Of a stretch of 64,000 nt of DNA, positions 1 to 64,000 are shown in pieces. The notes beneath the pieces are model-generated. The model saw only the letters and a list, made by a program, of their open reading frames with translations, was not told the origin of the DNA and ran no database searches. How positions within the stretch are numbered: the first letter of the stretch is position 1; every line of letters begins with the position of its first letter. The translations under genes and the position numbers were made by a program. The DNA comes from Alloacidobacterium dinghuense (GTDB taxonomy: Bacteria > Acidobacteriota > Terriglobia > Terriglobales > Acidobacteriaceae), in the NCBI RefSeq assembly GCF_014274465.1, contig NZ_CP060394.1, positions 4,154,001 to 4,218,000 of the forward strand, in the 5' to 3' direction.

Positions 1-1
1 T

Positions 2-1135
2 TGGCTTGCAGAGGCCGTTCTTCGAAATCCTGGGGACGGAGCAGTGCTCATCAGTGATTCCCGGTTAGTTATCGCGGCTGAACGCCAGCTCTACCGCAAC
101 CCCTCAACACGCCGGTTATCCGTTATTACACCAGCTCAGCTGACAAGAGACAGGTGCTTCGATGTGCTCTATGTTCTTGGTGCGGCAAGGTGGTTCCCTA
201 GCTTCATTTTCGATGCCCCACGTTCCACGAAAACGGAAGTCATCCGGTATGCATGGATAAAGGACGGGCATCGTGAGGACGCCAAGAGGTTTCTTTGTGC
301 CGCCGAACCGACATTCGAGATGGAGGACGATCCGGCCGAGCACGAAGATTGTTATGACGCCGCCGATCTGCTCCCAGTTGTCGACTGGAGAAGCATAGGA
401 CGGAAGATTGCCGCTGCTGAACTGCAAAATACGCTTGAGTCGGCGGAAGCCAATCTGGTGCTCTTAGAAGGTGAGCGTGCTGTTTTTCTTGAGGCGGCTG
501 ATGGGGCGTCAGTCCTAACCATCGATTTGGATGCCGATGAAAGCACAGAACGTCTTGCGCGGATCGCCACAAATGAGGTCAGGCCGGGTACCTTCTTACT
601 CCTGCGCACGAGCGGCGGCGGCGACTATATCGTCACCGAGGCCGACCGTCATTTCCTCAAAGGCCGCGCCCCGGAGGTCCGCGAAGCGCAACAGCGCTGG
701 AAGGCACTCTTGCGCCAGGAAGTGCAGAAGGATGGTCTCCTGGGCACCAGTGTGCGATTGATCGACTTGGGTTCGTCTAGCGCAGAGGAGATCAACGTTC
801 GGAACTATTTGTCACCCCGGAGCATCAGAACACGCGCCACGGAGGACTTTCAGGCCATCATGCGTCTCGTGGGATTGGGTGAAGAGTGGCAGCGTTATTG
901 GAACATGATGGGTGAGATTGATCATGCCCACCGCCTTGCGGGCCATCGTATCCGGCGTCAACTGCTTAGGAAACTAGAGGAGTTGGATCTGACCGAGCTC
1001 GAACGTGTCGGTCGTATGGAGATAACGCTGCCTGAGATGGACGCTGGAGGGTTTACGGCTTTCCGCGTTCTCGACGTATCACCCGACTCCCAACTCGTAG
1101 ACATTCACGGTTTGGGTCATCCATTCGAGCTCTGA
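2..1135 (+). CDS. DrmE-like protein, C-terminal part (5' end outside window)
   Basis: The reading frame is open to the window edge, so this is the last ~378 residues of a longer protein; the GTG at 44 is only an internal possible start. The visible part has a compact middle segment (LLEGERAVFLEA, then GTFLLLRTSGGGDYI) followed by a helical, charged C-terminus. I recognise no catalytic motif. It sits 7 nt before the NERD-helicase gene and heads a four-gene run that includes DrmA and DrmB. Position, length and the GTFLLLR/GDYI style match what is known of DrmE, a protein of class 2 DISARM, but this is from memory and not tested. Function in DISARM is unknown. Confidence 0.5.
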   Translation, partial: WLAEAVLRNPGDGAVLISDSRLVIAAERQLYRNPSTRRLSVITPAQLTRDRCFDVLYVLGAARWFPSFIFDAPRSTKTEVIRYAWIKDGHREDAKRFLCAAEPTFEMEDDPAEHEDCYDAADLLPVVDWRSIGRKIAAAELQNTLESAEANLVLLEGERAVFLEAADGASVLTIDLDADESTERLARIATNEVRPGTFLLLRTSGGGDYIVTEADRHFLKGRAPEVREAQQRWKALLRQEVQKDGLLGTSVRLIDLGSSSAEEINVRNYLSPRSIRTRATEDFQAIMRLVGLGEEWQRYWNMMGEIDHAHRLAGHRIRRQLLRKLEELDLTELERVGRMEITLPEMDAGGFTAFRVLDVSPDSQLVDIHGLGHPFEL

Positions 1136-1142
1136 ACGCGGT

Positions 1143-2915
1143 ATGGCGAAAATGTTTCCAGCTGAGATCTTCAGTGGCTGCCCCAGTCCAGGGGAACGCG
1201 AGGTATTTGCGCGACTCAAAGATAGTTCCAATACACCAGATTGGATCGTCCTGCATTCTCTGGATATTGCCCACCACGTCCGGCGAGTGAGCGGTGAAGC
1301 AGACTTCGTCGTGATCATTCCAACTAGAGGCGTTCTTTGTCTGGAGGTTAAAGCCTATCGGCGTATACATCGAAACGAAGCCGGTTGGCTTTATGGCTCT
1401 GAGCAAATCCCAGATTCCCGCGGCCCCTTTCGCCAAGCGTCGGAAGCCATGCACAGTATACGGAACCGCCTAATTAGAAAAAGACCAGACTTGGCTCACA
1501 TCCTGTTCTGGTCGGCGGTTGTCCTTCCGTACATCGATTTCAAGATTCCATCCAACGAGTGGCACGACTGGCAGGTCATTGATGCCGCGCACTTCAGGCA
1601 GCGCCCTCTTCCAGAAAGCATAGAAAACGTTCTCAAGAATGCCCGTGAATTTTTGTCGACTTGCGAGAGTGCCCGATGGTTCAATGCAGGTCTACCTACT
1701 CTCACACCTAAGCAGGCCAAAGCGATTGCGCAGGAACTGCGTCCGAGCTTCGAGATTTTCGAAAGTACTAAAGTTCGCCGAGACCGCTGGGATAAAGAAG
1801 TACGTCGCTACACAGAGGAGCAGTTCGCCTCGCTCGACGCGATGCAGGCCAACTCGCGCGTGCTGTTTACCGGCCCCGCCGGGACTGGCAAAACACTGCT
1901 GGCAATTGAATCAGCACGCCGAGCACATTCCGGAGGAGAACGGTGTCTCTTCGTCTGTTTCAACCGTCTCCTTGGGCGCTGGCTTCAGGAGGAGATGGCC
2001 CCTCTGGGGGAGACTATGACCACATCCACGTTCCACAGTTTTCTCCTATCGCTTGCGGGCTGCGTTCCTCAGGGTGAAGGCGTCAGCACATCGTTCTGGG
2101 AGGAGGAGCTTCCAGAGAGGGCAATCGAGGCGCTAGTCGAACGTGATCCTCAATTCACGCCCTTCGATACTCTCATTATCGACGAGGCGCAGGATCTTCT
2201 TCGAGCCAATTACCTGGACGTTCTCGACCTGCTCCTTCGAGGAGGGCTCGCATCGGGCCGATGGCGCCTCTTTGGCGATCTGGAGAAACAGGCCATATAT
2301 TCAGGCAGCATTCCTAACCCTGTTGCGCTTCTGCAGCAACGAACAGGCAGCGTTCCCTTGTTCTCGCTCAGAGTCAACTGTCGCAATTCGCCGCGAATCT
2401 CCACTTTGGTGCACCTCCTCGGAGGCCTCGCACCAAATTACAGCCGCGTACTGCGGCCGGACAACGGGATCGAACCGGAATTGAAATACTACGGGTCGTC
2501 GGCTGAACAAGAAGCCATTTTCCTCCAGGTTTTGGAGTCTTGGTACGGAGAAGGGTTCGGTGGAGGTGAAATCGTCGTATTGTCGCCGCGTGCAGACCGG
2601 ACCAGCCTTGCTGCACACGTAGCGAAGGAACCCTGGCGCAGCCGCCTCCGCCCATGCGCTGAGTCGACGGGAGGACAAATTTCTTATGCTTCAATCCATG
2701 CTTTCAAAGGACTAGAGGCCTCGGCGGTTGTCGTTACGGACATTGAACATCTGACTGGCGACGCAGCGGTGGATTTGTTCTATGTTGCTGTAACGCGCGC
2801 GTTGCACCGACTGACGATTCTAGTTCACGAGTCCGCGCGCCCCGACATCATCCGTGCGTTGACGGGACAAGGCGCTGTTCCGAACCTTAACTCATCCGGA
2901 GAGCCATCATGGTAA
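1143..2915 (+). CDS. NERD nuclease-like domain fused to UvrD/Rep-type superfamily 1 helicase
   Basis: The N-terminus (residues ~10-130) is a NERD domain with the nuclease-like pattern E52-x-D54 ... E68-V-K70. A helicase follows: Walker A GPAGTGKT at 244-251, CFNRLLGRWL after it, Walker B DEAQD at 347-351, VNCRNSPRI, IHAFKGLEASAVVV, and FYVAVTRA at the end (UvrD motif VI). It should be an ATP-driven DNA translocase that may also cut DNA. The gene overlaps the next start by 7 nt, so the two are translated as one operon. NERD-helicase fusions are often found in defence loci; here it probably works with DrmA/DrmB. Confidence 0.88.
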   Translation: MAKMFPAEIFSGCPSPGEREVFARLKDSSNTPDWIVLHSLDIAHHVRRVSGEADFVVIIPTRGVLCLEVKAYRRIHRNEAGWLYGSEQIPDSRGPFRQASEAMHSIRNRLIRKRPDLAHILFWSAVVLPYIDFKIPSNEWHDWQVIDAAHFRQRPLPESIENVLKNAREFLSTCESARWFNAGLPTLTPKQAKAIAQELRPSFEIFESTKVRRDRWDKEVRRYTEEQFASLDAMQANSRVLFTGPAGTGKTLLAIESARRAHSGGERCLFVCFNRLLGRWLQEEMAPLGETMTTSTFHSFLLSLAGCVPQGEGVSTSFWEEELPERAIEALVERDPQFTPFDTLIIDEAQDLLRANYLDVLDLLLRGGLASGRWRLFGDLEKQAIYSGSIPNPVALLQQRTGSVPLFSLRVNCRNSPRISTLVHLLGGLAPNYSRVLRPDNGIEPELKYYGSSAEQEAIFLQVLESWYGEGFGGGEIVVLSPRADRTSLAAHVAKEPWRSRLRPCAESTGGQISYASIHAFKGLEASAVVVTDIEHLTGDAAVDLFYVAVTRALHRLTILVHESARPDIIRALTGQGAVPNLNSSGEPSW

Positions 2916-5900
2916 ATCACATCGCGGACCGCGCACTCCTGCTAGATTCGCTCCGCCGCGAACTCGTCGGTCCTGATCCTCGCGGTGAAGAACTCGACTG
3001 CACGCAGCCCGTTTCGTTTGCGGCCTTAGATAAATCATATGGCCCGTGGCGTCAGAAAGAAAACGGCGAAGAGGTTCTCCAACGTGACCCTCCAACGAAA
3101 CGCTACGGCATCGGCGTCTTGTACCCGGCACAGACTCTCGATCAAGATGATTCTGGTGTTGATGCCTTGCTGACGCAGCCAGCTGTGGTTCTTCCCGACG
3201 CTTTGGACCCTCCACAAGACGATCCCCTTACAGCGCAGGCCCGAAGAGACCTTGAGGATATTCAACATCGCACTGAAAGATCCTCAGCGGAACCAGAAAC
3301 GGAGGACTTGGACCTGTCGTCCGCGAACTCTTACCGCCCAAGCAGCGTCGCAGTCAGCTTTCTTGCTTCGGTTCCAAAAGGCGCACAGCTAATCGTCGAG
3401 GCTACAGGAGGCCGCTATCAGCGCTTTCCCGTTACGATCGAAGAAAAGGAACGGACGTGGTGGCTTAGGTCTCCAGTCAGGCTGCGCGCACAATTCAATC
3501 GCGACGACCTCCTCTCCATTCAGAAGAAGCTCATTCAACCGACTGATGTCGAAAGCACTAATCTGAGTGATCTCGACATTCGAATCGAAGTATATGGCAG
3601 GCCCTCCTCGATCTCAGATGCCCGGCTATTCACCGTTTGTCTCGTCAACCGCTCGTCGGCTTCGTCGATTGATGAGCGTAGTCTCTTCCAATTCCACTTC
3701 AAGGCGCATTTCGAATCCACTGGAAAACAGGCCGAGATTCTTCCTTACCCTGCGGTCGAATTGGAAAAACCTGATGATGAGGAGCAGTCCCTCGCGTTGC
3801 TGTACAGAGAAACCGAAACCTTTGCGATTGGGCATGGGTGTGCCGCTGACTGGTCTATCAACGCAACACGGACTAGTGCACTCGCAATCACAGGCGAGTG
3901 CTTGCCCACGTTTGAAACACCCAGCGTCACACCTGATATCCGCCGCCAGGACGGCAGCGCGATTGATGTCTCCATGGCCGCGCTTGCTGGCCTAATCCAA
4001 GGCGACGACGGACTCGATGCCCTTGAGGATGTAGTGGCCGCCTATGAGCAATGGATAGATGAAAGGGAAAAGGGGATTTCTCTTCTGGACATTAAGCACA
4101 GAACTCCAGCTGAACGCCACATGAGGGAATGCGCCCGCTGCGCAGATCGCATGCGCGATGGCATAGACTTTCTCAATTCCGATCCGCGCGCCATGAGAGC
4201 CTTTAGGCTCGCAAATGAGGCGATTCTGTTGCAGCAGCTGCATAGCCGCCGCGAATCGCGTCGGCTAGTTTATGACACAAAGGGAAAGCGGCTGACGTTT
4301 TCTGATCCGTACGTTGCACAGGACACGCGCATTGAAACGGCTGGCCGCGGAAAGTGGCGCGCCTTTCAGATTGCATTCCTCCTCATGACGCTCCGATCCA
4401 CGGCGGACGGCAGAGCATCTGACCGCAGCACGGTTGAACTCATTTGGTTTCCCACCGGCGGAGGGAAGACGGAGGCTTATCTCGCGCTTTCAGCTTTTTC
4501 GATTCTAATGCGCCGGCTCCGCAATCCGGCTGACGCGGGGGTCGAGGTGATCATGCGCTACACGCTTCGCCTTTTGACGGCCCAGCAATTTCAGCGCGCT
4601 GCGGGTCTACTATGTGCTCTGGAGTACCTCCGGCGGCAACCGACAAACGAGAAAGATCTCGGCCAAGTTCGATTCTCAATCGGCATCTGGTTGGGCGGAA
4701 GTTCTACTCCAAATTCACGGCAGCAGGCTCGCAGTGCACTGACGGCCCTCAGCCAGGCTCAGCCTTATGCAGAGAATCCGTTCATCATCACCAAGTGTCC
4801 CTGGTGTGCGGCTGAAATGGGACCCGTGGAACTGGAGGGGAAAATACCTTCTGCCATCCCTAAGGTGCACGGTTATGAAAGGCAGGGCGATACTGTCGTA
4901 TTTAAGTGCTCAGATCGCACATGTGATTTCTCGTCGGGGCTTCCAATCGTCGTCATCGACGAGGATATTTACGACATGTGCCCTACCCTGATTATCGGCA
5001 CAGTGGACAAATTCGCAATGCTTGCGTGGCGGCCCGAGGCTAGAGCGATCTTCGGTCTTGGTTCGAATGGAACACGGAAATCGTCACCGCCAGGACTAAT
5101 AATCCAAGACGAGCTCCATTTAATCTCTGGCCCGCTTGGCTCAATGGTGGGCCTCTACGAAGCCCTGATTGAAGAGCTCTGTACAGACCGCCGCAACGGT
5201 TCTGTCCCTCCCAAGATCGTGAGTTCAACTGCCACAATTAGGAGGTATGCGAGCCAGGTTAGGGATCTTTACGGCCGCGAGACGGTCGCTCTGTTTCCGC
5301 CTCCTGGCCTTAGCGCATCAGATTCTTTTTTCGCGCAGCACGCGCGGCGACCTGATGGCTCTCTCGCTCCCGGCCGGATTTACGTCGGTGTTCACGCTCC
5401 TGGCCTCGGGTCTCTCCAGACCGCTCAAGTTCGAGCATTTACTGGCTTGCTTCAAGCACCGCTGGCTCTGCCCGACGCGGCAAGAGATCCATGGTGGACT
5501 ATCCTCGCCTTCTTCAACAGTCTGCGCGAATTGGGCACGACCCTATCCCTTCTGCAGTCCGATATTCCGGACTACCTGAAAGTCATTCGAAACCGGACTG
5601 GCGCGGCACCGGACCTGATTCGGCGTCTCCGTAATGTGAAGGAGCTTACGGGTAGACTTCCTAGCGAAGAGATCCCCCTTGCAATCTCAACGCTTGAAGC
5701 GGAATACGGAGGCCAGCGGACACCTGTTGATATCTGTCTGGCTTCGAACATCATTGAGGTAGGTGTGGACATAGATCGTCTTTCGCTCATGGCCGTCGTG
5801 GGGCAGCCAAAAACCACATCTCAGTACATTCAGGTCACAGGGCGCGTGGGGCGACGCTGGTGGGAGCGTCCTGGGGTGGTAGTGACAATATATGTTGCAT

Positions 5901-6403
5901 CAAAGCCCCGTGACCGCTCCCATTTCGAGAAATTCCGAAGTTACCACGAGAGGCTGTACGCCCAAGTAGAACCGACGAGCGTAACGCCGTATTCGCGCCC
6001 GGCGTTGGAGCGAGCGCTGCACGCCGTCATGGTTGCCTATGTGCGGCAGTTCGGCACGGAGGCGGCAGGACGTAGCCCCTATCCGATACCCCAGGGGGAG
6101 CTAGCTGCACTTCGTGACCTGCTTGTGCCACGTGTGACTCAAATTGACCCCGACGAGAGGGCGAGCTTCGAACGACTGTATGACGCAAGAACAGATGAGT
6201 GGCGCCGATGGGAGCGCAACCGGTATAGCGGAGCTCCGTCAGACGAAGAGATTCCGCTTCTGCGGCCAGCCGGAGGATATGCAAGTCCCGAGCACGTTCG
6301 AATTTCCTGGCCCACTCCCCAATCGATGCGGGCCGTCGATGCTGAATGCCAGGTCGAGATCACAACTCTCTATTTGAACGACCGGGGAGCCGACAATGCC
6401 TAA
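2909..6403 (+). CDS. drmA: DISARM helicase DrmA
   Basis: This 1164-aa protein is a superfamily 2 helicase with a long N-terminal extension. Motifs: FPTGGGKTEAY (Walker A, Lys520), a CxxC...CxxxxC zinc-like cluster near 630-670, DELH at 734-737, SSTATIRRY, ASNIIEVGVDIDRL and QVTGRVGRRWW near 975-983. Length, motif set and the overlapping downstream DUF1998 protein fit DrmA, one of the core DISARM proteins that blocks incoming phage DNA. It overlaps its neighbours by 7 and 8 nt. The family call is strong because the DrmA-DrmB pair is intact; whether the system works without a methylase in view is open. Confidence 0.85.
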   Translation: MVNHIADRALLLDSLRRELVGPDPRGEELDCTQPVSFAALDKSYGPWRQKENGEEVLQRDPPTKRYGIGVLYPAQTLDQDDSGVDALLTQPAVVLPDALDPPQDDPLTAQARRDLEDIQHRTERSSAEPETEDLDLSSANSYRPSSVAVSFLASVPKGAQLIVEATGGRYQRFPVTIEEKERTWWLRSPVRLRAQFNRDDLLSIQKKLIQPTDVESTNLSDLDIRIEVYGRPSSISDARLFTVCLVNRSSASSIDERSLFQFHFKAHFESTGKQAEILPYPAVELEKPDDEEQSLALLYRETETFAIGHGCAADWSINATRTSALAITGECLPTFETPSVTPDIRRQDGSAIDVSMAALAGLIQGDDGLDALEDVVAAYEQWIDEREKGISLLDIKHRTPAERHMRECARCADRMRDGIDFLNSDPRAMRAFRLANEAILLQQLHSRRESRRLVYDTKGKRLTFSDPYVAQDTRIETAGRGKWRAFQIAFLLMTLRSTADGRASDRSTVELIWFPTGGGKTEAYLALSAFSILMRRLRNPADAGVEVIMRYTLRLLTAQQFQRAAGLLCALEYLRRQPTNEKDLGQVRFSIGIWLGGSSTPNSRQQARSALTALSQAQPYAENPFIITKCPWCAAEMGPVELEGKIPSAIPKVHGYERQGDTVVFKCSDRTCDFSSGLPIVVIDEDIYDMCPTLIIGTVDKFAMLAWRPEARAIFGLGSNGTRKSSPPGLIIQDELHLISGPLGSMVGLYEALIEELCTDRRNGSVPPKIVSSTATIRRYASQVRDLYGRETVALFPPPGLSASDSFFAQHARRPDGSLAPGRIYVGVHAPGLGSLQTAQVRAFTGLLQAPLALPDAARDPWWTILAFFNSLRELGTTLSLLQSDIPDYLKVIRNRTGAAPDLIRRLRNVKELTGRLPSEEIPLAISTLEAEYGGQRTPVDICLASNIIEVGVDIDRLSLMAVVGQPKTTSQYIQVTGRVGRRWWERPGVVVTIYVASKPRDRSHFEKFRSYHERLYAQVEPTSVTPYSRPALERALHAVMVAYVRQFGTEAAGRSPYPIPQGELAALRDLLVPRVTQIDPDERASFERLYDARTDEWRRWERNRYSGAPSDEEIPLLRPAGGYASPEHVRISWPTPQSMRAVDAECQVEITTLYLNDRGADNA

Positions 6404-8309
6404 AGGTCCGATCCGAAGGGCCCAACTTGTGGCACCGTTTGGTGTTGGAGCACTTTCTGTCGTAAGAGACGGCACCTCGGTTATTACTTGTGGCGTTGAC
6501 CACTGGTATGAAAGAGAGCAGAGGGACGAGAGCGGCCAAACCATCGACGTTAATGAGTTTCGAATTGAAGAGTGGCGTCTTCAGAGAAGACTCGGTGTTG
6601 ACCACTTCAGACTCCCTCCAGACTTCCGTGTACGGCGCCAGAGTGATAAGGCTCCTAACTTTTACTTAACGGTCCCCTTTCTGAGATTTCCCAAATGGCA
6701 TTTTTGTCCATCGTGTAATCTTCTCGTCACACTGCCGCTTACGGTCAGGACGCGCGAACGCTGCCCAGCATGCCTTGAATCTCGAAAAAAGCGAATCGTT
6801 CTATTGCAGGTTCCGTTTGTTGCCATGTGCGACCAGGGACACCTTCAAGACTTCCCGTGGCGTGAATGGGTCCACAAGACCGCGAGTCCATCCTGTCACA
6901 AGAGTCTGAAACTGGTGGCTACCGGCGGAGCATCTCTGTCAGCTCAAAAAGTGGAATGTGAGTGTGGCGCTCACCGTACACTCGCGCAGATCACGACAGC
7001 CGCACAGTCGGGGGAGACCACCTTTCTAAGCAGCAACCTCGATGACAGCGGCACTCTGTACCTCTGCCGCGGATTGAAACCGTGGCTCGGACTTGAAGAT
7101 GTCGAGCAGTGTCCTCGACCTCTTCGCGGCTCTCTCCGCAGTGCGTCGAACCTATATTTTGCTGACGTTCAGACCGCGCTATATTTGCCCCGCAGCAGCG
7201 CAAATGCACCATCCGACCTCGTCGATCGGCTGCAGGAACCACCACTATCAACGCTCATCAGTTTGTTGAAGGGTGCCGTCAAGACCATAAAGCCTGACAT
7301 GCTCAGAAACCAACACTCCATCGTTCTGCGGAAGTATACCGATGAACAGATCGCCGGGGCCATCGGAATTGTCACTGGCGCTGGGCAGCAAGATGCTGAG
7401 GCTGATGTTGGGTTGCCTGGTGACGACAGCGAAATGGCATTCCGAAGAGCAGAATACCGCGCATTGCGGATAGCACGTGACGAAGATCAGCTCCTGATCC
7501 GGGCTCCAGAAATGAGCAAATATGACACGGAAGTTGCCGGCGCCTTCGAACGGATAATGCTTATTCACAAACTTCGAGAAACTCGCGCACTAACGGGCTT
7601 CACTCGAGTATTTCCAACTGCTGCTGCCACCCTCGAGGAAAAAGTGCGGTTACTTCGGCGCGATTCCCCCTTAGAACCATGGTTGCCGGCCTACCTAGTC
7701 TATGGAGAAGGAATTTTCTTTGAGTTTCACGAAGCTCTGATCGACCAATGGGAACAGCGCCCTGAGATCGGGGAACGAATACGTCGCCTCGATGCCAGCT
7801 ATCGAATCCTGCAGGGAAATCGACGCCAGCCCTTTGAACCGATCGTCCCGCGATTTGTGCTCCTCCATACTATTGCTCATCTGTTGATGAACCGCCTCAC
7901 GTTCGAGTGTGGGTACAGTTCCGCGGCACTTCGAGAGCGGTTGTTCGTTTCGCCAAACCGGAAGGCTCCTATGGCTGGCATTCTGATCTATACGGCTGCG
8001 GGTGATGCAGAAGGTACCATGGGCGGCCTAGTTCGGATGGGTCAGCCCGGCTACCTTGAACCGATGATCCGGCGTGCCCTAGAAGCTGCATCGTGGTGTT
8101 CCGCCGATCCGGTTTGCTTGGAAATGGGCCGACGGGGGGGACAGGGTCCAGATTCCTGCAATCTCGCTGCTTGCCATGGCTGTGCCTTAGTTCCGGAAAC
8201 CGCTTGCGAACGATTCAATCGGTTCCTTGATCGGGCCTGTGTGGTCGGGGATATCGAAAGCCCCGGATTGGGCTTCTTCCCGGGTGGGCGCATCGGTGAG
8301 AATTCCTAA
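6396..8309 (+). CDS. drmB: DISARM protein DrmB (DUF1998)
   Basis: The 637-aa product has a zinc-ribbon near residues 105-128 (CPSCNLL ... CPACLES) and a C-terminal DUF1998 domain: HTIAHLLMNRLTFECGYSSAALRER, then GILIYTA.GDAEGTMGGL and a Cys cluster (CSADPVCLEM...CNLAACHGCALVPETACERFNR). DrmB forms a complex with DrmA in known DISARM systems and binds DNA. The ATG lies inside the end of drmA (8-nt overlap), so co-translation is expected. It is the last gene of the + strand operon; no drmC or methylase follows. Confidence 0.85.
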   Translation: MPKGPIRRAQLVAPFGVGALSVVRDGTSVITCGVDHWYEREQRDESGQTIDVNEFRIEEWRLQRRLGVDHFRLPPDFRVRRQSDKAPNFYLTVPFLRFPKWHFCPSCNLLVTLPLTVRTRERCPACLESRKKRIVLLQVPFVAMCDQGHLQDFPWREWVHKTASPSCHKSLKLVATGGASLSAQKVECECGAHRTLAQITTAAQSGETTFLSSNLDDSGTLYLCRGLKPWLGLEDVEQCPRPLRGSLRSASNLYFADVQTALYLPRSSANAPSDLVDRLQEPPLSTLISLLKGAVKTIKPDMLRNQHSIVLRKYTDEQIAGAIGIVTGAGQQDAEADVGLPGDDSEMAFRRAEYRALRIARDEDQLLIRAPEMSKYDTEVAGAFERIMLIHKLRETRALTGFTRVFPTAAATLEEKVRLLRRDSPLEPWLPAYLVYGEGIFFEFHEALIDQWEQRPEIGERIRRLDASYRILQGNRRQPFEPIVPRFVLLHTIAHLLMNRLTFECGYSSAALRERLFVSPNRKAPMAGILIYTAAGDAEGTMGGLVRMGQPGYLEPMIRRALEAASWCSADPVCLEMGRRGGQGPDSCNLAACHGCALVPETACERFNRFLDRACVVGDIESPGLGFFPGGRIGENS

Positions 8310-8795
8310 AGCAAATGCTGATTCTGAAAGGAAGCGCAAGCAACTTAATATACAGCAGCAATATAGGTTGCAATCCGGCCCAACCACACCCAACGGAGCC
8401 ACTGTCTTAGGTCTGAGAGATGACTGCGCCGTTGCTGAAGGAAGGCCCTTTGATCGCGTGGACGATCTCATCGATGTCCTGAGTTTCACCGGAGCATCTG
8501 GTCTCGATTGGAGAAACAAAGTCGCCAATAGAACTGGCGCATTTGTTCATGCAGATCAACACCGGCAAACATCGGACAACTTTGGTGGAATTTGCAATTG
8601 ATTGCAATGCGTAAGTTGACCACAACACTCCATCGAATATCCCGTCGTTACGACCGGAAACGAGCGTATATCGCCAGCTAGTCGAACAGGTTTCAATAGA
8701 TCTTCATCAGGGCGCTTGCATTTGCTTTTGACTGAGACGATCTGCAAGCCAGAGAATTCAGGATTCCTAGATTGTCGTTAGACGTACTTACACCC
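8310..8795. other. intergenic stretch after drmB
   Basis: I see no supported gene here. Short open frames on both strands lack starts or recognisable content. The stretch contains the first copy of the dispersed palindrome. Confidence 0.5.
8592..8607 (+). repeat. dispersed palindrome copy 1, perfect
   Basis: TTGCAATTGATTGCAA: 7-bp inverted arms around TG. It lies between drmB and the next gene. Confidence 0.9.
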
Positions 8796-9170
8796 TCACT
8801 TTTGAAGTGCGGATTTAGCATAGCTCTCTGCGCTCGGCCAGTCGGTGGAGACGTAACGATCCTGAGATTTGCCATCCTTGTTCACGGTGACCACAAAGAA
8901 TGAATGCTGCCTGGGATACTGCCTGACATCCTCAAGGGAGTCCTCGCTGAGTTCTTCCCAAAGAAAGTCATCGTACTCAATTCCATTGGAGTTCGGGATG
9001 TCCTCCGGCTCGAATTTCTTGCTCAGTTCGAGAGCCTGTGCAAGTGTCTCCTTCGCATCTTGTTCCATGCTGTTAAACACTTCGCGGGCGAAGTCGCGGT
9101 CGTAGGTTTTGATTACCTCGACTGTCACGGGGCCTGCACTCTCTTTCAGAAATGTCTCTTGTCTAGGCAT
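8796..9170 (-). CDS. small acidic protein of unknown function
   Basis: The 124-aa product is acidic and soluble, with no signal peptide or membrane segment. The middle part is rich in Glu/Asp (FEPEDIP, YDDFLWEELSEDSLEDV) and the C-terminus carries a short beta-like run (FFVVTVNKDG). I do not recognise the family. It is followed upstream on the same strand by another small acidic gene, so the two likely form a unit. Bracketed by two copies of the dispersed palindrome. No clear ribosome binding site was seen for the chosen ATG. Confidence 0.6.
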   Translation of the reverse strand: MPRQETFLKESAGPVTVEVIKTYDRDFAREVFNSMEQDAKETLAQALELSKKFEPEDIPNSNGIEYDDFLWEELSEDSLEDVRQYPRQHSFFVVTVNKDGKSQDRYVSTDWPSAESYAKSALQK

Positions 9171-9203
9171 ACAGTATTCTCGTCCCTGTTGCAGGGCAAA
9201 GCA

Positions 9204-9518
9204 TCAGAGTGATGCCGCACCAGCCTCTATCGAACGAGACCTAATGACTTCGGAAATGGTCTCGATGTCTTGGCTCTCGCTCGGGCATGTCGTTGAGATT
9301 GACGACACAATCTCCCCGCTCTCGTCAGTCACAGTCGCTCCCCAGTTGACGTCCGCCGTGCCCCAGACGATCTCGCCACCTACCTGAGTAGGAAGCACCA
9401 CACAGTAGATGTCGCCGCCTGTATCCTGCGAGCTTGCATCGAGCCCACTTGCCTGAAGTGCTTCGGCTACTCGTTCAACAATCTCTTCTTCATCCAGAAC
9501 TCCACCGAACTCTTCCAT
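9204..9518 (-). CDS. small acidic protein of unknown function
   Basis: The start was set at the ATG preceded by GGAG seven bases upstream; an ATG 30 nt further out is also possible. The ~104-aa product is acidic with a predicted helix (EEEIVERVAEALQASG) followed by beta-like strands (GEIVWGTADVNWGATV). No known motif. It lies ~35 nt upstream of the neighbouring small acidic gene on the same strand and is probably co-transcribed. Its acidic character resembles DNA-mimic or inhibitor proteins of mobile elements, but this is only an impression. Confidence 0.55.
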   Translation of the reverse strand: MEEFGGVLDEEEIVERVAEALQASGLDASSQDTGGDIYCVVLPTQVGGEIVWGTADVNWGATVTDESGEIVSSISTTCPSESQDIETISEVIRSRSIEAGAASL

Positions 9519-9821
9519 TTTCTTCTCCAAGGAGACGACCCTCAACATAAGAATTGTACGACCGGGGGATAGTGCAAGTCCGCTGTGATCTCAACAAGCA
9601 ACACGCACTATTGTAGTGACGTTCCCGGAAATTCCTCCGATTCATCTCAACCCCAGTCCCACATCGGAACAAGCAGGCACAAGCCTGTGAATCTGCTATA
9701 CAGCACGACTGGGCCTCTGCGGGATGAGAACTACAGGTCGGAGCCGATGTCCGGAGAGATGCCGGACCTTCCTGATGGAATTGGTTAAATCTGTACGAGT
9801 CCCCCGGGGCGACCTCATTCG

Positions 9822-9837
9822 TTGCAATTGATTGCAA
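9822..9837 (+). repeat. dispersed palindrome copy 2, perfect
   Basis: TTGCAATTGATTGCAA, 18 nt beyond the stop codon of the tyrosine recombinase gene, in an intergenic stretch of about 300 nt that otherwise holds nothing I recognise. Confidence 0.9.
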
Positions 9838-9854
9838 TTTCAAATTTGCCCTCC

Positions 9855-10475
9855 TCAGAAGATCGCCATCAGTGCTGAAGCGGTGGCAATTGATGCTTGA
9901 CGATCCGTAGTCCGAACGTAACGCATAGTCGATCCGATAGATTTGTGGCCGAGCTGTTGTTTCACAAGTGCGAGGTTGACGTTCGCAGCGACTAGATGGC
10001 TTGCTAGGGAATGTTTGAGCGTATGAGGATGGCGCTTTTCCGGCGGCAACCCCACTTCGGTGGCCAGTCGCTTAAACAGGCGGAAAAACTGCGAGCGATG
10101 AATTTGACCACCCTTCTGGCTTATAAAGAGGTAATCTGAGCCATCGGCTCGGCGTTCTCGTAGCCACTCCCGAATGGCTCGGTGCTCGTTAAGAAGAGGC
10201 TCGCCCCGGTGTTCGGTCACGGCTTGGGTCGTCCGTAGAGAGCCTTTCAGGCGCTTGACTAGGATGTTGCCGTTCTTGAGATCAATGTCTTCGAGCCGCA
10301 GATTGCATACTTCCGAAGCACGCATCCCGTGTTTGTAGGTGACAAGTACCATTGCCCATTCACGAGCGCCCCTTGCTCTTGCGGCTCGAAGAGTCGCAAG
10401 AACCTCAGCGGGTTCGAGGTATTGCATGGAAGTGTCGTTTTGCTTGAGGCCAAGTCCCGTAGGATTCACGTTCAT
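9855..10475 (-). CDS. minimal tyrosine recombinase (catalytic domain only)
   Basis: The 206-aa product is almost only a catalytic domain: GMRASEV (first Arg), RLKGS (Lys), HTLKHS, LGHKSIGSTMRY (His and nucleophilic Tyr). It lacks the usual N-terminal core-binding domain, so it is FimB/FimE-sized. The HxxRH box reads HTLKH, with Lys in place of the second catalytic Arg; this occurs in some families. A GTG two codons in has better spacing from AAGGAG than the ATG. It lies in the palindrome-rich island, with a palindrome just past its stop, and could act on local sites such as an invertible promoter or cassette borders. Confidence 0.85.
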   Translation of the reverse strand: MNVNPTGLGLKQNDTSMQYLEPAEVLATLRAARARGAREWAMVLVTYKHGMRASEVCNLRLEDIDLKNGNILVKRLKGSLRTTQAVTEHRGEPLLNEHRAIREWLRERRADGSDYLFISQKGGQIHRSQFFRLFKRLATEVGLPPEKRHPHTLKHSLASHLVAANVNLALVKQQLGHKSIGSTMRYVRTTDRQASIATASALMAIF

Positions 10476-10615
10476 TCTCCTTGAAATGCAACTTTATATT
10501 GAGTTGAGGCTCTCCCATTTCAGTTCGTAAGGGGTTTGTTTAGCGGCTGAGGATATCCGAGAATGCAACAGAATGGGTAGTTTGTTGTATTTTGGCTAGT
10601 ATGCCGAGGCAGCAC

Positions 10616-11719
10616 TCAGGGCGGAATTTCACCCATGCTTGGCGGGAGTTCAGTGGCGATCGTTAGCCCGTCGTAGCAGTAGAACTTCGGTATCCAGTTG
10701 TCCTGCGGGTCGAGGCGTCCGTAACGCTCGAATGCCAGACAGGCTGCATACATGTGGAACCAGACGCCCATGAAACGGACGTCGTCGCCAGCTGAGTGAA
10801 GGCCATCGCAACACCACCTCGGAATCGGTTGTGGGTTCTTCCACCGCTCGCGTGCAGTGTCAACTAGGTCAAACACGTCTGTGGCAAAAACCGGCTCGCT
10901 CCGGTCTGCAACCGGGCTGTAGCCTCCCGCCATCATCCATGCTGCTTGACATAGAAAATTGTTGTCGCTCGACAATGCCGATTTGGCCCGCAGATGAATC
11001 TCGACTAGTCTCTGCGCAAGAGAATGTGTCGTTTTCGCCGCCATCCCCGCCAGGAATTCCGCTTGCCGGGTGGCGCTCAGTCGGGCATGTGAAAGGCCGA
11101 TCACTCCGGCAATGGCTGAAACCGTATCTTGCTCCGCGATGCCTACTTCAATCATGCGAGTCATGTTTTCGAGTGTGTGGTGCCCGTCAAAATGTAGGAG
11201 TTTGCGCTCGGCAAGAAGGCCACTGTAGATATAGTCCTTGCCTCCTGATAAGGGATGCCACCAGTTTGGCATCTTGCAGATGCGGAGTGCTTCCGCAGCC
11301 AGGTAAAGGATGTCTACCCGAGCAAGCACCAGCTGCGGAAAATTGCCAACGACACCTTCCATGACCTCGATGGAATGACCGTCTTCTGCCGACCCGATGA
11401 GCAGGCGCCGCGCCATTCGCAATCGACTAGCCGGCTCTCGAAACGTATTTAGGTAGACGAGCCAATACACGGCATCCTCGGGCCGTCGCAGTCGGAGGGA
11501 TTTGACCAGTCCGGAAAGCGCCTGAGAAAACGTTGGCCGAACTGTAGGTAGGAATGGGCGTCGTTCACTGTGGACGCCAACGGCTCTCAAGTGTTTGCAT
11601 GCTGGACCAGGCATTGCCCGAAACTGGGCGCAGTCGCAGGTCCTGGCATCGCGGGAGATGTGGTACCAAGTCCCCCCGCTGAATGACTTCAAAAAGAAGG
11701 ACTCTTCTGCGAATTTCAT
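10616..11719 (-). CDS. SWIM zinc-finger protein of unknown function
   Basis: The 367-aa product begins with a SWIM-type finger (residues ~17-48: WYHISRDARTCDCAQF, then PACKHLRAVG; the CxCx(n)CxH pattern), a small metal fold used for DNA or protein contacts. The rest is mostly helical with no catalytic motif I recognise; one central segment has many Ala/Arg helices and the end contains WCCDGLHSAGDDVRF. It lies 140 nt upstream of the minimal recombinase on the same strand. No function can be assigned; SWIM proteins appear both in mobile elements and in SNF2-linked loci, and no SNF2 gene is here. Confidence 0.7.
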   Translation of the reverse strand: MKFAEESFFLKSFSGGTWYHISRDARTCDCAQFRAMPGPACKHLRAVGVHSERRPFLPTVRPTFSQALSGLVKSLRLRRPEDAVYWLVYLNTFREPASRLRMARRLLIGSAEDGHSIEVMEGVVGNFPQLVLARVDILYLAAEALRICKMPNWWHPLSGGKDYIYSGLLAERKLLHFDGHHTLENMTRMIEVGIAEQDTVSAIAGVIGLSHARLSATRQAEFLAGMAAKTTHSLAQRLVEIHLRAKSALSSDNNFLCQAAWMMAGGYSPVADRSEPVFATDVFDLVDTARERWKNPQPIPRWCCDGLHSAGDDVRFMGVWFHMYAACLAFERYGRLDPQDNWIPKFYCYDGLTIATELPPSMGEIPP

Positions 11720-12095
11720 TGGAATGGTGTACCTATTAACTTAGACGGAAGAAGAGGCTCGTATGTTCCTCTAAGTGGCTAAAAATAAACGCGTTAAGCG
11801 ATAATTTTCTGGGTAATGCGCTGAGGGAGAGGGGAACTTCAATAGGGCTGAGAGGGCGCTTGAAGATGGCGCTTCCAACATCGGGGATTTGTTTGGGCAA
11901 GGCGGTGAAATGTGCGGAAATGCAAATCAACACATCAGAAACGATCGACGCTGGGAATTCTAGCGTGTCACGAGTTTGATGTAGAAGTCGGTGCTCCTCT
12001 TGGCGACTTTTTAAGGCGCGAATGTTCTCGCATTGGGAAAGAGTGGGCGAGCATCAAGGAACGTGTAGCGACTAATTGTGCTTATGGGGGAAGGA

Positions 12096-12111
12096 TAGCG
12101 ATTGATTGCAT
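12096..12111 (+). repeat. dispersed palindrome, degenerate copy
   Basis: Matches the 16-mer at 13 of 16 positions, 12 nt before a better copy. Confidence 0.5.
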
Positions 12112-12123
12112 GAATTCTGAGAA

Positions 12124-12139
12124 TTGCAATTGATTGCAC
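12124..12139 (+). repeat. dispersed palindrome copy 3
   Basis: TTGCAATTGATTGCAC, 15 of 16 positions, between the SWIM gene and the 479-aa gene. Confidence 0.85.
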
Positions 12140-12266
12140 CGGACAGATGCGCCGAGCGCGATGGTGTGCACGCTAAGAAATGCCGCCTTCATACTTGTTT
12201 TCGATTGAGCTGACGGCATGAACCATAGCGACAAAATCAATCTCATCTGCGGGAATATTGCGCCAG

Positions 12267-13706
12267 TCAATGGGGCAACAAGGGTATTATCGCCGCAGCC
12301 AATTCGACGACTGGCTTGCCGGTCTCGCCGATTGCCTTAGCCCAGTCCATGATTCTTTCTCCCAGACGCACGCCTTCACCTGGTCGCGGTGCTTTCGCGG
12401 TGGCCTCTTCAATAAGATTTCGCGAGTCACGTGCTGCATTTTCCGCAGCAGGCGACGGAGCCAACCGCGCCGCTCCTGCAACGGCCTGAAGCAAACGATT
12501 CAGAAGGTCTTTTAAGTCTTTGTCTGCTCCGGATTGCTCCAACACGTTAAAGCTCTCCTGTAAATGATCGGCAATGACCACCGGGGCTGTTATTGTCGCG
12601 CCTGAGCCGATATTGATGGTTTTGTTCTGTTCCATTCGCTCAACCCTTTCTATTTGAATCGTGCCGATTGTACTCAGGCCTGTGAATAGTTGCGCGGTAT
12701 CTGCTGCATAAAGGTTCATTGTTTGAACAACTGTTTGTACCGCTTCACGGTCTAATTGATTATTCATGACGTTTCGCAGGCTGAATGTCGCGTTTGGGAA
12801 ATGAGTCATTTGTTCGTCGAAATCCGTGATTACGCGCCCGCCATACAGACCTTGAACATAGACTTCTTGAAGCCAGTCCACTATCTCATCAACGGAATTA
12901 GACACAGCAGCATCGAAGGTTGCGTAAGACGCGTACATTTTATTCATGCCTTCAAAGCTGCTCATGAAGCTAATTCCTGCGCTTACGAGCAGGTGCTCGT
13001 GATCCTGGTTAGTCTCCGGAATGAGCGTTTCAACTAGCAGGTACAACTGTGGTACGCCGCGATATTCTCGGTATAGTTCAGCGACCGGGTCCGGCAGAAA
13101 CTGAAGTTTACCTCGCAACGTGCATCGCAGAGCGCCTGCGCTCTTAATCGAATCGATGTAGCGTTGAAACAAATGATCGGGGATGGCGACCGGAAAACCC
13201 TCATGAGCCACACCCGTAGATGAAGCAGATAGAAACCATGCGGTTCCGCCATCAAGCACCTTGGGACGCAAACGAATGCAGCCGACGCCGCCCTTTAACA
13301 TGGAAATTTTCCCATACGGATCGTAAATGTCCAGAAATTCCCGATCTTTACGATTGGTGTCCAGCATATGGGTTCCCGATTTTCGTGGCACCGCAACGCG
13401 TCGGAGGAATTCGCGGGCGTAGAGTCGAGCTTGCTTACCTTCTCTCGTGAAATACAAGCCGGGAGCTCGCGGGAACCACTCGAAGAGGAAAAATTGTTCT
13501 AGGCTCAATGTCATCCCCGCGCGATAGAGCTCCTTAGGTGGTAAGAGGTTCGTCCAGAGCTCTTCATTTGTGAAGGTGGATGCATCCGGTATACGCTTTC
13601 GCGGGGCTATTGGAGGAAGCAAGTAATTCACAGTCCCGATTTGAGTATTGATCAGGTGAAGAGCATCCTCCTGATACACACTGTAAAATTGGTCGGTCTG
13701 CCACAT
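12267..13706 (-). CDS. unknown 479-aa protein with a modular C-terminus
   Basis: No domain is recognised in residues 1-360. The C-terminal ~120 residues run NKTINIGSGATITAPVVIADHLQESF, then a helical segment (DKDLKDLLNRLLQAV), then PAAENAARDSRNLIEEATAKAPRP. A glycine/beta linker followed by such helices is a layout I recall as a C-terminal association module in several multi-domain prokaryotic proteins with different N-termini, some in defence loci; I cannot confirm this. There is no signal peptide and no clear membrane segment, so it is likely cytoplasmic. It stands alone, bracketed by palindromes on one side and a 530-nt gap on the other. Confidence 0.65.
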   Translation of the reverse strand: MWQTDQFYSVYQEDALHLINTQIGTVNYLLPPIAPRKRIPDASTFTNEELWTNLLPPKELYRAGMTLSLEQFFLFEWFPRAPGLYFTREGKQARLYAREFLRRVAVPRKSGTHMLDTNRKDREFLDIYDPYGKISMLKGGVGCIRLRPKVLDGGTAWFLSASSTGVAHEGFPVAIPDHLFQRYIDSIKSAGALRCTLRGKLQFLPDPVAELYREYRGVPQLYLLVETLIPETNQDHEHLLVSAGISFMSSFEGMNKMYASYATFDAAVSNSVDEIVDWLQEVYVQGLYGGRVITDFDEQMTHFPNATFSLRNVMNNQLDREAVQTVVQTMNLYAADTAQLFTGLSTIGTIQIERVERMEQNKTINIGSGATITAPVVIADHLQESFNVLEQSGADKDLKDLLNRLLQAVAGAARLAPSPAAENAARDSRNLIEEATAKAPRPGEGVRLGERIMDWAKAIGETGKPVVELAAAIIPLLPH

Positions 13707-14242
13707 GCGTCACAAATTATAGCTCGGTGGAAATAAGCATTGGACGCTTTGCACATTCTCCAATGAATCATTTGTTCTCCACCGAAATGTTGATAAAACC
13801 GCAGAACTGACTCGCGAATAGCAAACTTGATCGACACGAGTTCGAGGAATAGTGCTGCAGAAACGGCTCACTTATCCAGAGATGTTTCTTGGCAGCGACG
13901 CGGTTCTGGTTTCCCTTGCCCGCCAGGTCGCGGTAGTCACGGAAAAAGTCCCTCCCGGGTGAGGATCCTCTCCATGACATCGCGGCCCGCGCGATGCATG
14001 TATTGCACGCCCTCGACATGGTTAAGGTGAGAGTTTTTTGGGATCAATGCGTTTCCGCCTTCCCCAGGTAACGTGATTCCGCATCGCGGAGCTGAATAAG
14101 TCCCATTTAGGAACACTTCGCCCAAGTTGGCAAGAAATTTGCTTGACCTAATCGCAAGAGTGCGCAACGCTTGGAGCTGCCTTCCCTCGTACCCTCAGAC
14201 ATCTTAGTGGACTCTACAGAGCAACGTGGACTGGAGTGACCA
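13707..14242. other. intergenic stretch before the PLD gene
   Basis: Nothing recognisable. It lies between the starts of two divergent genes and so probably holds both promoters. Confidence 0.4.
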
Positions 14243-16168
14243 ATGCCGTCTATTCAGAAGATTCGAGTCTTCGTAAACTGCGACATGACCCTGATTGCCT
14301 GGCAGGCTGATGGAAAAATCCCGGAATGCCGTGGTTTCGCGCTCGAGCGGCAGGTAAGAGGGGCGGCCGGCGACGCGAAGGACGGGTTCGTCAACACCTA
14401 CGTTGGCTTTGAGGGACAGCAGCACACCAGCGGTGAGGCGCAACCGTCGACGGTTTGGCCAGTCCAACGGTATATCTGGAACGACTATGCGCCCAGTCAG
14501 GGTCAAACTGTGCGCTATCGGGTTGTCCCCATGCTCGGTCCGGCGAGCAATCTGAGGCAAGCGCCACAATCGCAGTGGAGTGACTGGTCTGACTGGATCA
14601 CAGTAGGGACCGCCCAGACGCCGGGTTTCAAGGCTTATTTCAACCGCGGCATAGTAGGTGCCCAATTCCTGTCACGACAGTTCAGCTCAAGTGCGGATTT
14701 CACGAAGGCGCTCACCGGCGACATTAATAGCAACCGGCCGAACGCGGTCAGGACTTTCCTTTCTGGCCCATTACGTGTGGCTCTTCTGGACCTTCTGGCA
14801 CAGGCCAAAAGTGATGGCGGGACGATCTACGCCGCACTCTATGAATTGAACGATCGCGAGATCCTTTCAGGCCTCGCGGCACTCGGTAGGAGGTGCAATC
14901 TGCTGCTCGGTTCGGGAGCGTTCAACAAGACGAGCAAGGACGTCCACAAGCAGACGGATGAAAACTACCAGGTCCGCGCCACCTTGCGTAAAGCCGGCAA
15001 GATCAACCTTTACGACCGTATCGTGGGAGGTGTTCATTTCGCGCACAACAAATTCATCGTCTTCTGCGATAAGCAGGGCAATCCAACGACGTTGTGGACG
15101 GGTAGCACCAATACAACAGTCACCGGGCTTTGCACCCAGGTCAATAACGGTCTGCTCATCGAGGACGCTACGCTCGCGGCGGCCTATAAGACTCGTTGGA
15201 CTGAATTGAAGGGGGCTGGAAACGGATACCCATCGTCATTGATGGTAGAGGGATCGACGCCGGCAAAGGCACCACTGGGTTCGGCTTCTATCACTGCTTG
15301 GAATGTCCCCTGCAACAAGTACGTGGATCTGATAGACGCGAAGGCATACATCCGGGCGGCGAAACAAGGCGTCCTGTTCCTGATGTTCAACCCCGGAACG
15401 GGCGGAACCAAGGGTAAGGAACCGTCTTTGCTTCAGGACATCCAAGCCCTGGGCCAACGGGGTCTGTATATCCATGGCGTCATCAATCAAACGCAGGCGG
15501 CTCCGAAGAAAGACGAGCCGGGAGGCGGCGCTAAATCGACCGTTAGTTTCACCGAACACAACGAGATTCAGAACCCGGTTTCCACCGAAGCCATAACACC
15601 TCATCAGATCACCGAGGCGAATATGAACTGGTTCCACCAAGAATTCCACTTCAGCAACGTGATGATTCACAGCAAGGTAGTGGTAGTCGATCCGTTTGGA
15701 GAAAAGCCAGTGGTGATGACCGGGTCGCACAATCTGGGGCCGAAAGCGAGCAAATCGAACGACGACAATCTTGTGATCATCGAAGACGCGCCGGGGTTGG
15801 CACAGGAATATGCGGTCAATATTCTCGGCGTTTATGGTCACTACAAATGGCTGTACAACGCATGGAGGCAGGCGAAGGACGCGGCGCCACCCGCCGCAAA
15901 ACGAACTAAGGCGCCCCCGATTCCGGTAAAGCCAAGCTACGACGGAAACAAAGACTCCGACGCCTGGCAGGATTACCAGATGGCGGGTGAAAACCTGCAG
16001 TTGACGCAGTTCGTGATGGGCGAGACTGTCACCAAAGTCACGCCCGCCAAAGCAAAGAAAATTGCCAAGGCCGCTCGGCCCGCAACGTCACCGAAGACTC
16101 CTTTACGGAAGAAACCCGCAACGAAGAAGGCGGCCCGGAAACGCCCGGCGAAAAAGGCTGCGGTGTAG
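14243..16168 (+). CDS. phospholipase D-family protein with histone H1-like tail
   Basis: The 641-aa product has an N-terminal ~130-residue part that looks like a fibronectin-type beta sandwich, then two PLD half-sites: HNKFIVFCD (HxK with the Asp one place late) followed by WTGSTNTT, and HSKVVVVD (canonical HxKx4D) followed by TGSHNLG. The last ~45 residues are Lys/Ala/Pro-rich (KKPATKKAARKRPAKKAAV), like histone H1 tails, suggesting binding to DNA. No signal peptide. PLD-fold enzymes cut phosphodiesters in lipids or nucleic acids; with this tail a nuclease is the more natural guess. It is over twice the size of the DISARM protein DrmC and 6 kb from drmB, so I do not call it DrmC. Confidence 0.82.
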   Translation: MPSIQKIRVFVNCDMTLIAWQADGKIPECRGFALERQVRGAAGDAKDGFVNTYVGFEGQQHTSGEAQPSTVWPVQRYIWNDYAPSQGQTVRYRVVPMLGPASNLRQAPQSQWSDWSDWITVGTAQTPGFKAYFNRGIVGAQFLSRQFSSSADFTKALTGDINSNRPNAVRTFLSGPLRVALLDLLAQAKSDGGTIYAALYELNDREILSGLAALGRRCNLLLGSGAFNKTSKDVHKQTDENYQVRATLRKAGKINLYDRIVGGVHFAHNKFIVFCDKQGNPTTLWTGSTNTTVTGLCTQVNNGLLIEDATLAAAYKTRWTELKGAGNGYPSSLMVEGSTPAKAPLGSASITAWNVPCNKYVDLIDAKAYIRAAKQGVLFLMFNPGTGGTKGKEPSLLQDIQALGQRGLYIHGVINQTQAAPKKDEPGGGAKSTVSFTEHNEIQNPVSTEAITPHQITEANMNWFHQEFHFSNVMIHSKVVVVDPFGEKPVVMTGSHNLGPKASKSNDDNLVIIEDAPGLAQEYAVNILGVYGHYKWLYNAWRQAKDAAPPAAKRTKAPPIPVKPSYDGNKDSDAWQDYQMAGENLQLTQFVMGETVTKVTPAKAKKIAKAARPATSPKTPLRKKPATKKAARKRPAKKAAV

Positions 16169-16240
16169 ACACGCTGAACAACTATTGGTGGGGATAGCGG
16201 AAAAATGCGAATGGCAGCAGTCTCCGGTTTGGGAATGTGG

Positions 16241-16396
16241 TCAAGCTGTGCGCACGCTCAGGTTCTTTAAGTTGGCCCCTTCCAAGTTGGCCCGGAAGAG
16301 TCTCGCGTAACTCAGTTGCGACCCTTCTAGCTTGGCCTCAAAGCACGCCTCTACGATTGGTGGAAGGCCAGACCGGAGGATAGCCCGACTTTTCAT
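16241..16396 (-). pseudogene. pentapeptide-repeat mini-ORF or remnant (51 aa)
   Basis: Read on the - strand from an ATG, the frame gives consecutive pentapeptide units: AKLEG, SQLSY, ARLFR, ANLEG, ANLKN, each with the central Leu/Phe pattern A(N/D)LxG. Pentapeptide proteins form right-handed beta helices, normally much longer than this. With only five or six units it is either a fragment of a larger gene or a tiny one. No ribosome binding site was clear. Confidence 0.45.
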
Positions 16397-16452
16397 GTGA
16401 AGTATTGAACGTTATTGCCAACAAATCGGCTCGTGGAATAGCATTCGGGCCC

Positions 16453-16932
16453 ATGGGGGAATCTCAACCTACTCTAACGACGCAATCCGCAGATGAGGGA
16501 GTCGCTCTTTGGCTGCTGAAGCGACGACACGAAGAACTAGGCACTATGTTCCGCGCGGCTTGGGATAATTACATTAAGTTCTATACCGTTTTCTTGACTT
16601 TTAGCTTAGGTGCGATGGGTTGGCTGCTGACGTTCACCGAAAAGAATAAACCTTCGCCAAGAATCTATCATGTCATCGCAATTGTATTTATTGTTAAGAG
16701 CCTGTTAACCGTTATCACGAGTGCCTCTATCGCCCGCTACTCAAGCCGTGTAGGAATTGAATATGCTCAGACGGAAAAAGATGTGCTCGGTTCCGTGCCT
16801 ACTCCGCCTACGCTGCTCAACACTCAAGCAATTCCCGTGACGATGGCAGTCTGGGCCGGTTGGGCAAATGCGGTCGCGATGACCGCGATGATCGTCGCTT
16901 GGGTTATTGTTGGCTTCTGCGGAACAAATTAA
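16453..16932 (+). CDS. small membrane protein of unknown function
   Basis: About 159 aa from the internal ATG (a TTG 48 nt upstream would give 175 aa; neither has a good ribosome site). Three hydrophobic segments are visible: FYTVFLTFSLGAMGWLLTF, YHVIAIVFIVKSLLTVITSA and VWAGWANAVAMTAMIVAWVIVGF. The N-terminus is soluble. No family is recognised. It sits 220 nt before a lipase-like gene and two more membrane-protein genes on the same strand, which suggests a common role at the inner membrane. Confidence 0.65.
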   Translation: MGESQPTLTTQSADEGVALWLLKRRHEELGTMFRAAWDNYIKFYTVFLTFSLGAMGWLLTFTEKNKPSPRIYHVIAIVFIVKSLLTVITSASIARYSSRVGIEYAQTEKDVLGSVPTPPTLLNTQAIPVTMAVWAGWANAVAMTAMIVAWVIVGFCGTN

Positions 16933-17152
16933 TTTGTCTTGACCGGAGTCGCGCTTGATTGGCGAATGACACACCCAATAGGTCATAAGCGGGATTATCG
17001 CTTACCGAGAGTGCATGGAGGCTCGCGCTCCTGATTATGGCTGTGTCGAAGTAAAGGTTGCCATTTAACACATTTTTCACAGAAGGCGGTTGGTATTTCG
17101 TAGAGTTTGCTGCCTACTAGCTACTTTTCCGGCCTTCCCGGGGAGGGATCAA

Positions 17153-18700
17153 GTGAATAGTCACTTTCCGATCGTTTACGTGCGGGGTTATGCAGGAACT
17201 CAGTCCGACGTCGAGGAGACAGTCGATGACCCCACATACGGCTTCAACACTGGTTCCACACACATCCGCCAGATGATGAACGGGAAAGCTGACATGTTTA
17301 TGTTCGTCAGTCCATTTGCTCGGTTGTTTCGCGACCACGGCTATCAGGATGTGATCGACGGCACAGTCCAACAACTGCCACCGAATCCAAAGGCCCCAGA
17401 GCGGACCATCTGGATTTATCGCTACTATGACCCGACATCGCAAACGTTTGATCGTCCCGGAGGCACACGCCTCACGATCGAACAGGCGGCGGACGGACTC
17501 CGCGATTTCATCAATACAGTTCGCAGCTCAATACAGCTTGCGCAGGCTAAAGCCCTAGGCACCGATCTAGCTTCCGTGCCTCTAACCAAGGTGTACCTTG
17601 TGGCTCACTCGATGGGAGGACTTGTTTGCCGCTGCTTGTTGCAGAAGATCTATCCCAAGGGAGAAGCCTCGAACTATGTTGATAAGTTATTCACCTATGG
17701 TACTCCTCATGGTGGCATTCATTTCGATATTAGTGGCGGACGCCTCCTGGAGAAGCTTCGCGATCTGGTCGGCTATCACGGCTCCGACAATTTTGGGCCC
17801 GAAAAAATGTACGAGTTCCTCACGCCTAATCCAATGAAAACGGTCCCGGACAATTTCGATCCGCGCGAGATGCCATCCGACAGTTTCGATACCAAGCGTG
17901 TGTTCTGCGTAATTGGTACCAACGCCGGTGACTATGCTGTTGCCGCAGGCCTCTCACGATCGGCCGTTGGTCCTCAGAGCGACGGTTTGGTGCAGTTGGA
18001 GAGTGCCTATGTGCACGGCGCTCACCGAGCATATATTCACCGTAGTCACAGTGGCCGGTTCGGCATGGTCAATTCGGAAGAAGGATATCAAAACCTACAG
18101 AGGTTCTTTTTCGGGAATGTGCAGGTTCGCATGTCCCTGGTCAAATTTGTCCTGGATTACTCCGAAAACGATAACCCTGATACTCCAGATCTCTCGTACT
18201 TTGTAGAAACTCAAGTATCCGTCCGAGGTCTAGCTATCCTCATGCACGAGCGTACCATTCAGCACTACTGTGCTGATGCGATCGACCAAGATATTTATCG
18301 CAAGCGCTATGACAAACCTGATAACGAATTGCCCCTGTTTACTAGCTTTTTGCTTAACAAGCGCGACGATCGCACTATGCGATATATGATCAGGATTGCC
18401 TTATATGGGCAGCAGTATGAAAAAGGCTTTTTAGTGTTTGGCGATCACATCGAGCGACTTCCTCTGTGGTCAGACTCTCTGGTTGTCCAACTGGAGCAGG
18501 TGGGCGAAGAAGAGAGCACGATTTACCGTACGAAGTACTCGTGGGCGTCAGAGAGCCTTGAGCCAAGCATCCCAATGACGCCTACTCTTATGTCGGATGA
18601 CGAGAGCTTCTATGTACAGGCCCCGCTGCCCGGTCCCAAAGCACCGGATCTCTTTGGGACAAACGCGGCGGTCCAATTCGTCACAACGAACTGGAGATGA
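17153..18700 (+). CDS. alpha/beta-hydrolase, PGAP1/lipase-like
   Basis: The start is the GTG preceded by GGGAGGG eight bases upstream; a longer frame from TTG at 17090 lacks such a site. The 515-aa product opens with FPIVYVRGYAG and carries the nucleophile elbow VAHSMGGLVCR, FTYGTPHGG, a likely acid in QSDGLV and a likely His in HRSHSGRFG, so the Ser-Asp-His triad seems complete. The C-terminal ~200 residues are beta-rich and unassigned. No signal peptide is seen, so it would act in the cytoplasm or on the inner leaflet. It is followed after 3 nt by a membrane-protein gene, a tight operon. A membrane-damaging effector is one possibility. Confidence 0.8.
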   Translation: MNSHFPIVYVRGYAGTQSDVEETVDDPTYGFNTGSTHIRQMMNGKADMFMFVSPFARLFRDHGYQDVIDGTVQQLPPNPKAPERTIWIYRYYDPTSQTFDRPGGTRLTIEQAADGLRDFINTVRSSIQLAQAKALGTDLASVPLTKVYLVAHSMGGLVCRCLLQKIYPKGEASNYVDKLFTYGTPHGGIHFDISGGRLLEKLRDLVGYHGSDNFGPEKMYEFLTPNPMKTVPDNFDPREMPSDSFDTKRVFCVIGTNAGDYAVAAGLSRSAVGPQSDGLVQLESAYVHGAHRAYIHRSHSGRFGMVNSEEGYQNLQRFFFGNVQVRMSLVKFVLDYSENDNPDTPDLSYFVETQVSVRGLAILMHERTIQHYCADAIDQDIYRKRYDKPDNELPLFTSFLLNKRDDRTMRYMIRIALYGQQYEKGFLVFGDHIERLPLWSDSLVVQLEQVGEEESTIYRTKYSWASESLEPSIPMTPTLMSDDESFYVQAPLPGPKAPDLFGTNAAVQFVTTNWR

Positions 18701-18703
18701 ATT

Positions 18704-19474
18704 GTGCTTAACCTGGTGACCGGGTTTGTTCGCACTGAACTTGGAAAACACGCGACCATCGCCGCGGTCCTGATCGTTGCGAGCTTCGTGACTTCTTCAA
18801 TCGCCTACTGGCATGCCAGCCATTTGGCGAGAGAATGGGTGTCTCCCCTTCGGCCGCATTATGGTCTACGTGAGCCAGGCAAAGCCGGTTTCTGCAAGCC
18901 ACCAGGACAGGTTGCAGGAGCAGTGACTCTTCGGCTAGAGGATGACGTGCAGGAAGTTCAAGGACGGATTCAGCACCACTTGAATGTAATGATCTACTTT
19001 TATGCAAACTACTATCGCGCCATCATTATGAGCTCCATCCTTGGAGCGGTGTCAGGTATTTGCTTGTTTTACATCGCAAACAAAGGATGGGCGACAGCGA
19101 GCAACTACGTCGTAACCACTTTCGTGATTTCAACTGTTATCGGGGCATATTTCTTCTCTCTTATTGCAGTGTTTAAGGAGCAGGACAATATCACAGCAAA
19201 TAAGGCGTTATACCTGCAATATGTGGCACTTGGCAACCGGATTGCGAGCTACTGTGCGACAGGCAGCACCGAGAATGCGCAGCCTGAGACATTGGACAGT
19301 TATGTGCATCAGGTCGATACACAGATGGCTGCTATCAACGATGTAGCGATTTCTCTAGACTCGGGTAAGGTCGCCGACTATAAAGCCCTTCTGCAACAAG
19401 AAATGAACTCAAAACAGAAGCTCGCACTACCGCCAGTCGAAGGAGCTGAGAACACAACGACAAAACCGCGCTAA
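18704..19474 (+). CDS. membrane protein coupled to the lipase
   Basis: A GTG start with GGAGA upstream, 3 nt after the lipase stop, gives 256 aa. Hydrophobic segments lie at ~18-38, ~100-125 and ~135-158; between the first two is a ~60-residue loop with Cys and Pro. The C-terminal ~90 residues are soluble and helical. No family is recognised. The tight spacing means it is made together with the lipase and may anchor, gate or inhibit it. This is inference. Confidence 0.7.
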   Translation: MLNLVTGFVRTELGKHATIAAVLIVASFVTSSIAYWHASHLAREWVSPLRPHYGLREPGKAGFCKPPGQVAGAVTLRLEDDVQEVQGRIQHHLNVMIYFYANYYRAIIMSSILGAVSGICLFYIANKGWATASNYVVTTFVISTVIGAYFFSLIAVFKEQDNITANKALYLQYVALGNRIASYCATGSTENAQPETLDSYVHQVDTQMAAINDVAISLDSGKVADYKALLQQEMNSKQKLALPPVEGAENTTTKPR

Positions 19475-19478
19475 GAAG

Positions 19479-19518
19479 GCTAGCTGTTCCGAAATCATGC
19501 TAGCTGTTCCGAAATCAT
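19479..19518 (+). repeat. 20-nt tandem duplication
   Basis: Two adjacent identical 20-nt units (GCTAGCTGTTCCGAAATCAT) just after the stop of the preceding gene. The duplication extends an open frame upstream of the next gene, but that gene's likely start lies after it. Confidence 0.9.
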
Positions 19519-19574
19519 CTTGCGTTCGTTTAGCGCCGCTCTACGTTATCCTTCTCCACGAGGTGATCAGGCGA

Positions 19575-20120
19575 ATGAGCGTCTCGTATACGGGTGTTCT
19601 CGATGTAATTAAGGATTTCGGGCCCATTGTCACTGCAGTCGGAGTCTTCGTGGCGGTTTGGACCCTCCGAGCAAACCATGATTGGAACAGACGTCAGTAC
19701 ACAGCGATCCTCGTGGCGGGCTGGAATGAGAAGACTTCTATCCATCGCAAAGCGATAGAGAGGCTTCGACCTGGTCTCATCGATCTCGACAGTAAAGGTA
19801 CACCTACGGAGCTTACGAGGGCCGATGCGGCAGCAATCTATACGGCCAAACCAGACACTCCCGAGTGGGAGCTTCGCTTCCATTTTGTCGAATTCCTGAA
19901 TCACCTCGAGGCGATTGCCTCGGCGTATCGAAACAAAGTGGCAGATGAGCAGATGTTAGAAGAATCATTTCGGAGTGTACTAATCCGGGTCCACGACATT
20001 CTTGTCAATTTCATAGCGACCGTCGATCAGCACCGAGGTTATGAAGCGTGGGAACCTTACTCAGCCGTAGTCGCGTACTGGAAGAGAAAACCATTTAAGC
20101 CACGCCGCTATACCGCCTAA
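19575..20120 (+). CDS. membrane-anchored protein of unknown function (DUF4760-like)
   Basis: The ATG with AGGTG nine bases upstream gives 181 aa: a single N-terminal membrane segment (IVTAVGVFVAVWTL) followed by RANHDWNRRQY and a helical cytoplasmic domain with WELRFHFVEFLNHLEAIASAY. One-TM proteins with this NHDWNRR-like junction and FLNHLE motif belong to a family found often next to defence and membrane-stress genes (I recall DUF4760); function unknown. It ends the lipase cluster. Confidence 0.65.
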   Translation: MSVSYTGVLDVIKDFGPIVTAVGVFVAVWTLRANHDWNRRQYTAILVAGWNEKTSIHRKAIERLRPGLIDLDSKGTPTELTRADAAAIYTAKPDTPEWELRFHFVEFLNHLEAIASAYRNKVADEQMLEESFRSVLIRVHDILVNFIATVDQHRGYEAWEPYSAVVAYWKRKPFKPRRYTA

Positions 20121-20343
20121 AATAGTAGGCGAGAGAAGACCCTCTTCAGCCAATCCGATAAATCCTATAAGCCTAGTTAGCCTGAAGCTACTGGCGTTCA
20201 CGACGCTGTCGTGCCTGGTGAAGGACGGCTTTATCGATATCTAGTGTGGGCAGGAAGGGACTACGCGGGACGGTGGAGCTGGGTGGTCGCGTTTTTTGCG
20301 GTTTTGGCGACTGTATACGACTCTCGGCACGTTCGGTCTTCCA

Positions 20344-20359
20344 CTGCAATCAATTGCAA
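20344..20359 (-). repeat. dispersed palindrome copy 4
   Basis: CTGCAATCAATTGCAA, 15 of 16, with centre CA, i.e. the reverse orientation. Confidence 0.85.
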
Positions 20360-20642
20360 AATAGGAACGGCCTAATGATCGGCTCATAGGGACAAACCCT
20401 GGAGTTGATCGGAGAGTTGAGCCTCTATATGAATTTTCGGCATTGCGGTCGCCAGTTTCTACATAGTTACAATCGTTGAGAAGCTACTCAGAACTCTCGG
20501 CTTTTGCCGCATGCCCTAGGCGGTGGATGCTGGTAGATTCCCCAGACTTTCTACATTGAGACACATATTCCGCGCTGACATCCTCACTCTTTCTCGAAGC
20601 ACGTAGATTCTGATCTTTCTCGGAAGGCCTCTCGGTCCGTGA

Positions 20643-20658
20643 ATGCAATTGATTGCAA
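20643..20658 (+). repeat. dispersed palindrome copy 5
   Basis: ATGCAATTGATTGCAA, 15 of 16. Confidence 0.85.
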
Positions 20659-20737
20659 TTGAGACCTTACGCTGCCATCCACAAGGTATCCTTCCGATGT
20701 TCCGGCCGCATTGTGGGGCAAGGGAGCTTCCGTCGGA

Positions 20738-20753
20738 TTGCAATTGATTGCAA
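20738..20753 (+). repeat. dispersed palindrome copy 6, perfect
   Basis: TTGCAATTGATTGCAA, 79 nt after the previous copy. Confidence 0.9.
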
Positions 20754-20851
20754 ACGGTCCGACGTCCCGTCTGAATCTAGGAGCAAGGGTGGGCACAAAT
20801 CCGAACATCTAGCCCCTAAATTCCGATTAGTGCGTGGCCGAATGCATATGA

Positions 20852-21739
20852 TCAACGCGCGGCGTGGTTCACCGGAAGTTCTTGTAGGCTCTGGATGTCG
20901 TTGAGGATGGCCTTCACAGTTGCCTCTGTGAGGATGCGTCCTTTCTCTCTCGTCGCCAGCGTCGGGTCACCCCATGCTCCCGTTGGCGAGTAGGTTTTGT
21001 CGGTTGCGTTCGGGTCTCGTGTGAGCCCTCCTCGATGGTGCGGATGCAGGTCTCTCTCAGCCTTTGACATCCTCACAGTGTCAGGAGCGATGTAGAGCAT
21101 CATGGAAGTTTCGATTTCGTCGGCGTGAGTGCCCTCTGGCTCCTGTTGCACTTTCTTAACTACGTCATCGATCTCGTCGAGATCGAGATACGTCATGGTT
21201 ATGCCTTCAGAACCGAGCGTCTTGGCCGCCTCGGAAAGCGGCTTGATGGTTGAAATTCCCGTGTTGATGACGTAGAAGCGCCGCGGGCCATGTAATGCAA
21301 GCGTGCGACAGATTTCCACGACCATATCGCGTGCTGTATTCGACTCGAGAGATGTCGAGCCAGGATATTCCAGGAATGCAGGGTAATAGCTGTAGTTGAT
21401 GGTCGGTGCAATCACCACAGGAGTCGCGGCCAGCACTCGTTTCTTCAAATACTCCGCCATCACCCAGTCATTGTTGAGCTGTAAATGCCGCCCATGTTCT
21501 TTCGATTCCGCGCCCAATGGTATGACTACTACCCGATCCGGCGTCAATATCGGCTCCGCTTCGTCCCATGAGAGATTCTCCAACAAAATGCCGCGATTGC
21601 TATTTTGTGTTTTGGTAGCTGGGGACTTTTGCGCAGAACATTGCATTGTAAACAGCCCAACGGAGAGGAGAATCAACAAGCACCTGAACGCGGAACATGG
21701 TGATGACGCTCTTGTTTTACTTTCTTCTGCAGCCTTCAC
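20852..21739 (-). CDS. exported creatininase-family amidohydrolase
   Basis: The GTG with GAGGG nine bases upstream was chosen; the frame is open further out, but that part runs through a dispersed palindrome and looks non-coding. The 295-aa product starts with a signal sequence (hydrophobic CLLILLSVGLFTM, then QCSAQ). The creatininase fold is shown by IPLGAESKEHGRHL..NND (metal ligands Glu, His, Asp) and GTHADEIETSMM. These are binuclear Zn/Mn amidohydrolases acting on creatinine-like or formamide substrates. Export is known for members in this type of bacterium. Its place between palindromes in a defence island is odd; no pathway partner is nearby. Confidence 0.8.
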   Translation of the reverse strand: MKAAEESKTRASSPCSAFRCLLILLSVGLFTMQCSAQKSPATKTQNSNRGILLENLSWDEAEPILTPDRVVVIPLGAESKEHGRHLQLNNDWVMAEYLKKRVLAATPVVIAPTINYSYYPAFLEYPGSTSLESNTARDMVVEICRTLALHGPRRFYVINTGISTIKPLSEAAKTLGSEGITMTYLDLDEIDDVVKKVQQEPEGTHADEIETSMMLYIAPDTVRMSKAERDLHPHHRGGLTRDPNATDKTYSPTGAWGDPTLATREKGRILTEATVKAILNDIQSLQELPVNHAAR

Positions 21740-21805
21740 AAGTATTACCCTCGCTTTCCCGCGTCCTTTGGGTGGAGCGCGTTGAAGGAAATTGAGCCCC
21801 CAGAA

Positions 21806-21821
21806 TTGCAATTGATTGCAA
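21806..21821 (+). repeat. dispersed palindrome copy 7, perfect
   Basis: TTGCAATTGATTGCAA, 67 nt upstream of the creatininase-family start. Confidence 0.9.
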
Positions 21822-22124
21822 TATGTCTGTGTAGCGTGAGGGAGAGGTCTCCCTCGCCGGGTCGCCTGACAACTGATATTTCGCCACAAAGAACCTAAGA
21901 TCAACACTTTTCTGTTCGCAGTATCGGAATCGCGTACCGAGGTCGTGAGCCAGATTCCGGGGATTCTCAAGCTACAGCAATGGTCCAATCGGCCGGTCTG
22001 GGAGGTGCGCCGGATCGTCACGTCGGTTCTTCAGCTGTGTACTGGATATATTCATCGACTTCAGTACAGGCATCGCTGAGCAGCTTTTCCACCTCGGCGG
22101 ACGGCTATTCTTTAATGAGGCGTT

Positions 22125-22379
22125 ATGAATTGGATGTCGAACCTGCTGAGCCTGGTGTTTGGTTGCCGTCATAAGCAAGACCGCCTGTCGCGTCCGTTCA
22201 CCCATGGCAATCAGACCTACAAAGTCTGTCTCGATTGCGGCAGACACGTACCATACGATGCTGTGCTGTTCCGTCCGCTGACACGCAGCGAGATCATCTG
22301 CCATACGGCGATGTGTTCATCACCTCCGAGAAATACGCCTCAAGGAAGAGCGTCTAGGAAATCCATAATGTCGCGATAG
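22125..22379 (+). CDS. small zinc-ribbon protein
   Basis: An ATG with TGAGGC upstream gives 84 aa: a short hydrophobic N-terminus (MNWMSNLLSLVFG) followed by CRHKQDRLSRPFTHGNQTY, then KVCLDCGRHVPYD. The CxH...CxxC layout with SRPFT..G.TY.VCLDCG is one I associate with small proteins common in Acidobacteria. The C-terminal ~25 residues look random and run 40 nt into the 3' end of the convergent RT gene, so the gene may be truncated there. Function unknown. Confidence 0.6.
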   Translation: MNWMSNLLSLVFGCRHKQDRLSRPFTHGNQTYKVCLDCGRHVPYDAVLFRPLTRSEIICHTAMCSSPPRNTPQGRASRKSIMSR

Positions 22380-24451
22380 ACGCCGGTCAGGTCGATCTTG
22401 ATGCTGTCGCGCTCTCTGACTTTGAGGGGTTTCGTCTTCTGACCAGTTTTGAATTCAAATGGGTGACTTTCGGGTATGCTGTTTCGCCTGTCGTTCGTCG
22501 ATCGCAGGGCCGCCGCCATCGCTGGGAAGTGCTGTGCGAACGGTGCAGCCGCTTCCAACATCACGCCGAACGATATCCACTTGCCGGTTTTTCCCTTGCG
22601 TGGCATGGCACCAGGCAAGCCTTCGGTATTCAGGACATCCTGAAATGCCCCGAAGACGGCATCGTTGAAGGAGTTCTGCAAGGCGAGCCAGCCCGAGCGA
22701 TCCGAGTCGAACTTGTTCTCCGCGGTCAGCAAAAGCTGGAGGGCGTGCTGATAATTCGATCCGAGGAGCGCCTTCCAGCCGCGCCAAGGTCGCAGCTTAT
22801 AGGACGTACGGAGGATATCGCCGATCTGATCGAAGTGTGGTTTGAACCCAACGCTGATTAGCCCCAGGCCTTGAAAAACGTTCTTGACCTCCAATGAAAG
22901 GCGATAGGTAGCTATGCCCATCTGCTTCGGTGACAGTCCTCGATCGACAATTTCCTCCGCCAGAGTCATGCCCGGCGCCGGCATGGGCCTCTGGCAAAGC
23001 TCAGCTGCGATGCCGCCCTTCAAATAATCCTCGTTCGATAGATATGGGACCAGCAGGGACTGGATATATGGGCTCTTGGACCGCACACGCTTGAGTGCCT
23101 GGAAGCTGGAATACAGCCCGGCGTTCCGGCACGCTAGGAAGAAAACGCATATCGCCCGCTGCATCGAGAATGAGAGACTACCGCGCTTTGCTTGAGCGAT
23201 CGCTACTGGCAGCAGAACCTGCAGCTCGTTGGGCCTGGCCTGGCGCGATGCTATCAGCCAAAGTTCTCCTTGGACGTAGTCGTGCAGCACACCCTTCTTC
23301 AGCATGGATGTGACGTGACGGACTATAAGCCGCGATTTCGGGTAGTTCTGAAAGAACGCTGCGAATGCGTCGATGTGCTCGGGATGCGTCGGCAGGAGCT
23401 TCAGGACCTTGTTCAAGATGGTGCGCGATGGGCCACTCCGGTAAAGCACAAATCGAAGCCGGCTCTTGTCGATCACGCGCAGCGGGCGGCCTCCGATCGC
23501 ATCGCCGAATATTTCAACCGCCGCGTCCTCGACCATGTCAGTTTCGTCGGGGTCACGGCCCGTCGACTCCGCAATACTCGGTAGTGTGCCCAAAGCTTCC
23601 GTGACGTCTTTGGCAAAGGACACCTTGAACTTTGACCCCTGCGGGATCAGGCTCCAACGCCGGCATTCCATTTCCAGGACAACGGCAGCGTGCCGAACCT
23701 CATCCTCTGTCTTCGCCAGAACGCGGATATCGTCGACGTAGCGAATGTAAGGGATGCCGGCCTTGTCCATCGCTTCATCCACCGGCAAGAGGAAAATATC
23801 CGCGAGGAAATCTGAAGCTATGGGCCCTTGGGGTATGCCGTGATCGACTGGGATACCCTTGGTATCAGAGGTCCAGACGCTGAGGCATTTCCGAATCATC
23901 TCCCAGGCTTCGTTACTACCTCCGGACGGTGAAACGACGTTCTGCAGTGCCCTGTGGGAAATCGTTTCGTAGAAGGCAGCCAGATCGAAGTGTGCAATCC
24001 AGTGATTGCCGCGGACCAAATGCGTTGCCAGCCGCAACTTGAAATCGTGATAGGTCCGTCGCCAGTCCTGCAGGAAGAAAATTGAGTCTGGCTTCGAATT
24101 CAAACACGAGCTGAAGACCAGCCTGTTCTCAACGGCTCGCCGGCGCTTAAACATCTGCTTCGCCACTTGGTTAGCGATAGTTTGAAGGACGATTTGATCG
24201 TCCAGCGCGAGCAATGTCAGTGGGCGAAGTAGCCCGGACGCTTTTGGCAGGTACATGCGAATGGGGCTCGTCGGCTTCCATCCGCCCTTGAGCTTTTCGT
24301 GCAGCAGTTGAAGGTTCGCCTTTCGCCCAGGCTCGTATGCGCGGTAGAGGTGGCGAAACATTCGCTTGTGCTGGAGGTTCATGGCCGTGGTGATGCGCGA
24401 CCAGGCAAGGTCGAGGTTACCAAACGAGATGAGCGAAGCCTTGCTGATCAT
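22340..24451 (-). CDS. reverse transcriptase of the defence/unknown-group type
   Basis: The 703-aa product carries the RT core in residues ~60-290: RMYLPKASG.LRPLTLLALDDQIVLQ (fingers), IAHFDLAAFYETI with Asp156 (motif A), GIPQGPIASDF at 205-215 (motif B), YIRYVDD with catalytic Asp pair at 240-241 (motif C). The remaining ~400 residues are helical with no maturase or endonuclease domain, so it is not a group II intron ORF, and it is far longer than retron RTs. This fits the UG/Abi-like RTs with a helical C-terminus, many of which stop phage by protein-primed or untemplated DNA synthesis. GGAGG lies ~10 nt before the ATG. Confidence 0.85.
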   Translation of the reverse strand: MISKASLISFGNLDLAWSRITTAMNLQHKRMFRHLYRAYEPGRKANLQLLHEKLKGGWKPTSPIRMYLPKASGLLRPLTLLALDDQIVLQTIANQVAKQMFKRRRAVENRLVFSSCLNSKPDSIFFLQDWRRTYHDFKLRLATHLVRGNHWIAHFDLAAFYETISHRALQNVVSPSGGSNEAWEMIRKCLSVWTSDTKGIPVDHGIPQGPIASDFLADIFLLPVDEAMDKAGIPYIRYVDDIRVLAKTEDEVRHAAVVLEMECRRWSLIPQGSKFKVSFAKDVTEALGTLPSIAESTGRDPDETDMVEDAAVEIFGDAIGGRPLRVIDKSRLRFVLYRSGPSRTILNKVLKLLPTHPEHIDAFAAFFQNYPKSRLIVRHVTSMLKKGVLHDYVQGELWLIASRQARPNELQVLLPVAIAQAKRGSLSFSMQRAICVFFLACRNAGLYSSFQALKRVRSKSPYIQSLLVPYLSNEDYLKGGIAAELCQRPMPAPGMTLAEEIVDRGLSPKQMGIATYRLSLEVKNVFQGLGLISVGFKPHFDQIGDILRTSYKLRPWRGWKALLGSNYQHALQLLLTAENKFDSDRSGWLALQNSFNDAVFGAFQDVLNTEGLPGAMPRKGKTGKWISFGVMLEAAAPFAQHFPAMAAALRSTNDRRNSIPESHPFEFKTGQKTKPLKVRERDSIKIDLTGVYRDIMDFLDALP

Positions 24452-24636
24452 GCAAGCGCCTCCTCCGGCGAAGCTGAAATTGTAATGCGGTCGTCAATCG
24501 AACTGCGAGCGCATCGCTAACTGTCGCGAGGGAGGTCAGAGGTGCCACCCGGAAATCCCTTCGATCAGGCCTCCTGCTTCCTTTTTGAACGCGCCCTGCG
24601 TGTTCGACAGAACGGTTTCACGATCCAAATAGTTTT

Positions 24637-24652
24637 GTGCAATTGATTGCAA
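24637..24652 (+). repeat. dispersed palindrome copy 8
   Basis: GTGCAATTGATTGCAA, 15 of 16, upstream of the RT start. Confidence 0.85.
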
Positions 24653-24691
24653 TTTGATCCCGTCGCCGCCTGCGGATCGATAGCCCTGAAC

Positions 24692-24707
24692 CTGCAATTG
24701 ATTGCTG
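24692..24707 (+). repeat. dispersed palindrome copy 9, degenerate
   Basis: CTGCAATTGATTGCTG, 13 of 16, 39 nt after the previous copy. Confidence 0.7.
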
Positions 24708-24926
24708 CAGGTGCTGCCCGCAGATTGAGCAGACTTCGGCGAAACGGTACCTTCGTAACTCGTCGGCGCAGGGCGGTGGCTTGTATTCTTGGCAGACAAG
24801 ATCACTCGCCTTTAAGTCCAAAACGCCGCTGGCGGTAACTTCTACGCCACAGTGCAATGCATTAAGCTGTTCTTCATCGGCAGGAAGATAGGCGATTTCT
24901 TAGGCAATTATGGGGCGGAAGACAAG

Positions 24927-25388
24927 ATGAAAAGCAAGCAGGTGACGAGTAAGTTCTCGGGTTTTGTGCTGAAGGGGGCGTCAGCACAGTGCTATGACGC
25001 CGTCTTGAAACTCAGAACCGCTGAGCGCGAGGCCGACGAAGATCGTAAGGAAGGCGTCAAACGGAAGCGTGCCGAGCTAAAGACCGCCGCCGATGTTAAG
25101 GCGGCGGACGAGTACGAGATACCGGCCGAACGCAAGATCGCCGCGGCGAAATACAGGGCTGAAGCTAGAGAAAGAGCCAAAAAATACGAATGGGAACTGC
25201 AACGTAAGGCGAGCGACGCTTCTAGAAAGCTATATAGCAAGAGTCTGGCCGCCGCTGAACGTAAGGTCAACGAGCTATTGCTTGAGGCGACGGACACGCA
25301 AATTGAGCCAAATGGGCATCTTGAGGTGTATCTCAGAGAGTTGCGAATTACCTTATCGCAGCGATTGCGTCAGATCGGCGTGTATTGA
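24927..25388 (+). CDS. charged coiled-coil protein of unknown function
   Basis: From the ATG with CGGAAG upstream (a GTG at 24852 would add 25 residues) the product is 153 aa, extremely rich in Lys, Glu, Ala and Arg. Residues ~25-125 form a near-continuous charged helix (heptads such as RTAEREADEDRKEGVKRKR). No catalytic motif. It could be a structural or nucleic-acid-binding partner of the divergent RT, or an unrelated phage-type scaffold-like protein. Confidence 0.6.
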   Translation: MKSKQVTSKFSGFVLKGASAQCYDAVLKLRTAEREADEDRKEGVKRKRAELKTAADVKAADEYEIPAERKIAAAKYRAEARERAKKYEWELQRKASDASRKLYSKSLAAAERKVNELLLEATDTQIEPNGHLEVYLRELRITLSQRLRQIGVY

Positions 25389-25451
25389 CCACAGGGGACT
25401 GGCGTTTCAAGATTTAACTGGGCTATTCTTCTCCACTCTCTCTTGGTCCCA

Positions 25452-25467
25452 GTGCAATCAATAGCAG
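25452..25467 (-). repeat. dispersed palindrome, degenerate copy
   Basis: GTGCAATCAATAGCAG, 13 of 16, reverse orientation. Confidence 0.65.
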
Positions 25468-25548
25468 GACGCGGCCGCACAAAATCTTCAACTGATATGT
25501 GTGTTGCTTCGCAATTGGTGAAAAAGAGTGTTCTTGATTGCGCGCGCC

Positions 25549-25564
25549 CTGCAATTGATTGGAG
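25549..25564 (+). repeat. dispersed palindrome, degenerate copy
   Basis: CTGCAATTGATTGGAG, 13 of 16. Confidence 0.65.
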
Positions 25565-25683
25565 TTAAAACCACCCATCCGGATGCGCCCAGATGAGACA
25601 CTGATACCCTCGTGTCCGTCGGTCGCTTCGCTTTCGCGAAGTGCTGGTGAGTGTTCAGGCTCGCTTGTGTAGCCGTCTCCAAA

Positions 25684-25699
25684 TTGCAATCAATTGCAA
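25684..25699 (-). repeat. dispersed palindrome, perfect, reverse
   Basis: TTGCAATCAATTGCAA, the reverse complement of the forward form. Confidence 0.9.
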
Positions 25700-25850
25700 C
25701 GCAGCGATGACTGGTCTATCGATCTGAGCCACGGTAGCACGATTTAGGCTTCTCGACTGTTGACACCTTATTTACTTGTTTCGACGCAGAACCTTCTGTC
25801 CTGCCCCAGGACTCTGGGATTGCAAGCAGAACTCGAAGCAATTCCAAGAA

Positions 25851-25866
25851 TTGCAATCGATTGCAC
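25851..25866 (+). repeat. dispersed palindrome with CG centre
   Basis: TTGCAATCGATTGCAC; with centre CG the site is fully self-complementary except for its last base. It lies 27 nt past the stop of the next gene. Confidence 0.85.
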
Positions 25867-25892
25867 TGGCATTCCTCCGAACTGGGATCGAA

Positions 25893-26255
25893 CTAGGCGT
25901 ACATGTCCTTCCCGTATAAGACCTTCATCGCACATTCGATCTCGTCCAAGGTTATGAGCTTTTTGTCAGTCATCAAGCTGACTGCTACAAAACAATGTGC
26001 GAGCAAAAATCCGATATGAGGGGTGTCAGGACAGGTTGCCAGTCCGTTCCAACATTTGGCTCGTGTCGTGAATTCACACCAGTGACTGACCGCATAAGAA
26101 ACTACTGGCTCTGTATACATCCCCAGCTTTCGATAAAGCTGCTTTAACTGCCCCGCCTGTTTAGGGGTTAATGGTGCGGAATCAGCTTTCAGCGCTGTAG
26201 CTACTTGATACTGCCAATGAAATGCAAGCTTCGATGATTTAGTCGATGGTGGCAT
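25893..26255 (-). CDS. small helical protein of unknown function
   Basis: The internal ATG (MPPSTKSSKLAFHWQYQ) gives 120 aa; the frame extends upstream but with little protein-like content. The product is helical (LTPKQAGQLKQLYRKLGMYTEPVVSYAV, then FLLAHCFVAVSLM) with scattered Cys. No family recognised. The next gene on this strand, 250 nt upstream, is the HUH-type protein, so it may belong to the same small element. Confidence 0.5.
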   Translation of the reverse strand: MPPSTKSSKLAFHWQYQVATALKADSAPLTPKQAGQLKQLYRKLGMYTEPVVSYAVSHWCEFTTRAKCWNGLATCPDTPHIGFLLAHCFVAVSLMTDKKLITLDEIECAMKVLYGKDMYA

Positions 26256-26313
26256 TCTTTTGGACCCTTTCTCCGCTGAGCATATGCAGATCGGATTCTG
26301 CTGCTCAGAAAAA

Positions 26314-26423
26314 CCTGCGGCTCGACCTGCTCGCCGCCAAATCAATCAGCGCCTCCACTTCGTTCGGCGCCAAAGCAGGCTTCTTTTCTTTTTAAGAACC
26401 CGCGGCTCGGCCTTGCTCGCCGC
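26314..26423 (+). repeat. imperfect 25-nt direct repeat pair
   Basis: Two GC-rich units at 26314-26338 and 26399-26423 (core GCGGCTCG..C.TGCTCGCCGC) differ at about three positions. They lie between the helical-protein gene and the HUH gene and could be part of a replication or nick site, but there is no direct sign of that. Confidence 0.5.
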
Positions 26424-26502
26424 AAAGGCATCGCTCGCGTTCTCTAGCCTAGGCTCGCTCGCAATATTCGCTACTCAAATCGGATTCCCACTGATTCCTG
26501 AC

Positions 26503-27090
26503 CTACGGTCGTAGATGGCATTGTGGAGGCCCCGTATTCCCAAATTGTTTTTGTCGAGTACGATGCCGACTTAGGTGGCGTCTCTCTCTCTTATTGAGCA
26601 GTACAGCTTCTGGATGAAATAGATGAAGTTTCCGCAATGCCAACCCTCCGTCAGGGTGATTCATCATCTTCAGGATGTATGAAGCGCCATTCCGAGTGCT
26701 ATCGTATGGTTTGGCCGATGCGCCAGACCCATTGGCTCTCTTGCCAGCCATTCTTGTCCAAATGGATTCCACAAAGAGCGGACGCAGTGGTGCGGCACTG
26801 GTCAAGAGGGCATGAAAGTGACGACCGGATGCTGGTTTGCCACATCCAGAAAGACGTTTTTCATCACCGCGCACGTAGACTATATCGCTCCGATAGAATT
26901 TCTCGAGTTGATTTATATACTCTGCGAAGACTTTCTCGGCTTGCTGGTCGGATACACGCGATGCAAAGGTGAATGTGCAGAACAGTTGCCACGGTATCGT
27001 TCTAATCCACGTTGCATATTCTTCTACGATCTGCCGGTCTACCGCGTACGGCCAACGCTCACGCTCATACCAGCGGGCTAAGTTTTGCAT
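26503..27090 (-). CDS. HUH-endonuclease-like replication/transposition protein
   Basis: The start is the ATG nine bases after TAGGAG; an ATG three codons earlier abuts that site. In the ~195-aa product I see FCTFTFASRVS (motif I-like strand), GRHFHALL (the His-x-His metal motif II) and ASYILKMMN (Tyr with a Lys three places on, motif III-like). This is the pattern of rolling-circle Rep and related HUH nucleases, which nick DNA and stay bound through the Tyr. No helicase domain. A palindrome lies 40 nt upstream of the start. It could replicate a small phage/plasmid or move short palindromic repeats. Confidence 0.65.
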   Translation of the reverse strand: MQNLARWYERERWPYAVDRQIVEEYATWIRTIPWQLFCTFTFASRVSDQQAEKVFAEYINQLEKFYRSDIVYVRGDEKRLSGCGKPASGRHFHALLTSAAPLRPLFVESIWTRMAGKRANGSGASAKPYDSTRNGASYILKMMNHPDGGLALRKLHLFHPEAVLLNKRERRHLSRHRTRQKQFGNTGPPQCHLRP

Positions 27091-27130
27091 GGTTCTCATC
27101 TCCTAATCGAATTCGTTTTTATGGTGTTTC

Positions 27131-27146
27131 CTGCAATTGGTTGCAA
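27131..27146 (+). repeat. dispersed palindrome, last copy
   Basis: CTGCAATTGGTTGCAA, 14 of 16, directly upstream of the HUH gene. No further copies are seen to the right. Confidence 0.8.
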
Positions 27147-27344
27147 TCTTGGCTGCCCTTCTACATAGGGGTGTCATCTCCGTTATGGACGAAGTGATAT
27201 TGAGTGAAGAGCACCTCATGAGCCAGATGTTCCACCGGCTGCGCGTGAAAATGCTCATGCTGGATTAGTCCCGAATCCAGGGCGTGATGAACGGCTTGTG
27301 AAGGAATAAATCAGTGACAGAGGCTAAGAGCCCAGGTGCTCGCC

Positions 27345-27635
27345 CTAGCGGTGATACCGCCGCCTTGTCGCGCGAGGCGATGCCTGTTCCCTAGAGCGTA
27401 ACCACTCGCGTACGGACTCAGCGCTGTATAAGATTGTGCGCCCGATATGCACACGAGGGGGGCCCATGCGCATCATTTGCCATCTGTCGATTGTTCGTGG
27501 GCTTACACCAAGCTCTTTAGCTAGGTCCTCGCGCCGTAGGTAATCATGAAGAACCGGGCTAGGATCAACGCTTTCTTGTCTTTCGGAAACGGCCGTCGAG
27601 ATTTCTTGCGGTGGATTCGTTTGCTGTGCGAGCAT
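27345..27635 (-). CDS. excisionase-like HTH protein
   Basis: The ATG preceded by GGGAG eight bases upstream gives 96 aa. Residues ~30-85 form a MerR/AlpA-type winged helix (YLRREDLAKELGVSPRTIDRWQMMRMGPPRVHIGR, YSAESVREWLRSRE). Such proteins are excisionases or element regulators. It lies 380 nt left of the left tRNA repeat, so it belongs to the neighbouring accreted element rather than to the 9-kb one. Confidence 0.75.
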   Translation of the reverse strand: MLAQQTNPPQEISTAVSERQESVDPSPVLHDYLRREDLAKELGVSPRTIDRWQMMRMGPPRVHIGRTILYSAESVREWLRSREQASPRATRRRYHR

Positions 27636-28021
27636 TCCTTGTCTCCCAATGGAAATGTATTGACGCCCCAAACTCACTCCATTGGGTTTCAAGGCTGCTT
27701 GATGGTAAGAAAGTCGAAACTGAAAGTCAAGATAACCTGCAACTTAATGACACAGCCCGCCAATTTCTCACAATCAATTAGAAAAAGCAGTCTGACTTAT
27801 CACACCAAGCCTAGTTATGCTCTTTCTGCACGCTTCGGGGGACATGCGATTGTCAAAATCTAGCTCTCTGTGGAGAAGTGGGAAAAGCGCAGTCTTCGGG
27901 GCCAACAACGGAGAGTGAGATAAGAGTGATGTACGGAGGCAGAGGTCGTACGTCATTGATCCTACAAGGCCTCATCCTCGTTCCATTGTGCATAAGTCCT
28001 TTCTTTGTAAAATCCGCCTCT
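27636..28021. other. intergenic stretch before the tRNA repeat
   Basis: No gene is supported. The bases just left of the repeat do not form the 5' half of an initiator tRNA. Confidence 0.5.
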
Positions 28022-28067
28022 CCTCATAACCCAAAGGTCGCTGGTTCAAATCCAGCCCCCGCAACCA
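28022..28067 (+). repeat. 46-bp tRNA-fMet-derived attachment repeat, left copy
   Basis: The repeat contains CTCATAA (anticodon CAT and loop), the 3' side of the anticodon stem, a complete T-arm around GGTTCAAATCC and the acceptor strand CCCCGCA-A-CCA. CAT anticodon plus an acceptor ending CCCCGCAACCA fits initiator tRNA. The left half of the tRNA is absent, so this is an attachment site, not a gene. The identical copy lies 9,003 nt to the right. Confidence 0.92.
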
Positions 28068-28129
28068 ATCAACTCATCTCATCTCAATCACATACAAGAT
28101 CAGAAAAGTGACTGGCCGCGGACCTCCGG

Positions 28130-28145
28130 GGACAGTTGAGGACAG
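28130..28145 (+). promoter_or_regulatory. putative integrase arm-type sites, left end
   Basis: Two direct GGACAG hexamers ten bases apart, about 65 nt inside the left attachment repeat. Three copies of the same hexamer lie inside the right end. Paired short repeats near both ends are the usual layout of integrase arm sites. Confidence 0.4.
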
Positions 28146-29372
28146 TTAAGCGGACACTGCCTGGTCCGATGACTTCTTTGCTTCCTCACGTACGAACTCC
28201 ACGAGGCGCTGTTGTGCTGCTCGCTTCGCTTCAAGCGGCAGCCCTTTATAGATGTCCGACGTGGTCTGAATGTTGGCGTGACGGAGTATTTCCTTCGTCT
28301 CCTCCAGTTTCAGTGCCTGCTTCGACCATTGCGAAACCGAATGCCTGAAGGTGTGCCATCCCATTCGGCCGAAACCTGCGGCTTCGGCAACGGGCTGGAT
28401 GTGATTGGCCAGAATTGAGTCCGGCCAGAATGGGCGCTCTCCTTTCGTAATCGGACTGGCAAAGACCCAGTCTTCCGGCGCGCTATATGCGGTATGCTTC
28501 TTCCACTCAAGCAATGCCTCTTTCACGTCCGCCGGAATAGCCATTTCTGCCCTCGAGGATTTCGTCTTGAGCGGAGTAATCCGGCCGGAGACGAAGCCCT
28601 GGCGGAAGGTCACGACGTCACGATCGAGATCCAGATCTTGCCAGCGAAGGCCAAATCCTTCACCGCGTCGTGTTCCGAGCCAACCAGCAATCTTGATCGC
28701 CAGTCGTTCCCGTGGCCCGTACAATTCGACCAGCTGCAGGTATTCAGCCGGCGTCAGCGCACGAGGTTCCTTCTTCCGCAAGGTCGAGCCGTCCGGAAGA
28801 TCGACGTAGTCCATGGGGCTGTGATCGAGATAGCCCCACTTGACCGCCTGACGAAATACGAGGCGCAGCAGAGATCCGATGCTCCGAACTGACTTCGGCG
28901 CCAGCCTGCCAGACTCGCAAAGCTCACGCAGCCACGCTTCGATTGAGGAACGCAGTTGTGGTTTTGCCAAATCGCTGATGAGGTACTTGCCCCAGCGCGG
29001 ACAAATCCAACGTTTCAAGTAGGACCGGTACGCACGTGCTGTCATCGAGCTGATCCTGCCATCGTCAACAGCGCCCAGGGGCACGTTGACATACGGAGTG
29101 ATCAGCTCGCGTTCATAACGATCCAGTACAGCAGCCATGGTCACATGCGACACCGCATCGCTCTCGCGATTGGCGCTGAGCCTGTAACCATCCGCCGCCT
29201 TCTTGACCGCCTGCATGGTTGTGAGTTCTTTTGTTGTACCGAGACGGACGCGGCGGCGTTTGCCGCTGCCGCGTTCGACCCACCGGTAAGTCCAGATATC
29301 AGGACCAATCTTTCTTTTCATGCGCTCCAGGGTCCCGTGCTGGTAGCGCAGACGCTGCTCATGAGGAATCAT
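28146..29372 (-). CDS. int: tyrosine integrase of the tRNA-fMet element
   Basis: The 408-aa phage-type integrase has an N-terminal arm-binding region, a core-binding domain (~70-190) and a catalytic domain with GTRRGE, LKTKSS, HTFRHS, LRHANIQTTSDIY; Arg, Lys, His-x-x-Arg, His and Tyr are all present. It reads toward the left attachment repeat, 79 nt away, the usual position. Its ATG overlaps the stop of the excisionase-like gene (TAATG), so the two are coupled. It should recombine the 46-bp sites. The family is the same as the decayed integrase beside the right repeat. Confidence 0.93.
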   Translation of the reverse strand: MIPHEQRLRYQHGTLERMKRKIGPDIWTYRWVERGSGKRRRVRLGTTKELTTMQAVKKAADGYRLSANRESDAVSHVTMAAVLDRYERELITPYVNVPLGAVDDGRISSMTARAYRSYLKRWICPRWGKYLISDLAKPQLRSSIEAWLRELCESGRLAPKSVRSIGSLLRLVFRQAVKWGYLDHSPMDYVDLPDGSTLRKKEPRALTPAEYLQLVELYGPRERLAIKIAGWLGTRRGEGFGLRWQDLDLDRDVVTFRQGFVSGRITPLKTKSSRAEMAIPADVKEALLEWKKHTAYSAPEDWVFASPITKGERPFWPDSILANHIQPVAEAAGFGRMGWHTFRHSVSQWSKQALKLEETKEILRHANIQTTSDIYKGLPLEAKRAAQQRLVEFVREEAKKSSDQAVSA

Positions 29373-29569
29373 TAACTCTCCTGATGAGCGGCACTGATGG
29401 CATCGTCGATCATAGCGTCAATGTCGCGAGGACGGAAGAACCAAGCCTTGCCAAACTTGAAGGCTGGCAGTTTCCGACTCCGCGCCTGGCGCTTCACAGT
29501 CTCTGGATCGCAGCGAAAAAGCTGTGCGACTTCATTGACAGTGAGAAATGCTGTATTACCCTGAGTCAT
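29372..29569 (-). CDS. excisionase-like HTH protein coupled to int
   Basis: With AGGAG eight bases before the chosen ATG the product is 65 aa: a single helix-turn-helix (FLTVNEVAQLFRCDPETVKRQARSRKL, then AFKFGKAWFFRPRDIDAMI). This is the HTH_17/AlpA fold used by excisionases. Stop and integrase start overlap by one base. Confidence 0.8.
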   Translation of the reverse strand: MTQGNTAFLTVNEVAQLFRCDPETVKRQARSRKLPAFKFGKAWFFRPRDIDAMIDDAISAAHQES

Positions 29570-29695
29570 CGAATCTCCTGCGTAGTTATTGCTGAATTGA
29601 TTCTGCGCAACGGGCGGCAAGTACCAAAATCAGGTGGATACCTTAGTTCTGCGCCCATAGGCGATTAAGAGTGATTTGCCCACCGACTCAGACTC

Positions 29696-30613
29696 TCAAG
29701 AACCTGTCCTGAGGAACTCCATAGCCGAAAAATACCCACGGGCAAGAGTCGTGTCGTGCAGCTTGAAGTACCTCTGTGTCGTCGACAGGCTGGTGTGGCC
29801 CATCAGGTCCTTCAGGATCAGGGAACTGATGTTCGCGTTTGCCAGCCTGGTCGCATAGCTGTGGCGCAGTCTATGGACATTGGCATGGCTCAGACTCAAC
29901 TTCCGGCACCATGCTGCGAGCGTGTACTCCATTGCCCGGACGCTCATCCGCTGCTTCCGTTCTGAGAGGAACAGCGCCGGAGTCTCGTCCGCACGTGTGG
30001 CCATGTACTCTGCGTAGAGCCGCAATGTTTCGTAATCCACGAAGAAGCGCCGCTTCTTATTTCCCTTTCCGATCACCTCGCCGGTGCCGAGCACCCGCAC
30101 GTCACCGATGTCACCGACCTCTTCCTCGATCGTGATGCTATCCCGATTGAGCTGGTACATCTCCGACACGCGAAGGCCCGTGGCAACGAACAACGTGAGC
30201 AGAAACCTGTCGCGCAGACTCGTGACGCCCGACAGCAGCCGATCCAGATCAACCTCCTCAATCGGTTTGGGATCGTCGTTCTTACTCCAGCGCCGGGTGA
30301 AATCCAGCATTGGATTGTGGAGTTGGTGGTTCGATGTAGCGCGGGTGAATTCGAGATAGCTGGAAAGCGAGGCCAATCGGCGCGAGATGGACGCGTCCGA
30401 AAGCCCAGTCCGGCCGAACCTTGGATTCGGCATCTGCTTCATATACTCGATGTATTTATTGATCACACCGTGGTCGACCTGTTCGATCCCGCGAGTGCCC
30501 TCCTGTTGCAGAAAGGCTTCGAAGAATTGAAGGTCACTGCGATATGCCCGGATCGTCTGCGGACTGACGTTCTTGGTGGCCTGCCAATGAGACAGAAATG
30601 CCTCAAACTCCAT
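29696..30613 (-). CDS. XerC/D-like tyrosine recombinase
   Basis: The 305-aa protein has an N-terminal SAM-like core-binding domain (residues 1-115) and a catalytic domain with TGLRVSE, GKGNKKR, VHRLRHS, MGHTSLSTTQRYF: all catalytic residues are present. AAAGGAG lies eight bases before the ATG. It lies downstream of a zinc-finger recombinase and a small HTH gene on the same strand. Two different recombinases in a row are known from Tn554-like and RIT elements; here they may move a nested unit or be fixed helpers of the main element. Confidence 0.88.
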   Translation of the reverse strand: MEFEAFLSHWQATKNVSPQTIRAYRSDLQFFEAFLQQEGTRGIEQVDHGVINKYIEYMKQMPNPRFGRTGLSDASISRRLASLSSYLEFTRATSNHQLHNPMLDFTRRWSKNDDPKPIEEVDLDRLLSGVTSLRDRFLLTLFVATGLRVSEMYQLNRDSITIEEEVGDIGDVRVLGTGEVIGKGNKKRRFFVDYETLRLYAEYMATRADETPALFLSERKQRMSVRAMEYTLAAWCRKLSLSHANVHRLRHSYATRLANANISSLILKDLMGHTSLSTTQRYFKLHDTTLARGYFSAMEFLRTGS

Positions 30614-30767
30614 GGTTAACTCCTTTCAATTGTGGACATGAGTTTGGCTTCAGAGCCGGTGGAGAGAGCGTTGCGTGTAACTCACTTTATACGCAACGTT
30701 TCACTGCCCTCGAACGTGGCATGTAACTCAGATTACACGCCACGTTGGGCACCGGCGCAGGACGAGA

Positions 30768-32174
30768 TCACGCCTTCTTCTGCTCGCGCTCGATGAACTC
30801 AGCAAGAGAGATCGCCTTCTTGCGTGGGGCCTGCTTCTGCTGGGCTGCATGCTTCATGGCCTCGTCGTATCCGCGACGCGCCATTTCGGTGTCGATCTCG
30901 GTATATCCGCACATCGCTTCGTAGGTCTGCCACCCACCGGACTGCATCACCGTCATTGCATCTGCACCGGCTGCAGCCAAGTTCGACGCCATCGTGTGGC
31001 GCAGTGCATGAGTAGACCACTGATCGAAGCCTTCCTCGTTCAGCTTCCTCCCAAGGTGCGTCTTGCAAAGAACGCGGCTGAACTCAGCTGCCAGTGCGGC
31101 GCCCAGGCAGGGATTAAGGCGGGTATTGTGCAGCAGGTGGTCGTGCTTACAACGAGGGTCGCGTTCTGCCATCCACTCGGCGTAGTAGCGCTCGGTCTTC
31201 TCGGAGAAGAACGCGAACCGTTCGCGGTTGCCCTTGTTCGGGAGACGGACGAACAGGCGCTTGCGAACCAGATCCAGATCTTCCAACCGAAGGCGACAGA
31301 TCTCACCGATACGAAGGCCTGCTTCCTCAGCAATGGCCGCGGCAAGCCGAAGCCGGGCATTACCACGCGTGGTCAACAGCTCCCACAGGTATGCCAGCTG
31401 ATCCTTCTTCAGCGGCCGAGGGAGCCGTTTCGGCTTACGGGTCTGGTGAACAAGCGGGACGACAGGGCTAGCGATTGTGCAGTACCCTGTGGCGCGAGCC
31501 CACTTGTAGAAGGTTGAGATGAACGAAGGGCTGTTGGCGACCTTTCTGCGATCAGTTTCCCTTCCCCAAATGAGGTAGTCGGTAATGATCTTGGGAGTCA
31601 CATCGTCAAGCGAATTAATTCCGCGGATCTGCAAGAACTCGAAAAAGGGGTACATGCATGATCGAACCGTGTCCGTCTCGCGATAGTGACTGGGCGCCCA
31701 GCCGTTGAAATACTTGTTCGCGATCGGCAACAGGGGACCGCACGAAGCAATCATGTGTTGTTCGCGCTGATAGACCCCATAGTGCTTCGAGTTCAGGAAG
31801 TAGAGACCATTGGTCGGCCTCCGTTCGGCCTTGCCGAGGAACTCCTGACCACATCCGCATCCGCACGTCAGCAGCCGCGTTCCCTTCGAACGACGGCGGA
31901 GCCAGCACTCGCCGGAGCAGGTCAGGAAATCCGCCCTGAGGTCGTAACGGCCTTCGGGAATGAAGTTATCGCAGTTCGGCCCCTCGCACTTGCGCCGATT
32001 GGCTTCGATGTACATGTACCGCTTGCTCTGCTTCAGAATCCTGGCACATACTGCTCCGCCACAAAACTTGTAGCGTGCTCCGGGCCAAGTTTCGTGGGCA
32101 GGAAGCGGTGAAGTGCAGACGGGGCAGGCGCGATCGCCTGCGTTGTATTTCCGGACGTGTTCTTCGTTGGTCAT
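30768..32174 (-). CDS. tyrosine recombinase with N-terminal zinc fingers
   Basis: Of 468 residues, the first ~135 are Cys-rich: CPVCTSPL, FCGGAVC, CEGPNCDNF, LTCSGECW, LTCGCGCGQEF, i.e. several zinc knuckles. A core-binding domain and catalytic domain follow, with AGLRIGE, NKGNRER, HALRHT, GGWQTYEAMCGY. All catalytic residues are there; His/Trp replaces the second His as in many relatives. The zinc part may contact DNA or a partner recombinase. It starts 3 nt after the small HTH gene, with GGAGGG upstream, and forms a unit with the XerC/D-like gene 150 nt downstream. Confidence 0.88.
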   Translation of the reverse strand: MTNEEHVRKYNAGDRACPVCTSPLPAHETWPGARYKFCGGAVCARILKQSKRYMYIEANRRKCEGPNCDNFIPEGRYDLRADFLTCSGECWLRRRSKGTRLLTCGCGCGQEFLGKAERRPTNGLYFLNSKHYGVYQREQHMIASCGPLLPIANKYFNGWAPSHYRETDTVRSCMYPFFEFLQIRGINSLDDVTPKIITDYLIWGRETDRRKVANSPSFISTFYKWARATGYCTIASPVVPLVHQTRKPKRLPRPLKKDQLAYLWELLTTRGNARLRLAAAIAEEAGLRIGEICRLRLEDLDLVRKRLFVRLPNKGNRERFAFFSEKTERYYAEWMAERDPRCKHDHLLHNTRLNPCLGAALAAEFSRVLCKTHLGRKLNEEGFDQWSTHALRHTMASNLAAAGADAMTVMQSGGWQTYEAMCGYTEIDTEMARRGYDEAMKHAAQQKQAPRKKAISLAEFIEREQKKA

Positions 32175-32177
32175 GTC

Positions 32178-32381
32178 TTAGTGGACCCTCCTCGCGGCAG
32201 TGATCTTGTACGTCTCAACAAGCTGGTAGAGGTCCTTGGAGTCAAAGCGCTCCTGACCAGCGATCTTGATAGCGAGCAGCTGGCGAGTATCGATCAACTG
32301 CTGCACGTCATTCGGTGGCAGCTGGAGCAGGGCTTCAACTTCGCCCCGCACCAGCAGCCTGCGTTCATGGTGATTAAGCAA
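32178..32381 (-). CDS. small HTH protein ahead of the recombinase pair
   Basis: The TTG eight bases after TAGGAG gives 67 aa; the frame is open further out but without a ribosome site. Sequence LLVRGEVEALLQLPPNDVQQLIDTRQLLAIKIAGQERFDSKDLYQLVETY is an AlpA/excisionase-type winged helix. It probably sets directionality for the two recombinases it is translated with, or regulates them. Confidence 0.65.
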   Translation of the reverse strand: MLNHHERRLLVRGEVEALLQLPPNDVQQLIDTRQLLAIKIAGQERFDSKDLYQLVETYKITAARRVH

Positions 32382-32597
32382 TTTGGCTTCTCCTACTGAA
32401 TTCGTCCAGCAAACGGTGGGGGCCAAAGCTCCGTCCAGCGCGACGTCTGCGGCTCGCGCCCACACCTTCCTGATGACATCGCGATGATGGAATAAAGAGG
32501 TAGGAGTACCAAAGACAGCGTCAATTCCCCAGCAATGACGCGGGGTAAGACAAGGTACGGTGATTAGGGGATGCTACGGGAACCTACCATCCTCCCC

Positions 32598-32619
32598 TCA
32601 GTTGCCATATAGCAACTGA
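32598..32619. promoter_or_regulatory. operator O1 for the MarR-like regulator
   Basis: Arms TCAGTTGC and GCAACTGA around CATATA. The AGTTGC-N6-GCAACT core is shared with two other sites around the regulator gene. It also encodes the last codons and stop of the 49-aa ORF. Confidence 0.75.
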
Positions 32620-32747
32620 CGATATTCCAGGATGAAGATGGCCTTGGTGGCTACCCATTCGGCGAACTCTTCGCCGCGCTCGCCGTGAGCGTACTTCTGA
32701 ATGATCTCCTCGAGGAAGAACTTGACATCGCGAGGTAATTTCGACAT
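32598..32747 (-). CDS. 49-aa microprotein, divergent from the MarR-like gene
   Basis: An ATG with AAAGGA 11 bases upstream opens a 49-codon frame (MSKLPRDVKFFLEEIIQKYA..., ending EYRQLLYGN). It is predicted helical and charged, with a good amphipathic N-terminus. The frame is interrupted by no rare structure and ends inside operator O1. I do not recognise it. Its divergent position opposite the regulator, 140 nt away, suggests control by that regulator. Confidence 0.45.
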   Translation of the reverse strand: MSKLPRDVKFFLEEIIQKYAHGERGEEFAEWVATKAIFILEYRQLLYGN

Positions 32748-32877
32748 GGAGTGATTGGTCCTTTCATGTTGGAGTGAGTGGGAGCGACCGTCCGGGCGGG
32801 ATCAGGTCGCAGGACAAAGGCAATTCGGCGGACGGCTATCAAAAGGGAAGCACGGACCGAAACCATTGCGTGGGCTA

Positions 32878-32897
32878 TAGTTGCAATATGGCAACTA
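32878..32897. promoter_or_regulatory. operator O2 over the regulator start codon
   Basis: Arms TAGTTGC and GCAACTA around AATATG; the spacer holds the ATG of the MarR-like gene, so binding would block its own expression. Confidence 0.75.
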
Positions 32898-33268
32898 AGA
32901 AATCGTTGAGGGAGTTTGCTGAGCAAGCCATGCGCGTCGAACGCCTGCTCGATGAGCGCGGCGTGCCAGGTAATGCTGGTCGCGTTGTCTGCGTTCTCCG
33001 AGCTGCTGAAAGGGTGATAGGCGTGACGCAACAGGAGGTCATCCACCAGACTGGGCTGCGGAAGGACGCCATAAGTAAACTCGTCGCCTCGTTAGTGAGA
33101 GCAGGTCTATTGAGTCATGAGAGGGACGGCACGAATCCCCGGATGAAACGGCTGACCCTTACTGAAGACGGAACAGACCTGCTGTCGAGCATAAGGACGG
33201 CTATCCAAACGCCCCGAGAGAAGGAGACGGTCAAGCCCGCCGTCACCCTATTCGACGATCAGGAATAA
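32888..33268 (+). CDS. MarR-like winged-helix regulator
   Basis: The ATG within the operator gives 126 aa; an upstream in-frame start would put 38 unlikely residues in front. A winged HTH covers residues ~30-100: GRVVCVLRAAERVIGVTQQEVIHQTGLRKDAISKLVASLVRAGLLSHERDGTNPRMKRLTLTEDG. This is the MarR/phage-control fold. Three near-identical inverted repeats sit left of it, on its start and just past its stop, a strong hint of autoregulation and of control over the two flanking microprotein genes and perhaps the restriction genes. Confidence 0.75.
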   Translation: MATKKSLREFAEQAMRVERLLDERGVPGNAGRVVCVLRAAERVIGVTQQEVIHQTGLRKDAISKLVASLVRAGLLSHERDGTNPRMKRLTLTEDGTDLLSSIRTAIQTPREKETVKPAVTLFDDQE

Positions 33269-33269
33269 T

Positions 33270-33291
33270 ATAGTTGCCGATTGGCAACTAT
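33270..33291. promoter_or_regulatory. operator O3 past the regulator stop
   Basis: Perfect 9-bp arms ATAGTTGCC and GGCAACTAT around GATT. It starts 2 nt after the regulator's stop and covers the stop of the small membrane-protein gene. It has no T-run, so it is not a normal terminator. Confidence 0.75.
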
Positions 33292-33392
33292 CCTCTACGC
33301 GATGTCAGTGAACGTTCTATAAAGCGAAAAGCGGCACCGACCATAAGAAAGGCCAGAAAGCTGCCAATGGCGCGGAACAATAAGTAGCGCAT
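33288..33392 (-). CDS. 34-aa single-pass membrane microprotein
   Basis: The ATG is preceded by an almost ideal Shine-Dalgarno (AAGGAGGTGA, five bases upstream), the strongest in this region. The product MRYLLFRAIGSFLAFLMVGA, then AFRFIERSLTSRRG, is one hydrophobic helix with a basic tail. Such peptides occur as type I toxin-like proteins or small membrane regulators. The stop lies in operator O3. The frame extends upstream but without a start site of comparable quality. Confidence 0.6.
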   Translation of the reverse strand: MRYLLFRAIGSFLAFLMVGAAFRFIERSLTSRRG

Positions 33393-33703
33393 AACCTCAC
33401 CTCCTTCCAAAACGATTAGGCTTGAAACTCTTAAGTCACGGTAGCGAGTTGGCACCGACCAACCCACGGTTTGGGCATGTTCGATTGAGCCGAACGCGCG
33501 CATCCTGGCGGTTAAGCGTTGGCGTATTCGGGCCATCACTGAAGTTACCGGCCGCTTTAAGTAAACTCGGAATAGGAACCGACTTAGCCCGTTGCGGGTT
33601 CTATCATTAATGGAAATCGGTTCCGGTGATGAGAACGAGCATTAATAGGCCAGGGAAGTTGACGCAGGATTTCACTCCCGTCGAACTTCGATGGGAGGAA
33701 TAG

Positions 33704-34780
33704 TTGCAGCAAATTATCGAACGACTTATTGATGTAGAGCGGTTCAATATGGGCCAGTTGAGCCGAGCGGCATGGCCACTTGTCGAGCGGCACGAACTCA
33801 CCCGCGTGCACCTTGACGCTCTGAAAGAGGGCCTTGGAGAGCATTACGAGGAGCTGCGCGACATCATCTTAAGGCACGCGTTCCTGATCGAACTAGTGAA
33901 GGTGCCAAAGATAGAATCAACCAAGTTCCGCGTGCGCTGGTACGAACAGCTTGCGGGCGATCAGCGAGAGTGTTCCTTCGACGAGTGCCTGGCAATCGCA
34001 GCGGAACTGCTGACGGAGCTCGGACCATGGCTTGAGACCGAGAACCATCGCGAACTCTTCAGCCTCTCCTGCGATGAAAAGCTTTTTGCATACGAGGCGC
34101 CGCTCGACTATCGAGAGGTTCCGGCGAAGGACGACCATTCGACGCGCATCCATCGCCTTGGCAACCTGGGCTGGATCTATGACGAGCTTATGCTCCGCAC
34201 TCTCAAGCTGCGCCGCTTCTTATGTGAGCCTGAGACGAGTCCGGACGTCGAGTTCTTCAAGGCGGTGCTGGACGGGAAGATCAAGGTCAAGACCTATCTC
34301 ACTGACCGCGCGCAAACTGGTCCCTATAAGACGAACCGGGAAAAGCGGTGGGAAACGCATCCACACTCGGTGCAGTTCGCAACGCGTAGGACCGCGATGG
34401 AGATCGAATACGTGCTCGTTACGCAGCTCTGTGCGTTCGAGGGATTTCCTCCTGCTGCACGAGAGACCCTGCAGCGCGAGGGGATACTGCCAGCGGATCT
34501 GAAGACCTTCCGCTGCCCAGTGACTCAGGAACCGATGTCGTTTCCGGTGTTCCGCGATGCGCTTCTGAACCCGCAGCACGGCAAGTCCAGCTTCCAAGTG
34601 GGGCATCTGAATCCCCTAAAACTCGACGAACCGGGCAATGATGTGTTCGGTCATACCGCGGACAACATTAGCTGGATCTCGGAGGACGGCAATCGGATCC
34701 AGGGATCGCTAAGCCTGACGACCGTAAGGCAACTGCTTCGGAAGATCGCTGCCAATTACGAGGAGCTACACCTCGTCTAG
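33704..34780 (+). CDS. HNH-type restriction endonuclease candidate
   Basis: A TTG preceded by GGGAGGA gives 358 aa. The C-terminal ~90 residues carry an HNH-like core: FRCPVTQEPMSF, then FQVGHLNPLKLDEPG, then FGHTADNISWISEDGNRIQGSLSL; the conserved His, Asn and Asn of beta-beta-alpha metal nucleases are visible. The N-terminal two thirds are helical and unassigned, perhaps for DNA recognition. Its 3' end overlaps that of the convergent methylase-specificity gene by 15 nt, the classic face-to-face arrangement of a restriction pair. Confidence 0.72.
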   Translation: MQQIIERLIDVERFNMGQLSRAAWPLVERHELTRVHLDALKEGLGEHYEELRDIILRHAFLIELVKVPKIESTKFRVRWYEQLAGDQRECSFDECLAIAAELLTELGPWLETENHRELFSLSCDEKLFAYEAPLDYREVPAKDDHSTRIHRLGNLGWIYDELMLRTLKLRRFLCEPETSPDVEFFKAVLDGKIKVKTYLTDRAQTGPYKTNREKRWETHPHSVQFATRRTAMEIEYVLVTQLCAFEGFPPAARETLQREGILPADLKTFRCPVTQEPMSFPVFRDALLNPQHGKSSFQVGHLNPLKLDEPGNDVFGHTADNISWISEDGNRIQGSLSLTTVRQLLRKIAANYEELHLV

Positions 34781-36772
34781 TACAGCACACCCGTGCACAC
34801 GCGCGCGTGCCTCTTTCGAGAGCTCGCGCGCTTCGATCCTCAGCTTTACCGCCTTCCTGACCTTCTCACCTACTTCGCGTCGCAATTCCGGAGATTTCGG
34901 AATTGGAATGACTAACTCGTAGAGACGTTCGCCCAGGCTGTCGATGATGTCCTGTGTGAACTGCTTCGCCTTGACCTGGCGCTGCACGATTGGCGAACTG
35001 AGGATCGCGAGTAGCAAATACGGATCCAGCCCAAGCCTGTTCGCATTGACGCGGATCTTGAACAAGTGACTCTGATAGATGATCTCCGTGTCGGCTTCTG
35101 AGATGATGGCGCAGGTGCCGACGAGATAGGTGCCGTCCTTCACAAGTAGGATGTCGCCCGCGCGGACGTCCTGCTTGCGCTTGAACGTCTCAAAGAGATT
35201 CCTGTCCACGCCGTGCTTCGGGTCGGCCTTTAGCTCCCAGTTGCTTATGTCCGAGGTTCGGATGAAGGGGATCGTTCCGGTCCCGTAGGCGAGCTTTCCT
35301 AACTCGTCGCCGGTGGTGACTGACAACACGCCGTCGGTGGCGAGTTCCTTGAAGGAAACAAGAGTGTGTGTCTCCGTGAGGCTTTTCAGTTCAATGGTGA
35401 TTTGCGGATCGTAATAGCGCGGACAGAGGACGTTCGAACGTACCTCGGTCTTGTTGAGGACGAAGCCCAGTGCCGATTCTTCGAAGCGCTTGTGCTGCTT
35501 GTGTAGCTCGAAGTTGTCGGAGATCGCGGGAAGGTCGTTGTGCGGAATCGCCCGTGCACGGGAATCATGGCCGCACCATTTGGCCTCGGCCATGAACACC
35601 TTGGCCGATTGTCTCTGGGTCTGCTTCTGCGCAATGAGCAAGCATGTTTTAGTGTGCGTGCCGCCCTTCCCCGATGTCTTGAAGAGAGACTCCGGCATTC
35701 CAATGACTGCCTGTATGTCGGCGTGCTGGAAGAGAAACTCCATCACATGCCGGTAAGACTTGTTCGACAGGATGCTTTCCGGGAGTACCATTCCGAGGCG
35801 TCCGCCTTCCTTGAGAAGCGAAAGACAACGCTCCACGAAAAGGACTTGAGGAGGAACTTGCATCTGAAGGATGTTCGTCGGAAGCCATTTATTTGAGTGC
35901 ATGTCGTGCTTCCATTTCTTCGCCAATTCGAACGTCCTCAGCACGTCCGGGTTCGCCGCAACGATATGCACGCCGAAGGGAGGATTGGTGAGAAGCACGT
36001 CGAATCCGTCCTTCGGTAGTCTCTTCTTGATCGAACTTTCGCCGTTCGAAAGCGCTAAGCTGTCGGCGAAGATCGCGTGCGGGTGACCTTTCGTCATCAG
36101 CGCGACATGAAGCTTTGCGAGCTTGACCAGGTAGGCATCTTTGTCGATGCCGTAGATCGTCTTCGAAGTGATCGCTTCCAGTTCGTTCGTTGGAACGCCC
36201 TGGGCGATGAAATGGCGAGTGACGGACGTCAGGAAGCCACCGGCGCCGCACGCGGGATCGATGACTGTCTCCCCGGGCTGTGGATTTAAGGCACGAGCGA
36301 GAAAATCGCTCACTGGGCGTGGAGTGAAGAATTGACCCGCGCGGCTTCGAGATTCAGACCCCACGAAGACTTCGAATGCGTCTCCGATGGGGTCGCTCGC
36401 TGCGTCGAATAGCGAGAAGTCGCACTCACTAAGGATCATGCTCACCGCGTTCGGATCAAGCATGATTTCGGTGTCTGTATCGTAGATGTCTGGAAAATCG
36501 GAGCGCACCTTGGCAAAGACCTGGCGAACTCGCTTGCTTTTCTCCATTACGTCGAGATTGGCGGGGATCTCCGGGGCGGTGGAACTCTCGATATATAGCT
36601 TGCAGAACAGGCATTTCAGAACTTCGTCGAGCAACGCATCGTCACGGGTGGCTCCGACATGCTGGCCAGCAAGATAGTTGCGGATATGCCGAAAGGCTTC
36701 TTTCGGGGTGAGCATGCCCGGAAAGAACGGCGCCTCTTTACTGCTTCTTCTTGACGATGATCGCTTGCGCAT
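34766..36772 (-). CDS. N6-adenine DNA methylase fused to an HsdS-like specificity domain
   Basis: The 668-aa protein begins with a helical HsdM-like part and a Rossmann methylase: GQFFTPRPVSDFLA, IDPACGAGGFLTSV (SAM site, 172-178) and LLTNPPFGVHI (NPPF, 263-266, the amino-methylase motif IV). Residues ~450-660 look like a single target-recognition domain plus conserved helix (VSFKELATDGVL, IPFIRTSDISNWEL, DILLVKDGTYLVG, SHLFKIRV, and IPIPKSPELRREV). So one chain methylates and reads the target. There is no HsdR; the facing HNH protein is the likely nuclease. The host genome would be marked at its site. Confidence 0.87.
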   Translation of the reverse strand: MRKRSSSRRSSKEAPFFPGMLTPKEAFRHIRNYLAGQHVGATRDDALLDEVLKCLFCKLYIESSTAPEIPANLDVMEKSKRVRQVFAKVRSDFPDIYDTDTEIMLDPNAVSMILSECDFSLFDAASDPIGDAFEVFVGSESRSRAGQFFTPRPVSDFLARALNPQPGETVIDPACGAGGFLTSVTRHFIAQGVPTNELEAITSKTIYGIDKDAYLVKLAKLHVALMTKGHPHAIFADSLALSNGESSIKKRLPKDGFDVLLTNPPFGVHIVAANPDVLRTFELAKKWKHDMHSNKWLPTNILQMQVPPQVLFVERCLSLLKEGGRLGMVLPESILSNKSYRHVMEFLFQHADIQAVIGMPESLFKTSGKGGTHTKTCLLIAQKQTQRQSAKVFMAEAKWCGHDSRARAIPHNDLPAISDNFELHKQHKRFEESALGFVLNKTEVRSNVLCPRYYDPQITIELKSLTETHTLVSFKELATDGVLSVTTGDELGKLAYGTGTIPFIRTSDISNWELKADPKHGVDRNLFETFKRKQDVRAGDILLVKDGTYLVGTCAIISEADTEIIYQSHLFKIRVNANRLGLDPYLLLAILSSPIVQRQVKAKQFTQDIIDSLGERLYELVIPIPKSPELRREVGEKVRKAVKLRIEARELSKEARARVHGCAVLDEV

Positions 36773-37024
36773 TTGGTCTCAAACAGAATGTGTTTGGGTT
36801 GAAGATTACTACAATTCCTGTGGGGACGGTTAAGCGATTGATCTAAAAAGGCAGCTTCCCTGACAAGTGCCCTCCAGCTCATGTTTATGGATTTGCCCTA
36901 TTCGGACAGAATGGGCATGATAGGGACAGATCAGGGACAGGTACCGTGTAGTGCTAAAGTGTTTTCAGTCGTTTAGCGTCGCCATTAGTGCCGCTCAATT
37001 GTTGAAAACAAAGGATTTAGTTGC
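36773..37024. other. right end of the 9-kb element, non-coding
   Basis: No gene. Holds three GGACAG hexamers and leads into the right attachment repeat. Confidence 0.5.
36904..36940 (+). promoter_or_regulatory. putative integrase arm-type sites, right end
   Basis: Three direct GGACAG hexamers at 36904, 36924 and 36935, 85-120 nt inside the right repeat, matching the two at the left end. Confidence 0.4.
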
Positions 37025-37070
37025 CCTCATAACCCAAAGGTCGCTGGTTCAAATCCAGCCCCCGCAACCA
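37025..37070 (+). repeat. 46-bp tRNA-fMet-derived attachment repeat, right copy
   Basis: Identical over 46 bp to the left copy; flanks differ on both sides, which sets the exact limits. No tRNA 5' half precedes it. The decayed integrase gene on the - strand reads through it. Confidence 0.92.
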
Positions 37071-37569
37071 TTAGATTAAATAGGTTACGAGAGATTGCCC
37101 CGTTAACGGGGGAACAAAAGGGAACATTAGGGGCCGCAGGCATGCGGCCCTTTTCGCTTCCCGGTTGTGGTGATGGAGCTAGAACCAGGCGAACGACCTT
37201 GCTGTTCGCGGTTCGCTTGCTCTCCAACATGGCAGAGCCGTATACATTCATCGTGGTCTGAATGTTGGCGTGCCGCATCAGTTCCTGTTGCACCTTCATC
37301 GGCGCGCCAGTTTCGTCGAGAAGAGTGCAATAGGTGTGGCGGAACGTATGCCAGCCGATCCTTTCGAGACCCAGCTTTTCTCCCGCCGGCCGTATATGGT
37401 TCTTGCAAATCTCGCTCGCGTGATATGGATTTGCAGTTGCCGGGTTTGCAAACAGCCAACCAGGCGCGCTTGCTGGACAGCGTTGCTGCCAGTCGAGCAA
37501 GACCTGAGCAACAGCAGGGTCGAGCGGGATGTCATCTTCCGAGTATTCGCTTTTGACGCGGCCCTTCTA
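37027..37569 (-). pseudogene. integrase remnant, C-terminal part only
   Basis: The frame encodes the catalytic half of a tyrosine integrase: VKSEYSEDDIPLD, IGWHTFRHTYCTL, MRHANIQTTMNVYGSAM, with His-x-x-Arg, His and Tyr present. It lacks the first ~250 residues and the catalytic first Arg; a stop codon lies directly upstream of KGRVKSEY. The last residues (VAGAGFEPATFGL) are the translated tRNA end. It marks an older element inserted at the same site, now truncated near position 37570. Confidence 0.88.
37132..37155 (+). terminator. hairpin followed by T-run after the right repeat
   Basis: Arms GGGCCGCA and TGCGGCCC with a 4-nt loop, then TTTTC, 60 nt after the tRNA 3' end. It lies within the integrase remnant. 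It could be a terminator for transcripts crossing the site on the + strand. Confidence 0.4.
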
Positions 37570-37670
37570 CGTCAAGGTTGATGCATCCCAGGCATCTGCA
37601 CGGAATCCTTAGCAAACAGAGGAATCGAGAGGAAATAGTGAGGACAAAGAAGGAGTCGGACTCTTCTACG

Positions 37671-38087
37671 TTAACCAGAAACTAACACGCCGGGTAGCTG
37701 CTCCTGAGCCAATAGATGTAAAACTCGCCGCTTGATCTCATCACGAGTCTGCCGCACGGATTCAATTCCCTGTCCTTTGGGATCTGGTAACGGCCAGTCA
37801 TCCCGGCGAAGACCAGGGACATAGGGACACTCATCCCCGCAACCCATCGTGATCAGCATTTCAGCATTCTGCGCAAGTTCCGCGGTAAGTTTCTGTGGCT
37901 TGGCATGGCTCAAGTCAATTCCAACCTCACGCATCGCGTCGACCACTACCGGATGCACATGTTCCGCCGGATGAGTCCCTGCAGAAATGGCCCGCGCTAA
38001 TCCCGGATCCGCAAATTGATTGAAGAACGCTGCCGACATCTGTGACCGACCGGCATTGTGAACGCAGGCAAAAATAAAAGTTCGCAC
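37671..38087 (-). CDS. arsC: arsenate reductase, ArsC (LMW phosphatase type)
   Basis: The GTG at VRTFIFACVHN gives 138 aa, the usual length; an ATG 36 nt further out is the alternative. The CX5R loop CVHNAGRS holds the catalytic Cys8 and Arg14; MGCGDECPYVPGL supplies the two later Cys of thioredoxin-coupled enzymes; WPLPDPKGQ is also conserved. It turns arsenate into arsenite for export. Last gene of the - strand arsenic unit. Confidence 0.88.
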   Translation of the reverse strand: MRTFIFACVHNAGRSQMSAAFFNQFADPGLARAISAGTHPAEHVHPVVVDAMREVGIDLSHAKPQKLTAELAQNAEMLITMGCGDECPYVPGLRRDDWPLPDPKGQGIESVRQTRDEIKRRVLHLLAQEQLPGVLVSG

Positions 38088-38381
38088 TCTCTGACATGCT
38101 CCTTGAGTCTGGGTTTCATGCAAATCAGCTCGTCCGTAAGAGCTTCTCCTCCTTTAGCGTATCGCGTCACCATCTTGCCCATGAAGACAATCCATGAGGA
38201 ATTCATATAGCATTCACAGTCGATCATAAACGAAGCGCTTCACTCAGGAGCCATTTACGATAACCCGCTTCGAATCATGAGGATCTTTGGGCACTGAGTC
38301 CTCCGACACTTGGTTTCCACCAGGTGCTGACGAAGTGTGCATTAACGGCCCTGGTGACGCTTACGGCAAATAGCCGGGTTT
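38088..38381. other. gap between the two arsC-type genes
   Basis: 294 nt with no supported gene; a strong AAAGGAGGAG lies near 38150 on the - strand without a matching start, possibly a remnant. Confidence 0.35.
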
Positions 38382-38873
38382 CTATTGCCTTCCAATCTCA
38401 TCTATCTCTTTCTGCAACGCAAACTGATCCAGGCTCGAAAGTGGAAGGCAGAGAAACAAACTGATTCGGCGATCGAGTATAGAAAAGGCTTCGCGGAAAG
38501 CACGTTCAATTTCTTCCGGGGTGCCTTGGACTGCGGCAGGATCAGGTACTCCCCAATGTGCGGTCATCGGTTGACCGGGCCAGAGTGGACAAACTTCTTT
38601 TGCGGCATTGTCGCAAACCGTGAAAACGAAATTAAGCCGCGGAGAATCTGATGCGGCAAACTCATTCCAGGACTTGCTATATAAACCCGCCGTGCTTAGT
38701 CCTGCTATCTCAAGCTGGTGCAGGGCTTCCGGGCGAACTATTCCTGACGGATGGCTTCCGGCACTGTATGCAGTAAAGTACGGCACACCCTTACGCTTCA
38801 TGATCGCCTCAGCCATGATGGATCGGGCGGAGTTCCCGGTGCAAAGAAACAAGACTTTGTAATGTGCAGGCAT
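38382..38873 (-). CDS. arsC: second low-molecular-weight phosphatase-type arsenate reductase
   Basis: AGGA eight bases before the ATG sets the start (MPAHYKVLFLCTGNSARS), 163 aa. The CX5R loop CTGNSARS, the segment AYSAGSHPSG, the Asp loop VPDPAAVQGT and VFTVCDNAAKEVCPLWPG agree with arsenate reductases of this fold. It is separated by 13 nt from the phosphatase gene upstream, so is co-transcribed with it and arsM. Two arsC genes in one cluster are not rare and may differ in their reductant. Confidence 0.87.
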   Translation of the reverse strand: MPAHYKVLFLCTGNSARSIMAEAIMKRKGVPYFTAYSAGSHPSGIVRPEALHQLEIAGLSTAGLYSKSWNEFAASDSPRLNFVFTVCDNAAKEVCPLWPGQPMTAHWGVPDPAAVQGTPEEIERAFREAFSILDRRISLFLCLPLSSLDQFALQKEIDEIGRQ

Positions 38874-38886
38874 CCCTAAATCCTTT

Positions 38887-39633
38887 CTAAAGTCGCTGAA
38901 GCGCGAGCATCGTGCGATCGTCGCTGGCCGGTGCACTACTGCTGAAGTCAGCAATACTGGCGCTGATCGTATCCAAGATCTCGCGCGGGGATAGGTGTCT
39001 CGATTGGAACAGTGTTTCAGAGAGTCGACTCAGATCGTACTCATTACCAGATTTGTCCGTTGACTCTGTAATCCCGTCTGAATACAGAACAAGGGTGCTT
39101 CGAGGACTAACGATTCGTTTCACAGCCGTAAAATCGGTCGAGCAAAACATTCCCACAGGAAGATTTGCCGCGACTATCACTTGTACCTCATTGGCGTCGG
39201 CAAGCAATATCGGAGTATGGCCAGCGTTGACCAACTCCACCATTCCGTTGCGTTCTGCTTTTCCTATCACCAAGGTTGCGAATTGAGCGGGAAGAGCGCT
39301 CTGGCAAAAGGTGTGGCTTGCAGTTTTCACAACCGCCTCAATGCTCGCTTTCAAGGGCAACAATGTCCGAAGGGTGGCATGGAGATGAGACATCAACATG
39401 GATGCAGCGATTCCCTTGCCTGACACGTCTCCCAGCGCAAAGTAGAAAGCATCTGGCCCAGCAGGAATCAGGTCGACATAGTCTCCACTCAACAAGCCCG
39501 CGGGCTCGTAGGAAAAGGCGACTTCCCAGCCACCCAGACAACAGCCCCGCTCGGGGAGGAGGCTCAATTGGACTTGTCTAGCCAATTCCAGTTGAGCTTC
39601 CAGTCCTGCATCGATTTGTAAACCGAGTGTCAT
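38887..39633 (-). CDS. SpoIIE/PP2C-type serine phosphatase
   Basis: The catalytic core is complete: LARQVQLSLLPERG, EPAGLLSGDYVDLI, FALGDVSGKGIAASMLM, NAGHTPILL, VLYSDGITES and SDDRTMLAL give the metal-binding Asp residues. At ~248 aa there is no sensor domain. A start at MTLGLQI was chosen, 5 nt after the arsM stop; a GTG 39 nt upstream is possible. These phosphatases act on anti-sigma-antagonist or similar phosphoproteins. Its place between arsM and an arsenate reductase suggests a signalling role in arsenic response, which I have no family precedent for beyond position. Confidence 0.85.
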   Translation of the reverse strand: MTLGLQIDAGLEAQLELARQVQLSLLPERGCCLGGWEVAFSYEPAGLLSGDYVDLIPAGPDAFYFALGDVSGKGIAASMLMSHLHATLRTLLPLKASIEAVVKTASHTFCQSALPAQFATLVIGKAERNGMVELVNAGHTPILLADANEVQVIVAANLPVGMFCSTDFTAVKRIVSPRSTLVLYSDGITESTDKSGNEYDLSRLSETLFQSRHLSPREILDTISASIADFSSSAPASDDRTMLALQRL

Positions 39634-39638
39634 GAGCT

Positions 39639-40568
39639 TTATTTCGGAGGGCAGCATGTCGGTCCGCAGCACTCATTCCGGAGGGTTACCGGCTTGACCG
39701 CATAGACTTTCACGCTCGCGGCTGCCCCGTTCACGTCGTATTCCGAGAGAAGCTTGCTGAGATCTTCATGAAGCGTGGCAGATGTCGAATCTGCGGGAGA
39801 GCAGCACGCTCCGGGAAGCACATTTAGATCATTGTTGCTCGTCATAGATGGCGAGCAACAGCCAGCTTGATTTTCGACCTTGGCGTAGGCGTTGAGGTCC
39901 GCTCCGCTGTCAACGATTTCGACGTGCTCGAATCCCGCAGTCAAAAGGCTCTGACGATAGTCGTCAATTCGCATTGCTCCAGAGATACAGCCAACATAGG
40001 CAGCCATGCTTTGCGCTATTGCAGGTGGCAGGTCGCCTTTAAGAGCAATGTCGCTGATGGCAACTCTCCCCCCTGGTTTGAGCACCCGGGCGATCTCGCG
40101 AAAGACTGCAGGCTTGTCAGGCGCGAGGTTGATCACGCAGTTGCTGATGACGCAATCTACGGATGCATCGGGAAGTGGGAGATGATCGATGGTTGCAAGA
40201 TGAAATTCGACATTGCCATAGCCACCCTTCTGAGCGTTTCCGCGAGCGCGCTCGATCATCTCCGGTGTCATGTCAATACCGATCGCCTTACCATTGGGTC
40301 CCACCAATTTTGAGGCGAGAAAAATGTCCAGACCACCTCCGGAGCCCAAATCCACAACGACCTCGCCTGGCCGCAAGGATGCAATGGCTGTCGGGTTCCC
40401 GCAGGACAAGCCCATATTGGCCTCGGCGGGTATCGAGGTTAGCTCCTCAGCGCTATAGCCGAATGCCTCGGCAACAGCCTTCACTCCTTCATGTTTCGTT
40501 GAAAGTTCGCTTTCAGCGACCGCTGCGTACTTGGATCGCACCGTTTCGAGCACTGTTTGTTCTTCCAT
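39639..40568 (-). CDS. arsM: arsenite S-adenosylmethionine methyltransferase ArsM
   Basis: The start at [10 protein letters not shown] follows GGAGGAG. The 309-aa protein has the Rossmann SAM site [21 protein letters not shown], and the conserved arsenite-binding Cys residues in [22 protein letters not shown] and YVGCISGAM. The C-terminal ~70 residues add Cys pairs ([26 protein letters not shown]), common in long ArsM forms. It methylates arsenite to volatile or less toxic forms. Its promoter is shared with the divergent arsR. Confidence 0.93.
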
Positions 40569-40645
40569 CGGCTCCTCCGAATATATCCGCCAAAACAAAT
40601 ATATTATTCACTGGACGTATATGTCAATGCGAATATAATCACAAC
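40569..40645. promoter_or_regulatory. divergent arsM/arsR promoter-operator region
   Basis: An AT-rich 77-nt gap with ATATATTATTCAC and CGTATATG forming an imperfect inverted repeat; ArsR most likely binds here and controls both directions. Exact -35/-10 boxes cannot be fixed by eye. Confidence 0.5.
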
Positions 40646-41065
40646 ATGGCCGCGAAACAGAAATCCTTCAACATGGAACGCTTTTTTCAGGCACTAGGGG
40701 ACAACACGAGGTTGCGCCTCCTGAACCTCATGGGAGATCAGGAGTTATGCGTCTGCTATTTCGTCGAGATCCTGGGCCAGTCACAGCCGAAGATATCCCG
40801 GCATCTCGCCTACCTGCGAAATGCAGGCATCGTCACTGCTCGTCGCGATGGCAAATGGATGCATTACCGGATCGTCATGCCCCCCAATGAGGGGGCAGCC
40901 CAGGTTCTACAGCAGATGCTTCAGTGGTTCAAAGAAGAAAAGACGATGCAGGCAGACCGAGCCAAACTAACCAAGGCTTGCTGCATGCCGGAGAAATTCG
41001 GGACGTTGCAGGGTGTGCCCCTGCCAACGCCAGTTAACTCATTTCCAATCTTGGCGTCGAGGTAA
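40646..41065 (+). CDS. arsR: arsenite-responsive repressor ArsR
   Basis: The ATG at MAAKQKSF gives 139 aa, the family length; upstream frame would antisense arsM. A winged helix covers residues ~10-85 with DNTRLRLLNLM, the arsenite site ELCVCYFVEIL (Cys-x-Cys on helix 3), QPKISRHLAYLRNAGIV and RRDGKWMHYRI. As(III) binding releases the repressor. It is followed after 3 nt by acr3. Confidence 0.93.
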   Translation: MAAKQKSFNMERFFQALGDNTRLRLLNLMGDQELCVCYFVEILGQSQPKISRHLAYLRNAGIVTARRDGKWMHYRIVMPPNEGAAQVLQQMLQWFKEEKTMQADRAKLTKACCMPEKFGTLQGVPLPTPVNSFPILASR

Positions 41066-41068
41066 ATC

Positions 41069-42184
41069 ATGTCCAGTGTCCCTTACACTCAAGGCCAGGT
41101 GTGTGCGCCTGCTGCTCGGAAAAGGCTTTCCTTTTTGGACCGCTTTCTGACTCTCTGGATTTTTTTGGCAATGGCAATCGGGGTCGCCATCGGCCACTTT
41201 ATCCCGGGGTCTGCGGTCTTCGTGAACAGTTTTCAGTCGGGCACAACCAATATTCCTATTGCTATCGGCCTGATCATAATGATGTACCCTCCGCTAGCGA
41301 AGGTCCGCTATGAAAAGCTCGGCGAGGTCTTCCGCAATCGTCATGTGTTGGGCCTTTCACTCTTTCAGAATTGGATCATCGGTCCGATTTTGATGTTCCT
41401 CTTGGCGATCGTGTTTTTGCGGGGAGAGCCTGCATACATGCGAGGTCTCATTCTCATCGGTCTCGCGCGTTGCATTGCCATGGTGCTGGTATGGAACGAA
41501 CTTGCCGAAGGCGACTCGGATTACGTGGCAGGTCTGGTGGCCATGAACAGCGTATTCCAGGTTGTTTTTTACAGCATCTATGCCTGGGTTTTCATTACGA
41601 TTCTGCCCACATGGTTCGGCTTTAAAGGTGCAGTTGTAAATGTTGGCATCGAGCAGATAGCCAAGAGTGTCTTCATCTATCTCGGCATCCCGTTTCTCGC
41701 TGGCATGCTGACTCGTTTCATGCTGGTTCGCGCAAAAGGCGAGGAGTGGTATCGGACACGGTTCATTCCTCATATCAGCCCACTTACCCTGGTTGCCCTG
41801 CTCTTCACCATTCTGGTCATGTTCAGCCTCAAGGGCGATCTGATAGTGAAGCTTCCGCTCGATGTGCTGCGTATCGCCGTGCCGCTCGTTGTTTACTTTC
41901 TCATTATGTTTCTGGTGAGTTTCTGGATGGGGCAAAAGCTAGGTGCCGATTATGCCCAGACCGCCACGCTGTCTTTCACGGCGGCGGGAAATAACTTTGA
42001 GTTGGCGATTGCCGTCGCCGTCGCGGTTTTTGGACTGAACTCTGGTGAGGCTTTCGTAGGCGTGATCGGGCCGCTGGTAGAAGTCCCGGCATTGATTGGT
42101 CTGGTGAATGTGGCCTTCTGGTTGCGGAAACGTTATTTTGCCTCCGCGGCGCCTGTTAATAATAAAGCTGCAATCAATGCCTGA
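41069..42184 (+). CDS. acr3: arsenite efflux transporter Acr3
   Basis: The 371-aa protein shows about ten hydrophobic segments and the ACR3 signature [17 protein letters not shown] with the essential Cys, plus [20 protein letters not shown] near the end, and opens with [19 protein letters not shown]. It exports arsenite across the inner membrane, driven by proton motive force. It is co-transcribed with arsR (3-nt gap). Confidence 0.95.
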
Positions 42185-42196
42185 GAGGATACCGGC

Positions 42197-42337
42197 ATGC
42201 GCTTCCTCATCATCGGCGGTAGTGACTCCGGCATCAGTGCCGGTCCTCGCGCACATGATCATCGATCCAAATCGCAGGCATGCATAGAGCACATAGCAAC
42301 ATGCAAGTTCGCCCGACGCAGAGAGAGCGGCCCGTGA
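42197..42337 (+). pseudogene. truncated FAD-dependent oxidoreductase (46-codon remnant)
   Basis: The first 19 codons, MRFLIIGGSDSGISAGPRA, are the FAD-binding start of a pyridine-nucleotide disulfide oxidoreductase that often follows acr3 in related clusters; after that the frame loses similarity and stops. The gene was cut off near position 42255, marking the right edge of the arsenic cluster. Confidence 0.75.
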
Positions 42338-42629
42338 GAAGCATTCTATTGCCCTCAGTAGTTTGCATCATTCTCGATGGAATTATCAAAATCAGACTCA
42401 AGTAGGAATCATTGCGTGCGCCGACTAAAACCGAATTGTTGAGAGAGCCGTCAACCGTCTGCCCCCAAACTCATGACTGTCTGCGCCGTCCTCGCCAGAC
42501 TTGATTCCAATTCTTTGAGTCTTCATGAATAAAACTCTCGCTGAGCGCATCTCCCTGGGAGCAACAATTGAAAAAGAATATCTCGCGCCCCCTTTGGCGG
42601 CGTCGCACTGAAAACTATACCTGGGCCGC
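42338..42629. other. gap after the arsenic cluster
   Basis: No gene seen on either strand. Confidence 0.4.
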
Positions 42630-42672
42630 AAAAAGGAAAAGCCTCCCGCGCGATGAAATCGCGACGGGAGGC
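42630..42672 (-). terminator. terminator of the phosphoesterase gene
   Basis: Arms GCCTCCCG and CGGGAGGC enclose an inner stem CGCGAT/ATCGCG with a GAA loop and one bulged base; on the - strand it is followed by TTTTCCTTTTT. It lies 14 nt past the stop of the phosphoesterase. Confidence 0.9.
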
Positions 42673-42686
42673 TCTCATTGTTGCCG

Positions 42687-44759
42687 TTATTCGTTGTTAG
42701 GGAAGTCGAACAGGCCGAACAGGTCGTCTAGCGCCGGGCTGTTCACCGGAACATACGGGTTGGCCGGATCCGTCACCGGGTTGGGGAAGTTGTCGCGGCT
42801 GCGGTCGGTCACCGTCTCCAGGCCCCAGTTCCGCTCGATGAACTTCAGTATCGAAACGTGGTCGGAGTAGTCGTGCGAAATGTGGCCCGGCTTCGTCCAC
42901 GGAGACACCACGATCAGCGGAATGCGCGTGCCGTCGCCGAAGAAGTCCAACGGCTGCACGTAGCCGGAGTCATAATAACCTCCGCCCTCGTCAAACGTGA
43001 TCATGATGGCCGTGTCCTTCCACAGCGTGGGATTCGCCTTCACCGCGTCCACAATCTTATTCGTGAAGCCTTCAAACAGGTTGAGCTTGGAAGAAGCGGG
43101 ATGCCCATCCACGAGGCCGCTCGGCTTCACAAACGAGACCGCGGGCAGCGTCCCGTTCTTGATGTCGTTGTACAGATTGGCCGTGTCCTGAAGATGGGCG
43201 GTACGGACCTTCGCGTTGCTCATGATGGAAGTGTCGTACTGGAACGGATTGCAGATGTTGCAATACTCGTCCGTATTCTTGCCGATCGCCGCGTAGTTGA
43301 GCTGGTACTTGTCCTTCAGGTAGTTGTTCCACTGATCGCCGTAGTACTTCCACGAGATACCCTTGGCGAGCATCTCGTCTCCGATGCTGCGCACCGATGA
43401 CGGCGGAATCGTGAACACCGTGTTGTTCGCATTGGTATCGGTAAAGGCATTGCTGCCGTCGCCGAAATACCCCGGGTTGTAGTTGTTCAGCAGATAGTAG
43501 TGTCCCTTCTCACAGTTGGGATCGATCGGCGTCGGCAGCGATTGCAGATAGTTCACGATGGGAGCCACGCCCGGCTGCGCGAGGCTCGCGCACATCGAGT
43601 ACGACCCGCCGCCAAACGAAGCAGATCCAAATGACCCACCGCCATAACCATCCTCGGCATACCAGTTGTTGGTACCTTTCTGCGGGTTGGGATTCTCAAT
43701 CTCATCCACTACGCCCGCATTCGCCGTGCCCGCAACTACTAACTGACCGTGCGGCGGTCTGAGCGGATTACCCTTGCCGTCACTGAACCAGATCGCATCC
43801 CCATGGCCCAGCATGATGTGATTTGCGCCCGTTCCGCCGTTCACTGACTGGTGGAAGTTGTCGCTCATCGCATAGTTATCGGCTAGTTGCTTGAAATAGG
43901 GCGCATCGCCCTTCTGCACGTTATAGAAGCCCAGCGCCGTGGACCCCTCGCCGGTTGTGGCTGCACCCGGATACCACTCCGTGCTGAAGTTTGCCGCCTG
44001 CTTCTTGCCATTGGTACCCGCGCCCACCGTCGTTTCCACCCAGGCAAATAGGGAGGAATCGCAGCCTGAGCCGTTATCCGTGCTGACCTTTGTCGCATCA
44101 CAATTTAATTGCTGCCACATCTGGTAGAACCGGTGCACCGGGCTTGCCGCATAGGAGTTATATGTAAAGGTATCGCCGTTCGTCAGCTGGAACGGTCCGG
44201 TAGGAAGAACGTCCACATCCTTGATACGGGTGTCCGGAGTCTTCGATGGTAGACCCGTTCCGCCCGAGACCAGGTACTTGTAATAATCGCTCGGCAGGCC
44301 GTTCTCAGACGCCGTCGCAACGCTGAGGCTGTCGTTGGGGACGTACGAGTCCGTTGGACCGCCCGTCAGCGGAGACGGAAGAAAGTTCCCAGGGAAAGTG
44401 TCCTTCGTTGGGCTCAGCAGAAATGCGTCCGGCGCCTGGTCAAACGCTGCCTTCTGCTCGGCCTTGGAGAAATTCTTGCCGGGTGTTCCATCCGCCTTGA
44501 TGATGCCCTCGGAAAGAAGGTTCCACACCGTCTCTCCCTTCTTTGGAACGTAAGTTGCAAAAACGTGATCGAAGGAGCGGTTTTCGCCGATGATAACGAT
44601 GACGTGCTTGATCGGCGAACTGGTGTCATTGTCACGGGAATTGCTCGAAGACTGGGCCTGAAGTAAAGAGTTACCGATTGCAAACTGGAACACAGCCGCG
44701 GAAATTACACCCGCGCGCACGGTTCGCACAATACTTGATGCGAGTCGCTCTACGGTCAT
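42687..44759 (-). CDS. secreted phosphoesterase (phospholipase C/acid phosphatase family)
   Basis: The 690-aa product begins with a signal peptide (hydrophobic AGVISAAVFQFAIG, cut near LLQAQ). Family motifs: KHVIVIIGENRSFDHVFATY, GANHIMLGHGDA, VSFVKPSG, MITFDEGGGYYD and RIPLIVVSPW..PGH..HDYSDHVSILKFIE. These are metal-dependent enzymes that release phosphate from lipids or other esters outside the cytoplasm. It stands alone with its own terminator. Confidence 0.9.
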   Translation of the reverse strand: MTVERLASSIVRTVRAGVISAAVFQFAIGNSLLQAQSSSNSRDNDTSSPIKHVIVIIGENRSFDHVFATYVPKKGETVWNLLSEGIIKADGTPGKNFSKAEQKAAFDQAPDAFLLSPTKDTFPGNFLPSPLTGGPTDSYVPNDSLSVATASENGLPSDYYKYLVSGGTGLPSKTPDTRIKDVDVLPTGPFQLTNGDTFTYNSYAASPVHRFYQMWQQLNCDATKVSTDNGSGCDSSLFAWVETTVGAGTNGKKQAANFSTEWYPGAATTGEGSTALGFYNVQKGDAPYFKQLADNYAMSDNFHQSVNGGTGANHIMLGHGDAIWFSDGKGNPLRPPHGQLVVAGTANAGVVDEIENPNPQKGTNNWYAEDGYGGGSFGSASFGGGSYSMCASLAQPGVAPIVNYLQSLPTPIDPNCEKGHYYLLNNYNPGYFGDGSNAFTDTNANNTVFTIPPSSVRSIGDEMLAKGISWKYYGDQWNNYLKDKYQLNYAAIGKNTDEYCNICNPFQYDTSIMSNAKVRTAHLQDTANLYNDIKNGTLPAVSFVKPSGLVDGHPASSKLNLFEGFTNKIVDAVKANPTLWKDTAIMITFDEGGGYYDSGYVQPLDFFGDGTRIPLIVVSPWTKPGHISHDYSDHVSILKFIERNWGLETVTDRSRDNFPNPVTDPANPYVPVNSPALDDLFGLFDFPNNE

Positions 44760-44925
44760 TCAACTGCCTCCTGGGGGGTTGGGGCTCAAGCCGTCAACCA
44801 GGTCGAGGATATGGCCGCGAAAATTGCGGGTTCGTGTCCAGATGTTTAAGAATGTGTAAATATTGTTTCTATTTCCGGTTAATGATTCACGAACGTTTAA
44901 CCCGGCGTTCACAAACTGAAGAGGG

Positions 44926-46743
44926 CTACTGAGCAGTACGTGACTCGGGTAGTGCTTTGTGCTGTCCCTCTGCCGACATCTTTTGGTCCCCCTGCGCAGG
45001 CTCGACCAGGATGGTCCCCATCATGCCCTTGTCCTCGTGCTCCAGCAGATGGCAGTGATAGGGAAATATCCCTACCGTATTCGGATCGCGAAAATCCACC
45101 CGTATGCGAATACTCGGATACGTGAGCAAGCGGCCACCGTAATACGGCACATTCACCGTATCCCTAAGGAAGTTTTCATTCACCTGCCGCCCCATGTATT
45201 CCAGCAGCAGAAAATGCAATTGGTGTATGTGAAAGGCATGCAGCTCTGCACTCCGATTCTCGATAATCCAGTCCTCGACTGTCCCCTGCTGCGCCACCAG
45301 GTCCGGAGGCGCATTCATCTCGAACATCTTCGGAGTTTTGCCCTCTTCGGTCAGATAAAACTCGACCGCGCTCGCAGGATCATTCGGATCCGTGAGCTTC
45401 TCCGAAAAATACAAGTGCCGCACTCGCACCGGAGCCACAGCGCCCAGCCACTTCTCCGCAGGCGAAAGCAGCGGCTGCGGCGCGCTCTGCAATCTCGAAA
45501 TTGGCTCAGCCGCATCCGCCGAAGCCACGATCTTCGCCAGGGCGCGGTTCGTGTCATTCTCGCCGCCCGGCCCGGTATCTACCGTTCTCGTCACCAGCAG
45601 CGCATCCTGCCCCGCCGCCGGAGCCTGCACAATAAACTCCACCCGCGAGCCCGGTGGAATACCTAGATGCGTCTGCCAGTTCACCGCGTCGAGCGCATCC
45701 TGATTCCCTGTCCCAAGCCCGATCGGCACGCCATCCATCGCGACCAGCCCCAGTTGCTGCGGCGTATGGCCGAACAGCATCTGGATGTTTAAATACGTAA
45801 TCGCGGAAGCATTCAGTAACCGCCACAGTTGCTTTTCACCCGGCTTGATCTGGATCGTTGCCGGCGGGTAGTCCGGATATGGCACGGGCACGTAGTTGAT
45901 CGAAAGGTCCTTCGCCGGCTTGCCGAATCCCGTCCCGTTGTTTGCCGAATCTCCATCCTTGTCGATCATGAACTTCGGCACAACAGGCTCCGATTTCGAC
46001 GGCGGGGAGTTGGGGTTCACAAGGTCCTGGTCGCGAATGATCAGCACGCGCTCCGGCAGCCCTGCAACTTCCTTCTTCGCGCGCTCAATGCCCTCGACAA
46101 TCAGCGCTCCCGACGCGCCTCCCAGCAGTTGCGGTTTGCCGAACCCATGAATATGCGGGTGATACCAGTAGAGGCCCGGAGCCTCGTCATCCGGGATGCG
46201 GAAACTGTAGTCGAACGTGTCCCCCGGCTCGAGTGACGTCTTCAGCACATCGTCCTGATGGCACGTAGGCGGAATCGTCAACCCGTGGAAGTGCAGGTTT
46301 GTTGATACCAGCGTCATTGCGCCACTCGCGCACTCGCCACCTGCCGCATGGGAATGAGCATGCTGCGCCACAGCGGCCGCGTGGGGCATCTCCGTCATCG
46401 CATTTTTCAGATGAATGATGATCCGATCGCCCGGATTCACCCGCAGACTGGGGGACTCGCGGCCCTGATCGTCGACAAAGCAGTAGCGTGTGCGGCCATC
46501 GCTTTCCTTGACATTTTCCGCAGTCATGTTGATTTCAAGTATCCCGTTTTTGCTGCGCAGGTCAGGCGGCTCGGTAACAACGCTTCCGGCCTGCGGACGC
46601 GCACAGACTTCCCCGTGCACCCGAAAAGGACACAAGACAAGAAACACGGCACAAAGCGTAATCAGGATACCGTTGATACGTTTATAGGCAGGTCGAAAAG
46701 CTGGATTCGCGGCACACAACCTCATCACAGTCCCGTTGACCAT
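44926..46743 (-). CDS. multicopper oxidase
   Basis: All four copper motifs are present: LHFHGLTIPP, YWYHPHIHGF, HAFHIHQLHF and FPYHCHLLEHEDKGMMG, giving the type 1 site and the trinuclear cluster. The start MVNGTVMRL, with a membrane segment INGILITLCAVFLVLCPF and VHGEVC, indicates export; ~605 aa. The His-rich stretch HAAAVAQHAHSHAAGGE may bind copper. Such enzymes oxidise Cu(I) to less toxic Cu(II), in keeping with the CusABC operon upstream on the same strand. No strong ribosome site; a second ATG six codons in is possible. Confidence 0.92.
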   Translation of the reverse strand: MVNGTVMRLCAANPAFRPAYKRINGILITLCAVFLVLCPFRVHGEVCARPQAGSVVTEPPDLRSKNGILEINMTAENVKESDGRTRYCFVDDQGRESPSLRVNPGDRIIIHLKNAMTEMPHAAAVAQHAHSHAAGGECASGAMTLVSTNLHFHGLTIPPTCHQDDVLKTSLEPGDTFDYSFRIPDDEAPGLYWYHPHIHGFGKPQLLGGASGALIVEGIERAKKEVAGLPERVLIIRDQDLVNPNSPPSKSEPVVPKFMIDKDGDSANNGTGFGKPAKDLSINYVPVPYPDYPPATIQIKPGEKQLWRLLNASAITYLNIQMLFGHTPQQLGLVAMDGVPIGLGTGNQDALDAVNWQTHLGIPPGSRVEFIVQAPAAGQDALLVTRTVDTGPGGENDTNRALAKIVASADAAEPISRLQSAPQPLLSPAEKWLGAVAPVRVRHLYFSEKLTDPNDPASAVEFYLTEEGKTPKMFEMNAPPDLVAQQGTVEDWIIENRSAELHAFHIHQLHFLLLEYMGRQVNENFLRDTVNVPYYGGRLLTYPSIRIRVDFRDPNTVGIFPYHCHLLEHEDKGMMGTILVEPAQGDQKMSAEGQHKALPESRTAQ

Positions 46744-47011
46744 GGTTTCAACTGTTCCAGCTCTCAGCATTAAAGCCAGATGAATTACCGGGCTGGACGA
46801 TCGTTGCGTCCAACGACAAACACTGGATTCCACACAATGCCCGTGATCCATGCGAAACGCGGGTTGAAATCCCGCCGCGGACGCCGATTGAATTTGAAGG
46901 CCACAGGAAATTCTGTGCGAGCTGAAAAAAACAGACTTTGCGTTCTGCGGTCAAATGACCAAGCGCCCCAGATCCGCAAATTTTCCCATTACTCGTTATC
47001 TAATGTGGCAA

Positions 47012-48163
47012 TTAGGCATGATGCTCTCCGTGATGACCCGGACCGCTCATCATGCGCATCATCGCAGGCCCTCCCGTGCGGAAGAAGCGGATCACCAGAA
47101 CCGACGCAAGCGCCAGAAAGACTATGTTGAGAATGGTTGTGTAGTTCCAGCGAATGGTCCCCTCGACAATTTGAGCCTTTCGTTCTTGGGGGATCAGATG
47201 CAATATCTGAAAAACAAATTCCACCACAAGCGCCGCTGCTGACATTGCGGCGTAGAAGATAGCCAGCAGAAATGCGCCGATTTTCAGTCCATAGTATTTG
47301 CGATAGATGTCGAGAATGGGAAGAACGATGAGATCGGCGAATATGAACGCGATCACGCCGCCGAAGCTTATGCCTCCATTCCACAGCACCGCGGCCAAAG
47401 GCACATTTCCGATGGAGCAGACGAATGACACGATGGCCACTATCGGGCCAACAAGGGGACCCCAAAGCTTCGACAGAATCGGGTGTCCCTGTAGAAAGAA
47501 TGCCTGCCAGAAGTGCTGCGGCACCCAGGCTGCAAGCGCTCCGGCAATGAGTAGTCCTCCGCCAAGATCGATCCAGATCATCACCCAGTCCATGACGAAG
47601 AAGTGGCTGATCGCAGTCCTCCCTTTGCTCGAAAACATCCTTTGCCAGATGGTTCCTTCGTGAATAGACATGTCCATAGCCGCATGTCCTTCCATGTGTC
47701 CCTGGATGCCTTTGTCAGCTTGCTGCCGCGCGGCTTCGACAATCCTGGGCGTCAGGAATGCCTTGAACAAGAGGACCATGATCGCGATCATGAGCGGTCC
47801 GCCTGTAAACTCGGCCAGCGTGAATTGCCAGCCCATGAGCAAGGCCAGCAGGATACCGAGTTCGACAACGAGATTGGTGGAAGCGAACTGAAAGGCCATT
47901 GCAGCCGTGAAGTTCGCTCCTCTGCGGAACATGGAGCGTGCGAGCGCGACGGCGGCGTAGGAACAGGAAGATGATGCTGCCCCCAAGCCGCACGCCACAG
48001 TTACGGTACGAGCCGAGTCGTCGGGCAGCAATCGGCTCATCTCTTCTTTGGACACGACAGCCTGGATGATTGCGGAGAGCCCGAAACCGAGAATCAGTGC
48101 CCAAAGAATCTCCCAGGTCATTGCGAACGACATCATCAGAGCGTGACCGATTGCCGCGAGCAT
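47012..48163 (-). CDS. DUF318/PF03773-type permease
   Basis: GGAGGCGTTCG before the ATG (MLAAIGHALMMSF) sets the start, 383 aa. About eight membrane segments are visible, with GLGAASSSCSYAAVALARS and FVCSIGNVPLAAVLWNGG (two Cys-bearing polar turns typical of this permease family, which includes ArsP). A hydrophilic loop in the middle is rich in His/Met (GHMEGHAAMDMSIHEG) and the C-terminus ends GPGHHGEHHA, both likely metal-binding. Substrate is probably a metal or organometal ion. It starts 10 nt from the end of cusA, in the same operon. Confidence 0.85.
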   Translation of the reverse strand: MLAAIGHALMMSFAMTWEILWALILGFGLSAIIQAVVSKEEMSRLLPDDSARTVTVACGLGAASSSCSYAAVALARSMFRRGANFTAAMAFQFASTNLVVELGILLALLMGWQFTLAEFTGGPLMIAIMVLLFKAFLTPRIVEAARQQADKGIQGHMEGHAAMDMSIHEGTIWQRMFSSKGRTAISHFFVMDWVMIWIDLGGGLLIAGALAAWVPQHFWQAFFLQGHPILSKLWGPLVGPIVAIVSFVCSIGNVPLAAVLWNGGISFGGVIAFIFADLIVLPILDIYRKYYGLKIGAFLLAIFYAAMSAAALVVEFVFQILHLIPQERKAQIVEGTIRWNYTTILNIVFLALASVLVIRFFRTGGPAMMRMMSGPGHHGEHHA

Positions 48164-48173
48164 CGAACGCCTC

Positions 48174-51100
48174 CTACGATTGAGATGTAACCAGTGACTC
48201 CGACGTGACAAGCGGAGTAAGCCTTCCTCGTTTCAGCGCCCGCTCCTTCATCATGACAAAGAAGACTGGCACCAGGATCAGGACATGAATGGTTGAGGTG
48301 ATCATGCCACCGACGATCGGCGCCGCAATCGGCTTCATGACATCTGAACCGATGCCGGACTCCCAGAGGATAGGCACAAGGCTGGCAAGCACCGCGCAAA
48401 CGGTCATCAGCTTAGGCCGTAGACGCTGGACCGCACCCTCGATCGCGGCGGCTTCAATGTCGGCATTCGTCAAAGTCTTTCCAGATTTCAGTCTGTGTTC
48501 GAGCGCTTCGTGAAGATAGACAACCATCACGACGCCAGTTTCAACCGCGATGCCAAAAAGCGCGATGTATCCCACTGCAACAGCAACGCTGAAGTTGTAC
48601 TTGAGCAGCCATTGCAGCAACAGTCCTCCACTCATCGCATAGATCGTGGGAAAGATCAGAACAAGCGCCTCAGCAACCGAGTGAAAGACCAGGTAAAGCA
48701 AAATGAAAATCACAAAGAAAACAACTGGCAGGATCAGTTGCAGCCGCTGCTTCGCTCGGAGTTCGAGTTCATACTCTCCCGACCACTGAAAGGTGTAATT
48801 CGCAGGAAGAGCGAGTTTTTCATGCAACAGCTTGTCAGCTCTGGAGACAAAGCCGCCGTAGTCGGTGTTCTTGAGATCGATGTAGATGTATCCCGTCAGT
48901 GCGCCGTCCTCATCGCGGATCATTGCAGGACCATGTGAGAAGGAAACACGCGCCACCTGGCCGAGCGGAATTTGCGCGCCGGATGGAGTACCGATCAGGA
49001 CTTTGCTCATCTGCTCGACGCTGTCACGAAAATCCCTTTGATAGCGAACATTGATGGGATAGCGCTCGCGGCCCTCAATGTTCTCTGCAATACTTTGCCC
49101 ACCAATGCCAGACTGTACGGCGGTCTGCACATCTGCGATCGTCAGGCCATAGCGAGCGGCTTCCTCGCGATTAACATCTACGTTGATGTAAAAGCCTTGC
49201 GCAACCTTCTCTGCAAAGACCGAACGCATCTCAGGAAGACCGGAAAGAACATTCTGAATCTGCGATGCGAGTTGCTGAATGCCTTCCACACCTGGCCCCT
49301 GAACCTTCATGCCAAGCGGTGTCTTGATGCCGGTCAGTTCCATGTCCAGACGATTCTCCACCGGCATGGTCCAGGTATTCGAGAGACCGGGGAACTGAAG
49401 TTTCTCGTCCATCTGCTGAATGAGCTGGTCATAGGTCATGCCCGCGGGCCATTGCTCGCGTGGCTTGAGCATGAGTGTTGTGTCATACATGTCAAGTGGA
49501 GCGTTGTCGGTAGCGCTGTCAGAGCGTCCAACCGCGCCGAAGACGCTTGCTACTTCCGGGAAGCTGCGAAGAATCCTGTCCTGCTGCTGAAGCAATACCT
49601 TCGCCTGCTCAATCGAGATCCCCGGAAGCGCCGTGGGCATATACAAGGTCGAGCCTTCAAAGAGCGGCGGCATGAACTGGCTTCCCAGTTTTGTAGCCAA
49701 TGGGAAAGTTGCGACAAGAAAGATCAGGTTGACAGCAATGGTGAGCCAGCGATGCCGCAGGCAGAACTTGAGAATCGGCAGATAAATAGCCTTGGTGAAA
49801 CGTGAAATAGGATTGGCTTCCTCCGGACGCAGCTTTCCACGCATCAGCATCACCATGAGAACCGGCACAAGCGTGATGGCAAGGATGGAAGACGAACCAA
49901 CAGCCAGCGTTTTGGTCCAGGCCAATGGACGAAACATGCGTCCTTCCTGTGCTTCCAGAAGAAAGACGGGCAGAAAGGAAACGACGATGATGAGCAATGA
50001 AAAGAAGAGTGCCGGGCCGACCTGTTTCGCTGCATTGATGAGAATCTGGTGTCGCTCAGGTTCCGATACCGGCTCAGTGTTGTGTTCTTGCCGCTCAGAC
50101 AGATGGCGGTAGCCGTTTTCGACCATCACGATCGAGGCATCGACAAGAACTCCGATGGCCAGCGCAATCCCGCCGAGCGACATGATGTTCGAGGTAACGC
50201 CGAGCCAATACATGGGGATGAATGAGACGAGAACAGCAATGGGTAAAGCGAGAATTGCGATGAGTGCTGAACGGAAGTGGAAGAGAAAAACAATAATCAC
50301 GACGCTGACGATGATCGCTTCCTCTATCAGGTCACGCTGGAGAGTCTTGATCGACGCATCGATGAGGCCGGAGCGGTCGTAGCCGGGCATGATCTGGACA
50401 CCTGGCGGAAGCGATGGCGCGATCTCGCGCAGCTTCTGCTTGACGCCGTTGATGACATTCAGAGCATTCAAGCCCTGTCGCATCACGATAATTCCGCCGA
50501 CTGTTTCCCCTTCTCCATTCCACTCGGCAACGCCTTCGCGAATATCCGGACCGAAGCTCACCGTTCCGAGATCGCGTAGCAGCACTGGCGTTCCGTTCTT
50601 GCTGCCGACTGCAACCATCGCGAGGTCGTCAAGCGAGCGCAAATAGCCGAGGCCGCGGATCATATATTCCGCGCCACTTAGGTCGAGCAGTCGCCCACCA
50701 ACTTCGTTCGTGCTCATCTTCACCTTGTCGATGACCGTGGAGAGAGGAATGCCATAGGCCAGCAGTTTGTTAGGGTCCAGTTGCACCTGATACTGCCGGA
50801 CATAACCGCCGATGGTGGCCACCTCTGCCACTCCGGGTACTGTTTCCAGCGCGTACCGCAGATGCCAATCCTGCAAGGTACGCAGGTCAGCCAGGCTATG
50901 CTTACCGCTCTTGTCCACGATGGCATACTCATAAACCCAACCTGCTCCCGTCGCATCCGGACCGATGGAAGGATGCACGTTCTCTGGCAAGCGTCCGCTG
51001 ATCTGCTGCAGATACTCGATGACCCGAGAGCGTGCCCAGTAGAGGTCGGTGCCATCTTGAAAAACCACGTAAACATAGGAATCGCCGAACATGGTCTGCG

Positions 51101-51350
51101 CACGCACTGCCTTTACATGCGGCGCGGCAAGCAAGCTGGTGACAATGGGATAGGTCACCTGGTCTTCGATGACATCTGGCGGTTCTCCCGCCCAGGCTGT
51201 ATGCACGATCACTTGCACATCAGAGATGTCCGGTAATGCATCCAACGGCACGTGCTGTAGAGACCAGATACCCGCGAGCGTAAGCAGCAGCACTCCGGTA
51301 AAGACAAGAAACCGATTGCGAGCGCAGACTTCGATGACTTTCGAGAGCAT
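48174..51350 (-). CDS. cusA: CusA-type heavy-metal RND efflux pump
   Basis: The start MLSKVIEVCARN overlaps the cusB stop (TAATG), 1058 aa, matching the family length; an in-frame extension of 28 codons upstream overlaps cusB and is rejected. Twelve membrane segments, two large periplasmic loops, and HME-RND motifs: PLDALPDISDVQV, GVLVDASIVMVENGYRHL, AVEKVAQGFYINVDVNREEAARYGL-like and GIAVETGVVMVVYLHEALE. Periplasmic Met residues (MDMELTGIKTPLGMKVQGPG) fit Cu(I)/Ag(I). It is the inner-membrane part of a tripartite pump. Confidence 0.95.
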   Translation of the reverse strand: MLSKVIEVCARNRFLVFTGVLLLTLAGIWSLQHVPLDALPDISDVQVIVHTAWAGEPPDVIEDQVTYPIVTSLLAAPHVKAVRAQTMFGDSYVYVVFQDGTDLYWARSRVIEYLQQISGRLPENVHPSIGPDATGAGWVYEYAIVDKSGKHSLADLRTLQDWHLRYALETVPGVAEVATIGGYVRQYQVQLDPNKLLAYGIPLSTVIDKVKMSTNEVGGRLLDLSGAEYMIRGLGYLRSLDDLAMVAVGSKNGTPVLLRDLGTVSFGPDIREGVAEWNGEGETVGGIIVMRQGLNALNVINGVKQKLREIAPSLPPGVQIMPGYDRSGLIDASIKTLQRDLIEEAIIVSVVIIVFLFHFRSALIAILALPIAVLVSFIPMYWLGVTSNIMSLGGIALAIGVLVDASIVMVENGYRHLSERQEHNTEPVSEPERHQILINAAKQVGPALFFSLLIIVVSFLPVFLLEAQEGRMFRPLAWTKTLAVGSSSILAITLVPVLMVMLMRGKLRPEEANPISRFTKAIYLPILKFCLRHRWLTIAVNLIFLVATFPLATKLGSQFMPPLFEGSTLYMPTALPGISIEQAKVLLQQQDRILRSFPEVASVFGAVGRSDSATDNAPLDMYDTTLMLKPREQWPAGMTYDQLIQQMDEKLQFPGLSNTWTMPVENRLDMELTGIKTPLGMKVQGPGVEGIQQLASQIQNVLSGLPEMRSVFAEKVAQGFYINVDVNREEAARYGLTIADVQTAVQSGIGGQSIAENIEGRERYPINVRYQRDFRDSVEQMSKVLIGTPSGAQIPLGQVARVSFSHGPAMIRDEDGALTGYIYIDLKNTDYGGFVSRADKLLHEKLALPANYTFQWSGEYELELRAKQRLQLILPVVFFVIFILLYLVFHSVAEALVLIFPTIYAMSGGLLLQWLLKYNFSVAVAVGYIALFGIAVETGVVMVVYLHEALEHRLKSGKTLTNADIEAAAIEGAVQRLRPKLMTVCAVLASLVPILWESGIGSDVMKPIAAPIVGGMITSTIHVLILVPVFFVMMKERALKRGRLTPLVTSESLVTSQS

Positions 51351-52957
51351 TACATGCCTCCTGTCGCGTCGACACTCAGTTGCTTGGTGGCGATGATCTG
51401 ACCATTTTTCTGGGCGGTGATCGAGACTCGCCACGTCCCTCCGGAGCCAAGCGATCCGGCACCCTCGTAGAGGCCGTTGCCTTTATCGCTCAGCTTTGCT
51501 GTCGCATTCATCGCCGCCATGCCCATTGCCGGCATTGCTGCCATAAAGAACGTCACACTCACGTCTGCTCCCGAGACAACGGCTCCCTTGCTATCAGTGA
51601 GCTTTACTCGGAAGAGGTTATTGCCTTTCTGGGGAGGATTTGGATCTGTTGTGAACTCGATATTTCCCTGCGCTGATTGAGACTGGTTTCCCGGTGTGCC
51701 CATTCCTCCGGAGCCTGGAGGAGGAAGCACAAAAGAACCTGCGGCGGCTTGCAACTGGCTCTCGGAATCAATGAGGAAATTTGCCGAGGTAACGATGGAC
51801 TGATGCGCGGTCAATCCTTTGAGCACAACAAAGTCATCCCCAACACGAGGTCCGACTGCAATTTCTCTCGGCTCAAGGCTACCGTTGCCGTGATCGACGA
51901 AAACCAACTGCCGCGTTCCTGATTGAAAGACAGCAGGCGCAGGCACTACAAGCTGGCGTCCCAGATTGCTCTTCACATCAACGTTGACGAACATGCCTGG
52001 TTTTAACTTGAGGCCGGGATTGGCAATCGCGAGACGCACGCGCACCGTACGTGTCGCCATATCAACCTGCGGCAAAATTTCTTCGATCCGGCCGGCAAAT
52101 GTACGTCCGGGATACGAGTCCACTGTTATCGCAACCGTATCGCCCGGCTTCAGCCGTCCAATGTCATCCTGGAAAATCTGCGCGTTGACCCAGACACGGG
52201 AGAGATCGGCAACGGTGTACAACCGGGTTGATGGCTCTGCGTAAAGATTCGGAAGAGCATTGCGTTCGGTTATGTATCCCGATACTGGTGAGTAGATGGT
52301 GAGATCGGTGACCGGCTTGCCTGTCTCTTTCAGCTTAGCAAGCTCGCTTGCCGGCACTTCCCACTGCTCCAGTCTCTGCTCGGCTGCAGTGGACAACGTT
52401 GCCGCCCCTGCGGCTACGCCATCAACCGTGCTCGACTGCAATATCTTCTGGTTCTGCTGCGCGAGGAGATATTCCTGCTGTGTCGCTACCAGATCGGGGC
52501 TGTACACGGTGAACAACGGTTCGCCCTTGCGCACATACTGATACGTTGCATTGGCAAAGACCTTCCGGATATAGCCGGGAAAACGTACCTGCACATACGA
52601 GAGAAGCCGTTCGTCTATATCTACGGTGCCTGTCGCGCGAATATCGTCGCTTAGTTGCTTGTATTCGACTGTGCCCGTTTTCACACCGATGCTCTGCATT
52701 CTCTCCGGTGTAAGCTGCACGGGAACCAGGGCGGCATCCTTCGACTCCGGCATGGACATGACCGGCATCGATGACGCAGACTTCTCCATGTCGGAAGCTG
52801 GCCCTGCAGCTACAGGCTGCACATCGCCTGACATCGGCATATTCGTCTTCATCATTTGAGGCTGTTTCTTCCAGTGAGATCGATAAGTCCATATCCCTGC
52901 GAGAACTGCCAGGACGGTCATCCAGACGAGAGAGGTTCTCAAAATATACTTGTTCAT
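51350..52957 (-). CDS. cusB: CusB-type membrane-fusion adaptor with extra C-terminal domain
   Basis: The 535-aa protein has an N-terminal anchor (LVWMTVLAVLAGIWTY), a Met-rich segment (MMKTNMPMSG, SSMPVMSMPES), the lipoyl/hairpin/beta-barrel part of RND adaptors (PGYIRKVFANATYQYVRKGEPLFTVYSPDLVATQQEYLL) and, after residue ~415, a separate beta-sandwich (NLFRVKLTDSKGAVVSGADVSVTFFMAAMPAMGMAAM) of the YtkA/FixH type. The Met clusters probably receive Cu(I). Its ATG overlaps the cusC stop (ATGA). Confidence 0.92.
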   Translation of the reverse strand: MNKYILRTSLVWMTVLAVLAGIWTYRSHWKKQPQMMKTNMPMSGDVQPVAAGPASDMEKSASSMPVMSMPESKDAALVPVQLTPERMQSIGVKTGTVEYKQLSDDIRATGTVDIDERLLSYVQVRFPGYIRKVFANATYQYVRKGEPLFTVYSPDLVATQQEYLLAQQNQKILQSSTVDGVAAGAATLSTAAEQRLEQWEVPASELAKLKETGKPVTDLTIYSPVSGYITERNALPNLYAEPSTRLYTVADLSRVWVNAQIFQDDIGRLKPGDTVAITVDSYPGRTFAGRIEEILPQVDMATRTVRVRLAIANPGLKLKPGMFVNVDVKSNLGRQLVVPAPAVFQSGTRQLVFVDHGNGSLEPREIAVGPRVGDDFVVLKGLTAHQSIVTSANFLIDSESQLQAAAGSFVLPPPGSGGMGTPGNQSQSAQGNIEFTTDPNPPQKGNNLFRVKLTDSKGAVVSGADVSVTFFMAAMPAMGMAAMNATAKLSDKGNGLYEGAGSLGSGGTWRVSITAQKNGQIIATKQLSVDATGGM

Positions 52958-54267
52958 CGCAGTGTCGCTCCTGTCAGAGATTCGAGGTGGGCCAGCGCAG
53001 TCTCATGATCGAGAAGCGTCTGCGCATATTCGAGCTTCAGGTTGAGGAGATCAGTGAAGTACAAGAGCACATGCGTGAACTGTTCTTTACTCGATGCGTA
53101 GGCGCTGAGAGTGGCTTGATACGCCGCATCGGACTGGGGAACCAGGCCTTCGCGATACTCTTTCAAAAGGTCTTCATCCCGCGTCGCCTGCACATAGTCC
53201 TGCTGAACCTGGGAGAGCTGCTGCGCCAAATGCGCATCGAGCGTCTGCCGCGACGCGATAAGTTCTTCCTGCGCTTCCGCGATCTCCGCGTTGACGCGCT
53301 TCTTGCGCGGAAAGCGAACATTAAAGGTGAATTCGTAATAGTCCCGATACTTGCGGTCGGTGTTCTGGTACATGTAGCCGACCTCAAAGTCGGGCTTGCC
53401 CTCACGCTTCGCGGATGCGACTTGCGCATCTTGCTTCTGAATAGCACTCGCATCCACTTGAATCTGAGGATTGTTGTTCTTGATCAGTGCCAGCAGTTCA
53501 TCAGAGCGGAGTTTCAGCGGAGTTTCGTTCAGATCTTCAGTAACGATGTCAGGTGATGTCTGATCGCGGTTCAACAGCCCCTTGAGATGCGCCTGTAGCT
53601 GCCCCATCTGCTGATGGTGCATGGTGATCTCGCGCACAATCTTCGTGCGGTTCACCTGCGCTTCGAGTATGTCCTGCTGCATTCCCTGGCCAACTTGATA
53701 ATGGGCAGTCGCATCCTGAATAAGTTGGTCGAGAACGGCCTCGTTCTGGTGCAGGATGCCAAGGGTCTGTTGCAGATAAGCAAGCTGAAGGTAGTCGGCC
53801 TTCACCGCATCGGCGATGCCGACTTCGATCACATCGATTTCAGCCTCTTTTGTGTTAGCGTCGCGATCAGCGACCTGTCCACGCAGCCTGAGTTTTCCCG
53901 GATAGGGTAGTTCCTGCGAAGCGCCGATGCCGATGTACGCAAAGTCGCTGTTGGTATATCCGGCAAAAGGTTTCGGGCTGCCGACACTGAACTGCTGGTA
54001 GGTGAGTTTCGGATCAGGCAACGTGGTCACCTGCGGCGCCATCTGCCGCGCGGCTCGCGCCTCATGATCGGAAGCTGAAATCTGCGGATTGCTTGCCTCA
54101 GCTTCGGCCAAGAGCTGAGTAAGAGGTGTTGGCGAACTTACTGCCGCCTCCTGTGCCAAAACAGGCGAGGCAACTGCCAGCACGAGCGTGATCGTCAGCG
54201 TAGAGAGAGACTTCATCGGATGGCCCCAACGTTCAAAGTAGCGCGCAATTGCACGGTGCCGATTCAT
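52954..54267 (-). CDS. cusC: CusC/TolC-type outer-membrane efflux protein
   Basis: 437 aa with a signal peptide (LTITLVLAVASPVLA) and the long alternating coiled-coil helices of the TolC family in two repeats; conserved PDPKLTYQ and GASQELPYPGKLRLR mark the heavy-metal branch. It forms the outer-membrane duct for CusBA. Overlaps both neighbours by four bases. An internal start (MKSLSTLT) right at the signal peptide may be the true one. Confidence 0.9.
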   Translation of the reverse strand: MNRHRAIARYFERWGHPMKSLSTLTITLVLAVASPVLAQEAAVSSPTPLTQLLAEAEASNPQISASDHEARAARQMAPQVTTLPDPKLTYQQFSVGSPKPFAGYTNSDFAYIGIGASQELPYPGKLRLRGQVADRDANTKEAEIDVIEVGIADAVKADYLQLAYLQQTLGILHQNEAVLDQLIQDATAHYQVGQGMQQDILEAQVNRTKIVREITMHHQQMGQLQAHLKGLLNRDQTSPDIVTEDLNETPLKLRSDELLALIKNNNPQIQVDASAIQKQDAQVASAKREGKPDFEVGYMYQNTDRKYRDYYEFTFNVRFPRKKRVNAEIAEAQEELIASRQTLDAHLAQQLSQVQQDYVQATRDEDLLKEYREGLVPQSDAAYQATLSAYASSKEQFTHVLLYFTDLLNLKLEYAQTLLDHETALAHLESLTGATLR

Positions 54268-54830
54268 CTGACTTCCGTCTCCTTTTCCGCTAGAGACCGC
54301 GCGAGTTGCTCATGCAAGTTTGCTGCGGTCGCAGCTTCTCTTGATTTCGTCGCAAAATATTGTTCCCAAAATCGGCTCTGGTCATAGGCGGAAGGATAAT
54401 TTGTCTTGTACTTCGCCGGATTTGCAGCGATGAGGTCACTCTGGACCTGGTATTCGTTGCTTTCCTTCGCGAAGATCTGAGCTTGTCGCGCAAAATAGCT
54501 TGCGATTTCCCTGTGATCGTCAGATGTTTTTGCACTTCTGATCAGCGTTTTCACTTCTCTCTTGCTCATCTGAGAAAGCTCGGACGATGAAGGCTGAACT
54601 GAAATCGTCTGAACAGCAACACCTGCGATGGTGTCGGGATCCACTTCGTAGGCAGTGGTCGCAACTCGCAGGACAGCGGGCGCGTTCATGGTGGTTGCGG
54701 GAGGAAGAGGGGTACCTTCAATTGAGGTTTGAGACAAAGGTGTTAGTGTGTTCGCGGCTGTAAGCTGCCCAGAAGCGGAAGGCGCACCGGCGAGCACGAG
54801 CGTGGCGGTCACAAATGAGACCACGTGCAT
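54264..54830 (-). CDS. exported protein heading the Cus operon
   Basis: 188 aa with a signal peptide (VVSFVTATLVLAGAPSASG). The rest is an extended Ser/Thr/Pro region followed by helices (EVKTLIRSAKTSDDHREIASYFARQAQIFAKESNEYQ and AANLHEQLARSLAEKE). No family recognised. Its stop overlaps the cusC start (ATGA), so it is made with the pump; perhaps a periplasmic helper. Confidence 0.75.
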   Translation of the reverse strand: MHVVSFVTATLVLAGAPSASGQLTAANTLTPLSQTSIEGTPLPPATTMNAPAVLRVATTAYEVDPDTIAGVAVQTISVQPSSSELSQMSKREVKTLIRSAKTSDDHREIASYFARQAQIFAKESNEYQVQSDLIAANPAKYKTNYPSAYDQSRFWEQYFATKSREAATAANLHEQLARSLAEKETEVR

Positions 54831-54922
54831 ACGGACTCCAATCTCGATTGCTGTTCAAAACATCGCCAGCGCGCAGACACGTACGTCTGCGCTCGGCGAA
54901 AGCAGAGCGAGAAAGGTGAAAA

Positions 54923-55294
54923 CTAGATTCTTAGAACGGAGATAAAACTGAGCGGCGGTTGTGGAGGCGAGGCGTCGGCGTGCTCCACCAATCCTGTGGC
55001 AACAGGATTCGCGATTAGCGAGTCGGTTGCGGAAAGCCAATCTACGGCAAGCGCAACCAGATGATAAGTGACAGCCTTTGTATCGAGCGCATTGTCTTGA
55101 GCACTCTTGGGCGTTTTCTGGCAGCAGCCATGCGAGGCGGGCATCCCCATCTGCTCGCAGTGGTTCTTCTTCGCCAGGCAGCAGGCACGTTCCTCGGCAT
55201 TCATCTGCACATCGGACACCATGCAGGCCATCGCTGGCGTCAGATACGATACCAGAAGCAGAATGATGATCCCGAATTGGCGCGCTGCCTTCAT
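54923..55294 (-). CDS. small Cys-rich exported protein
   Basis: The ATG after AAAAGGGC gives 123 aa (MKAARQFGIIILLLVSYLTPAMA is the signal peptide); a longer frame is unlikely. The mature part starts CMVSDVQMNAEERACCLAKKNHCEQMGM, then GCCQKTP, with Cys and Met arranged as in copper-binding peptides. The C-terminus is Pro-rich. It lies at the head of the Cus operon. A 5' fragment of a close relative lies at 59.7 kb. Confidence 0.7.
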   Translation of the reverse strand: MKAARQFGIIILLLVSYLTPAMACMVSDVQMNAEERACCLAKKNHCEQMGMPASHGCCQKTPKSAQDNALDTKAVTYHLVALAVDWLSATDSLIANPVATGLVEHADASPPQPPLSFISVLRI

Positions 55295-55332
55295 GCCCTT
55301 TTCACTAGGATAGGCTAAATGGGACATTCGAT

Positions 55333-55890
55333 TCAAAAAAAACCAATCAACAAACCGGCGCTCATGCCGATGGACTGCTGGTGGCCACCCGCAAAGCTGT
55401 AGTCGTAAGCCGGTTCGAGGAACCAACCGAAGCGGTGCTTGCCAGTTGGCCAAAACATAAAGTCTCCTGCCACCTCACCAGCGATCGAATCGGTCGTTTT
55501 TCCATTTTGTGAGAGGTGAACCCATTGAGGACCGGCGCCAAACATAAACTCCGCCTTGCGCGATAAGGTCCATGGCTTCTTGAAGAGCAGATCCGTGTCC
55601 CACTCTGTGGATTTCCGGGTGTAGAAAGGTGAGATACCGGCCTCAATCTCTAGCCAATTCTCGATAGGCGTAATCTCTGCGGCAAGATTCGGCGCGAACG
55701 TAGCTGCGCCGCCGCCGAAGTTCCAGTTTGTAGCTGCCCCAAGTTCAAGGATGACCTTCGGATCTTTATCTTCCCCGGCGTCTTGCCACTGGCTGGGCGC
55801 TTGACTGGAAGACTGGCCGAAAGCAGACAGATACCCAAACAGTAACAGATACATTCCAGCGAGCATGGGCAGACGCATAGATGTATCCAT
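55333..55890 (-). CDS. outer-membrane beta-barrel-like protein
   Basis: 185 aa with a signal peptide (LPMLAGMYLLLFGYLSAFG) and alternating aromatic/glycine strands (VILELGAATNWNFGGG, WLEIEAGISPFYTRK, HRFGWFLEPAYDYSFAGG) ending in Phe, GLLIGFF, as outer-membrane barrels do. Probably a small porin-like or adhesion barrel. Same strand as the Cus operon, 38 nt upstream of the Cys-rich gene. Confidence 0.65.
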   Translation of the reverse strand: MDTSMRLPMLAGMYLLLFGYLSAFGQSSSQAPSQWQDAGEDKDPKVILELGAATNWNFGGGAATFAPNLAAEITPIENWLEIEAGISPFYTRKSTEWDTDLLFKKPWTLSRKAEFMFGAGPQWVHLSQNGKTTDSIAGEVAGDFMFWPTGKHRFGWFLEPAYDYSFAGGHQQSIGMSAGLLIGFF

Positions 55891-55956
55891 AGTAAGTTGT
55901 GCGAATTGATCTGGCCGCTCAGAGATGAAGTTAACGAAGTGGCGCACACTCAGAGC

Positions 55957-56577
55957 TTAGCCGGGAAAGCGCTCTGAGCCTACCCACAGTTGAGCCAGAT
56001 CTCTGAGGTTGTCCTTGTATAGGCGCGTTACCAAGTAGTTCTTCCCATTTTTTACCCGCAGCCTGTACTCTCCGGTCGGTAAAGGTTGGATCTCCTCCAC
56101 GGCGGAAATATTTACGACGACCGAGCGGTGAATACGAATAAAGCCGTAGGGCTTGAGCTTTTCCGCGATAGACGAGAGAGATTCCCGCAGCAAATAGGGA
56201 TTGGGCCGGTGTTGCAACGAAACGTAATTGCCTTCGGCTTGTACTGCCACGATCTCAGCTAAATCCAGGAATAAGATTCTTCCCTTTGCCTTGCACGCGA
56301 TTCGTGGCGCCTGTCGTTTTGCTAGAACCTCCAATTGCTGCAAGGCTCGGATAAGGTTGGCATCATCAACTCGGGCTACCGGAAGCGATGGAGTATTTAT
56401 AGTTTCGTAGAACCCATCCCCTGCTGTCGATTCGAGAGTGTATTCCCGTTTGCTCTTGGTGGAGCAAGTCGTATTGCCCTGCGGTGAGCTAGCCGAAGCC
56501 TCTGCATTAGCGTGAGTTAGTTGGACAAACATCTCACGTGCAATGGTCTTCTTGTTCTGACTCTTGCGGGCGTTCAC
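55957..56577 (-). CDS. LytTR-type transcription regulator without receiver domain
   Basis: 206 aa; residues ~95-200 form a LytTR DNA-binding domain (RILFLDLAEIVAVQAEGNYVSL, LLRESLSSIAEKLKPYGFIRIHRSVVVNISAVEEI, GEYRLRVKNGKNYLVTR). The first 90 residues are unstructured, with no receiver. It is the first gene of the - strand block leading into the Cus operon, so it is the most likely local regulator of it. Confidence 0.85.
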   Translation of the reverse strand: MNARKSQNKKTIAREMFVQLTHANAEASASSPQGNTTCSTKSKREYTLESTAGDGFYETINTPSLPVARVDDANLIRALQQLEVLAKRQAPRIACKAKGRILFLDLAEIVAVQAEGNYVSLQHRPNPYLLRESLSSIAEKLKPYGFIRIHRSVVVNISAVEEIQPLPTGEYRLRVKNGKNYLVTRLYKDNLRDLAQLWVGSERFPG

Positions 56578-56780
56578 GATGGAACCTCCCTCTGCCGACT
56601 CGTTTCCACTTCGTGCTACCAGAAGCGAGACTGACGAGTGCGCTGCTTCTACGTGAAAATGGTCCTACATAACCGGGGCACTGAATCCGTCTGACCATCT
56701 ACCCACGGGAACAATAAACGCGTCGATTGGTTGGTGATTTCGGCAGATCGGCACCCTAGGCCTTACCTTCCAGCCCATAG

Positions 56781-57263
56781 TTACTTCTGCCCAGCGCTCA
56801 CTGCTGACGGAAAGCTCGATTGCGCGCCGAAATAACACTCAATGGATTGCAACTCTCCGTTCTTGATTCGGAGATACTCCACGTTCCGAAACGACTTACC
56901 GTCCTTGGTGTGGCAAAGATACTTCACAAAAGCATCGTCCGCGCCAGTGGTGATTCGCTCCAGGTCAAAATGTCCAATGAAATCGATCTGTGTTTCCCAG
57001 CATCGCGCTTTGAAAGTGCTCTTGTTGATGTGGTCGTCGCCGGCCGCGCTTGTAAAGGTGAAGTTGTCGGCGAGCAAGCTATCTACTGGGCCCCAGTCTT
57101 TTTTCTTCCAGGCTGCGTACCAATTCCGAACTACCTCCTCGTTCGTTAAGTTCTGGTCTCCCAATGCGCTAACTTTTGCCGGTCCCGACAGGCTCACGGC
57201 GCCCACCAGCGCGCAGGCTCCCGTTGTGAGCAGATTCCTGCGCGACACTGCGACCCTTTTCAT
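56781..57263 (-). CDS. exported NTF2/SnoaL-like protein
   Basis: 160 aa with a twin-arginine-like signal (VSRRNLLTTGACALVGAVSLSG). The mature part is an NTF2-like cone: NEEVVRNWYAAWKKKDWGPVDSLLADNFTFTSAAGDDH, DAFVKYLCHTKDGKSFRNVEYLRIKNGELQSIECYFG. Such folds bind small ligands or act as isomerases; the ligand is not known. The start lies inside the 3' end of the TetR gene, suggesting coupling. Confidence 0.78.
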   Translation of the reverse strand: MKRVAVSRRNLLTTGACALVGAVSLSGPAKVSALGDQNLTNEEVVRNWYAAWKKKDWGPVDSLLADNFTFTSAAGDDHINKSTFKARCWETQIDFIGHFDLERITTGADDAFVKYLCHTKDGKSFRNVEYLRIKNGELQSIECYFGAQSSFPSAVSAGQK

Positions 57264-57915
57264 AGTTCGTTCTCCTTTTCAACCTCGTTTGCGGTTGCCC
57301 GGCGCGCAGGGACCGCAGCCAGCCCACGATATTTCTGATCCCCGCTTTCCACACCTTCGCATCTTGAGCATTCTTCGCTAATGTGGCGTAGCCCTCGACC
57401 ATCGCCACCAGAAAGCTGGCAGCCTCGCCTGGATTCAGGTCACGGCGAACTGTTCCTTGGGACTGCCCTTTCCGCAAAAGCGTTGCAACACCTTGCTGCC
57501 AGTCAAGGAATATCCTCTCCAGTCGCTTGCGGAATTGCTCGTCCAACGGAGACATCTCCTGTGCCAAAAGGAGCAGCGGACAACCGGCGCGAACATCTTG
57601 GGTCCGATCTGGTATCCGCCGGACAACGCCGATCAAAATGTCGATGGATTCTCCCTCGCTACGCATAGGACGCAACCACCTGTCGTGCGTAAGTTTTGCG
57701 ACCTTCTCTTCGATGACGGCATATCCCAGGGTTTCCTTGCTGTCGAAGTGGTAATAGAGCGCTCCCTTGGTGACCTTGGCGGCGGCGAGAATTGCATCGA
57801 TGCTGGCACTCTGGAAGCCTGATCTGTGGACCTCACGAAAAGCAGCCTGCAGCAGGCGTTCCCGTGTTCGCTCCGGATCACGGGTCCTTCGCTTCTTCTC
57901 GCGATCAGCTAACAT
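57169..57915 (-). CDS. TetR-family repressor
   Basis: 248 aa: an HTH at residues ~15-62 (RTRERLLQAAFREVHRSGFQSASIDAILAAAKVTKGALYYHFDSKETLGYAV) and a TetR_C ligand domain. The last ~30 residues are low-complexity and overlap the start of the NTF2-like gene by 95 nt, so the original stop may have been lost. A perfect inverted repeat sits on its start codon and probably gives self-repression; the NTF2-like gene would share that control. Confidence 0.85.
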   Translation of the reverse strand: MLADREKKRRTRDPERTRERLLQAAFREVHRSGFQSASIDAILAAAKVTKGALYYHFDSKETLGYAVIEEKVAKLTHDRWLRPMRSEGESIDILIGVVRRIPDRTQDVRAGCPLLLLAQEMSPLDEQFRKRLERIFLDWQQGVATLLRKGQSQGTVRRDLNPGEAASFLVAMVEGYATLAKNAQDAKVWKAGIRNIVGWLRSLRAGQPQTRLKRRTNYEKGRSVAQESAHNGSLRAGGRREPVGTGKS

Positions 57916-57929
57916 ACGAACTAGTATGT
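57912..57929. promoter_or_regulatory. TetR-type operator over the start codon
   Basis: Arms ACATAC and GTATGT around GAACTA; the left arm includes the complement of the TetR ATG. Confidence 0.65.
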
Positions 57930-58297
57930 ATGTTAATCATTTTTATAGTCAATAAAAATGATCCGACTGACTCCTGGCGGCTCAGTGTTCTCGAATTTTG
58001 TAATCTCTCGCCAGTGTGTGTATGAAAAGTTGGAGAAACAGTCGTTCTAGGCGCTTTGGGCCCGTCCCAAGAAGTTGTTAGTCTGCCACTCTGCTTCGAT
58101 ATCTGAAATGTTGGGCCTGTTGTGTCACGTAATCGTTATGAACGTGGAACGCCACATGCTCCGTTAGCTGTCACTCGGCAGGAATTTGTGGAGTTGTGCG
58201 CCGATTCCGCTCTGCACTGCTGGAGCGTCGGGTGATACGTGACGTAAATCGCCAGTCATCTCGCCACGGCGACTTTCATATGGAGAAAAGAGGAGAC
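57930..58297. other. gap between TetR and HAF genes
   Basis: About 370 nt between divergent genes; should hold both promoters. No gene seen. Confidence 0.4.
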
Positions 58298-59554
58298 ATG
58301 AACACACTAAGACAGTTGTGCAATTTCCGGATACCGTGTGTTACGACAATTGTGCTGGCTTGCGCCGGCAATGCAGTCGCTCAAGCGAGTTATAGAGTTA
58401 CCGATTTGGGCACTCTCCACAATGGGTATTTTGGTTGTGCCATGGGCGTCAATAATCAGGGGTGGACGGAGACCCAGTACGGGGTCTTGGACGCGTCTGG
58501 GAAGCTTGTAAAGGGGCGGGTGGCGATAACCATCGACGAATTCAAGCTCGACCTCGGCACTCTCGGAGGACCGAACAGTTGGGACAACCCCTTTGGCGGC
58601 GAGATCAACGATCGAGGGGAGGCAGTCGGTTACTCCGAAACATCTGTTCCAGATCCGGACGGGGAAGACGTTTGCGGCTTCGGCACACACCTTACGTGTC
58701 GTCCGTTTCTTTGGCAATATTTCCACATGAGTGCTCTCCCGACGCTCGGCGGAAATAACGCGCAGGCCAGCGCCATGAATAACCGCGGACAAATCATAGG
58801 ATTTGCGGAAAACGGTATCCTGGACTCCACATGCCCCGCTAACACAACTAATAATCGGATTGCGCTCCCGGTGTTATGGGAAAAAGGCCAACCCCGACCT
58901 CTTCCTACAGTGGGTAGCGATCCAGACGGGGCCGCGGACGCCATCAACGATCGAGGCCAAGTCGTGGGTTACTCGGGAACCTGCACCGCAGCGCTGCACG
59001 CCGTGCTATGGGAAAACGGCAAGGCCTCCCCGCTTCCCGACCTCGGAACAGGCGCCACCGCCTTCGGCATTAACGACCGGGGCCTAATTGTTGGGCTGGT
59101 CGGCAGCCCCGACAACTCAACCTACTATGCCGCGCTTTGGCAGAACGGCGTACTCACAAACCTCCGGACTCTGCCGGGAGATTTTACCGCCATAGCCAGC
59201 GGCATCAACAACAAGGGTCAAGTGGTGGGAAGCACCCAGGATGCCAATTTTAACTGGTCCCATGCCTTCATCTGGCAGGACGGCGTGATGACCGACCTTG
59301 GCACGCTATTTCCTGCAAGTTCCAACCTCTCCCCAACCATGGCTAACCAGATCAACGAGCGCGGACAAATCTCAGGCATGGCAACGGTGCTCAGCGGGCC
59401 TCATACGGGCGAGACCCACGCCTTTCTGGCAACCCCCGTAGATGAAAGCATAGACAAGTCGGTTGCGGATGTCGTGACCACGCAACCGAAGCTGCCCGCA
59501 AATGTTGGCAAACAGCTTTTGCCGAGATTCAGACCCGGCCAATTCGACCGATAA
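58298..59554 (+). CDS. exported HAF-repeat protein
   Basis: AGGAGAC before the ATG (MNTLRQLC) sets the start, 418 aa, with a signal peptide (TTIVLACAGNAVAQA). The mature chain is built of 6-7 repeats of the type DLGTLxG...A..INxRGQVVGYS and HAxLWxxG, the HAF pattern (also beta-propeller-like). Function is unknown; these are common in Acidobacteria and probably act at the cell surface. Confidence 0.82.
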   Translation: MNTLRQLCNFRIPCVTTIVLACAGNAVAQASYRVTDLGTLHNGYFGCAMGVNNQGWTETQYGVLDASGKLVKGRVAITIDEFKLDLGTLGGPNSWDNPFGGEINDRGEAVGYSETSVPDPDGEDVCGFGTHLTCRPFLWQYFHMSALPTLGGNNAQASAMNNRGQIIGFAENGILDSTCPANTTNNRIALPVLWEKGQPRPLPTVGSDPDGAADAINDRGQVVGYSGTCTAALHAVLWENGKASPLPDLGTGATAFGINDRGLIVGLVGSPDNSTYYAALWQNGVLTNLRTLPGDFTAIASGINNKGQVVGSTQDANFNWSHAFIWQDGVMTDLGTLFPASSNLSPTMANQINERGQISGMATVLSGPHTGETHAFLATPVDESIDKSVADVVTTQPKLPANVGKQLLPRFRPGQFDR

Positions 59555-59638
59555 CAGGATTCGTTCCCCTGAGTATGTGCGCGATGCCTGTTCGATTTGA
59601 TACTTCAGATGCGACAATTGCACGGTTAGGAACACGAA

Positions 59639-59672
59639 CCCGTGAGGCGTGATAAACGACACGCCTCACGGG
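59639..59672 (+). terminator. perfect 13-bp hairpin after the HAF gene
   Basis: Arms CCCGTGAGGCGTG and CACGCCTCACGGG with an 8-nt loop, followed by TCTTC. It lies 85 nt after the HAF stop. Confidence 0.75.
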
Positions 59673-59709
59673 TCTTCAATGATCGCACCGCCGATGCCAG
59701 TGTATTCGT

Positions 59710-59777
59710 ATCTCTTCAGTTTGTCTGGATCGTGGAGGAAGCAGAATGACTATCCCGAATTGGCGTGCTGCCTTCAT
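59710..59777 (-). pseudogene. 5' fragment of a Cys-rich exported protein gene
   Basis: On the - strand, the first 12 codons (MKAARQFGIVILL) almost match the start of the Cys-rich gene at 54923-55294; similarity then ends. It is a leftover of a second copy. Confidence 0.6.
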
Positions 59778-60055
59778 GCCTTGATCGTCAGATTAGAACC
59801 TATCTCATAAATCGACTCCAGCTGGCTTCCTCGTCCCGCGTAACTACCGGTTTGGATGTCAGTGGGCTTCACATCATAGAGAAAGCTTGAAACGAACCTA
59901 GTCAGGCCGAATGCGCCTAAGAGTCCAGCAGCCAATCCCAAAGCAGCAACTGACATATCCTGTCTGACGACCAGCCCTATTACGCGACTCCGTTGGACTC
60001 CTAAAGCGACACGTACCGCCATTTCCTGCCTCCTCTGTCCTACTGAGTAGCTCAT
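59774..60055 (-). pseudogene. MacB/FtsX-type permease remnant
   Basis: 93 codons encode the C-terminal end of an ABC permease: RRQEMAVRVALGVQRSRVIGLVVRQDM, then LGLAAGLLGAFGLTRFVSSFLYDVKPTD. The first ~700 residues and the last membrane helix are missing. It ends exactly where the Cys-rich fragment begins, so the two were joined by a deletion. Confidence 0.75.
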
Positions 60056-60180
60056 AACGCCGAAAACCTGACACTTGTTTCTGTAAATTACGACCTTTGG
60101 CTGTCACGGAATTCTCGGGAAGTCATGGGAATCGATAGGCAGGGAAAGGAATTAACGGTAACGAGGTAATCGATTCATGC

Positions 60181-60256
60181 GGGGGCGTAGTTCAGCTGGT
60201 TAGAGCGCGCCTGCCTGTCACGCAGGCGGCCGCGGATTCGAGTCCCGTCGCTCCCG
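60181..60256 (+). tRNA. tRNA-Asp (GTC)
   Basis: A complete cloverleaf: acceptor GGGGGCG/CGCTCCC with one G-T pair and discriminator G, D-arm with GTTCAGCTGGTTAGAG, anticodon stem CCTGC/GCAGG around CTGTCAC (anticodon GTC), and TTCGAGT T-loop. The CCA is not encoded. The last T-stem pair (53-61) is A-C instead of the near-universal G-C. Confidence 0.9.
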
Positions 60257-60479
60257 TCAGAAGTCCAACTTTCGATTTCGACCCAGCTTCCATGAGTGAC
60301 TCGGCGCGGTTATGCACTCATCCCAACGATGCAAATTGTCGGTTGATTGCACCGGTTTGAACTAGGACGCGGTGCGGCGAATGACACGCGTCCCACCCCG
60401 ACGATGACTCATCGCCGCCACTATCTATTGATCCTCCGGTACTCCTTCGCGAGGAGTGAAGCGAGCGAGATCCTTATAT

Positions 60480-61508
60480 CTATCCGCGATGCTTACCTCC
60501 AAGCCCAAAGCGAACTCGATATTCTGCCGGAGTGAGTCCTACCACTTTCTTGAACACCTGCCGGAATGCGCTGATGTCGTGGTATCCGACCATGGAGGTG
60601 ATTTCTTCAACGGTGTGAAGTGAAAATTCGAGTGCCTCCTGGGCCTTGGTAACGCGAACCTGTTGAAAGTACTCGCTTGGCTTCAGGCCCGTCGCCCGAT
60701 AAAACCTGCGCAAGAACGTACGCTCACCGATTGCGGCCAACCTCGCCAAAGCCGCAACAGTTAGTTCCTCGGAGTACTTGCTGTGGATCCAATGCTGGAG
60801 TTGCAAAATTTGAGCGTCACCGTGCAAGAGGTTGGGAGAGAAGGCGGTATATAGACGCTGATCAGTTCGTGGCGGGTCGACCACGAAGAATCGCGCCGCC
60901 GCCAACATCACAGTTGGGCTCATCAGTTTCTGGATCCATCGTAAGCCGAGATCGATCCAGGCCATCACGCCACCCGCAGTGAAAACGCCCCCATGGTCAA
61001 TGAGCAGTTTCTCTATCTCTATCTTGATTTTTGGGAACCGGCGTTCCAATTCCTGTGCGTGAGACCAGTGAGTCGTGGCAGTTCTCTCATTTAGCAAACC
61101 GGTTTCCGCCAGAAGAAAAGCGCCCGCGCAAACCGAGCAGAGTGCTGTTCCTTGTGCATGTCTTGCTTTCAGCCAGCGGCAAAGGCGTTCTCGAGACGGG
61201 TTGCTGGTTTCGGGAACCCCAATGCTCGGCGGAAGAATGATGGCAGCAAGCTTCTGGCTGCGTCCCGAACACGTCGTGTAGGTACGCACAATGCGGCCCG
61301 AAACTTCACTCAGTTTCCAGTGGCTCACGACAATTTCTCCTACAGACGTTCCTCCTTGTGCATGGTGGACGGAGTTCGCCACGCAGAACAGGTCTGTCAA
61401 TCCGTGAACTGCGGCGGCCTGTGAGTTCGGATAGACCAATATTCCAATCTCGCCGCCGCGCGGGCCTGGGTTTGGTGTCGGTTTTGCCACTGATAATGTC
61501 AAATCCAA
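60480..61508 (-). CDS. GlxA-type transcription regulator (DJ-1/PfpI + AraC)
   Basis: 342 aa. Residues ~20-200 form a DJ-1/PfpI domain (IGILVYPNSQAAAVHGLTDLF, CSVCAGAFLLAETGLLNERTATTHW, FTAGGVMAWIDLGL) and the last ~100 residues an AraC double HTH (ELTVAALARLAAIGERTFLRRFYRATGLKPSEYFQQVRV, GYHDISAFRQVFKKVVGLTPAEYR). Members sense small metabolites. Divergent to the propeller remnant next door; no clear target. Confidence 0.9.
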   Translation of the reverse strand: MDLTLSVAKPTPNPGPRGGEIGILVYPNSQAAAVHGLTDLFCVANSVHHAQGGTSVGEIVVSHWKLSEVSGRIVRTYTTCSGRSQKLAAIILPPSIGVPETSNPSRERLCRWLKARHAQGTALCSVCAGAFLLAETGLLNERTATTHWSHAQELERRFPKIKIEIEKLLIDHGGVFTAGGVMAWIDLGLRWIQKLMSPTVMLAAARFFVVDPPRTDQRLYTAFSPNLLHGDAQILQLQHWIHSKYSEELTVAALARLAAIGERTFLRRFYRATGLKPSEYFQQVRVTKAQEALEFSLHTVEEITSMVGYHDISAFRQVFKKVVGLTPAEYRVRFGLGGKHRG

Positions 61509-61560
61509 CCTCTGGCCTTTGTCCCATGGGGATTGATATAAGCATGCTACAGCGTTTTGG

Positions 61561-62313
61561 GTGCGATGGATGCTGAATGCTTACTGCGACTTGCGGGGCG
61601 TGTTTTTGCTCAATGTTCTCCTGTTGAGCACGGTCTCCCGCGCGAGCGCGCAAGATTTCACGCCAAAGTTGACGCAATACGGGCACACCGCCTGGCGCAT
61701 CCAGGATGCCGCATTCGACGGTACACCAGGTCCGATTGCGCAAACGGCTGACGGTTATTTGTGGATCGGCGCCAGTTCAGGATTGGTCCGCTTCGACGGT
61801 GTGAGATTTACTAGCCTGCATGATCCTCGGGGTAAATTCATTGCCGGTCTTGGCGTCGTTTCGCTGCTGGGCACAAAAGACGGGAGCCTACTGATCGGGG
61901 GAAATAGTTTCACTCGACTGAAGAACAATCGGTTCAACGTGATCCGCGAGCGTGTTGGACGCATTAACGCCATGCTGGAAGACAAGAGCGGCAATATCTG
62001 GGTCACGCGCACCCGACAGAGGGATAACGCCGGACCTCTCTGCCGGTTAAGTGGAGACACATTCAAATGCTTTGGTAAGACCGAAGGAATTGACTGTACT
62101 TACGGGGAGTCTCTGGCGCTAAGCGACTCGGGCTCTCTATGGATAGGGTCGAATCCAGAAGTCTGCGTCTGGAATGGGCAAAAGGGCTTCGGATATCTTC
62201 CTGAAGGCTTAGCTCCGGAGACGAATGGGGATGATGTTCTCGATATCCTCACACCTCAATCCTCAATCCCGTATTCACGGACCAACACTCAAAGGAGAAT
62301 CCCATGGACATGA
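61561..62313 (+). pseudogene. regulator-propeller protein, truncated
   Basis: A signal peptide (LLNVLLLSTVSRASA) precedes QYGHTAWRIQDAAFDGTPGPIAQTADGYLWIGASSGLVRFDGVRF and further blades of the two-component regulator propeller. Full proteins of this type have ~1000 residues with a transmembrane histidine kinase or cyclase part; here only ~225 residues remain before similarity stops near 62240 and the frame runs into the hydrolase gene. The break is probably an insertion/deletion scar. Confidence 0.78.
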
Positions 62314-63128
62314 TTACTGTGAAAGATGGTACACAAATTTTTTTCAAAGACTGGGGCAGGGGGCAGCCGATCGTGTTCAGCCACGGCTGGCCACTCTCGG
62401 GCGATGACTGGGACGCGCAGATGATGTTCTTCCTCAACCACGGCTATCGCGTCATTGCCCATGATCGCCGGGGCCATGGACGGTCGACGCAGGTGGCCGA
62501 GGGGCATGACATGGATCATTATGCGGACGATCTTGCGGCATTGACGGCACATCTCGACCTGAAGGATGCCATTCATGTTGGTCATTCAACCGGTGGCGGC
62601 GAGGTCGCGCACTATCTTGGACGGCATGGAGAGAGCCGCGTGGCGAAGGCTGTGCTGATCAGTGCGGTGCCGCCGTTGATGGTGAAGACCGCGGCCAATC
62701 CGGGGGGCCTTCCCAAGGAGGTTTTCGACGGATTCCAGGCGCAGCTCGCAGCAAACCGCTCGCAATTCTATCGCGACGTCGCGTCGGGCCCCTTCTATGG
62801 CTACAATCGGCCGGGCGCTAAACCCTCCGAGGCGGTCATCGAGAATTGGTGGCGCCAAGGAATGATGGGCGGCGCGAAGGCGCATTATGACGGCATCGTC
62901 GCCTTCTCTCAGACCGATTTCACTGATGATCTCAAGAGGATCACCGTGCCCGTGCTGGTGATGCACGGCGAAGACGATCAAATTGTGCCATTCGCCGACG
63001 CCGGTCCACTGTCAGCGAAGTTGCTGAAGAATGCCGAGACGAAGTTCTATCCTGGCTTCCCACATGGTATGCCAACAACAAATGCAGAGCAGATCAATGC
63101 AGACCTGCTGGCTTTCATCAAGAAGTAG
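62304..63128 (+). CDS. alpha/beta-hydrolase, non-haem haloperoxidase type
   Basis: AAAGGAG before the ATG sets the start, 274 aa. Motifs: [13 protein letters not shown] (oxyanion), [27 protein letters not shown] (nucleophile Ser in GHSTG), [11 protein letters not shown] (acid) and FPHGMPTT (His). This set is typical of cofactor-free chloroperoxidase/esterases, which make peracids or cleave esters. It is followed by a decayed relative. Confidence 0.92.
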
Positions 63129-63135
63129 GGGACAA

Positions 63136-63175
63136 GCTGTGGAGATGCTCCTCGAAGCCCTCCACAGCCTTTCTT
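63136..63175 (+). terminator. terminator after the haloperoxidase gene
   Basis: Perfect 9-bp arms GCTGTGGAG and CTCCACAGC, then CTTTCTT; 8 nt past the stop. Confidence 0.85.
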
Positions 63176-63220
63176 CCGCATATCGGTTGTGCAAAATGGT
63201 TTGACCGTGGCAATACTTAA

Positions 63221-63618
63221 ATGAGTTTCCTCATGCCGACAATCACGACCAAGGATGGGACCCAGATTTATTAGGACTGGGTGGTCCTGGGCAGACAATC
63301 GCATTTTGTCATGGCTGGCCACTCAGCGCCGACGATTGTGACGCGCAATTGTTGTTCTTCAGACAACGCGGATATCGTGTGATTGCTCACGACCGCCGCG
63401 GTCATGGATGTTCAAGCCAGCCGTGGGACGGCCATGAGATGGATACATATGCCGACGATCTCGCGGCACTCTTCGAAACGTTGGACCTGAAAAATGCAAC
63501 TCTCGTCGGACACTCAGCGGGAGGAATATCTCCGGCGTGCCGACGCCGCCACGGAAAAGGACGGATTTCATCGTTGATCGCTGTTCCATCGCGCACGAGA
63601 ATGTCGTACCGTCCGTAA
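63221..63618 (+). pseudogene. second haloperoxidase-type hydrolase, decayed
   Basis: The sequence reads MPTITTKDGTQIY, then an in-frame stop, then after a shift [66 protein letters not shown]. It is a tandem relative of the gene before it, with a nonsense mutation, a frameshift and loss of the 3' half after GHSAGG. Confidence 0.85.
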
Positions 63619-63654
63619 ACTCAATAACCACCTCGTAGTAATGCAGCGCACGAT

Positions 63655-63807
63655 ATGGGCGCCTTGCCGGCTCTGATAGGAACGGCAGACCACCCCAATG
63701 AAGTCGCCGGACTGCTTTATATCGAAGCTCCGGTTACGCTCGGTGACATCCTGCGAATTTGCGGTTGTTGTCTTAGAAAACGAGCTTTCAACAGCCACAG
63801 GCCTTAG
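63655..63807 (+). pseudogene. fragment of another alpha/beta-hydrolase
   Basis: The 50-codon frame starts MGALPALIGTADHPNEVAGL, then LYIEAPVTLGDIL, the segment after the nucleophile in epoxide hydrolase/dehalogenase-type enzymes. Both ends are lost. Nothing recognisable follows to the window end. Confidence 0.5.
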
Positions 63808-64000
63808 CACTCATTGAGCTCTGATTCGTGAGGCTCGCGGCGTTCGGTCGTCCTCGTTCCATGCAATTGCCCCAGGCTTTGTCTAAGGTACGATGGCCTG
63901 TGCACCAACCACCGCCTGATACGCCGTTGCAATCCAAATTGCCAGTTAAGCTACCTCATGGCCTGCAACGATTTTTGGGAGAACTCGGTCCGGGGTTAAT

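Follow-up and report, generated by a model that had tools for sequence, protein, structure and literature searches.

A 16-bp palindrome dispersed along a family of tRNA-targeting integrative elements in Acidobacteriota

What is the role of a short palindrome that recurs some fifteen times between the modules of a defence island in Alloacidobacterium dinghuense? The stretch of DNA analysed here, called the window, covers 64,000 nucleotides (4154001-4218000 of a genome of 6,271,114 bases). An earlier note on it had offered three readings of the palindrome: a recombination or insertion site of a cassette-like system served by a minimal recombinase, a REP-like palindrome moved by an HUH protein, or the operator of a LacI-type regulator.

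The palindrome is real and locally abundant. A match search of both strands, allowing up to three mismatches, gives 25 match lines, which correspond to 15 places in the window, where 0.66 lines would be expected; none of 100 shuffled sequences came near this count. The fifteen coordinates listed in the earlier note are all correct, and so is its count of five perfect copies; these are at 8592, 9822, 20738, 21806 and 25684 (minus strand). Two more perfect 16-mers lie to the left of the window, at genome positions 4143908 and 4144132, for a total of 17. A count over the whole genome, which the note had suggested, shows the 16-mer to be enriched in one element and practically absent from the remaining chromosome. 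Outside this element there is no match with 0-1 mismatch, and matches with two mismatches are found at five places only.

The element is an integrative element of 40.5 kb. Both ends carry a 47-bp direct repeat that corresponds to the 3' part of tRNA-Met. It lies at window -12433..-12387 and again at 28023..28069 (the right att repeat, plus strand, identical to the tRNA-Met 3' end at the left position). All 17 copies therefore belong to a single element. The absence of copies right of 27.2 kb, which had been noticed before, is borne out and is explained by the end of the element at its att repeat, 28023-28069. The element's own integrase-type protein (490 aa) is located at the tRNA end. The cargo includes DrmA/DrmB and a NERD-helicase (DISARM-like), a UG19 reverse transcriptase (RT), a PLD-domain protein, a HigBA-like pair and a creatininase-like gene, among others.

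A third copy of the repeat lies at 37025..37070. A second integrative element, with a 408-aa integrase, occupies window 28023-37070 in tandem at the same tRNA-Met, so that the att repeat (46-51 bp) is present in three copies across both elements. The tandem neighbour contains no copy of the 16-mer.

Within the element, the copies had been described as intergenic. All 17 are indeed noncoding, in an element of which 79% is coding by curated genes (p about 4e-12). Gaps between convergent genes hold 8 of the 17, and the density is 4.0 per kb in convergent, 2.1 in divergent and 1.1 in tandem gaps. Orientation is skewed 13:3 (p 0.02).

From left to right, a perfect copy at 8592..8607 (plus strand) lies between a convergent DrmB-like gene and acidic gene, and another at 9822..9837 (plus) follows the recombinase stop codon at a distance of 17 bp. 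The match search places two more on the plus strand at 12096..12111 (three mismatches) and 12124..12139 (one mismatch). A single convergent gap holds the copies at 20344..20359 (minus, one mismatch), 20643..20658 (plus, one mismatch) and 20738..20753 (plus, perfect). Upstream of the creatininase-like gene is the perfect copy at 21806..21821 (plus), and upstream of the RT gene the copy at 24637..24652 (plus, one mismatch); the match search adds 24692..24707 (plus, three mismatches). Another convergent gap is shared by 25452..25467 (minus) and 25549..25564 (plus), each with three mismatches. The perfect copy at 25684..25699 (minus) stands within a conserved noncoding block and is absent from that place in three relatives. 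Finally, a copy with a CG centre and no assigned strand (25851..25866) lies 26 bp past the stop of a helical gene, and one with two mismatches (27131..27146, plus) lies about 32 bp upstream of the HUH gene start.

This distribution does not suit LacI operators, and that reading was abandoned: the chromosome has no regulon, 8 of the 17 copies sit in convergent gaps, and the element genes that were scanned include none of LacI type. A factor encoded by the host could also bind the sites, if copies were tolerated only on this class of element. The fact that no gene is common to all palindrome-bearing elements would favour such a factor, but the host chromosome without a regulon, the tandem neighbour without copies and the association with a recombinase described below make it very improbable.

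The shape of the motif gives a second line of evidence. Across 55 copies, drawn from 16 loci, TGCAATTGATTGCA stands out as the conserved block. Positions 7-13 hardly vary, conservation at positions 1 and 16 is loose, and the sharp core measures 12-14 bp with arms of 5-7 bp. There is no information outside the 16 bp, in agreement with the earlier statement that the flanks are not conserved. The description of the unit as 7-bp arms around a 2-bp centre can be refined, in that the centre is not free: 54 of the 55 copies have TG there, in an alignment whose search pattern itself had a TG centre and allowed up to three mismatches.

Two other features were seen at copies outside the window. The motif TTGACAAA sits 3-13 bp from several palindromes (G041, L067, L094, L026), and in these loci, not in the window, it is over-represented at distances of up to 40 bp from a copy (7 against 0.13 expected). 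It was considered as a promoter -35 and rejected, as by eye no -10 lies at a fitting distance. In a genome without the recombinase, a perfect 16-mer occupies the loop of a long inverted repeat (L112, 2154-2215).

Movement by the HUH protein can be judged from the same comparisons. The HUH Rep-like protein (26503..27099, minus strand) matches Pfam REP_ORF2-G2P only weakly (E 0.007, short of the curated cut-off) and, in the test for a RAYT, has no Y1_Tnp match. Of about 12 elements with the palindrome, only 2 have a close HUH relative, and the note's second reading is not supported. The genome-wide dispersal typical of REP/RAYT is not seen either, with no 0-1-mismatch copy beyond the element. 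The HUH protein was rejected as a mover in a further comparison, in which relatives of at most 40% identity carry no palindrome copies.

Alternatively, the 16-mer may be a self-spreading mini-palindrome of the REP or RPE kind, with a transposase or errors of replication as the cause of its movement. Numerous copies 3' of genes and a conserved block that gained or lost a discrete stretch of about 20 bp would agree with this origin. It is nevertheless improbable, given that a flank or target signature is absent, that no hairpin preference exists around copies (no enrichment, including for 16-mers in hairpin loops), that HUH relatives mostly lack the palindrome, that copies are restricted to one element, and that one copy is an in-frame substitution.

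The helical gene next to the HUH gene (25893..26345, minus strand) has relatives in L026, L067, G041, L066, G030 and L095. Its product either stands alone beside the HUH gene or is fused to a winged helix (HTH_36/DnaD-like), as seen by comparing window 25893-27099, L066 6400-7527 and L095 8307-9416. It may be a replication protein.

Is the palindrome peculiar to one element? Clusters of the 16-mer with its fixed TG centre recur in related elements of Acidobacteriota, about a dozen in all, many of them in fragmented MAGs with mechanical gene calls; the statistical clusters were partly obtained by searching near known members, and the comparison includes one genome per species. At no more than one mismatch, the 16-mer occurs in 55 of 397 genomes of the order, against a handful for the reversed control, and the scan finds clusters in G030, G098 (L094) and G240. 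Some of the isolated near-matches found elsewhere in the order are coincidences within coding sequence, as in the homologous contexts of L114 and L115.

The 16-mer is associated with one clade of a minimal tyrosine recombinase. In the window, this protein (9855..10475, minus strand; Pfam Phage_integrase, E 1.8e-37) has 206 aa and consists of the catalytic domain only. Relatives with 71-77% identity are found in G041, G067, L066, L067 and L068, each with 16-mer copies within 5-15 kb. L068 is from the Bryobacterales, another order, and the clusters span several genera and one other order. All six intact recombinases of at least 70% identity are accompanied by copies, versus none of the four at 64% or below (50-64%; Fisher p 0.005). 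No recombinase relatives were found in viral contigs.

Remnants extend this association to elements that have lost the gene. In G091 (L086) the junction of SWIM gene and palindrome keeps the start and end of the recombinase, with the middle gone; in L094 a recombinase gene fragment adjoins a palindrome copy; in L072 the 3' end is retained; and in G030 the leader alone is left, inverted. The available sequence of G157 and G240 contains no recombinase. Most palindrome-bearing elements, though not all, therefore have a recombinase or once had one. No gene was found intact in every palindrome-bearing element. As a separate observation, the recombinase genes of L070, L071/L057 and L072 are cut at differing codons and joined to unrelated sequence, which in L071 is a kinase-like frame.

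Co-occurrence and gene remnants thus uphold one half of the note's first reading, the link with the minimal recombinase. The other half, palindromes as cassette junctions, meets contrary evidence in the recombinase leader and in two individual copies. The main rival explanation treats the palindromes as integron-like recombination boundaries, at which the minimal recombinase would excise, insert or invert units; a 26-bp sequence in its leader would serve as primary site. It is unlikely, if still a serious candidate.

The leader (10476..10591, minus strand) is conserved and contains block 1, the 26-bp core-like site, and block 2, TTGCATT. The site has inverted 10-bp arms and a 6-bp spacer and lies upstream of the recombinase gene, once per element; in L069 it is perfect (TGCAACAGAA-TACTCG-TTCTGTTGCA). 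In sequence, this 10-6-10 layout resembles what a tyrosine-recombinase core would have. The half-site TGCAAY/RTTGCA recurs in the leader, which is found in the window, L066, L067, L068, L069, G041, G067, G048 and L086, and inverted, with the gene missing, in G030. Two of these relatives, L069 and G048, have no palindromes, so a better core-like site exists even without the 16-mer. No covariation of leader arms with palindrome arms could be traced: G048 has CGCAAC arms, but no palindromes for comparison.

The enzyme itself is unusual. Lys replaces the second catalytic Arg in every family member examined that covers the site (50-77% identity): the motif is HxxK, against HxxR in XerD and in 4a8e, the solved XerC-like recombinase that matches best. 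The recombinase has a FimB-like invertase match, but HxxK departs from the R-H-R-Y tetrad of FimB-like invertases, and its NCBIfam integron integrase score is 57.7 bits against a cut-off of 265.

The partner gene (10616..11719, minus strand) encodes a SWIM zinc-finger protein of 367 aa, whose low-confidence structure prediction (pLDDT 52) was set aside. The gene before the recombinase encodes either a SWIM protein, as at window 10616-11719, or a RarA-C-terminal-like protein (compare L066, L067, G067, G030 and L107); L069 has an RFC/RarA-type AAA+ ATPase at this place. Homology between the SWIM and RarA-like partners was considered and found no support.

Individual copies speak more directly to mechanism. 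The partner gene of G067 has a one-mismatch copy inside a conserved part, encoded in frame with no gap (MQLIAT against ALRLISA and ALQLVSA) and mostly by less-used codons. A copy can therefore arise by substitution. The earlier statement that copies bracket units is fair as geometry, but homology runs through both sides of one copy, which therefore, at least, is no junction.

The copy at 25684 splits a noncoding block (25651..25740, minus strand) that is continuous in G067 (13013-13121), L067 (6579-6685) and G030 (27386-27472, all in locus coordinates), with a net insert of about 18-21 bp. The alignment indicates that this copy was gained or lost alone, with no cargo, although a gain could be the scar of an excised unit. 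The block, near the helical, replication-like gene, is better conserved than the genes and is a possible origin or transfer site.

L094 points the other way. Its copies at 5881 and 6701 have about 122 bp of flank in common on one side (76%) and nothing on the other, and an 820-bp unit is enclosed by direct repeats, each made up of the palindrome and about 125 bp. A 254-bp unit of palindrome and small gene is also duplicated: a small acidic gene follows each of the copies at 9623 and 9877, and the two genes are paralogous tandem duplicates (9623-10050). Both pairs look like unit duplications that include the palindrome.

Recombination boundaries thus draw support from the unit-border position of palindromes, the recombinase association, the recombinase or leader remnants beside palindromes in L086, L094, L072 and G030, the bracketed and duplicated units of L094, the inverted leader of G030, the orientation bias and the FimB-like match. 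Against them stand a 16-bp site with a 2-bp centre, smaller than known tyrosine-recombinase cores, the leader site, the Lys at the second catalytic Arg and the G067 and 25684 copies, which are no junctions. Moreover, TG flips orientation at the orthologous 3' site of the partner gene between L067 and G030/L107. The fuller version, an integron-like shuffling of defence cargo by the catalytic-domain-only recombinase and its SWIM/RarA-like partner, with the 26-bp site as primary and the 16-bp sites as secondary, is doubtful to a slightly greater degree.

The leader site, HxxK, the in-frame G067 copy and the 25684 copy fit better with binding sites than with cassette crossover sites. Binding sites are also favoured by the sharp core between random flanks, the confinement to one element, the clusters in other genera, the association with the recombinase clade, the noncoding positions with their highest density in convergent gaps, and the half-site in the recombinase leader. 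The tentative answer, held at somewhat below even confidence, is that the 16-mers are dispersed binding sites of a dimer encoded by the element. In this family of tRNA-targeting integrative elements, a DNA-binding dimer would recognise the dyad-symmetric site, and copies would be kept along the element, mostly in harmless gaps between transcription units. The bound protein might cover, insulate or regulate units, or have a part in the organisation or recombination of the element, acting element-wide much like the dispersed KorB operators of IncP plasmids. The likeliest source of the protein would be the recombinase module, either the recombinase or its SWIM/RarA-like partner. We infer that a protein binds the 16-mer, and likewise what it would be and what its binding would do.

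Several observations count against binding sites. The centre is asymmetric (TG in 54/55), a 13:3 orientation is unexpected for a symmetric operator, no gene is intact across all palindrome-bearing elements, and the one-sided flank homology of L094 (about 120 bp, two pairs) is as for a unit boundary. The L094 duplications, the unit-border geometry and the orientation bias keep the cassette model alive.

Since the palindrome is confined to the element and recurs with the small recombinase in relatives, it is the mark of a system for control or assembly that acts element-wide and is undescribed. That a DNA word so strongly conserved belongs to one mobile-element family, in several genera and another order, points to such a function, and its carriers hold DISARM, reverse-transcriptase and restriction cargo. 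As a recombination site it would represent a new route for assembling defence islands; as a binding site, a new island-wide controller. In either case, the 16-mer is a simple sequence handle for locating such elements.

The 16-mer and three close variants had no match in the literature searched, which mostly did not reach subscription papers, and topical searches found no published description of the palindrome system. Several known systems can be compared with it. KorB operators (O_B) of IncP plasmids and parS-type sites are short palindromes dispersed on one replicon. They share with the 16-mer the short perfect palindromes in many intergenic gaps of one replicon and a host chromosome that lacks them; the sequence differs, however, the operator role here is putative, and no ParB/KorB protein was found in the scanned subset of element genes. 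REP/RAYT systems also combine short intergenic palindromes with an HUH protein nearby, but the 16-mer has no GTAG-type foot, no RAYT and is limited to the element.

Integrons (attC/attI) resemble the element in having repeats that delimit diverse cargo and a tyrosine recombinase with a conserved site beside its gene. They differ in that the 16-bp unit has no attC structure, random flanks and no single array at the recombinase, occurs in convergent gaps and inside a gene, and goes with a recombinase that lacks the N-terminal domain and has Lys at Arg-II. In pdif/Xer systems, short sites likewise lie between exchangeable modules; the 16-mer lacks their 11-6-11 architecture, and the recombinase leader site has 10-6-10. 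In the PAISt island of Streptomyces, the 8-bp palindrome TTCATGAA is tied to tyrosine-recombinase-mediated modular excision (PMC4057263). The palindrome itself is the att site there, and a 47-bp tRNA repeat is the att here. PAISt is a precedent for a palindrome linked to modular excision.

Follow-up and report, generated by a model that had tools for sequence, protein, structure and literature searches.

The reverse transcriptase (RT) gene at 22340..24451 on the minus strand of the window, a 64,000-nucleotide stretch of the genome of the soil acidobacterium Alloacidobacterium dinghuense, encodes a 703-residue protein that its profile match places in subgroup UG19 of the UG/Abi family of defence RTs, and so adds a further member to a known but uncharacterised group. 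The protein appears to follow the plan of AbiA, that is an RT, a helical repeat region and a HEPN-like C-terminal domain, and on that analogy I lean towards reading it as a single-gene defence system whose RT would make protein-primed, untemplated DNA.

The open reading frame is intact, with 703 codons and zero internal stops, and GGAGGAGG precedes its ATG start. Its fingers-palm region (residues ~1-290; 23582..24451, minus strand) carries a Pfam RVT_1 match over residues 69-287 (E=1.2e-15) and the group's invariant FDLxAxY and RYVDD motifs. The full set of catalytic residues reported by a first-pass annotation of this DNA is indeed present: D156 (codon 23984-23986, minus strand) lies in FDLAAFY and D240-D241 (codons 23729-23734, minus strand) in RYVDD, and both D156 and YVDD are kept in all 10 full-length UG19 proteins aligned. 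Against the closest relative, a 79% identical protein from an Acidobacteriales MAG (L004), and with dS close to saturation, dN/dS is ~0.04 for the RT (0.035), 0.08 for the helical region and 0.14 for the C-terminus. Such values indicate strong purifying selection and hence a gene that is kept for its protein. Beyond the RT, AF2 predicts helices, in agreement with the ~400 further helical residues that had been noted by eye. The first part of this extension (residues ~305-540; 22832..23539, minus strand) is a candidate HEAT-like or alphaRep repeat region, which Foldseek matched weakly to HEAT/ARM solenoids (E of at least 0.04). Residues 310-420 are helical and mostly at pLDDT 72-87 in the whole-protein AF2 model, which was run on a shallow, three-sequence alignment and whose RT half (pLDDT<50) is unusable.

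The assignment to UG19 comes from the PADLOC profile RT_UG19 (PDLC03756), itself an RT with a long helical C-terminus, which matches residues 5-698 at 523.9 bits (E=1.7e-157). The runner-up is UG21 (179.2 bits, E=3e-53), the nearest profiles outside UG19 are UG21, UG32 and UG20, and the AbiK profile also matches the RT core (E=8.6e-11). The UG/Abi class, proposed earlier from the sequence alone, is thereby upheld, and the subgroup, which could not be told by eye, now has a name. In an RT-domain tree all 11 UG19 rows fall on one side of a branch (support 95/94, 98% of bootstraps), although this only rules out placement inside the sampled outgroups, because these are mostly group II-type RTs, with one DRT4-type RT, on long branches. 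The NCBIfam group II maturase model (85.9 bits, cut-off 300) and the retron St85 model (32.7 bits, cut-off 235) both score far below threshold, and Rfam matches neither a group II intron RNA nor a retron msr-msd RNA. I rejected both a group II intron enzyme and a retron enzyme on these scores and the Rfam result; the one outcome that the first-pass annotation had named as telling against it did not occur.

UG19 relatives are found in 8 of 300 family genomes (E<=1e-30, the query genome counted) and in a few others elsewhere in the same phylum. All of those found belong to this phylum, other phyla having been covered by a single pattern-based scan. Phage and plasmid records contain no full-length relative, their RT matches being partial and low in identity, and the viral contigs searched contain none. 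Divergent members, L043-L045, are 22-27% identical; L043 and L044 match the UG19 profile over their full length and L045 is close to L043. The query's own genome also encodes a DRT4/DRT6-type RT and another RT (L003:1087-2718, L002:1126-2328).

What, then, is the C-terminal domain? By eye it had been described as free of any maturase or nuclease domain, and no maturase/X or Pfam nuclease domain is in fact detected, but the last ~160 residues are probably HEPN-like. When this domain (residues ~541-703; 22343..22831, minus strand) is modelled alone by AF2 from three sequences, it is predicted to form four long helices (558-579, 585-609, 643-657 and 678-701; pLDDT 85.8, pTM 0.82), a layout repeated in the full model. 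Foldseek comparison of the domain with the PDB returned 49 matches, 7 of them HEPN-type and with ranks 2-4 all HEPN, at E-values that are all at least 2 (best HEPN E=2.5). Among these matches are 1ufb, 5hy3 and HepS, which I take to be HEPN proteins. The motif R656-N-S-I-P-E-S-H663 (22463..22486, minus strand) has the form Rx6H and fits the HEPN Rx4-6H motif; in the AF2 models R656 closes the third long helix and H663 lies in the loop to the fourth, which is where the HEPN rule puts the motif, at the end of helix 3 or in the loop to helix 4 (PMC3710099). The surrounding C-terminal stretch, RRNSIPESHPFE, holds R656, H663 and P664. R656-x6-H663 occurs in 11/11 UG19 C-termini and across two UG19 clades that are ~22% identical overall; over the last ~180 residues the clades share ~17% identity and nine invariant columns, R656, H663 and P664 among them. 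Furthermore, the motif agrees at 6 of 8 positions with RNSNPVSH, the HEPN motif of L. lactis AbiA (PMC11077055).

HMM and Pfam profiles detected no HEPN domain in the UG19 C-terminus, HEPN_AbiA_CTD (PF18732) matches nothing in the query genome, and sequence searches of the PDB with the C-terminus returned no HEPN or AbiA chain. Foldseek against viral proteins gave nothing useful. A match of the motif region to an E. coli plasmid (H56) lies on the strand opposite to the annotated gene and was set aside as chance. Since the motif and the predicted topology fit, but no profile matches and the Foldseek E-value is never below 2, I rate a HEPN fold as probable. Such a domain is absent from Pfam and from the description of the RT_UG19 profile, from which the present protein differs in this respect; the comparison covered these two sources. 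If the tail is a HEPN domain, an uncharacterised UG group gains a domain reading, the RT-helical-HEPN plan is not unique to AbiA, and the two activities of UG19 could be probed by simple mutations (R656A/H663A versus D240A-D241A).

The likeness to AbiA of Lactococcus (PDB 8OZ7) covers the order of the three parts, RYVDD and an RNxxPxSH motif. However, the AbiA model TIGR04499 gives the window's RT 18.9 bits against a cut-off of 250, HEPN_AbiA_CTD does not match it, and the helical part spans ~170 residues in AbiA versus ~235 here. AbiK, Abi-P2 and DRT4, of class 1 of the UG/Abi RTs, have a similar RT core and a helical repeat domain to which the candidate repeat region here may correspond, but AbiK and Abi-P2 are without a HEPN domain, unlike the predicted UG19 tail (PMC11077055). 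The C-terminal domain may be an active HEPN RNase effector, with DNA synthesis by the RT sensing or regulating infection and unleashing RNA cleavage and growth arrest, a reading that I regard as possible but doubtful. R656, H663 and D597, an acidic and nearly invariant residue of helix 2 in UG19 proteins, are kept despite the low identity between clades, and in the first clade the motif R is followed by N, as in active HEPN nucleases (PMC3710099). In the second clade, however, that position is Leu rather than the usual polar residue, and L. lactis AbiA, with nearly the same motif, has a dispensable HEPN motif and no observed RNase activity, its R581A/H588A mutant retaining intact defence (PMC11077055). 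That UG19 is a second, distantly related RT-HEPN lineage with an active HEPN domain, coupling untemplated DNA synthesis to RNA cleavage in one polypeptide, I consider unlikely; if true, it would set UG19 apart from L. lactis AbiA, whose HEPN domain is inert.

Does the enzyme work with a partner? The first-pass annotation had suggested two candidates, an RNA encoded in the 475-nt upstream gap (24452..24926, minus strand) and the product of a divergent coiled-coil ORF (24927..25388, plus strand; start at ATG 24927 for 153 aa or at GTG 24852 for 178 aa). Both the gap and the ORF are present as described, but neither partner is supported. Aligned with the L004 locus, the DNA is 75% identical between the stop codon and a point 33 nt upstream of the ATG (24484), beyond which the DNA is unalignable on both sides, and no conserved flank was found in other pairs of UG19 loci except the near-copies L005/L023. 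Folding of the gap does not exceed that of shuffled sequence (z=0.59), and Rfam has no match to it. Because the flanks are not conserved and neither excess folding nor an Rfam match was seen, an RNA partner in the gap finds no support. These tests for an RNA in cis give negative evidence, made with no known ncRNA-dependent DRT as a positive control, and since synonymous sites are near saturation the flank comparison excludes a well-conserved RNA and not a fast-evolving one. Neither 120 family genomes nor the neighbourhoods of other UG19 genes yielded a relative of the coiled-coil ORF, so that this ORF is not supported as a protein partner either, and near-copies apart, no gene recurs next to the UG19 RT across the examined loci.

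The same evidence bears on a class-2-like RT whose RNA template is encoded farther off or in an unconserved form. DRT2, DRT9 and DRT10, of class 2, share the RT core and need an ncRNA in cis, and near saturation against L004 would leave a weakly constrained RNA invisible. However, none was detected at the UG19 locus, conservation ends with the gene on both sides, and in the L041 locus there is no room for an upstream RNA because only 16 nt separate drmMI from the start of the RT. I therefore hold a class-2-like enzyme to be improbable.

By analogy, the UG19 RT most likely resembles AbiA, as a class-1-like DNA polymerase that is protein-primed and self-sufficient. The class 1 RTs studied to date make protein-primed, untemplated DNA (PMC13174585, PMC13275509); in AbiA this activity belongs to a HEPN-mediated dimer (PMC11077055). 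A literature search found no described function for UG19, UG21, UG32 or UG20, and because the nearest profiles are thus also without one, the mechanism is carried over from AbiA and AbiK. I infer a HEPN fold, protein priming, untemplated synthesis, an antiphage effect and, perhaps, RNase activity. The UG19 RT would work without an RNA template and oligomerise through its helical and HEPN-like domains. DNA synthesis would be primed on a hydroxyl of the RT itself, and the product would be a single-stranded DNA, covalently attached to the enzyme, by which phage propagation would be blocked. Assembly would require the HEPN-like domain, which may also cut RNA upon infection. Five Tyr residues are invariant in 10 full-length UG19 proteins (Tyr36, Tyr134, Tyr161, Tyr235 and Tyr238). 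Because Tyr161 and Tyr238 lie within the catalytic motifs, and because AbiK primes from an N-terminal Tyr at a similar position (PMC11077055), I infer that Tyr36 (24344..24346, minus strand) is the best candidate for the priming residue. Both this residue and the form of the oligomer are guesses, since the RT half of the AF2 model cannot be used.

The UG19 RT sits on a mobile element together with other phage-defence genes. Perfect 46-47 bp copies of a tRNA-Met 3' end occur at genome C1:4141567-4141613 (the tRNA-Met itself; L050:7535-7611) and at window positions 28022-28069 and 37025-37070, and bound two tandem tRNA-Met-integrated elements, one of 40.4 kb (window -12.4 to 28.07 kb) and one of 9 kb. 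The copy at 28022..28069 (plus strand; 47 bp identical to C1:4141567-4141613) is the right att repeat of the 40.4-kb element, which encodes an integrase, a STAND/AAA-type ATPase, a C5 cytosine methyltransferase, a NERD-helicase, DrmA, DrmB and the UG19 RT. The NERD-helicase, DrmA and DrmB genes form a DISARM-like set at 1143..8309 on the plus strand (PADLOC DrmA 1.5e-208, DrmB 7.2e-76; NERD 5.8e-13), with the 5mC methyltransferase a few kb upstream (L050:16854-17990); the NERD-helicase also matches PADLOC RTasNERD-Hel (2.8e-26), and a PLD protein encoded at 14243-16168 matches DrmC weakly. Near the right end of the element, 26503-27099 has a weak, below-cut-off match to REP_ORF2-G2P, a rolling-circle-type replication protein.

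Elsewhere, UG19 genes neighbour a DISARM operon (L041), a CBASS cyclase with a 2TM effector (L040), a type IIG RM with PDC-M68 (L004) and a restriction helicase (L037). These defence neighbours, together with dN/dS of 0.04-0.14, argue against a domesticated or decaying RT that merely rides on a mobile element with no role in defence, although one UG19 gene (L039) sits among housekeeping-type genes and the RT in the DISARM operon (L041:9406-10830 and L042:7791-8504) is apparently split by an IS21-type insertion; I consider such an RT very improbable. Two further UG19 loci, L005 and L036, have flanks that are ~99% identical though their genomes are classified in two different genera. This points to a recent transfer of the island, unless there is an issue with assembly or classification. 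An AlbA-like ORF adjoining the UG19 gene is broken in L036.

Finally, the palindrome TGCAATYRATTGCA has 12 exact copies in the 6.27-Mb genome, all within the 40.4-kb element (window 8593-27145, genome C1:4143909-4179865) and apparently intergenic; with up to 2 mismatches, the window holds 15 copies versus 0.96 expected. Four clustered copies lie at C13:73.6-91.3 kb of a genome from another genus (G416), a region that has only an HTH_17 gene, a 150-aa ORF and the integrase in common with the element. As the palindrome and these few genes are shared, TGCAATYRATTGCA may be a binding site for an element-encoded protein.
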